Part shown: positions 1 to 23,171 of the stretch, in pieces
Numbering within the stretch: the first letter of the stretch is position 1
How the letters are laid out: each line of letters opens with the position of its first letter
Origin: a virus
DNA: 23,171 nucleotides
Reading direction: 5' to 3' (one strand)
IMG/VR virus record: IMGVR_UViG_3300030090_004846
Location: 1-23,171 of that record
The notes under the pieces: model-generated
What the model saw: the letters and a program-made list of their open reading frames with translations, nothing else
The model's database searches: none
Told to the model about the DNA's origin: nothing
Program-made: the position numbers and the translations under genes

Positions 1-1820
1 CTGGTATAGTAGTTTTGAATACAGGTAACACCACTATTAATAATAATTTTGAAGGTTATTATGTTGGTATATCCGATCAAAGTAACGTAAACCCAACTAC
101 CGATTTTGATGCTGTACAACAATTATATACAACTACAACAACAAATGGAGATATTAAGCCATCAAGTGACTATGTTGCAGTACCTACATCACGATTAGGT
201 TTTACTTTGAGTGCCACAGGTGGTACCCAAGCTAGCGATTCTAAATCTAGTATAAGTAGAACATTAGAGACCTTTTCAAAATTCGACATTGATGGTGCTG
301 AGTTTATTGATACAATTAACATCGGAGTTTTCAAAATACGTAATACTCCGTTTGGTAATTCTGATTTAGAACTAACAAACTTCCTCGCTGAAGGTTATAC
401 TGGTTCATTAAATTCTTTCCGCAAAATTCAAAATGAAAATGGCGGCGCGCAGAAGTCCTTTTTCATAGGAGATGTTGAAAATAATTCTCCAAACATTAAA
501 GTTCTAGTTAATCCTAATATTAGTACTAATTCAGGTACATGGACATCCACCTCAGGAGATGTTCCTACTAAGTTCGTACGCACATTAAAAACAACTGGTA
601 CAGCAAATGCAGCTATCTTAAAAGCGTTTGCAGGAGAAGGTACTTCCGCTCTCGGTAAAAATTATGATTTCGGACATACAGGAACAACTGTTACCTCACA
701 AGGTCTATTCCCGTTAGGTAATTATAAAGATACTAAAAACGATTCTACTAATAAAAACATTGGCAGTATTCCTGATAAATTAGATCGAGTGTTTAACATT
801 GCTAGCAATGTAGATTTATTTACAATCGATGTTGCTGTTGAAGCTGGTTTAGGTACTATACACACATTTGGTAAAGCTAGTACATTTACTGATACAGATT
901 TCGTTGATATTGGTAACGCTACGACAGGAACTGGTTTTTATACATCTTCGGATAACATGGCTGGTACGTCATTCACTACGTATAGAGATGATTATAGAAC
1001 TGTATTTAACAGATTTGAAACATTTGCTCGTCAAACAAGAAAAGATCATATATTCATTGCTGACGTATTGAGACCTATTTTTGTTCAAGGCGATAATAGT
1101 AAGGTTCTTGATGATAAAACGAAATTCTTTAGTAAGCATGTTTATTGGCCGCTAAGACATCAATTTAGTTTTGCAAATAGTAATTTCGCAACATCTTATG
1201 GTAACTGGGCTAAGGTATATGATAGTACAAGCGACAAACAGATTTGGATTCCATTCTCTGGAGTAGCTGCTAAGATTTATGCTAATAACGATGCTAACTT
1301 TGCTCCTTGGTATGCTCCTGCAGGTTTCAACAGAGGTATTGTTACAGGGGTAGATGATATAGCAATTAGCCCGACGTTAAGACAAAGAGATCAATTATAT
1401 AGAATTGCAATGAACCCAGTGACTCAATTCCCAGCAGAAGGTATTGTTGTATTTGGTCAGAAGACATTACAACGTAAGCCAACTGCCTTTGATAGAGTTA
1501 ATGTACGTCGCTTATTCCTCGATCTTGAGAAGAGAACAAGAGAGACGTTGAAGTTCTTTATTTTTGAACCTAACACATTTTTAACTAGAACTAAGGTTGT
1601 TAATACATTAACACCTATTTTCGAAAACTGCAAACAAACAGAAGGTGTTTATGATTACCTGATTGTTTGTGATGATAGAAATAATCCTGCTAGCGTTATT
1701 GACCAGAACGAGTTAAGAGTAGATATCTATTTGAAACCAGTTCGTGCTGCAGAGTTTATACTTGTTAACTTCTACGCTGTTAACACAGATGTTAATTTTG
1801 AGGAGATAGTTGGTCAATAA
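1..1820 (+). CDS. 18: Tail sheath protein (gp18-like), 5'-truncated by window edge
   Basis: This is the contractile sheath subunit, which polymerises around the tail tube and contracts to drive it into the cell. The reading frame is open from base 3 to the left edge, so the N-terminus lies outside the window; the TTG at 15 is not a credible start. About 606 residues are visible, against about 659 for whole T4 gp18, so this sheath is probably longer than T4's. Sheath-type segments are seen: a region with DGAEFIDTINIGVFKIR, a central region with RQTRKDHIFIADVLRP, a conserved stretch with AKIYANND, WYAPAGFNRG, RIAMNPVTQFP and GIVVFGQKTL, and the C-terminal DIYLKPVRAAEFILVNF followed by a terminal FEEIVGQ. 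The C-terminal half is the most conserved part of the family and matches best. The tail tube gene follows after a 31-nt gap, as in T4-like genomes. Confidence is high. Confidence 0.93.
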   Translation, partial: GIVVLNTGNTTINNNFEGYYVGISDQSNVNPTTDFDAVQQLYTTTTTNGDIKPSSDYVAVPTSRLGFTLSATGGTQASDSKSSISRTLETFSKFDIDGAEFIDTINIGVFKIRNTPFGNSDLELTNFLAEGYTGSLNSFRKIQNENGGAQKSFFIGDVENNSPNIKVLVNPNISTNSGTWTSTSGDVPTKFVRTLKTTGTANAAILKAFAGEGTSALGKNYDFGHTGTTVTSQGLFPLGNYKDTKNDSTNKNIGSIPDKLDRVFNIASNVDLFTIDVAVEAGLGTIHTFGKASTFTDTDFVDIGNATTGTGFYTSSDNMAGTSFTTYRDDYRTVFNRFETFARQTRKDHIFIADVLRPIFVQGDNSKVLDDKTKFFSKHVYWPLRHQFSFANSNFATSYGNWAKVYDSTSDKQIWIPFSGVAAKIYANNDANFAPWYAPAGFNRGIVTGVDDIAISPTLRQRDQLYRIAMNPVTQFPAEGIVVFGQKTLQRKPTAFDRVNVRRLFLDLEKRTRETLKFFIFEPNTFLTRTKVVNTLTPIFENCKQTEGVYDYLIVCDDRNNPASVIDQNELRVDIYLKPVRAAEFILVNFYAVNTDVNFEEIVGQ

Positions 1821-1833
1821 TAATAAGTAAAAC

Positions 1834-1846
1834 CTAAATAATTATA
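1834..1846 (+). promoter_or_regulatory. Late-promoter-like element upstream of tail tube gene
   Basis: The sequence CTAAATAATTATA ends 5 nt before the ATG of the tube gene. It resembles the T4-type late -10 box (TATAAATA). No Shine-Dalgarno sequence lies between it and the start. The same element recurs before six other gene starts in this window. A promoter role is inferred. Confidence 0.6.
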
Positions 1847-1851
1847 ACATC

Positions 1852-2442
1852 ATGGCTGATATTAAACAAACTATACAGGACTTTTATAAGGTCGCACAAA
1901 CACGAGACTTTGCACGAGACTTTCAGTTTCGTGTATTAGATGTATCAAACAAAGGAGTTTCTGTTTTTACAGAAGATGACTTAGTGTATGCTACTGCTGC
2001 TTCCCTCCCGGGTAAGTCAATAGCGACAAAGGATGTCCCGTATAATGGTTTTAACTTCCGTATCCCTGGAACTGTTTCATATAACGATAGCGACGCTTAC
2101 ACAATTGATTTTTATTGTGACGCAACAACAAACGCTCGTATCGCGATTGAGAATTGGATTACCGAGACATATAACGATGAAACAACTACAGGAGACGGGG
2201 TTCTCCACAATAATAGCACTATTACTCTTGCGCAGTTAGATACTAAGTTTGAAGTATTACGTACATACAAGCTGTTTGGTGTATTTCCTGTTAATTGTGG
2301 AGATATCGGCTATACTATGACTGGCTCAGGCGATGTCGCTAATGTTACTATACAATGCGCATACCAATTCTTTAGACGCGATAATGAACTTAATACCGCG
2401 GTTAATGCTATTGGTAAATTAGCTGGTGCTGTATTAGGTTAA
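1852..2442 (+). CDS. 19: Tail tube protein (gp19-like)
   Basis: This is the major tail tube subunit, which stacks as hexamers around the tape measure and forms the DNA channel inside the sheath. It has 196 residues (T4 gp19 has 163). Family-like segments are the N-terminal FARDFQFRVLDV, the TAASLPGKSI loop, the FRIPGTV region, YTIDFYCD followed by an IENWITETYND helix, and the C-terminal strand pair with LFGVFPVNCGDIGY and VTIQCAYQFFRRD. It sits directly after the sheath gene, as in T4. It has its own late-like element upstream and another follows it, so it may be transcribed as a single-gene unit, which would suit a high-copy protein. The start has no SD motif. Confidence 0.93.
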   Translation: MADIKQTIQDFYKVAQTRDFARDFQFRVLDVSNKGVSVFTEDDLVYATAASLPGKSIATKDVPYNGFNFRIPGTVSYNDSDAYTIDFYCDATTNARIAIENWITETYNDETTTGDGVLHNNSTITLAQLDTKFEVLRTYKLFGVFPVNCGDIGYTMTGSGDVANVTIQCAYQFFRRDNELNTAVNAIGKLAGAVLG

Positions 2443-2447
2443 TTGTC

Positions 2448-2460
2448 CTAAATAATTTAA
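2448..2460 (+). promoter_or_regulatory. Late-promoter-like element abutting the next start codon
   Basis: The sequence CTAAATAATTTAA lies directly against the ATG at 2461 with no intervening base and no SD motif. If it is a promoter -10 box, transcription would begin at or next to the start codon. The role is inferred from recurrence of the motif. Confidence 0.58.
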
Positions 2461-3183
2461 ATGGACATTAAACTCAGAAACTCTGAAGCTAAACGTTTAA
2501 GAGATTCTTTTTACGAGCTTCTACAGGACTTCACAACATTTCCTGCGGCTAGTAATTTCTTCCTAGTTAACATACAAAACCTCCCAGAAAACTTAACCGA
2601 GGAGTACGTTAACAGAACTGGGTTGAGAGCTAATACGAACGGTCCAATAGGTCTGGATAAAAGTAAAGATGTATTTAAAAAACTTATAAATGGTTATATG
2701 TTTTTAGTAGACGGGGTTGATTTAACCGTTGAAAAAGCGTTTGCTGCCTCCGAGTCCAATAATAGCGGTATTAACGGGTTATTACCTGTTGGCCCATTTA
2801 TGACAGGTAGAAGGTACCCAGACACAGATTTAAATATACAATTTTCAGAAAGTAATATAAGTTTCGTCGATTCTATAATTAGACCATGGATTCAATTATA
2901 CAGCGTTTATGGAGATTTAGAAGATATAAACTTAAGAACTGACGTAACAGTATTCTTTTTATCCAAACAACAAATTACATCTAGAAAATCTTTTAGTTCA
3001 GTATTATTTGGTTCTCCGGGCGCAGATGCTCCTGTCGTAAGAAAAATATATGAATATAAAAATTGTATTCCATATGAAATACAATCAGCCAATCAAGCTC
3101 AATACACTGATCAAATGGATTTAAAAAGTGTTAGTACAAGCTGGAGATTTAGTAAGTATGATGTAATTACTCCATATACATGA
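2461..3183 (+). CDS. Tail-tube-fold baseplate protein (gp54/gp19-like)
   Basis: This 240-residue protein appears to carry a second tube-type fold. Its C-terminal half has the pattern seen in gp19, gp48 and gp54: a strand (LNIQFSESN), a helix ending IRPWIQLYSVYG, a strand (TDVTVFFLSK), then YEYKNCIPYEIQSAN and a final SVSTSWRFSKYDV strand. The NCIP motif corresponds to the GCIP of T4 gp54 and the FPVNCGDIG of the tube protein here. It may be the tube initiator at the baseplate-tube junction, gp54 in T4 (320 residues), or another tube paralogue. Its ATG follows the late-like element directly. Its stop codon overlaps the next start (ATGA). The fold is fairly secure; the exact T4 equivalent is not. 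Confidence 0.55.
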   Translation: MDIKLRNSEAKRLRDSFYELLQDFTTFPAASNFFLVNIQNLPENLTEEYVNRTGLRANTNGPIGLDKSKDVFKKLINGYMFLVDGVDLTVEKAFAASESNNSGINGLLPVGPFMTGRRYPDTDLNIQFSESNISFVDSIIRPWIQLYSVYGDLEDINLRTDVTVFFLSKQQITSRKSFSSVLFGSPGADAPVVRKIYEYKNCIPYEIQSANQAQYTDQMDLKSVSTSWRFSKYDVITPYT

Positions 3184-3869
3184 TATCATTTAATGATACA
3201 TTACATCTAACAAAATTATATCAAGATAACAAGAAACAAGAAATCTTAAATTTTTTATCTAAAAAGATTTCCTTTGATAATGTTATAGAATTTCTCGATG
3301 AATTAAAAAAGTTAAAATTTAATTTATCTACCTCACACATAAAATTAAATGATAACAAGAGGGAAATTATTTTATATAATGAAAACTTCATTACTAATAT
3401 TCCTAAAATAAAATCCTCTGAAATTAATTTAAATGATATAATTGTTACTATATCTTACCCTAGTATAATTACAGAATGTAATGATTTGTATTTTATTAAA
3501 AAAATACATTTTAATGATTCAAAAACTGAATTTATTTTTAATGCAAAAACAGACTATAATTTTCTATCATATGATATAATAAATAAATGCCAAGAAACTA
3601 TACAACAGTATAAAAGTAATATTAATAACATATACTCTTACTATATTAATAAAGAGGTATCAAGTAGATTTAAATACGATATTGAATCAATAATATATGT
3701 AATATATCTTTCATTAATTAACAATGTAGATTCCTTATTGAATGAACAAATGTTTTTAATGGAAAAGTTTAATTTTAATTATACGGATTTTGATAAATTA
3801 GATTATAATTCTGTAAAACAATATGTAGAGAGAGGTATAAAAACTATAAATGAACGAAATAATAAATAA
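3180..3869 (+). CDS. Possible baseplate hub assembly chaperone (gp26/gp51-like)
   Basis: This 229-residue protein is very rich in Asn, Ile and Lys. It has no signal peptide or membrane segment. The last 100 residues are predicted helical and end with NEQMFLMEKFNFNYTDFDKL followed by a helix, a pattern common in phage tail-assembly chaperones and T4 gp26/gp51-type proteins (208 and 249 residues). The place supports this: in T4, genes 26 and 51 lie just upstream of the gene 27-29-48 block, and here the tape measure and gp48 follow. It starts by ATGA overlap with the upstream gene and overlaps the next gene by 20 nt, suggesting coupled translation. The sequence match alone is weak. Confidence 0.4.
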   Translation: MISFNDTLHLTKLYQDNKKQEILNFLSKKISFDNVIEFLDELKKLKFNLSTSHIKLNDNKREIILYNENFITNIPKIKSSEINLNDIIVTISYPSIITECNDLYFIKKIHFNDSKTEFIFNAKTDYNFLSYDIINKCQETIQQYKSNINNIYSYYINKEVSSRFKYDIESIIYVIYLSLINNVDSLLNEQMFLMEKFNFNYTDFDKLDYNSVKQYVERGIKTINERNNK

Positions 3870-4500
3870 ACTTAAAGAACTTTGTACATTCGAAGTAAAT
3901 CTACCTTCTTTAGAAGCTCCTGTTAAAGTCGAGAAACTCAACATTAATTTTCAAAATAAATTACAAGACGAACTTAATGAAGTGAACGGAGAGAACGAAG
4001 CTGCATTAAGATACTTGAGATTCATTAATAAACATATACAGTCATACTCCAGTCAATCTTTAAATTTTTTCGATAAAATAAAACTACTTGGAGAATGGTA
4101 TAATAATATTAAAAACATAGATGAGAAACTTAAGTTTGATGTATCAGATATTAAAGACCAAACTTTTAATTTTAACTCATCTACGTTAATGTCTGTAAAC
4201 TATTACATACCTTCTCTTGAAAAGGAAGCAACGTTATTAAACTTTCTGTTAAATCGTGAGAAGGTCGCTGATATTGATATTGTATATTTCGATAATTTTA
4301 GGTTTATAAAAGAAATTAAGTTCGGGGAAGACCAATTATACAACATTTCTGAAATGGAACCAAGTTTCAGTTATGATGTTTTTCTAATGTTTGATACTAC
4401 TATTATTAATAATATTTCTAATCATATTAGTAGTAATCTAGAGAGTATTAATGATTTAAGAGAACTAGAAGGAGATTTTACGTTCTACACTAGCATATAA
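3850..4500 (+). CDS. Possible baseplate hub assembly chaperone (gp26-like)
   Basis: This 216-residue protein starts inside the end of the previous gene, with a purine-rich GAGAGAGG at 3828-3835 upstream. Near the N-terminus it has VNLPSLEAPVKVEKLNINFQ, which resembles the 'LPSTGKKV-x-RP-x-TVKEEK' opening of T4 gp26-type proteins. A helix follows, containing FFDKIKLLGEWYNNI. The rest alternates short strands and helices and ends FTFYTS. It is probably a non-virion or low-copy assembly factor for the hub or tape measure, since the tape measure gene follows directly. Together with the previous gene it occupies the T4 26/51 slot. The assignment is by motif and position only. Confidence 0.4.
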   Translation: MNEIINKLKELCTFEVNLPSLEAPVKVEKLNINFQNKLQDELNEVNGENEAALRYLRFINKHIQSYSSQSLNFFDKIKLLGEWYNNIKNIDEKLKFDVSDIKDQTFNFNSSTLMSVNYYIPSLEKEATLLNFLLNREKVADIDIVYFDNFRFIKEIKFGEDQLYNISEMEPSFSYDVFLMFDTTIINNISNHISSNLESINDLRELEGDFTFYTSI

Positions 4501-4502
4501 AA

Positions 4503-4515
4503 TTAAATAATTATA
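4503..4515 (+). promoter_or_regulatory. Late-promoter-like element before tape measure gene
   Basis: The sequence TTAAATAATTATA ends one base before the ATG at 4517. It is identical to the element before gp25 (12355-12367). There is no SD motif. It would drive the tape measure-gp48-gp53-gp27 unit. Confidence 0.6.
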
Positions 4516-4516
4516 T

Positions 4517-6175
4517 ATGCCTGACGAAGATACTCGAGCAATACTGCAAACGATTTATACAAGTATAAATCGAATTAATGATCTCCAAAAAGAACAAAAA
4601 GATACAACCGACGCAGTATTGTTGGCAGGTTCTACATCTGAAGAAGAACTTAAAAACTTAAGAAACAAAATATCTACAAATAACAAATCTATTGATAGAC
4701 TAACAGGTTCTATTAAAAAATTAATCCAGCCATCACCGCGAAGAACTCAACAAGCGCGCGACAAATTTAAAGAAGATAAAAAAGATAAAGAAGATCAAAA
4801 AAACCAAAAAGTAAGCGTGTTAAACAAAAGCCTTACTAAGATGTCTACTTCTTTAAGTAATATTGAGAAGTTAATTAAAGACCAAAACAATCAATTTGGT
4901 AAAAATGGTACATATAATGTTGGTTTAAAAGGTCAAACTTCAGATGCTGATAAAAGCAAGACTAACGGTCAATTAGACCCTACAGCTACAAGATTAAGAG
5001 GCCAAACTTCTGACGCTGATAGTAAATCCGAAAAAGAAAGAGAAAAGAAGAGCGAGGGGTTTGATCTTAGAGGTAAAAGTGAAAGACTTGGCGCCGGTAC
5101 TGGGAGCCTACTTAATCAACTTGGTATGTCAGAATTATCAAAGCCTGCTGAAGAGGGTATAGGTTTATTAGGTACCATACTTGGGTTAGGAGGTACAGCG
5201 CTCGGTGTTCGAGGATTGTATAAAAAATTCTTTGGTAAACCTACTAAACCTAAACCACCGACCCTACCTAGAACAGGTAAACCTACTAAACCAACTAAAC
5301 CACCACTTGAATATAGAACAAACAAGAAAACTGGTAATTTAGAAGTAAAAGCTAAATCAGGTAAATACTATGATGTAAATAAACCACAAGGCAAAGCAAT
5401 TGAAACAAGAGGAGGTACTCAAAAAATTGGCGATGCTATTAAAAATAGACCTGATTCAGTTATTAAAAAGGGGGCAGCTAAAGCCGCATCAAAAACTGGT
5501 CTTCGCGCCGCATCTAAATTTTTAGGCCCATTCGCGTTACTAGTAGAAGCAGGATTTACCGTGAATGATGCAATCGAAATTATGAATAACCCTGATGCAT
5601 TAGATAATTTCAGAGAAGAATTTAAGAAAAAAGGAATAGGCGGGAAAACGTTAGATGTACTTTTAAACCCAGCGTATGCCTCGGCAATGATGGGTGAAAA
5701 TATAGGGGAAGCGTACGCGAAGATATTTGATGGTGGAGCTAATCAAGCCATTACTGAAGGTCAAGAAATTTTAAAGAAAAAACGAATTGATAAATTAATG
5801 GAAGTTGATCCGAAGCTAGATAGAAAAAAACTTGAAGAAGCAAATCATAAAATCATAGATCTTTTATATATAGAAAACGTTAAAAATAAAAGAGAGCTTG
5901 AAAAAGCAAAAGAATTAAATATTAAAATGTCAGAACAGGTAGACCAAGAACTTAAAAAAATACCTGATGACGCACCTCTTCTACCTGGAGAGGGTAGTAT
6001 AAGACCAATAGAATGGACTGATCCCGAAATGATTATGAGACAAAGACAACTTTCAGACCCGAATTATGTTCCAAGATCAGGACCATTAATTATAGATCAA
6101 AAAACAATAAACAATGGGTCAGCTTTATCTCCATCAGAACAAATAATAATTGAGAAAGAAAAGAGAGGTCAATAA
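4517..6175 (+). CDS. 29: Tape measure protein (gp29 position)
   Basis: Tape measure proteins set tail length and occupy the tube lumen. This one has 552 residues (T4 gp29 has 590). Residues 1-75 form a predicted coiled coil. A very charged Lys/Asp/Glu/Gln linker follows at about 75-110. A GQTSDAD motif occurs twice at about 140-170. A Gly/Leu/Ile-rich hydrophobic segment spans about 214-235, and a second Ala-rich hydrophobic stretch lies near 325-357, as in tape measures that insert into membrane. Between them is a Pro/Thr/Lys linker made of GKPTKP repeats. The C-terminal 140 residues are helical and charged. It stands between the chaperone-like genes and gp48, the T4 order. It is a low-similarity family, so the call rests on architecture, length and place. 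Confidence 0.7.
   Translation: MPDEDTRAILQTIYTSINRINDLQKEQKDTTDAVLLAGSTSEEELKNLRNKISTNNKSIDRLTGSIKKLIQPSPRRTQQARDKFKEDKKDKEDQKNQKVSVLNKSLTKMSTSLSNIEKLIKDQNNQFGKNGTYNVGLKGQTSDADKSKTNGQLDPTATRLRGQTSDADSKSEKEREKKSEGFDLRGKSERLGAGTGSLLNQLGMSELSKPAEEGIGLLGTILGLGGTALGVRGLYKKFFGKPTKPKPPTLPRTGKPTKPTKPPLEYRTNKKTGNLEVKAKSGKYYDVNKPQGKAIETRGGTQKIGDAIKNRPDSVIKKGAAKAASKTGLRAASKFLGPFALLVEAGFTVNDAIEIMNNPDALDNFREEFKKKGIGGKTLDVLLNPAYASAMMGENIGEAYAKIFDGGANQAITEGQEILKKKRIDKLMEVDPKLDRKKLEEANHKIIDLLYIENVKNKRELEKAKELNIKMSEQVDQELKKIPDDAPLLPGEGSIRPIEWTDPEMIMRQRQLSDPNYVPRSGPLIIDQKTINNGSALSPSEQIIIEKEKRGQ
5234..5292 (+). repeat. 17-bp direct repeat encoding the Pro/Thr/Lys linker of the tape measure
   Basis: GGTAAACCTACTAAACC occurs at 5234-5250 and again at 5276-5292, in the same frame and 42 bp apart. 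It encodes the two GKPTKP copies, with further PTKP-type units around them. This may be a site of in-frame length change. Confidence 0.85.
6163..6168 (+). promoter_or_regulatory. Ribosome binding site fixing the gp48 start
   Basis: GAGAGG lies 8 nt before the ATG at 6177. It favours that start over the in-frame upstream ATG at 6150, which lies deep in the tape measure gene and would add nine Lys/Arg/Glu-rich residues. Confidence 0.6.
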
Positions 6176-6176
6176 A

Positions 6177-7319
6177 ATGAGTAAAATTTTTAAATTTAAA
6201 AAGGACGTAGGTATACAAAACGATAATTTAATTACCAGTACTACTAAAGATGTCGATCTAGGCGATAGTAAAATTGGTGATTCATTAGAAAATGCAATTG
6301 AGTTCGCTGGGGATGTATCAGGAGATGCTTTAAAGTCGTTTACGAAAGGAGACTTAATGAAAGCTGTACCGTCTGAATATGGTCCTCATATTAATATAAA
6401 ATCAGATTTCCCATGGACGAAATCAGACCCGCTTTCTGATGCAGTAAGAAATACCCCTTCAATCCATTTAACTGAGTTTTATGTTACCTCTCCAGCCTTT
6501 TTTATGAACTTAAAGAGGTTTACTGAACAAGCTGCAGACTTTGGTCAGAGTGTAAGTGATACAATTAAAACTGCGTTTGGTTTTAATCTTCAATCAGAAG
6601 TAGGTACAGTACTTAATGCAGTTGCTGGTATGTTTGGAACTAACGAACAACAAACACCACCGACTGCTAAATTAGAAGATTTTCGCCAAACAGAGCCAAA
6701 TGCAGATCATTTACAAAGTTACGCTAACTTATATGGTGTCAAGAAATCTAACTTTATTTATAGTGTACCTTTTACAGGTTCTTCATATAAAAATGTAAAT
6801 ACAAGTTGGGGTAGTACTGAAGGGTTTCTCGAAATGTTTGGAGATTTATTTAAAGGAGTATCTAGATTAGCAGCACCAGCTATTGGGGTAGATCTTGCAA
6901 AACAGTTCGACTACGACACTTCTGGAATGCCATCAACTAATGTAACATTTCATTTAGATAATACTAACGGTAATGATTTTGAGAAGAACTTTAATTTCGT
7001 ATATTTGCTTTTATATCAAAATTTACCAGGACGGGTAAATAAAAATGTACTGTTACCTCCATGTATTTATAGAGCATTTTTACCTGGTGTATTTAGTTAC
7101 ATATGGTGTACGTTAGACTCTATACAAATAGATATGGTAGGGGTAAGAAGATCTATTTTAATTAATGTCGGTGGTGTGCAATCATCTGTATTAATACCTG
7201 AAGCTTATAAAATAAATTTTCAAATATCGAGTTTATTACCAGAAAGTAAAAATTTATATTATGATAGTATAAAAAGAACAAATACAGTTTCTGTCATGGA
7301 GGAAGGATTTAATTTATAA
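6177..7319 (+). CDS. 48: Baseplate tail tube cap protein (gp48-like)
   Basis: gp48 sits between the baseplate hub and the first tube rings and starts tube polymerisation. The product has 380 residues from the chosen ATG (T4 gp48 has 364). The C-terminal third carries the family pattern: a strand pair with VTFHLDNT, the helix NFVYLLLYQNLPGRVNKN, VLLPPCIYRAFLPGV, a strand region WCTLDSIQIDMVGVRR, and the end segment IPEAYKINFQISSLLPESKNLYY, which is like the LP-x-S-x-NL end of T4 gp48. The N-terminal 150 residues contain a likely amphipathic helical segment at about 105-155. It starts next to the tape measure stop and overlaps the gp53 start by one base, as expected for coupled translation in a late operon. 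Confidence 0.75.
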   Translation: MSKIFKFKKDVGIQNDNLITSTTKDVDLGDSKIGDSLENAIEFAGDVSGDALKSFTKGDLMKAVPSEYGPHINIKSDFPWTKSDPLSDAVRNTPSIHLTEFYVTSPAFFMNLKRFTEQAADFGQSVSDTIKTAFGFNLQSEVGTVLNAVAGMFGTNEQQTPPTAKLEDFRQTEPNADHLQSYANLYGVKKSNFIYSVPFTGSSYKNVNTSWGSTEGFLEMFGDLFKGVSRLAAPAIGVDLAKQFDYDTSGMPSTNVTFHLDNTNGNDFEKNFNFVYLLLYQNLPGRVNKNVLLPPCIYRAFLPGVFSYIWCTLDSIQIDMVGVRRSILINVGGVQSSVLIPEAYKINFQISSLLPESKNLYYDSIKRTNTVSVMEEGFNL

Positions 7320-7684
7320 TGATAACAGATTTAAACAAAACTCAGAATAATATAACCGAATTAGAAAGCTTAAAAGAAACTCGTTATGAGAATATTTTTA
7401 AGATGGCAAAATCTGACGCATATTTCTTTTATAATATTATTAAAAAAATATCTCTACCTGATGATATACAAGAAGAAGTGTTTTTTAACATACGTGTAAA
7501 TGCACGAAAGCCATGGACTGCATTATCTCATGATGTATACGGTACTCAAGATCTTTGGTGGTTAATTTGTATTGTAAATAAAGTATACAATCCCATTAAT
7601 AATCCTGAACCTGGAAGAATTTATAAAGTAATAAAACCTGACTTGATAGATATTGTTTTAGCTGAAATAACTAGGCAGTTATGA
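7319..7684 (+). CDS. 53: Baseplate wedge protein (gp53-like)
   Basis: gp53 joins neighbouring wedges around the hub. This one has 121 residues, shorter than T4 gp53 (196) but like the compact versions in many marine T4-like phages. It shows the core of the family: YFFYNIIKKISLPDDI, then RKPWTALSHDVYGTQDLWWLICIVN, then PGRIYKVIKP, a LysM-like segment. A good SD (GGAGGAAGGA, 7298-7307) precedes the ATG, which overlaps the gp48 stop. Its own stop overlaps the hub gene start as ATGA. Confidence 0.85.
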   Translation: MITDLNKTQNNITELESLKETRYENIFKMAKSDAYFFYNIIKKISLPDDIQEEVFFNIRVNARKPWTALSHDVYGTQDLWWLICIVNKVYNPINNPEPGRIYKVIKPDLIDIVLAEITRQL

Positions 7685-9084
7685 GTAAACCTGCAATCGC
7701 AACATTAAACAGTACTAGCGACCCTTCATTTAATATAAACGTGCAAGGTGGGGGAGAGTATATGTTAACTATATATCTTTTTAACTCTGACGGTGGCTTC
7801 CGTATTTTAAGAAATACAATGTTCGGAGAATTAACTTTAGAATCATTATATGAATCTCCGTTTAGTTTTGGTTCATTACAAGTGGTTGATGATTTTAGTC
7901 AATCTGTTACATATCCTGGTGCGTATCTTGATGAAATAAGAGGGAGATTAGAATTTAATTTTACCGGGGCTGGAGAAGAAATGTTGTACATAAAGGTAGA
8001 AGAAATACTCAACAAAAAAGAGAATAGAAAGATTACTACTGTGAATAATTTTTATTCAATAAATAGTAGAGATCATATTATCAAAGATAATCAAAGATTT
8101 CTTATTTTGTATTTTTCTGATATATTATATAACCATTTATCTAATAAAAAAATTACATGGAGTACAAATAATTTATTAGATAAAAATACCAGTCAATTGA
8201 GCAGCGGAGATAGACAAGTATTAACTGGGGATGCAATAAAAAATTTGCTGAAAACTTTTGTTAATAAAGATTGTATTTCTTCTAAATGGGACTCAGGTAT
8301 TTCTAGAACTGAACATATTTTATACTCCGACTATACAGCTTTAGATGCTTTAAACAGTTTAATGTCAGGTTATGTATCAAGTAACAAAGACATGGGGATT
8401 ATAAAATATATAAACGGTAAGTTTCAACTATTATCTCTAAAGGACATTTTTTCTAATGTTAAAAATAACATAAGTTTAGCTTATGAAATTACAACAGGAG
8501 AAGTTAAAAGAGATTATAGTAACGAAGAAAGTAATATATTATTCCCTATAGGTACTAATTTTGTTAATATAGAATTAAGCGAAGTAAAGTTTGACCTTAA
8601 AAATCCGTTGAATAGCAATACGTCAATAACTGATCATCGGTTAATAAATTATGATATAGGTTCTAAAACATACAAATTAAACGATTCAAACGGTAGTATA
8701 AATAACTTGACAGAAGAGTATAAAGATTATAGTAAAAACTTTCCTGATTCAAAATCTAAAATAGCTGATATACAAAAAGGAAAAATATATAAAAATGCAA
8801 AAAATATAATTATGGATTACTCATCAAGTTATAATGAATTTTTAGGTAAAACAACTTTACAAAATAAAACTTTAATGGATAGTGATAAAATAAGTTTTGT
8901 TTCTCCTGGTAATTTAAATGTACAAGCATGTAATTTTGTAGGTATTAAATTAGACTTTGCAGAGAAGAATAAATTTATTAAAGAAACAAATGGTTTTTGG
9001 TTTGTGACTAAAAATGTAACGACACTAACTCCAACTCAAGCAGTAAGTAATATTACAGCTGCAAAAATATTTAAGATAAAATGA
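7681..9084 (+). CDS. 27: Baseplate hub protein (gp27-like)
   Basis: This is probably the trimeric hub subunit that connects the tube to the central spike. It has 467 residues (T4 gp27 has 391). Beta-rich N-terminal domains contain MLTIYLFNSDGGFRILRN and LEFNFTGAGEEMLYIKVEEI. A middle section includes an Asn/Ser-rich stretch. The C-terminal segment DKISFVSPGNLNVQACNFVGIKLDF, followed by NGFWFVTKNVTTLTPTQAVSNITAAKIFKI, is typical of hub proteins, where this last domain has the pattern 'G-x-W-x-V-x-x-V-x-H-x-x-x-P' and ends in a beta strand. It overlaps the genes on both sides by ATGA. In T4, gene 27 is upstream of 29; here it lies after gp53. Confidence 0.62.
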   Translation: MSKPAIATLNSTSDPSFNINVQGGGEYMLTIYLFNSDGGFRILRNTMFGELTLESLYESPFSFGSLQVVDDFSQSVTYPGAYLDEIRGRLEFNFTGAGEEMLYIKVEEILNKKENRKITTVNNFYSINSRDHIIKDNQRFLILYFSDILYNHLSNKKITWSTNNLLDKNTSQLSSGDRQVLTGDAIKNLLKTFVNKDCISSKWDSGISRTEHILYSDYTALDALNSLMSGYVSSNKDMGIIKYINGKFQLLSLKDIFSNVKNNISLAYEITTGEVKRDYSNEESNILFPIGTNFVNIELSEVKFDLKNPLNSNTSITDHRLINYDIGSKTYKLNDSNGSINNLTEEYKDYSKNFPDSKSKIADIQKGKIYKNAKNIIMDYSSSYNEFLGKTTLQNKTLMDSDKISFVSPGNLNVQACNFVGIKLDFAEKNKFIKETNGFWFVTKNVTTLTPTQAVSNITAAKIFKIK

Positions 9085-9965
9085 GTTTGACGCCAGCAAA
9101 AACAGGAATACCTAATATAGTAAATAGTAAATTATTTACTACAGTCGATTTTCATATATCAGCAACAAACTTTTCTGGTATTATAGATAATTATAAAGAT
9201 TATGTCGCCGCTTGTAAGTTATATAGAACTACTAAATTTAATTCTGACCCTATAACAGCTGAAGCGGAATTTTGGGAAGACTTAACTAAAGCAAGTTTAG
9301 ATTTATCTAAAGTATCAAAAACAAGCTCTGGTGGGTTTGATATAGGTTCTGACGAAGGAGGAGAATTTATTGCGTGGTGGTTAGATGAATATAGAAGAAC
9401 TCATTTTAAAGTAAAAGAAATATTAGAAAGTAAAATTAATATTGAAGATACTATACTACAGGAGTTTTCTGAAAGTGTTGGTTTTTTATTCTTTCAACAT
9501 CAATTCCCTGATAGTAGATATACTCACTATGCGGATGATGACGGAGATCCAACACCTATACCATATAATAGTATTATAGATGATAAATTAGAATTTGAAA
9601 CAAGAACAAATATAATAGGTCTCAATAAGCGTGTTGACGCTATTTTTAAGAGAAACATGCAGCAAGTAATAAACACAACAGACGTTAGTACTGACGCTCA
9701 TCGAGAAAATTTAGTTACTGATCATTTACATTATAAAAGATTAAAAGAAAACCAACCTGAGATAAATGAAAATATTGGTAATACTTTGGGGGACGCTTAC
9801 AAAGTATTATTATGGTTATCATCAGCGAAACTTAATGACAAACAAGTTAACGTACCTGCAGTAATAACAACCACAATTGAAGGAGATCAAGAAGCTATAG
9901 ATATTTTAGGCAATAAAATAAAATACAACACCCCTCTCACTACTGATACATTAACAAGTGGATAA
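9081..9965 (+). CDS. Unrecognised 294-residue protein in the hub gene slot
   Basis: I do not recognise this protein. It starts by ATGA overlap with the hub gene, so it is translated with it and probably acts in or near the baseplate hub. It has no signal peptide, membrane helix or visible catalytic motif. It begins with a short Pro/Gly segment, continues with mixed helices (EAEFWEDLTKASLDL, EFIAWWLDEYRRTHFKV, LQEFSESVGFLFFQHQFPDSRYTHY), and has an acidic DDDGDPTP loop around residue 152-159. The C-terminal 90 residues are helical with Asn/Asp-rich linkers. It ends by overlapping the 3' end of a gene on the other strand by 15 nt. It could be a small hub or spike part; I see no gp5-type lysozyme domain. 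Confidence 0.6.
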   Translation: MSLTPAKTGIPNIVNSKLFTTVDFHISATNFSGIIDNYKDYVAACKLYRTTKFNSDPITAEAEFWEDLTKASLDLSKVSKTSSGGFDIGSDEGGEFIAWWLDEYRRTHFKVKEILESKINIEDTILQEFSESVGFLFFQHQFPDSRYTHYADDDGDPTPIPYNSIIDDKLEFETRTNIIGLNKRVDAIFKRNMQQVINTTDVSTDAHRENLVTDHLHYKRLKENQPEINENIGNTLGDAYKVLLWLSSAKLNDKQVNVPAVITTTIEGDQEAIDILGNKIKYNTPLTTDTLTSG

Positions 9966-10433
9966 TTGATCTGGAGCTTTACTTTGAGAAGTAACATCAA
10001 TTATATCTTTACTATCTTTTAACAGTTTAGATATTACCTCCTCCCGGCTCATTGTAAGAGAATGAGATTGATCAGATTGTTGTAATTCTTTCTTGGATTC
10101 AATATCCATTTCTTTCGTTTTTATTGTAGTTTTGGATTTTTTATCTTGGATTACAATTTTGTTCAATGTTTCTAATGCTCCAGTAGACGCTTTGACTAAC
10201 TCTGATAAAGCAGACATATTATCTGCTTCAGGTAAGTGATGTACAACTTCTTTCATATTGTCTATCATCTCTGAACTATCTTGTATTAATTTAGAGGATT
10301 GCTTAATAACAAAATCTTCTAAATCTTCTCGACTAATTTCAGGATGCTGTGCAGCAACACGTTCTAGTTTTTTACTATCCGCAGGTAAAGTTTTTAACTG
10401 CGAAATTAAATCTTCCGGATTAATATCATCCAT
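9951..10433 (-). CDS. Possible small terminase subunit (gp16-like)
   Basis: This leftward gene encodes 160 acidic, helical residues. The pattern HPEISREDLEDFVIKQSSKL, then PEADNMSALSELVKASTGALETLNKI, then QDKKSKTTIKTKEMDIESKKE resembles the gp16 small terminase of T4-like phages (164 residues in T4), whose central coiled coil forms a ring that regulates DNA packaging by the large subunit gp17. No enzyme motif is present, as expected for that role. An AT-rich late-like element stands directly before its ATG, so it is likely expressed late with the structural genes. It converges on the 294-residue gene with a 15-nt overlap. An alternative is an unrelated coiled-coil protein. Confidence is moderate to low. 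Confidence 0.42.
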   Translation of the reverse strand: MDDINPEDLISQLKTLPADSKKLERVAAQHPEISREDLEDFVIKQSSKLIQDSSEMIDNMKEVVHHLPEADNMSALSELVKASTGALETLNKIVIQDKKSKTTIKTKEMDIESKKELQQSDQSHSLTMSREEVISKLLKDSKDIIDVTSQSKAPDQLSTC

Positions 10434-10445
10434 AAAATTATTTAC
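10434..10445 (-). promoter_or_regulatory. Late-promoter-like element before leftward gp16-like gene
   Basis: Read on the minus strand it is GTAAATAATTTT, directly abutting the ATG at 10433. It shares the TAAATAATT core with the six other copies. The sigma70-like promoter of the dUTPase gene begins one base to its right, pointing the other way. Confidence 0.55.
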
Positions 10446-10473
10446 TTGAATAACAATTTATTTACACTATATT
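10446..10473 (+). promoter_or_regulatory. sigma70-like promoter for dUTPase and clamp loader
   Basis: A -35-like TTGAAT (10446-10451) and a -10-like TATATT (10468-10473) are separated by 16 nt. The predicted start of transcription is about base 10480, at the first ATG of dUTPase. This differs from the TAAATAATT element before all other gapped starts, consistent with early or middle expression of a nucleotide and replication pair. An inverted repeat overlaps the -10 box. Confidence 0.5.
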
Positions 10474-10493
10474 AGTGTTATGAGTAGTGTAAA
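10461..10493 (+). repeat. Inverted repeat over the dUTPase promoter and start
   Basis: TTTACACT (10461-10468) is matched by AGTGT at 10474-10478 with a 5-nt loop, and by the full complement AGTGTAAA at 10486-10493. The -10 box lies in the first loop and the ATG at 10480 in the second. It could be an operator or an mRNA hairpin, or it may be chance in AT-rich DNA. Confidence 0.4.
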
Positions 10494-10917
10494 AATGGAG
10501 TTCGTCAAGACGCATAAGGATGCAAAATTACCTGAGAGAGCACATGCAAGTGATTCTGGTTATGATTTAACTAGTGTAGCAGAAGCATTAATACCCGCTA
10601 AAGGTTCCGCTGTAGTTCCTGTTGGCTTAACGTTAGGTTATTTAGAACCAGGTTGGTGGTTTAGAATTGAGCCAAGAAGTGGTCTAGGTTTTAAGAAGAG
10701 TTTACAACCTCATTTGGGTATTATCGATAATGGCTATCGTGGAGATCTTGGAGTTAAGCTTTATAATTTCAGCGGTTCAGATTGGACTCTGCCTGCAGGC
10801 AGTAAAATTGCTCAGTTAGTTTTGTACCCTCATATTACAGCTAACGTAAGTTGGGCTGATGAAGTTACTGAAGCTGATCGTGGTGACGCAGGATTTGGAT
10901 CAACTGACAAAGCATAA
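10480..10917 (+). CDS. dut: dUTP diphosphatase (trimeric dUTPase)
   Basis: It hydrolyses dUTP to dUMP and pyrophosphate, keeping uracil out of phage DNA and supplying dUMP for thymidylate. It has 145 residues, the usual size. All five motifs of the trimeric family are visible: motif 1 ASDSGYDL (23-30), motif 2 PRSGLGFK (65-72), motif 3 GIIDNGYRG (80-88) with the catalytic Asp at 83, motif 4 GSKIAQLVL (107-115), and motif 5 RGDAGFGSTD (134-143), the Gly-rich tail that closes over the substrate. The start is uncertain: Met6 at 10495 gives an N-terminus (MEFVKTHKDAKLPERA) closer to the family. Neither ATG has an SD. It overlaps gp44 by one base and has a promoter unlike that of the structural genes. 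Confidence 0.95.
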   Translation: MSSVKMEFVKTHKDAKLPERAHASDSGYDLTSVAEALIPAKGSAVVPVGLTLGYLEPGWWFRIEPRSGLGFKKSLQPHLGIIDNGYRGDLGVKLYNFSGSDWTLPAGSKIAQLVLYPHITANVSWADEVTEADRGDAGFGSTDKA

Positions 10918-11825
10918 TGGAAATATCTGATATTTGGGTCGAGAAATATAGACCTACAACTTTAAATGATTTAGTTTTAAATGATAATATTATCACTTAC
11001 TTCTCTAAGGTAAGTGACGATAAGAATTTACCTAATATTTTATTTGTAGGCCATCCAGGTATTGGAAAAACTACTTTAGCTAAAGTCATAGTAAATGATA
11101 TTCTTAAATGTCAATATCTATATATCAATGCATCTGATGAAAATGGTATTGATACTATAAGAACTAAAGTACTAAATTTTGCTCAAACGAAAAGTCTGTT
11201 TGGCGATATCAAAGTTATTATTCTAGATGAGTGCGATGGGTTATCTGTTGATGCACAAAAAGCATTACGTAATTCTATTGAAGAATATCACGATCTAACT
11301 AGATTCATACTAACTGCTAATTATAAACATAAAATTATCCCAGCTCTACAAAGTAGATGCCAAACAATTAATATTTCATATGCAAAAACAGATTATATAC
11401 AAAAATTAATTAGTATTACTAAAAAAGAAAATGTAACAATTACTAAGACCGATTTTATGGAAATCGTGGATACTAGTTATCCGGATTTCAGAGGTGGTAT
11501 AAATAATCTACAAAAATACCATTTATCAGGCGGTAACCAACAAACAATATTTGATTCTACTAGTTTCTTTACTGACGTTACTGATTTATTAGTAAAGAAA
11601 CAATTTATGAAGATAAGAAAATATATTATTGAGAATGAAAGTTTATTCAATAATGATTATGATCTTTTATTTAAAAAATTATTTGACTTCATATATGAAT
11701 TTTCTGGTATAAATGAAGAAAAAAAGAGAGACTGGTTAATAACAGTCTCTAAATATTTTTATCAGAATAGTATTTGTATTGATCAGGAGATCAATTTCTA
11801 TTCATGTATTCTTGAGTTAGATTAA
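10917..11825 (+). CDS. 44: Clamp loader large subunit, AAA+ ATPase (gp44-like)
   Basis: gp44 uses ATP with gp62 to load the sliding clamp gp45 onto DNA for replication, and in T4 this clamp also activates late transcription. The product has 302 residues (T4 gp44 has 319). Visible motifs are WVEKYRP (7-13), typical of RFC and gp44 loaders; Walker A GHPGIGKT (45-52); Walker B VIILDECD (100-107); sensor-1 region ILTANY (131-136); and the SRC arginine-finger motif at 146-148. The Asp-Glu-Cys-Asp box has Cys where T4 has Phe. The C-terminal 100 residues form the helical collar. No gp62 gene follows in this window. The start overlaps the dUTPase stop by one base, so the two are probably co-transcribed. 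Confidence 0.95.
   Translation: MEISDIWVEKYRPTTLNDLVLNDNIITYFSKVSDDKNLPNILFVGHPGIGKTTLAKVIVNDILKCQYLYINASDENGIDTIRTKVLNFAQTKSLFGDIKVIILDECDGLSVDAQKALRNSIEEYHDLTRFILTANYKHKIIPALQSRCQTINISYAKTDYIQKLISITKKENVTITKTDFMEIVDTSYPDFRGGINNLQKYHLSGGNQQTIFDSTSFFTDVTDLLVKKQFMKIRKYIIENESLFNNDYDLLFKKLFDFIYEFSGINEEKKRDWLITVSKYFYQNSICIDQEINFYSCILELD
11719..11750 (-). terminator. Rho-independent terminator for the leftward 166-residue gene, inside gp44
   Basis: On the minus strand the hairpin AGAGACTG-TTATTAAC-CAGTCTCT (8 perfect base pairs, 8-nt loop, 11727-11750) is followed after one C by seven U (11719-11725). It lies 72 nt past the stop codon of the leftward gene. It overlaps gp44 codons near its C-terminus. 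On the plus strand the hairpin lacks an immediate U tract. Confidence 0.75.
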
Positions 11826-12322
11826 ACCTCAGAGATATATTTCGCAGTGGATAACTCGTAGTCTCCGTTAGGTACTTTAGTTTGCTGGCCTACCTCTATC
11901 TCTTTGTCTTCATGTACCTCAGGCTTAAGAGAAACGTTATCTTTTTGATTATTAGTTTCATCTTTTTGAGTCCCACGAGCATCAGCAGAAGAAATATCAA
12001 ATTCTAATAATTCTAACGGGATAGTAAGCTTTTCCGCATAAAAACCGGGAGAGATCTCTACAGCTATATCAGCGAGTTGTTTGTCTGAATCAGTAGTCTC
12101 AGTCTCATATACAGCTTTTTTAATTGTAGATAACATTACTGGTTTTCCTTCTTCACTTATAGTAATGATGTTATCTACATAAGACTTTCGAGCTTCATCT
12201 AAACTTTTATACCAATCAGATGTCTTTAGGTCAGATTTAAATTTTATATAATCTCCAGCAATAGGACCTGATTTAATGAACCTGCCTATTTGAGCCTCAA
12301 ATAATGTATCGAACTTACTCAT
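11822..12322 (-). CDS. Unrecognised 166-residue protein, leftward
   Basis: I do not recognise it. It opens MSKFDTLFEAQIGRFIKSG followed by PIAGDYIKFKSD, a two-part start (short amphipathic helix, then a small beta segment with a GD-x-[IV]-K-F pattern) that I associate with small uncharacterised proteins in marine T4-like phages. A helix with DEARKSYVDNI follows, then YAEKLTIPLELLEFD. The last 60 residues are hydrophilic, acidic and probably disordered (ADARGTQKDETNNQKD). It has no membrane segment. A late-like element abuts its ATG and a strong terminator follows its stop, so it looks like a single-gene late transcript. The stop codons of this gene and gp44 share the palindrome TTAA at 11822-11825. 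Confidence 0.75.
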   Translation of the reverse strand: MSKFDTLFEAQIGRFIKSGPIAGDYIKFKSDLKTSDWYKSLDEARKSYVDNIITISEEGKPVMLSTIKKAVYETETTDSDKQLADIAVEISPGFYAEKLTIPLELLEFDISSADARGTQKDETNNQKDNVSLKPEVHEDKEIEVGQQTKVPNGDYELSTAKYISEV

Positions 12323-12336
12323 TTAAATTATTTATG
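12323..12336 (-). promoter_or_regulatory. Late-promoter-like element before the leftward 166-residue gene
   Basis: On the minus strand this reads CATAAATAATTTAA, directly before the ATG at 12322. It is the copy closest to the T4 late box, with ATAAATA. A second copy faces rightward 18 nt away, making a divergent pair. Confidence 0.6.
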
Positions 12337-12354
12337 CTTTTAAGCATTCTTAAA

Positions 12355-12367
12355 TTAAATAATTATA
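12355..12367 (+). promoter_or_regulatory. Late-promoter-like element before gp25
   Basis: TTAAATAATTATA ends one base before the ATG at 12369 and is identical to the copy before the tape measure gene. No SD is present. It would drive gp25, gp6 and the two large structural genes after them. Confidence 0.6.
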
Positions 12368-12368
12368 C

Positions 12369-12851
12369 ATGGCTCTTAACTTAGACATATTAAAAGATAA
12401 CAAAAATAAAGATAGTTATCGCAAATATTCTTATGCAGACTTAAGTTTGGATTTATCTTTAGATAGTTTTAAACCAAATACTCCTGTAGGAGCTAATGCG
12501 AACCCTCAAGACTTAAAAATAAGTTATGATGAGGAAGCGATATTCAATTCAATACATAATATTTTTAATACTAAAAAAGGTCAAAAAATATTATCACCGG
12601 AATTTGGTTTAGATCTTGAGCAATTTCTTTTTGAAAACATTACAAAAGAAAACGCGACATTAATAGGTAATAAAATAGTAGAAGAATTACCTAGATTTGA
12701 ACCAAGAGTGAGAGTTGAAAATGTTAACATTATTTCCAGACCTGATGATAATGAGTATAAAATAACTATGAGTGTGATTATTCCATTATTAAATAATAAA
12801 AAAAGAGCAGTGACTGGAATATTAAACAGGGAAAATTTTACTTACATATAA
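12369..12851 (+). CDS. 25: Baseplate wedge protein (gp25-like)
   Basis: gp25 is a sheath-initiator and wedge core protein with a lysozyme-like fold name in domain databases but a structural role. It has 160 residues (T4 gp25 has 132). The extra N-terminal part (1-50) is hydrophilic with DLSLDLSLD. The core starts at ISYDEEAIFNSIHNIF, followed by TKKGQKILSPEFGLDLEQFLFE and then the conserved EPRVRVENV segment (Glu-Pro-Arg at 111-113). The final part contains YKITMSVIIPL. It is directly followed by gp6, its partner in the wedge. Confidence 0.92.
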   Translation: MALNLDILKDNKNKDSYRKYSYADLSLDLSLDSFKPNTPVGANANPQDLKISYDEEAIFNSIHNIFNTKKGQKILSPEFGLDLEQFLFENITKENATLIGNKIVEELPRFEPRVRVENVNIISRPDDNEYKITMSVIIPLLNNKKRAVTGILNRENFTYI

Positions 12852-12852
12852 T

Positions 12853-14685
12853 ATGGCAAACTTTACAGAATTTAATCTACCGACTAACGCTTATACAAGC
12901 TTTGACGCTCAAAGCTTACGTAAGTTAATTATTGATCGTATCAATAACGACAGCTCAATTAACTTTACAGATCAAAATTTCGAGGGTAGTAATATTTCCG
13001 CATTAATAGATATTGTAGCCTATTCATATCATACATTACTTTTTTACTTAAATCAAACTAGTTCTGAAAGTAATTTTAACGATGCAGAATTATTCGAAAA
13101 TATAAATAGGTTAACTAAACTTATAGATTACAAACCTACAGGTAAACAATCTTCTGTTTTACCTATAACAATAACAGGTACAAGTGATTTATCCGTCGGT
13201 TATTATACATTACCTCAATTTAGTTTTATATCTGCTAATGGTAAGACATACACCTTATCAGATGATTTAACATTTGAAAAGACAACTACAGCTACAGAAA
13301 CCATAACCGCTGTTGGAAATGAATTAATGTATGAAGGTACAATAGAGGAATTTCCGCCTGTATTAGCTTTAGGGGAAAAATTTGAAGTAGTAAATTTATT
13401 ACCAGGGGAAGATGTAATTGTAGATCATTTTAATATATTTGTATATGTTAAAGAAGTAAATGAGAACAACAAATGGTATAAATGGACAAGATGTCCTAGC
13501 TTATTTCTAGCTAAACCAAATGAACGTAAATTTGAAGTTCGTTATAATGAAAATAAAAATTATGAGATTAAATTTGGTAATAATGTAAATGGTAAAAAGT
13601 TAAATGTTAACGATACTGTTGCAGTTTATTATCTTAAGTCAAGTGGAGAAGAAGGTAAGGTAACCAAAAACGCTTTTGCAAATACTCCAGTTAATATATA
13701 CAACACAACTCAATTTGATACGATTTTCGACGATGTGAAAGATACATCTCTTAGTTATGTCTCTATACAAGATTCAGTAAAAATAAATGTTTCCAACTCA
13801 GAAGATAGTACTGATTTTGGTGATGAAGAGAGTGTAAAAGAAATAAAACAAAACGCCCCTAGGTTTTTTAATTCAGAATATAAACTAACCACAAAAGCAG
13901 ATTATAAAACATTTATAAGTAGTAACTTTAAAAATTTAATATATGATGTTACAGTATTAAACAATAGTGATTATGTTAATAATTATTTACACTATTTAAA
14001 TACTGAGCTAGGTCTTACAGATTACACTCAAGAAGCTAATGCTTTGTTTAATCAAACATATTTCGCTGATAGTTCAGATAGTAATAATATATACTTAACA
14101 ATCGTACCCAACTTAAGAAAAAACAAATCAATAGTTACAAGGTCTAATTACTTGTCTCCCACGTTAAAAGAAAAAATACAAAGAGACATTAAAAATTATA
14201 AACTGTTAAATAGTGAAATTGTTTTTATTGATCCTATGTATATGAGTGTAGATTTATCGTCGAAAAGTATTAATGAACCAGTAAAGCTTGAATATAAAGA
14301 TTATACACAATTAGTCATAATAAGAGAGCCTCGAACACTTGTAAATGAAGATAATTTAAAAAGTAAAGTTTTTAATATTATCTCGTCTCATATAACTTCT
14401 TTGAAACTAGGAGGTACAATTGATGTAAAACAATTGAATACAGATATTGAAAATATAAATGGTATTGTAGGGATAAAAACAAAAAGAACTGACACTAATG
14501 TAACTACTAATGGAGTTTCTTTATGTATTTTTAACCCTGTACATTTAGGTAGAGATTTAAAATTTGTAGAGACATTCTGTCAATTAAGACCATTTCAAAT
14601 ACCTTATATTGAAAATGATAAACAGTTCAAAGAAAAAATAATTGTAGAAACTGAAGCTTTAACCAAAACCGTAATTGAATATTAA
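12853..14685 (+). CDS. 6: Baseplate wedge protein (gp6-like)
   Basis: gp6 forms the inner ring of the baseplate and holds wedges together during the hexagon-to-star change. It has 610 residues (T4 gp6 has 660). The N-terminal region is typical: FNLPTNAYTSFDAQSLRKLI, then NFEGSNISALIDIVAYSYHTLLFYLNQTSSE and INRLTKLIDYKPTGKQSS. The middle contains the beta-sheet segment FEVRYNENKNYEIKFGNNVNG. Later there are QNAPRFFNSEYKLTTKADYK and a region with TIVPNLRKNKSIV. This protein belongs to the J/gp6 superfamily of wedge proteins. It starts one base after the gp25 stop and overlaps the following gene by one base. Confidence 0.93.
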   Translation: MANFTEFNLPTNAYTSFDAQSLRKLIIDRINNDSSINFTDQNFEGSNISALIDIVAYSYHTLLFYLNQTSSESNFNDAELFENINRLTKLIDYKPTGKQSSVLPITITGTSDLSVGYYTLPQFSFISANGKTYTLSDDLTFEKTTTATETITAVGNELMYEGTIEEFPPVLALGEKFEVVNLLPGEDVIVDHFNIFVYVKEVNENNKWYKWTRCPSLFLAKPNERKFEVRYNENKNYEIKFGNNVNGKKLNVNDTVAVYYLKSSGEEGKVTKNAFANTPVNIYNTTQFDTIFDDVKDTSLSYVSIQDSVKINVSNSEDSTDFGDEESVKEIKQNAPRFFNSEYKLTTKADYKTFISSNFKNLIYDVTVLNNSDYVNNYLHYLNTELGLTDYTQEANALFNQTYFADSSDSNNIYLTIVPNLRKNKSIVTRSNYLSPTLKEKIQRDIKNYKLLNSEIVFIDPMYMSVDLSSKSINEPVKLEYKDYTQLVIIREPRTLVNEDNLKSKVFNIISSHITSLKLGGTIDVKQLNTDIENINGIVGIKTKRTDTNVTTNGVSLCIFNPVHLGRDLKFVETFCQLRPFQIPYIENDKQFKEKIIVETEALTKTVIEY

Positions 14686-17039
14686 TGGCTGAATGTAAAG
14701 ATAATTGTCCTGTAAGTGTACCAGTACCGATTAAAGTACGAGTAAACACAACAGATGAGATTAAAAAGGGTAATACGACTATAAGTCATTTATCCGCCCA
14801 TTCTCTATCTGCTACAAACGTAGGTTATACGAAAATATCAAAGTTTACATTTACTCCTGCACTCACCTCAAATAATTTAACTGAATTATTACCGACTGCA
14901 ATATCAACAAAAACAGTTGTGTTCGATTTTGGAGATGGTACTTCGTTAAGCGCTACAAATGATTTAACAGTATCTCATAAATTTAAACTCCCAGGAGTTT
15001 ATAATGTTAATATGTTTTTGTACGACAAAAGCGGGAACGCCGTACCAAACACAATGAACCAATCTGTATCAGTTTTTAATTATAAGGAGACAGATATAAA
15101 AGTCGAAACTGCCGCGCCCGTAAACGTATTCACAGGAGATTACACCCCATTTCAAGTACATATAGATCTTTCCTGGCAGGATTACGTATTAGACGAACCA
15201 TCTACAATTTTTCTAGCAGCTAGTGGGAGCAAGTCTAAACCATATGACACTGAAAACAGATACGCTCACTTAATACCATATAATGCTTTTTACGAAAATG
15301 TTTCAGGCATGCCGTTACCTGGTAATAAGCAGTTAGATTTAACTCCGAAATATTTTTATGTAAAAAACAATAAGGTAGAAAGTGTTGGAGTTAGTACTGC
15401 AAACACATTACTTGATGAGCTAAGCGCTGAATTATTATATGCAACATCTCCTACCTCAGGTTCCTATTTTTATTATTATGATGATTTACCTACTAACAGA
15501 GTAGATATACTAATAAGCGTAGATACTAGCAAACATCAAATTAATGATTTTTATGTTGAGAATATAAATATAGACCAAAACAGATCAGGATTAAACTATC
15601 TTGAGACTCCCACTGCAGGCGCTGACGTAAAAAGCCAGAATCAACGTAAAGGATTTTCTTTACGTGTTAATAAATCAGCGCCACATAGTTTTAGTTTTAC
15701 TTCTACTGGAATGCCTGAGATGTCTGCTATACAATACAAAAGACAAGGAGATAAATTTCAAGTTTTAATAGGCGTACGAGATAGAAAAAATAATATTCTC
15801 AAATACTACGATAAATTTAAATATACAACTAATGTAGGTACGATTACTTCAGCTGCAGACAATACGTTTTATGTTGAGTTCGTATCTGGTAATGCAACTG
15901 GTTCAGGTCATAGCGCAGTCAGCAGTTTAAGTACAAATAAATTCCCGTACAACACTACAACAGAGAAAACTGAACTAAGTAGTTTCTTATATACAAATAT
16001 TAACCCAACTGAATCTGGTACATGGACAATATATGTAACTGGTAAAAATACTGATTTTATTTCCTTAACTGGCGTTACCGGAAGTATAGGATCAGGTACA
16101 GGGAATGTAGGTATAGGTACTACTTCAAGTTCAACAAACATCCTTACTGGTTCTTATACATTTACAATAGCACCTTCAACAAACTCTTCTGAAGTTTATA
16201 AAATTAACGAAGATATTGATTACAGTCAAACAATAAAAAGTTATAGATTTCAATCTTTCATGCATGAATATGATAAGTTGTTCGATGGTATTTTTACAAG
16301 TTTCGTAGGAGAGGCTAGTTCTAGTCCTACTGTGTTTGGTAAGACTGTATTTGAGAAAATTGCTAATTTTGTGGGTAATAACAATGATGTAGATGTATGT
16401 AATATTAAAAATATTACAAGTTTTTACGATTTTCTAAACGAAGAGATTAATCTTCTTTTACCGGAACCCCCACCTGAATTAAAACGATTGTATGATTTGT
16501 TTAGTATTAAAATATCAAAATTAATAGGTGGATATGAACGATTTGATAGAAATTTCGATACTCAATATTACACTACTTCTGCTATAAGTCGTAATATTAA
16601 TTTAAATAGCAAAATTACAACTAGTTCTTATGTTGTATCAGCTGGTACACCTTTTGTAGCAAAGCAAAGATTTAACGATGAATATATTCTAATTAGACCT
16701 CAAAAAATACCTACATATTATACTGACGGTTCGTCTACCGGTGAAACAAGTTCATATTCTTTATCTGTATATAACCAATTTGGAAGTAACTGGGGTTGGG
16801 CATTAGATACAACAATATCTGGCGCTAGTGGGTTAGATACATTTTATGAATTTTACCCGTATACTACATATGATACAACATCAAGTAATGAAAATATAAA
16901 AAATAGTGTTATAGATTTTAACAACACATATAATACAGTTACTCGAGGAGTTACTTCGTTAAGTGGCAGTTGGGATAATGACGGAGGTATTGTTTACAAC
17001 AATTTAGATTATCAAATAAGGAAAGGGTTATTATTATAA
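14685..17039 (+). CDS. Large baseplate protein with PKD domain (gp7 position)
   Basis: This 784-residue protein sits where T4 has gp7 (1032 residues), straight after gp6. Residues about 55-135 form a PKD-type domain: VVFDFGDGTS (Phe-Asp-Phe-Gly-Asp-Gly at 80-85), then TVSHKFKLPGVYNVNMFLYD. Such immunoglobulin-like domains usually mediate protein or glycan contact. A Cys-containing N-terminus (CKDNC) precedes it. Several beta-rich segments follow, then a Gly/Thr/Ser linker near 463-490. The C-terminal 270 residues contain NFVGNNNDVDVCNI, LKRLYDLFSIKISKLIGGYERFDRNFD and a final repeat-free region ending DYQIRKGLLL. That C-terminal pattern recalls large virion proteins of marine T4-like phages. 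A wedge role is inferred from place; direct gp7 homology is not shown. Confidence 0.6.
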   Translation: MAECKDNCPVSVPVPIKVRVNTTDEIKKGNTTISHLSAHSLSATNVGYTKISKFTFTPALTSNNLTELLPTAISTKTVVFDFGDGTSLSATNDLTVSHKFKLPGVYNVNMFLYDKSGNAVPNTMNQSVSVFNYKETDIKVETAAPVNVFTGDYTPFQVHIDLSWQDYVLDEPSTIFLAASGSKSKPYDTENRYAHLIPYNAFYENVSGMPLPGNKQLDLTPKYFYVKNNKVESVGVSTANTLLDELSAELLYATSPTSGSYFYYYDDLPTNRVDILISVDTSKHQINDFYVENINIDQNRSGLNYLETPTAGADVKSQNQRKGFSLRVNKSAPHSFSFTSTGMPEMSAIQYKRQGDKFQVLIGVRDRKNNILKYYDKFKYTTNVGTITSAADNTFYVEFVSGNATGSGHSAVSSLSTNKFPYNTTTEKTELSSFLYTNINPTESGTWTIYVTGKNTDFISLTGVTGSIGSGTGNVGIGTTSSSTNILTGSYTFTIAPSTNSSEVYKINEDIDYSQTIKSYRFQSFMHEYDKLFDGIFTSFVGEASSSPTVFGKTVFEKIANFVGNNNDVDVCNIKNITSFYDFLNEEINLLLPEPPPELKRLYDLFSIKISKLIGGYERFDRNFDTQYYTTSAISRNINLNSKITTSSYVVSAGTPFVAKQRFNDEYILIRPQKIPTYYTDGSSTGETSSYSLSVYNQFGSNWGWALDTTISGASGLDTFYEFYPYTTYDTTSSNENIKNSVIDFNNTYNTVTRGVTSLSGSWDNDGGIVYNNLDYQIRKGLLL

Positions 17040-19343
17040 ATGATAGACTTAAATACAACTAATCCATTATCGTTTTTAGATTGGAAAGCATATCAACAAG
17101 ATAAATCTAGCGCTGCAGAGTTATCTTTAGGTTACAATAATTATCTTATAGAGTGGAAAGAGCAGAAATCTACCAATACTACCAACGACACAAACTATAA
17201 AAAAACCATTTATTTAGGTTTCTTACAAAATATAAATATATCTTCTTTCCCTGAAAAAATACAGTCATTTATAAATGAAATTGATACCGATGATGTTTAT
17301 GAATTAGAACTCGCCGTACATTATTACACAGCAGCGATCAGACAACAACTTAATAATTCCAAAGATGTACGTGACGAAATTCAGTTCACAAAAACTAAAA
17401 ATAATTTTAAGATATCTAAATTGGGTATTGAAAAATATCTACATAATTTTATTATAAATTTATTATCAAATAAAGAATTCATATCTGAAAAAACCGATAC
17501 AACTAATGTTAATATATCTCAAATATCTAATAGATTAAAAATATTAATTAACTCTCTTGTTACAGATAATTCTATTCTATATAAATCCTCCCAACCAGAT
17601 GCTCGGTTAGTAAAAAACTTAAAGAGTAAAATAAAACAAGAAAGTGAAAGAGTTGTACAATCAATTTCTATTAATAAAGGTGGTAGAAAACTTAAATTAA
17701 AAACAAACTCATTCGCGAAAAAAATACGGAATGGTAGACTTTCAATCAATCAACGGTTTACTAATTACAATAGATTACCTGAGCGATTTTTTAAAAATGA
17801 AAATAAAAGTTTAGAAAATTTGTTGTATACTTTAGAGAAGGATTTAATTGAAAAATACATATCTAACGATTTGTTTCTACTCACTAAAAAAACAAATAAT
17901 TATACTTTAGATAATATTTTCAAATCAAAAAACCCTACCGGTAATTTATTTCAACGCTACGGGGCAAACACTGCGCAAAATTTAACAAATTTAAAAAACC
18001 GAAAAGATTTTCCAGAGCAATTATCTTACTCAAATACAGGTACCTCATTATTTTATTCAAGCGATTTGTCTTTTTACGTGGAACTCTCAGCATTTACCAA
18101 TACTGAGTATGTTATACCTGATCCATACAAATACCAGCCTGGTGTTGAAATAGTAGGTAACGCTAAGGTCGGAGACAATATAGTGAGGAATATTACTATC
18201 AAAAAGAATGTCCCTCTTATATATTCTAATAAAAATATTAAGTACAAAAATACTAATACTGGATCATCTGTACAATTCTATAATAATAAATTACTAAGAA
18301 ATTACGGTTATCAAAGCCAAGAAAATACATTAGATTATTCCGCTGTGGGTATTAATAAAAAAGAAGATTCTATTAATTTTTGGACTGGTAAAGAACATAA
18401 TATATGGAAAAATACGGATGTATATCCAGTTAGTAATTTAAATGTATATCCTGAAACAGAACGATTAGATGATTTAATTATTAATAATAAAACCGGTATA
18501 AAATTAAAAACTGATTTATTCGGCAATGAATTTATTTTTCTTAAAAATAGTTACCCTAAGAGACTTGCAGGAGCTAGCTATATATCAGAAACATCTACAA
18601 CTACAACAGATATTACAGCATGCGAAGTGTATGATGGTCTTTATTTTGACTCAGTACTTGCAGCGATTACTGCAGCAGAACTTAGCGCGGAGACAGATGG
18701 TTTTACTGGGACAGCTCTCAATAATATAACTGATAGAGTTAATACAAAGTATCCCTCTGGGTCAGCTTTATTTGATACACATATTGTTTCTCTTAATACA
18801 GATGAGTATAATAGCTCAGATTCTTTTTATGCTCCTTTATCAACAACAGCTTGTAGTGAGTTACAGGATATAGAATCTGATAGTATAGTTGATTGTGGTC
18901 CTTTTGTTGATCATCCATGCGGTAGTCAACATGTAATAAACGGACATTTTCAAAATACAACTGTCCCTTACATTACCTCTGTACAACAAGATCTAACAGC
19001 TATCCATGATTATAGTACTACAACATACGAAGCATCTTCGTTAAATAACCCTGTTACAGCGGCCGTACATTTATTCGAACAACAATATGTAAGTGGGGGA
19101 GAGATTTTTATCCGAAATACATACACACAAAAAGTAAATCCATTATCTGCGGAAATGGCGGATTTATTTAATAAGCATTCTGCAGCAACAAAAACGAGAA
19201 TTAAAACAGATGATATAAGAGATTTCGATATTATAGATAATACTATTTATATACAAACTGGGACAGAAACATTAACAGAGTTATATAATTTTGAAGATGG
19301 TAAATTTAAAATCGCAGCAAGTTCGAATTCTCTAATAAGTTAA
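17040..19343 (+). CDS. Large virion structural protein, 767 residues, function unknown
   Basis: The start is supported by AAGGAAAGGG at 17019-17028 and by adjacency to the upstream stop. I do not recognise a named family. The N-terminal part (LDWKAYQQDKSSAAELSLGYNNYLIEWKEQ) and following helices look like a virion attachment region. Residues about 190-240 are Lys/Arg-rich (KGGRKLKLKTNSFAKKIRNGR). The middle is beta-rich, with TGSSVQFYNNKLLRNYGYQSQ and NFWTGKEHNIWKN. Around 525-625 there is a Cys-containing segment (TACEVYDGLYFDS, then TTACSELQDIESDSIVDCGPF). The C-terminus, DFDIIDNTIYIQTGTETLTEL, looks like a strand pair that would continue into the next gene, so the protein may be the first half of a split larger protein. 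Confidence 0.65.
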   Translation: MIDLNTTNPLSFLDWKAYQQDKSSAAELSLGYNNYLIEWKEQKSTNTTNDTNYKKTIYLGFLQNINISSFPEKIQSFINEIDTDDVYELELAVHYYTAAIRQQLNNSKDVRDEIQFTKTKNNFKISKLGIEKYLHNFIINLLSNKEFISEKTDTTNVNISQISNRLKILINSLVTDNSILYKSSQPDARLVKNLKSKIKQESERVVQSISINKGGRKLKLKTNSFAKKIRNGRLSINQRFTNYNRLPERFFKNENKSLENLLYTLEKDLIEKYISNDLFLLTKKTNNYTLDNIFKSKNPTGNLFQRYGANTAQNLTNLKNRKDFPEQLSYSNTGTSLFYSSDLSFYVELSAFTNTEYVIPDPYKYQPGVEIVGNAKVGDNIVRNITIKKNVPLIYSNKNIKYKNTNTGSSVQFYNNKLLRNYGYQSQENTLDYSAVGINKKEDSINFWTGKEHNIWKNTDVYPVSNLNVYPETERLDDLIINNKTGIKLKTDLFGNEFIFLKNSYPKRLAGASYISETSTTTTDITACEVYDGLYFDSVLAAITAAELSAETDGFTGTALNNITDRVNTKYPSGSALFDTHIVSLNTDEYNSSDSFYAPLSTTACSELQDIESDSIVDCGPFVDHPCGSQHVINGHFQNTTVPYITSVQQDLTAIHDYSTTTYEASSLNNPVTAAVHLFEQQYVSGGEIFIRNTYTQKVNPLSAEMADLFNKHSAATKTRIKTDDIRDFDIIDNTIYIQTGTETLTELYNFEDGKFKIAASSNSLIS

Positions 19344-19356
19344 GTAAATAATTATA
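19344..19356 (+). promoter_or_regulatory. Late-promoter-like element between the 767- and 948-residue genes
   Basis: GTAAATAATTATA fills the whole 13-nt gap between the stop at 19343 and the ATG at 19357. No SD is present. It could give separate transcription of the lectin-type adhesin gene. Confidence 0.58.
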
Positions 19357-22203
19357 ATGTTTGAACCGAAACAATCAGATTTATTTTATAATGACAAGAC
19401 AGATGAGTTTTTTGTTTGTATTGTAAGTGCTGTAACGGCAGCGCGCTGTGAAGGGTCAACTGAAACTCTTTCTGGTTCAGTACCTATTGTATATAAGATA
19501 GATAAAGAAAGTAATTTTAAAACAAGAGTTTTCCCTGAAAATCTCGCTTCATTTGTTTCAGATAATACATCTGATTTATTTGCAGTCACTCCGTCTTGTC
19601 CGACTGGTACAGATTTTGAGAGTATATCGAAACCATTCATTAATTATAATGACTATACAAATAAGTACACCGTAACATTTTTAGGTAGATATGGTAGTTT
19701 ATCTGCTGACGGAATTGGCGTAACTAATTTTACTTTACAAAATATAGACAGTAAATTTACATTATTAGATACAGATGTATTTTTACCGAAAGACAAAATT
19801 AGAGCTGACTCTCCATATACATTTCTTTCTGGTTATTTAAACTCAGATTTAGAGATAGGTGGTAATATTGTAAGAAATAATAGCGATTCGTATTTTAATA
19901 GTTATGAAAGAGCAGTAAATTATAGAGTACCGCCAGTACATAATGTGTATAATAATACACTTGGTTTTAATTTAACTTTGAGTTCATCTGGAGGTTATTC
20001 CTCGAATTCAAGTATGGTGACAGGAGATATTAATTGGCCACATCAATTTAGTGGTGGTTATATTACTTATAATAATGAGTATACAGCGTTTGACCCGAAT
20101 TATACAATCCGTGTAGATTTTAGAGCTCGCGCTTTTACAACAGCTAACCCATCTGCCTTTAGCCCCACTCAAAGTTTAACAGCAAATAACGCATCTAGAT
20201 TTTTACAAAATTTTCCAATTAGTGGTGCGGGGGAAGGATTTTGTGTATATTTTCATAAAGCAGTACCTAATAAAGTTATACCTAACGGCACGGGACATAC
20301 TCTAGGATATAGCCCAGCACAATATCATAGTACAGAAAAAGAAGGCCCTATAATACCAGTGAGTGGATTAGTTGAATGTACATTACCTCTATCTACTCAG
20401 CAAATTAACATATTAAATCAAGCCGAATCTTATTTGGGGGTTGGTTTTGATATACGTGGTAAATTTTTATCTACAGATGATGAAAAACCCGGGACTAAAA
20501 ACGTTACACTGCCAAACAATCCATTTACTACTTCTGGATTGGCAAGTTCTATCAGCATAAGAGGTAATACATACCACAAATATGCTCCTTTGACTGCTAT
20601 TGCTTTAGATGATACATCTGGAAAGAACGTACCATTACATACAACAAATACGAATATTTCAGGTGCAAATGCTCCGTTTGTTGATTATAGAATCGATTTG
20701 AGCAATAAAGGTAACTTAGTTACAGTATATAATAAATTAACAAGTGATACTGATTACAATACAATTTTACAATTTAAATTAAACACCGTACCGGATTATA
20801 AGAGATGGGTCGATACTGATAATTTAGGTAATATAGATGCTATGTTTAATAGCGACCCGTATTTATTAAATGTGGGGTTGTCTTTTACTACGTCAGAGTA
20901 TGCTTCTAGATTTGAAATTAAATCTTTCGAAGTAACAGGAGTGACTGTTAAAAATCCTTTTAAAACCACAACCACTACCACATACGATTTATCTGATACA
21001 GAAGTCAACGAGACATCAAACATTAACGTAACCCAACAGGGATCTACTATTAGTAATTATATTGACCCTGTTTCTAAATCTTTACGCAAATTTGGAGCTA
21101 CACTAGATTCATTAACAGAAAAAAATAATAAAGCAGACATAACTCTTACTACCCATGTAAGAGGTAAGCTCGCTAGGACCTTATATGATAAAGATGTAGA
21201 AAATATAAATGAAAATGATTGTTTACCAGGAGCTGAAATTACGCAAAAAATGGTACAAATTACTCTTAAAGATATTCCATTAGAAGAGATAGACGATAAA
21301 GTTAACCTTGTTGAACAAGGAGAATTACCTGAGAATAATATTTCCACGATAACAATTCTCCCAGGTACACAAGAGGATATAGAGAGTACATTACTACCTG
21401 AAGAACCTGGTATAGATCAATTACCGCCTGCTCCTCGAGCAACAGGTAATTGGTCCGGGTGGAAGAGATATTGTGTATTACAAGGAAACATCCATCATTT
21501 ACAACTAGAAGAGTCAGACACTGGACCTGCAATTAATATAGTACAAGGTCAAGCTGTACCTAATGATACTTTCTTATGGTATAATTCTTATTCAGAAAAC
21601 GGAAATGTAAAATACACATTATGGGATCAAGTAGGCGGAATCGCAGAGCTAAAAGGGAGTCGAACGGGACATAATTGGTATACATGGCATGAAGAAGAAG
21701 GTACTGAGACCTTTAAGAAACAGACTAACGATATATTTAATAAGCAGTTAAAAGACTTTTTATCCAGTCAAGCACTACAAGACTCTCCAACACATACGAA
21801 CTGGGTTTTACCTTCTAATCCAACCCCCTACTGGTTTTATACAGTTGATGAAAATGGTAATAGAAGAGCTGAAGATTCCGGACCGGTTAAATATTGTAAA
21901 AGCGGCATGCAAGTATCTTCACCACCTCCTGATAATGATGAAAATAAAACATTAGATATTAGGTTTGAAGAAGAGTGGGAGTATAAAAACGTACCGGATG
22001 AAATAGATGATGCAACTGCAGAACAGGCAATAACAATATCTCTAAATGAAGCAAAAAGAATACATAAGAAGTATGGAGCAAATTGGGAGCAAGTAGGCTA
22101 CGAAGATGGTTGGACATACTATTTTCTCGCTAACTACCAACCAGGAGGTACTTGGTTTGCAACAATAGGTAGCCATGATAGGAAGGATTTAATAGATGAA
22201 TAA
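19357..22203 (+). CDS. Tail adhesin with L-type-lectin-like domain and Trp-rich C-terminus
   Basis: This 948-residue protein probably binds host surface glycans at the baseplate or fibres. Residues about 195-535 look like an L-type (legume-type) lectin or concanavalin-like jelly roll: a strand (GFNLTLSSSG), then YTIRVDFRARAF, SGAGEGFCVYFHKA (near 288-301, the 'GDGIAFVL' position), YLGVGFDIRGKF (near 359-370, the 'LAVEFDTY' position), DYRIDLSNKGNLVTVYNKL (near 443-461), and LLNVGLSFTTSEYASRFEIKSFEVTGV (near 503-529, the closing strands). A Thr-rich linker follows. An acidic Pro/Glu stretch precedes residues 698-948, which hold 12 Trp against two in the first 690. The N-terminal region (DKTDEFFVCIVSA) resembles the continuation of the previous protein. 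The lectin call is by strand pattern; the sugar is unknown. Confidence 0.65.
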   Translation: MFEPKQSDLFYNDKTDEFFVCIVSAVTAARCEGSTETLSGSVPIVYKIDKESNFKTRVFPENLASFVSDNTSDLFAVTPSCPTGTDFESISKPFINYNDYTNKYTVTFLGRYGSLSADGIGVTNFTLQNIDSKFTLLDTDVFLPKDKIRADSPYTFLSGYLNSDLEIGGNIVRNNSDSYFNSYERAVNYRVPPVHNVYNNTLGFNLTLSSSGGYSSNSSMVTGDINWPHQFSGGYITYNNEYTAFDPNYTIRVDFRARAFTTANPSAFSPTQSLTANNASRFLQNFPISGAGEGFCVYFHKAVPNKVIPNGTGHTLGYSPAQYHSTEKEGPIIPVSGLVECTLPLSTQQINILNQAESYLGVGFDIRGKFLSTDDEKPGTKNVTLPNNPFTTSGLASSISIRGNTYHKYAPLTAIALDDTSGKNVPLHTTNTNISGANAPFVDYRIDLSNKGNLVTVYNKLTSDTDYNTILQFKLNTVPDYKRWVDTDNLGNIDAMFNSDPYLLNVGLSFTTSEYASRFEIKSFEVTGVTVKNPFKTTTTTTYDLSDTEVNETSNINVTQQGSTISNYIDPVSKSLRKFGATLDSLTEKNNKADITLTTHVRGKLARTLYDKDVENINENDCLPGAEITQKMVQITLKDIPLEEIDDKVNLVEQGELPENNISTITILPGTQEDIESTLLPEEPGIDQLPPAPRATGNWSGWKRYCVLQGNIHHLQLEESDTGPAINIVQGQAVPNDTFLWYNSYSENGNVKYTLWDQVGGIAELKGSRTGHNWYTWHEEEGTETFKKQTNDIFNKQLKDFLSSQALQDSPTHTNWVLPSNPTPYWFYTVDENGNRRAEDSGPVKYCKSGMQVSSPPPDNDENKTLDIRFEEEWEYKNVPDEIDDATAEQAITISLNEAKRIHKKYGANWEQVGYEDGWTYYFLANYQPGGTWFATIGSHDRKDLIDE
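22180..22186 (+). promoter_or_regulatory. Ribosome binding site for the last gene
   Basis: AGGAAGG lies 9 nt before the ATG at 22196, inside the end of the adhesin gene. It supports that start for the gene that runs off the window. Confidence 0.65.
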
Positions 22204-23171
22204 TTTTAGTTATACAGTTGAAGCAAATCCCGGTGCACCAGCTATTAAAACAAAGACACAAAATCTAACTGGTACAACTAATGTAACGTTTTGGTTAGGA
22301 GGGCTATCAGCATATGATCTAGCTACTGCTTCTAGACTCAATAAAGTTATTGTAAATTTTGATGATGAAAAGGAATTAGTCTTTGATAGAGCAATCTCCG
22401 ACACAACAATTAGCACTGTATCAACTATTACATTTGATCATACATTACAAACTGATTTTATTGATAAAGTAAAACGTAACGTATACTTTACTCTACAACG
22501 AGATGATTTGACTGTAGAAACTGTACATGTTAAATTTACTATGTACAAACCTCCCATTACAGAATATGAGGATATTAATTTAATTAAAACAGACTTTTTT
22601 ACTACAGACGAAAACGACGAAAAATTGTTGTTAACATTTATAAATAAAAACCCTGAAGTTTTAGGTATAAATGTTCTTGATCTTAATGCAGATGTAGAAG
22701 ATACATATAATCCAGATAGTACTGATAATAAAAATATAAACGTTAATAAACTTAATGTAGGATTTTCGACAGAGTATGTACAATTAGATTCTAGTCTTTC
22801 TAACTCAGGTTCTAAAATTATAGCTGAGCTAAATCCTCAAACAGGTATGCCTAGAAGTCACGGTAATGTAACACTTAAATTTAGAACAAGAGGTAATCCT
22901 CAACCTATTGGACAAGGTCTTTTAGCTTTACCAGGCACGGTTAATACATCATACATACCGTTAAGTGCTAATTCAGCTTATTTTCAACTAAGTGGCTACT
23001 TAAACTGGAATTGCGGAGATTTGCTTAAAGACTATTATCTTAAAAATAAAGTAATTTCCATACCGTTAGCAGATATAACAGGTACTAGAGATACTTTACA
23101 TGATTACCATTACTATTTTACAAACGTAAACGTCGGAGCTGGAGCGACGGCGACATCTCAAGTAAGTGGCG
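22196..23171 (+). CDS. Unrecognised virion structural protein, 3'-truncated by window edge
   Basis: From the ATG at 22196 the frame stays open to the last base, giving 325 residues and no stop. It overlaps the end of the adhesin gene by 8 nt and has a good SD, so it belongs to the same late unit. The visible part begins MNNFSYTVEANPGAPAIKT and is beta-rich, with TFWLGGLSAYDLATASRL, VNFDDEKELVFDRA, RNVYFTLQRDDLTVETVHVKF and later VTLKFRTRGNPQPIGQGLLALPG. It has no Cys-rich, membrane or enzyme motif. Its place after the adhesin suggests another baseplate or fibre protein. I cannot name a family. Confidence 0.8.
   Translation, partial: MNNFSYTVEANPGAPAIKTKTQNLTGTTNVTFWLGGLSAYDLATASRLNKVIVNFDDEKELVFDRAISDTTISTVSTITFDHTLQTDFIDKVKRNVYFTLQRDDLTVETVHVKFTMYKPPITEYEDINLIKTDFFTTDENDEKLLLTFINKNPEVLGINVLDLNADVEDTYNPDSTDNKNINVNKLNVGFSTEYVQLDSSLSNSGSKIIAELNPQTGMPRSHGNVTLKFRTRGNPQPIGQGLLALPGTVNTSYIPLSANSAYFQLSGYLNWNCGDLLKDYYLKNKVISIPLADITGTRDTLHDYHYYFTNVNVGAGATATSQVSG

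Follow-up and report, generated by a model that had tools for sequence, protein, structure and literature searches.

Late promoters of phage T4 carry a box that lies roughly one turn of the helix before the start site, with its first position at -13; they have no -35 element, and the segment downstream of the box is AT-rich (PMC2988020). Because the 8-bp box starts at -13, it ends at -6, five bases before +1. The T4 box mostly lies 12–46 nt upstream of the start codon (mode 27–28), which leaves a leader on the mRNA. A related box, NATAAATA, is found in the marine T4-like cyanophages S-PM2 and Syn9 (PMC2984593). In pelagimyophages late promoters could not be predicted (PMC7029224).

Leaderless genes of bacteria, described in Deinococcus (PMC12340547), in mycobacteria (PMC4633059) and with TA-like signals (PMC3160421), have a -10 element of the sigma70 kind a few nt before ATG or GTG and no Shine-Dalgarno (SD) sequence. 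70S ribosomes can use a 5'-terminal AUG without an SD (PMC9031893). The mRNA of lambda cI and similar phage messages also begin at the AUG, but these are isolated genes rather than an entire late programme. Both T4-type late promoters and leaderless mRNAs have been described before. In the open-access literature that was searched, no phage was reported to run its late programme on leaderless messages, though an earlier report may exist. Phage AR9 was considered as a precedent and rejected, as the AR9 paper reports leaders of 26–491 nt. Here we describe a large group of uncultured T4-like marine viruses in which the late start signal lies about five letters before the protein start and the messages are probably leaderless and free of SD sequences. 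T4 itself does not use this arrangement.

Results

The stretch of DNA that was analysed (the window) comprises 23,171 bases of a 29,933-base record from an uncultured phage. Its genes include sheath, tube, gp25, gp6, clamp loader and dUTPase genes of a T4-superfamily myophage. With gp6 as query 37 related loci were collected, and with the longest contig's DNA polymerase 80. Counts were made on 12 records (G000–G005, G007, G010, G011, G012, G015 and G019) with 1,202 gene starts, which are simple first-ATG calls. The 12 relatives are non-independent samples; nonetheless, the spacing peak described below recurs in genomes whose proteins are only 40–85% identical.

The nearest cultured phages are distant. 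The terminase is at best 37–40% identical to those of Agrobacterium and Sinorhizobium phages, and identity to the closest cultured phages is approximately 30% for DNA polymerase and 31% for the capsid protein (cyanophages). Comparison of terminase, capsid and DNA polymerase showed no close core-gene kinship with the Pelagimyophage or Kyanoviridae groups. The best matches of ThyX, which may be phage-borne, are spread over many phyla and name no host. A SAR11-phage protein was compared with 200 Pseudomonadota genomes; among the matches listed, none is as poor in G+C as a SAR11 genome should be. G001 has four tRNA genes, for Met, Thr, Arg and Leu (L049:18433-18508 and L051:3677-5288), and none was found in G007, G010, G012 or G015.

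A sequence-only reading of this DNA had noted seven copies of TAAATAATT placed directly before start codons. All seven are exact matches at the positions it gave, five on the (+) strand and two on the (-) strand (Table 1). The gap to the ATG is 2–8 nt from the end of TAAATAATT, or 5–11 nt from the end of its TAAATA core, and is 5–7 nt by the latter measure at 6/7 starts. Two more exact copies, at 9130 and 13981, are gene-internal and lie on the (-) strand, so that 7/9 copies in the window stand directly before gene starts. Beyond the window, the record carries TAAATAATT where genes start near 23264 (+) and near 28571 (-), and the start of the (-) gene 29228-29578 is preceded by a variant box. 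The box of gene 4517-6175 occupies the same place before its positional counterpart at 28247 in G001. The same reading had held that every start after a true gap except that of dUTPase has the motif and that none of the motif starts has an SD. Both statements are borne out: 7/8 window starts with a gap of at least 13 nt or at a divergent junction carry the box, and no SD is present at these seven. None of the tightly coupled starts in the window carries TAAATAATT. Over-representation of TAAATAATT as a word was considered and dropped, since the window holds 60 matches with at most one mismatch against 55 expected, which is not significant. The non-random feature of TAAATAATT is its position, not its frequency.

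Table 1. Late boxes, dUTPase promoter elements and identified genes in the window
Feature	Position	Strand	Gene served or family match	TAAATA to ATG (nt)	Predicted leader	Conservation and remarks
Late box TAAATAATT	1835-1843	+	Tail tube gene	11	~6 nt	
Tail tube gene	1852-2442	+	PHROG 45, E 8e-25			Late box kept in 9/9 orthologs
Late box	2449-2457	+	Gene 2461-3183	6	~1 nt	Kept in 6/7 orthologs
Late box	4504-4512	+	Gene 4517-6175	7		
Late box	10436-10444	-	Gene 9951-10433	5	Predicted +1 is A of ATG	Kept in 18/19 orthologs
dUTPase -35-like sequence TTGAAT	10446-10451	+	dUTPase gene			Conserved in close relatives
dUTPase -10-like sequence TATATT	10468-10473	+	dUTPase gene			16 nt after -35, 6 nt before ATG at 10480; conserved in close relatives
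dUTPase gene	10480-10917	+	PHROG 135, E 3.4e-41			Sole gap start in the window without late box
Late box	12326-12334	-	Gene 11822-12322	6		Kept in 33/33 orthologs
Late box	12356-12364	+	gp25 gene	7		Kept in 37/37 orthologs
gp25-like baseplate wedge gene	12369-12851	+	PHROG 261, E 4.9e-24			
Late box	19345-19353	+	Gene 19357-22203	6		Kept in 19/19 orthologs

At 12323-12367 a 46-nt intergenic region contains two divergent late boxes, back to back. This arrangement is conserved in nearly all relatives seen, and an imperfect inverted repeat lies between the boxes.

The distance between box and start codon was then examined in the 12 genomes, where a fixed spacing had been proposed as a check. The TAAATA core peaks at 5 nt before the ATG. 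Counts by spacing are 1 at 4 nt, 97 at 5, 70 at 6, 33 at 7, 18 at 8, 26 at 9, 10 at 10 and 13 at 11 nt, while the other ATGs of these genomes (n = 33,035) show a flat 0.04–0.14% TAAATA across spacings. The 5-nt peak is repeated in the larger genomes, with 9–15 starts in each of G001, G007, G010, G011, G012 and G015. An unbiased ranking of positional hexamers (ten genomes, 936 starts) placed TAAATA at 5 nt first (80 occurrences, 1.0 expected), and the next ranks went to this element in shifted register. The five positions after this top-ranking core are mostly A or T. A second positional signal, TATAAT at 6 nt before the ATG, occurred 23 times against 1.4 expected. The motif is not equally common away from starts, as 132/222 exact TAAATAATT copies in the 12 genomes end 0–8 nt before a called start. 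Four permuted control words had 1–13 of their 92–141 copies near starts, and a control word that shares most of the motif had 38/144.

If +1 is the earliest position at which an ATG can begin, the spacing should have a minimum of 5 nt. Where the ATG lies 7–11 nt from TAAATA, the sixth base after the box, which is the predicted +1, is A in 69/98 cases and G in 9/98, in line with a start site, and leaders of about 2–6 nt would remain at some of these starts. ATG (183, rate 0.117) and GTG (18, rate 0.054) follow the box above background, and TTG (2) and CTG (1) follow it at the background rate. This preference for ATG and GTG parallels leaderless initiation in mycobacteria (PMC4633059).

The TATAAT starts form a separate promoter class. 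A TTGACA-like -35 sequence lies 16–18 nt away in 46/70 of them (10.3 expected), whereas such a hexamer is found at that distance in 26/253 TAAATA starts (39.5 expected). The late box has no -35. In promoters with both a -35 and a -10, the -10 ends 6 nt before the ATG in 33 cases and 5 nt before it in one. Since -10 boxes of the sigma70 type end at -7, a 6-nt minimum again makes the A of the ATG +1. The two promoter types show edges one nucleotide apart, as their own geometries require. Neither exact TAAATA nor exact TATAAT stands near the ATG at 279/570 gap or divergent starts in the 12 genomes; these may have degenerate boxes or possibly belong to a third promoter class.

For the dUTPase gene, the one exception in the window, a check of relatives had been proposed, and 0/13 orthologs carry a late box. 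Its -35-like and -10-like sequences (Table 1) look like an early, sigma70-type promoter, for which the A of the ATG is the predicted +1. Since this apparent early promoter keeps to the same spacing, the exception speaks for the rule. At 10434-10473 the dUTPase -35 directly adjoins the late box of the divergent (-) gene, and relatives keep this junction, which reads TTCAAGTAAATA on the (-) strand. Given this conservation, occupancy of the junction by either the early or the late polymerase might shut out the other.

The box is confined to a class of genes. Apart from the orthologs in Table 1, it is kept at 15/15 orthologs of the gene at 23275. It is nearly absent at gp6 (1/41 orthologs) and the clamp loader (1/25), and absent at 14685 (0/34) and 17040 (0/27). 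None of the replication gene orthologs has it (DNA polymerase 0/73, UvsX 0/63, SSB 0/30). The late-box class serves late, structural genes and not replication genes. In the 12 genomes the box stands at 231/570 gap or divergent starts and at 22/555 coupled starts. Of the 231 gap or divergent starts with the box, 8 have SD-like words, which is less than the background of 6.3% per 15-nt site; among tightly coupled starts without the box the count is 70/524.

Some genes have the same box and keep a leader. The box of the sheath gene lies 12–30 nt upstream in 6/7 orthologs, most of which have AAAGG between box and ATG. The capsid gene retains a leader with SD in two genomes. At gap or divergent starts with the box 16–22 nt upstream the leader has an SD in 5/10 cases, compared with 1/179 at 4–7 nt. 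The box can also lie far from the start of a very long gene: in G001 a 4,357-residue frame at 98564-111637 (-) has TAAATAATT 23 nt, and TAAATA 26 nt, upstream of its ATG.

A candidate for the factor that reads the box was found in the relatives. The late sigma factor gp55 was detected with a family model (phrog_234) in 13/15 relative records, with E values from 1e-26 to 1e-30; the other two records are incomplete. A single-sequence search for gp55 in G001 found none, and the gp55-bearing segment is missing from G000, from G001 and from the record to which the window belongs. By extension from these relatives, the phage of the window presumably encodes gp55 as well. The co-activator gp33, a short, fast-evolving protein, was not convincingly found, the weak matches to it lying inside other genes. 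Weak matches to the gp45 sliding clamp were obtained in G001 near 11122-11466 (E 1e-5) and in G015 (E 6e-6).

The late box shares with T4 late promoters the TAAATA core, the AT-rich segment after the box, the lack of a -35, the service of late structural genes on either strand and, in relatives, a gp55-family sigma factor. It differs in its distance to the start codon, which is 5–11 nt here, and in its first positions. The two positions before TAAATA are mostly A (116 and 88 of 190) with T in the minority, so that the box departs from TATAAATA at its first positions, with mostly A at -13, rather than T. A(-13) is found at nine T4 sites (PMC2988020). When T4, Syn9, S-H9-2, P-SSM4, phiM9 and Atu_ph04 were put through the same procedure, the box lay mainly 12–45 nt upstream, and a single T4 start (9 nt) had TAAATA within 11 nt. 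In the cyanophages Syn9, S-H9-2 and P-SSM4 TAAATA lies 20–54 nt upstream and never within 11 nt.

Two cultured phages of SAR11 hosts show the same spacing, although they are distant phages of the Kyanoviridae. TAAATA stands exactly 5 nt before the ATG at 11 starts of HTVC008M (0.11 expected), for example TATAAATAGTATT followed by ATG, and at 5 starts of Mosig. HTVC008M differs in that its early TATAAT boxes have no 6-nt peak and in that SDs precede its sheath, tube, portal and capsid genes. Melnitz, a sister phage which infects OM43 and whose gp6 is 49% identical to that of HTVC008M, has one TAAATA within 4–8 nt and 13 farther away. Boxes resembling TATAAATA are divided 17 near to 12 far in the two SAR11 phages and 1 to 10 in Melnitz (Fisher p 0.011). 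The gp25 gene illustrates the difference: the box is 5 nt from the ATG without an SD in HTVC008M and 8 nt away in Mosig, but in Melnitz it is followed by a leader with AGGAG.

Discussion

The element is very probably a T4-type late -10 box that has been moved onto the start codon, where it would be read by gp55 and give leaderless or nearly leaderless late mRNAs. Late in infection, a gp55-family sigma factor with host RNA polymerase would open the DNA at TAAATA, and the first transcribed base would be the A of the ATG or a base one to a few nt ahead of it. Ribosomes would start the first cistron in leaderless fashion at the 5'-terminal AUG or GUG without an SD, and downstream cistrons would rely on ordinary SDs or coupling. 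In early genes, dUTPase among them, sigma70-type promoters would follow the same placement rule. We infer from sequence where the transcripts begin, that gp55 recognizes the box and that the messages are translated without a leader, as well as any connection with the host. Bacterial leaderless promoters are likewise close to the start codon, but they are of the sigma70 -10 kind, and the box described here is of the phage late-sigma type with its own spacing.

The earlier reading had offered promoter and A/U-rich translation enhancer as alternatives, and the evidence has come down on the side of the promoter. As an enhancer, the element would be an unstructured standby or S1-binding site on an mRNA that starts further upstream, and no promoter would be involved. 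A/U-rich unstructured regions before the AUG do aid initiation without an SD, and the element stands directly before the ATG where the SD is missing. An enhancer is not expected, however, to have a minimum of 5 nt that is sharp to one nucleotide (97 starts against 1), or a 6-nt counterpart in sigma70-type promoters. It would also be useful at coupled starts, where the motif is rare. The sheath gene, moreover, has the same box 12–30 nt away with an SD in between, and in T4 the related box is established as a promoter (PMC2988020). The enhancer predicts none of the observations on spacing, -35, gene class, gp55 or SD leaders, and we consider it highly improbable. The promoter reading accommodates them: the hard minimum fits the distance from box to +1 in T4 and has its parallel in the sigma70-type class, the box has no -35 and is restricted to late genes, gp55 is present in relatives, and an SD is found in the leader where the box is farther away, as at the sheath gene and at gp25 of Melnitz.

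Two other explanations concern the start itself. A T4-type late promoter with loose start choice or polymerase slippage would produce short, variable or non-templated leaders. This would suit a spacing that ranges over 5–11 nt and is not single-valued, and a segment after the box that is nearly all A or T. Yet in each of the two promoter classes the commonest spacing is the one that makes the A of the ATG +1, and loose initiation is therefore unlikely. The peak might instead be an artefact of gene calling in AT-rich DNA, if stop codons in TAAATA pushed first-ATG calls behind the box. At spacings of 0, 1, 3, 4, 6, 7, 9 and 10 nt the motif can place a TAA in the frame of the ATG, and this may account for the small excess at 0–3 nt. 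At the modal 5 nt, and at 8 and 11 nt, it cannot, and at 4 nt, where it can, there is a single start. The starts are backed by orthologs, and T4, Syn9 and P-SSM4, handled identically, show no such peak. Frame arithmetic at 5 nt together with the ortholog-supported starts excludes the artefact for practical purposes.

With the late box taken as a promoter, late promoters in SAR11 myophages (PMC7029224) may have been missed because the boxes sit against the start codon; this link is our own. The reading makes single-nucleotide predictions that are testable in the cultured ocean viruses HTVC008M and Mosig on HTCC1062. It also aids start-codon calling and the assignment of early and late genes in uncultured marine phages. 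A broader proposal, plausible but not quite probable, is that the whole of this T4-superfamily lineage has made both its early and its late programmes leaderless with boxes locked to the start codon. Only the most abundant structural proteins (sheath and some capsid) would then keep SD leaders, and the shift would have occurred repeatedly, in parallel with hosts in which leaderless mRNAs are translated efficiently.

The ribosomal protein bS21, which acts at translation initiation, is encoded in 2/15 relatives tested, at 60352-60546 (-) in G001 (L050) and at 80969-81160 (+) in G011. It could be asked whether bS21 is linked with leaderless late mRNAs. HTVC008M also encodes bS21.
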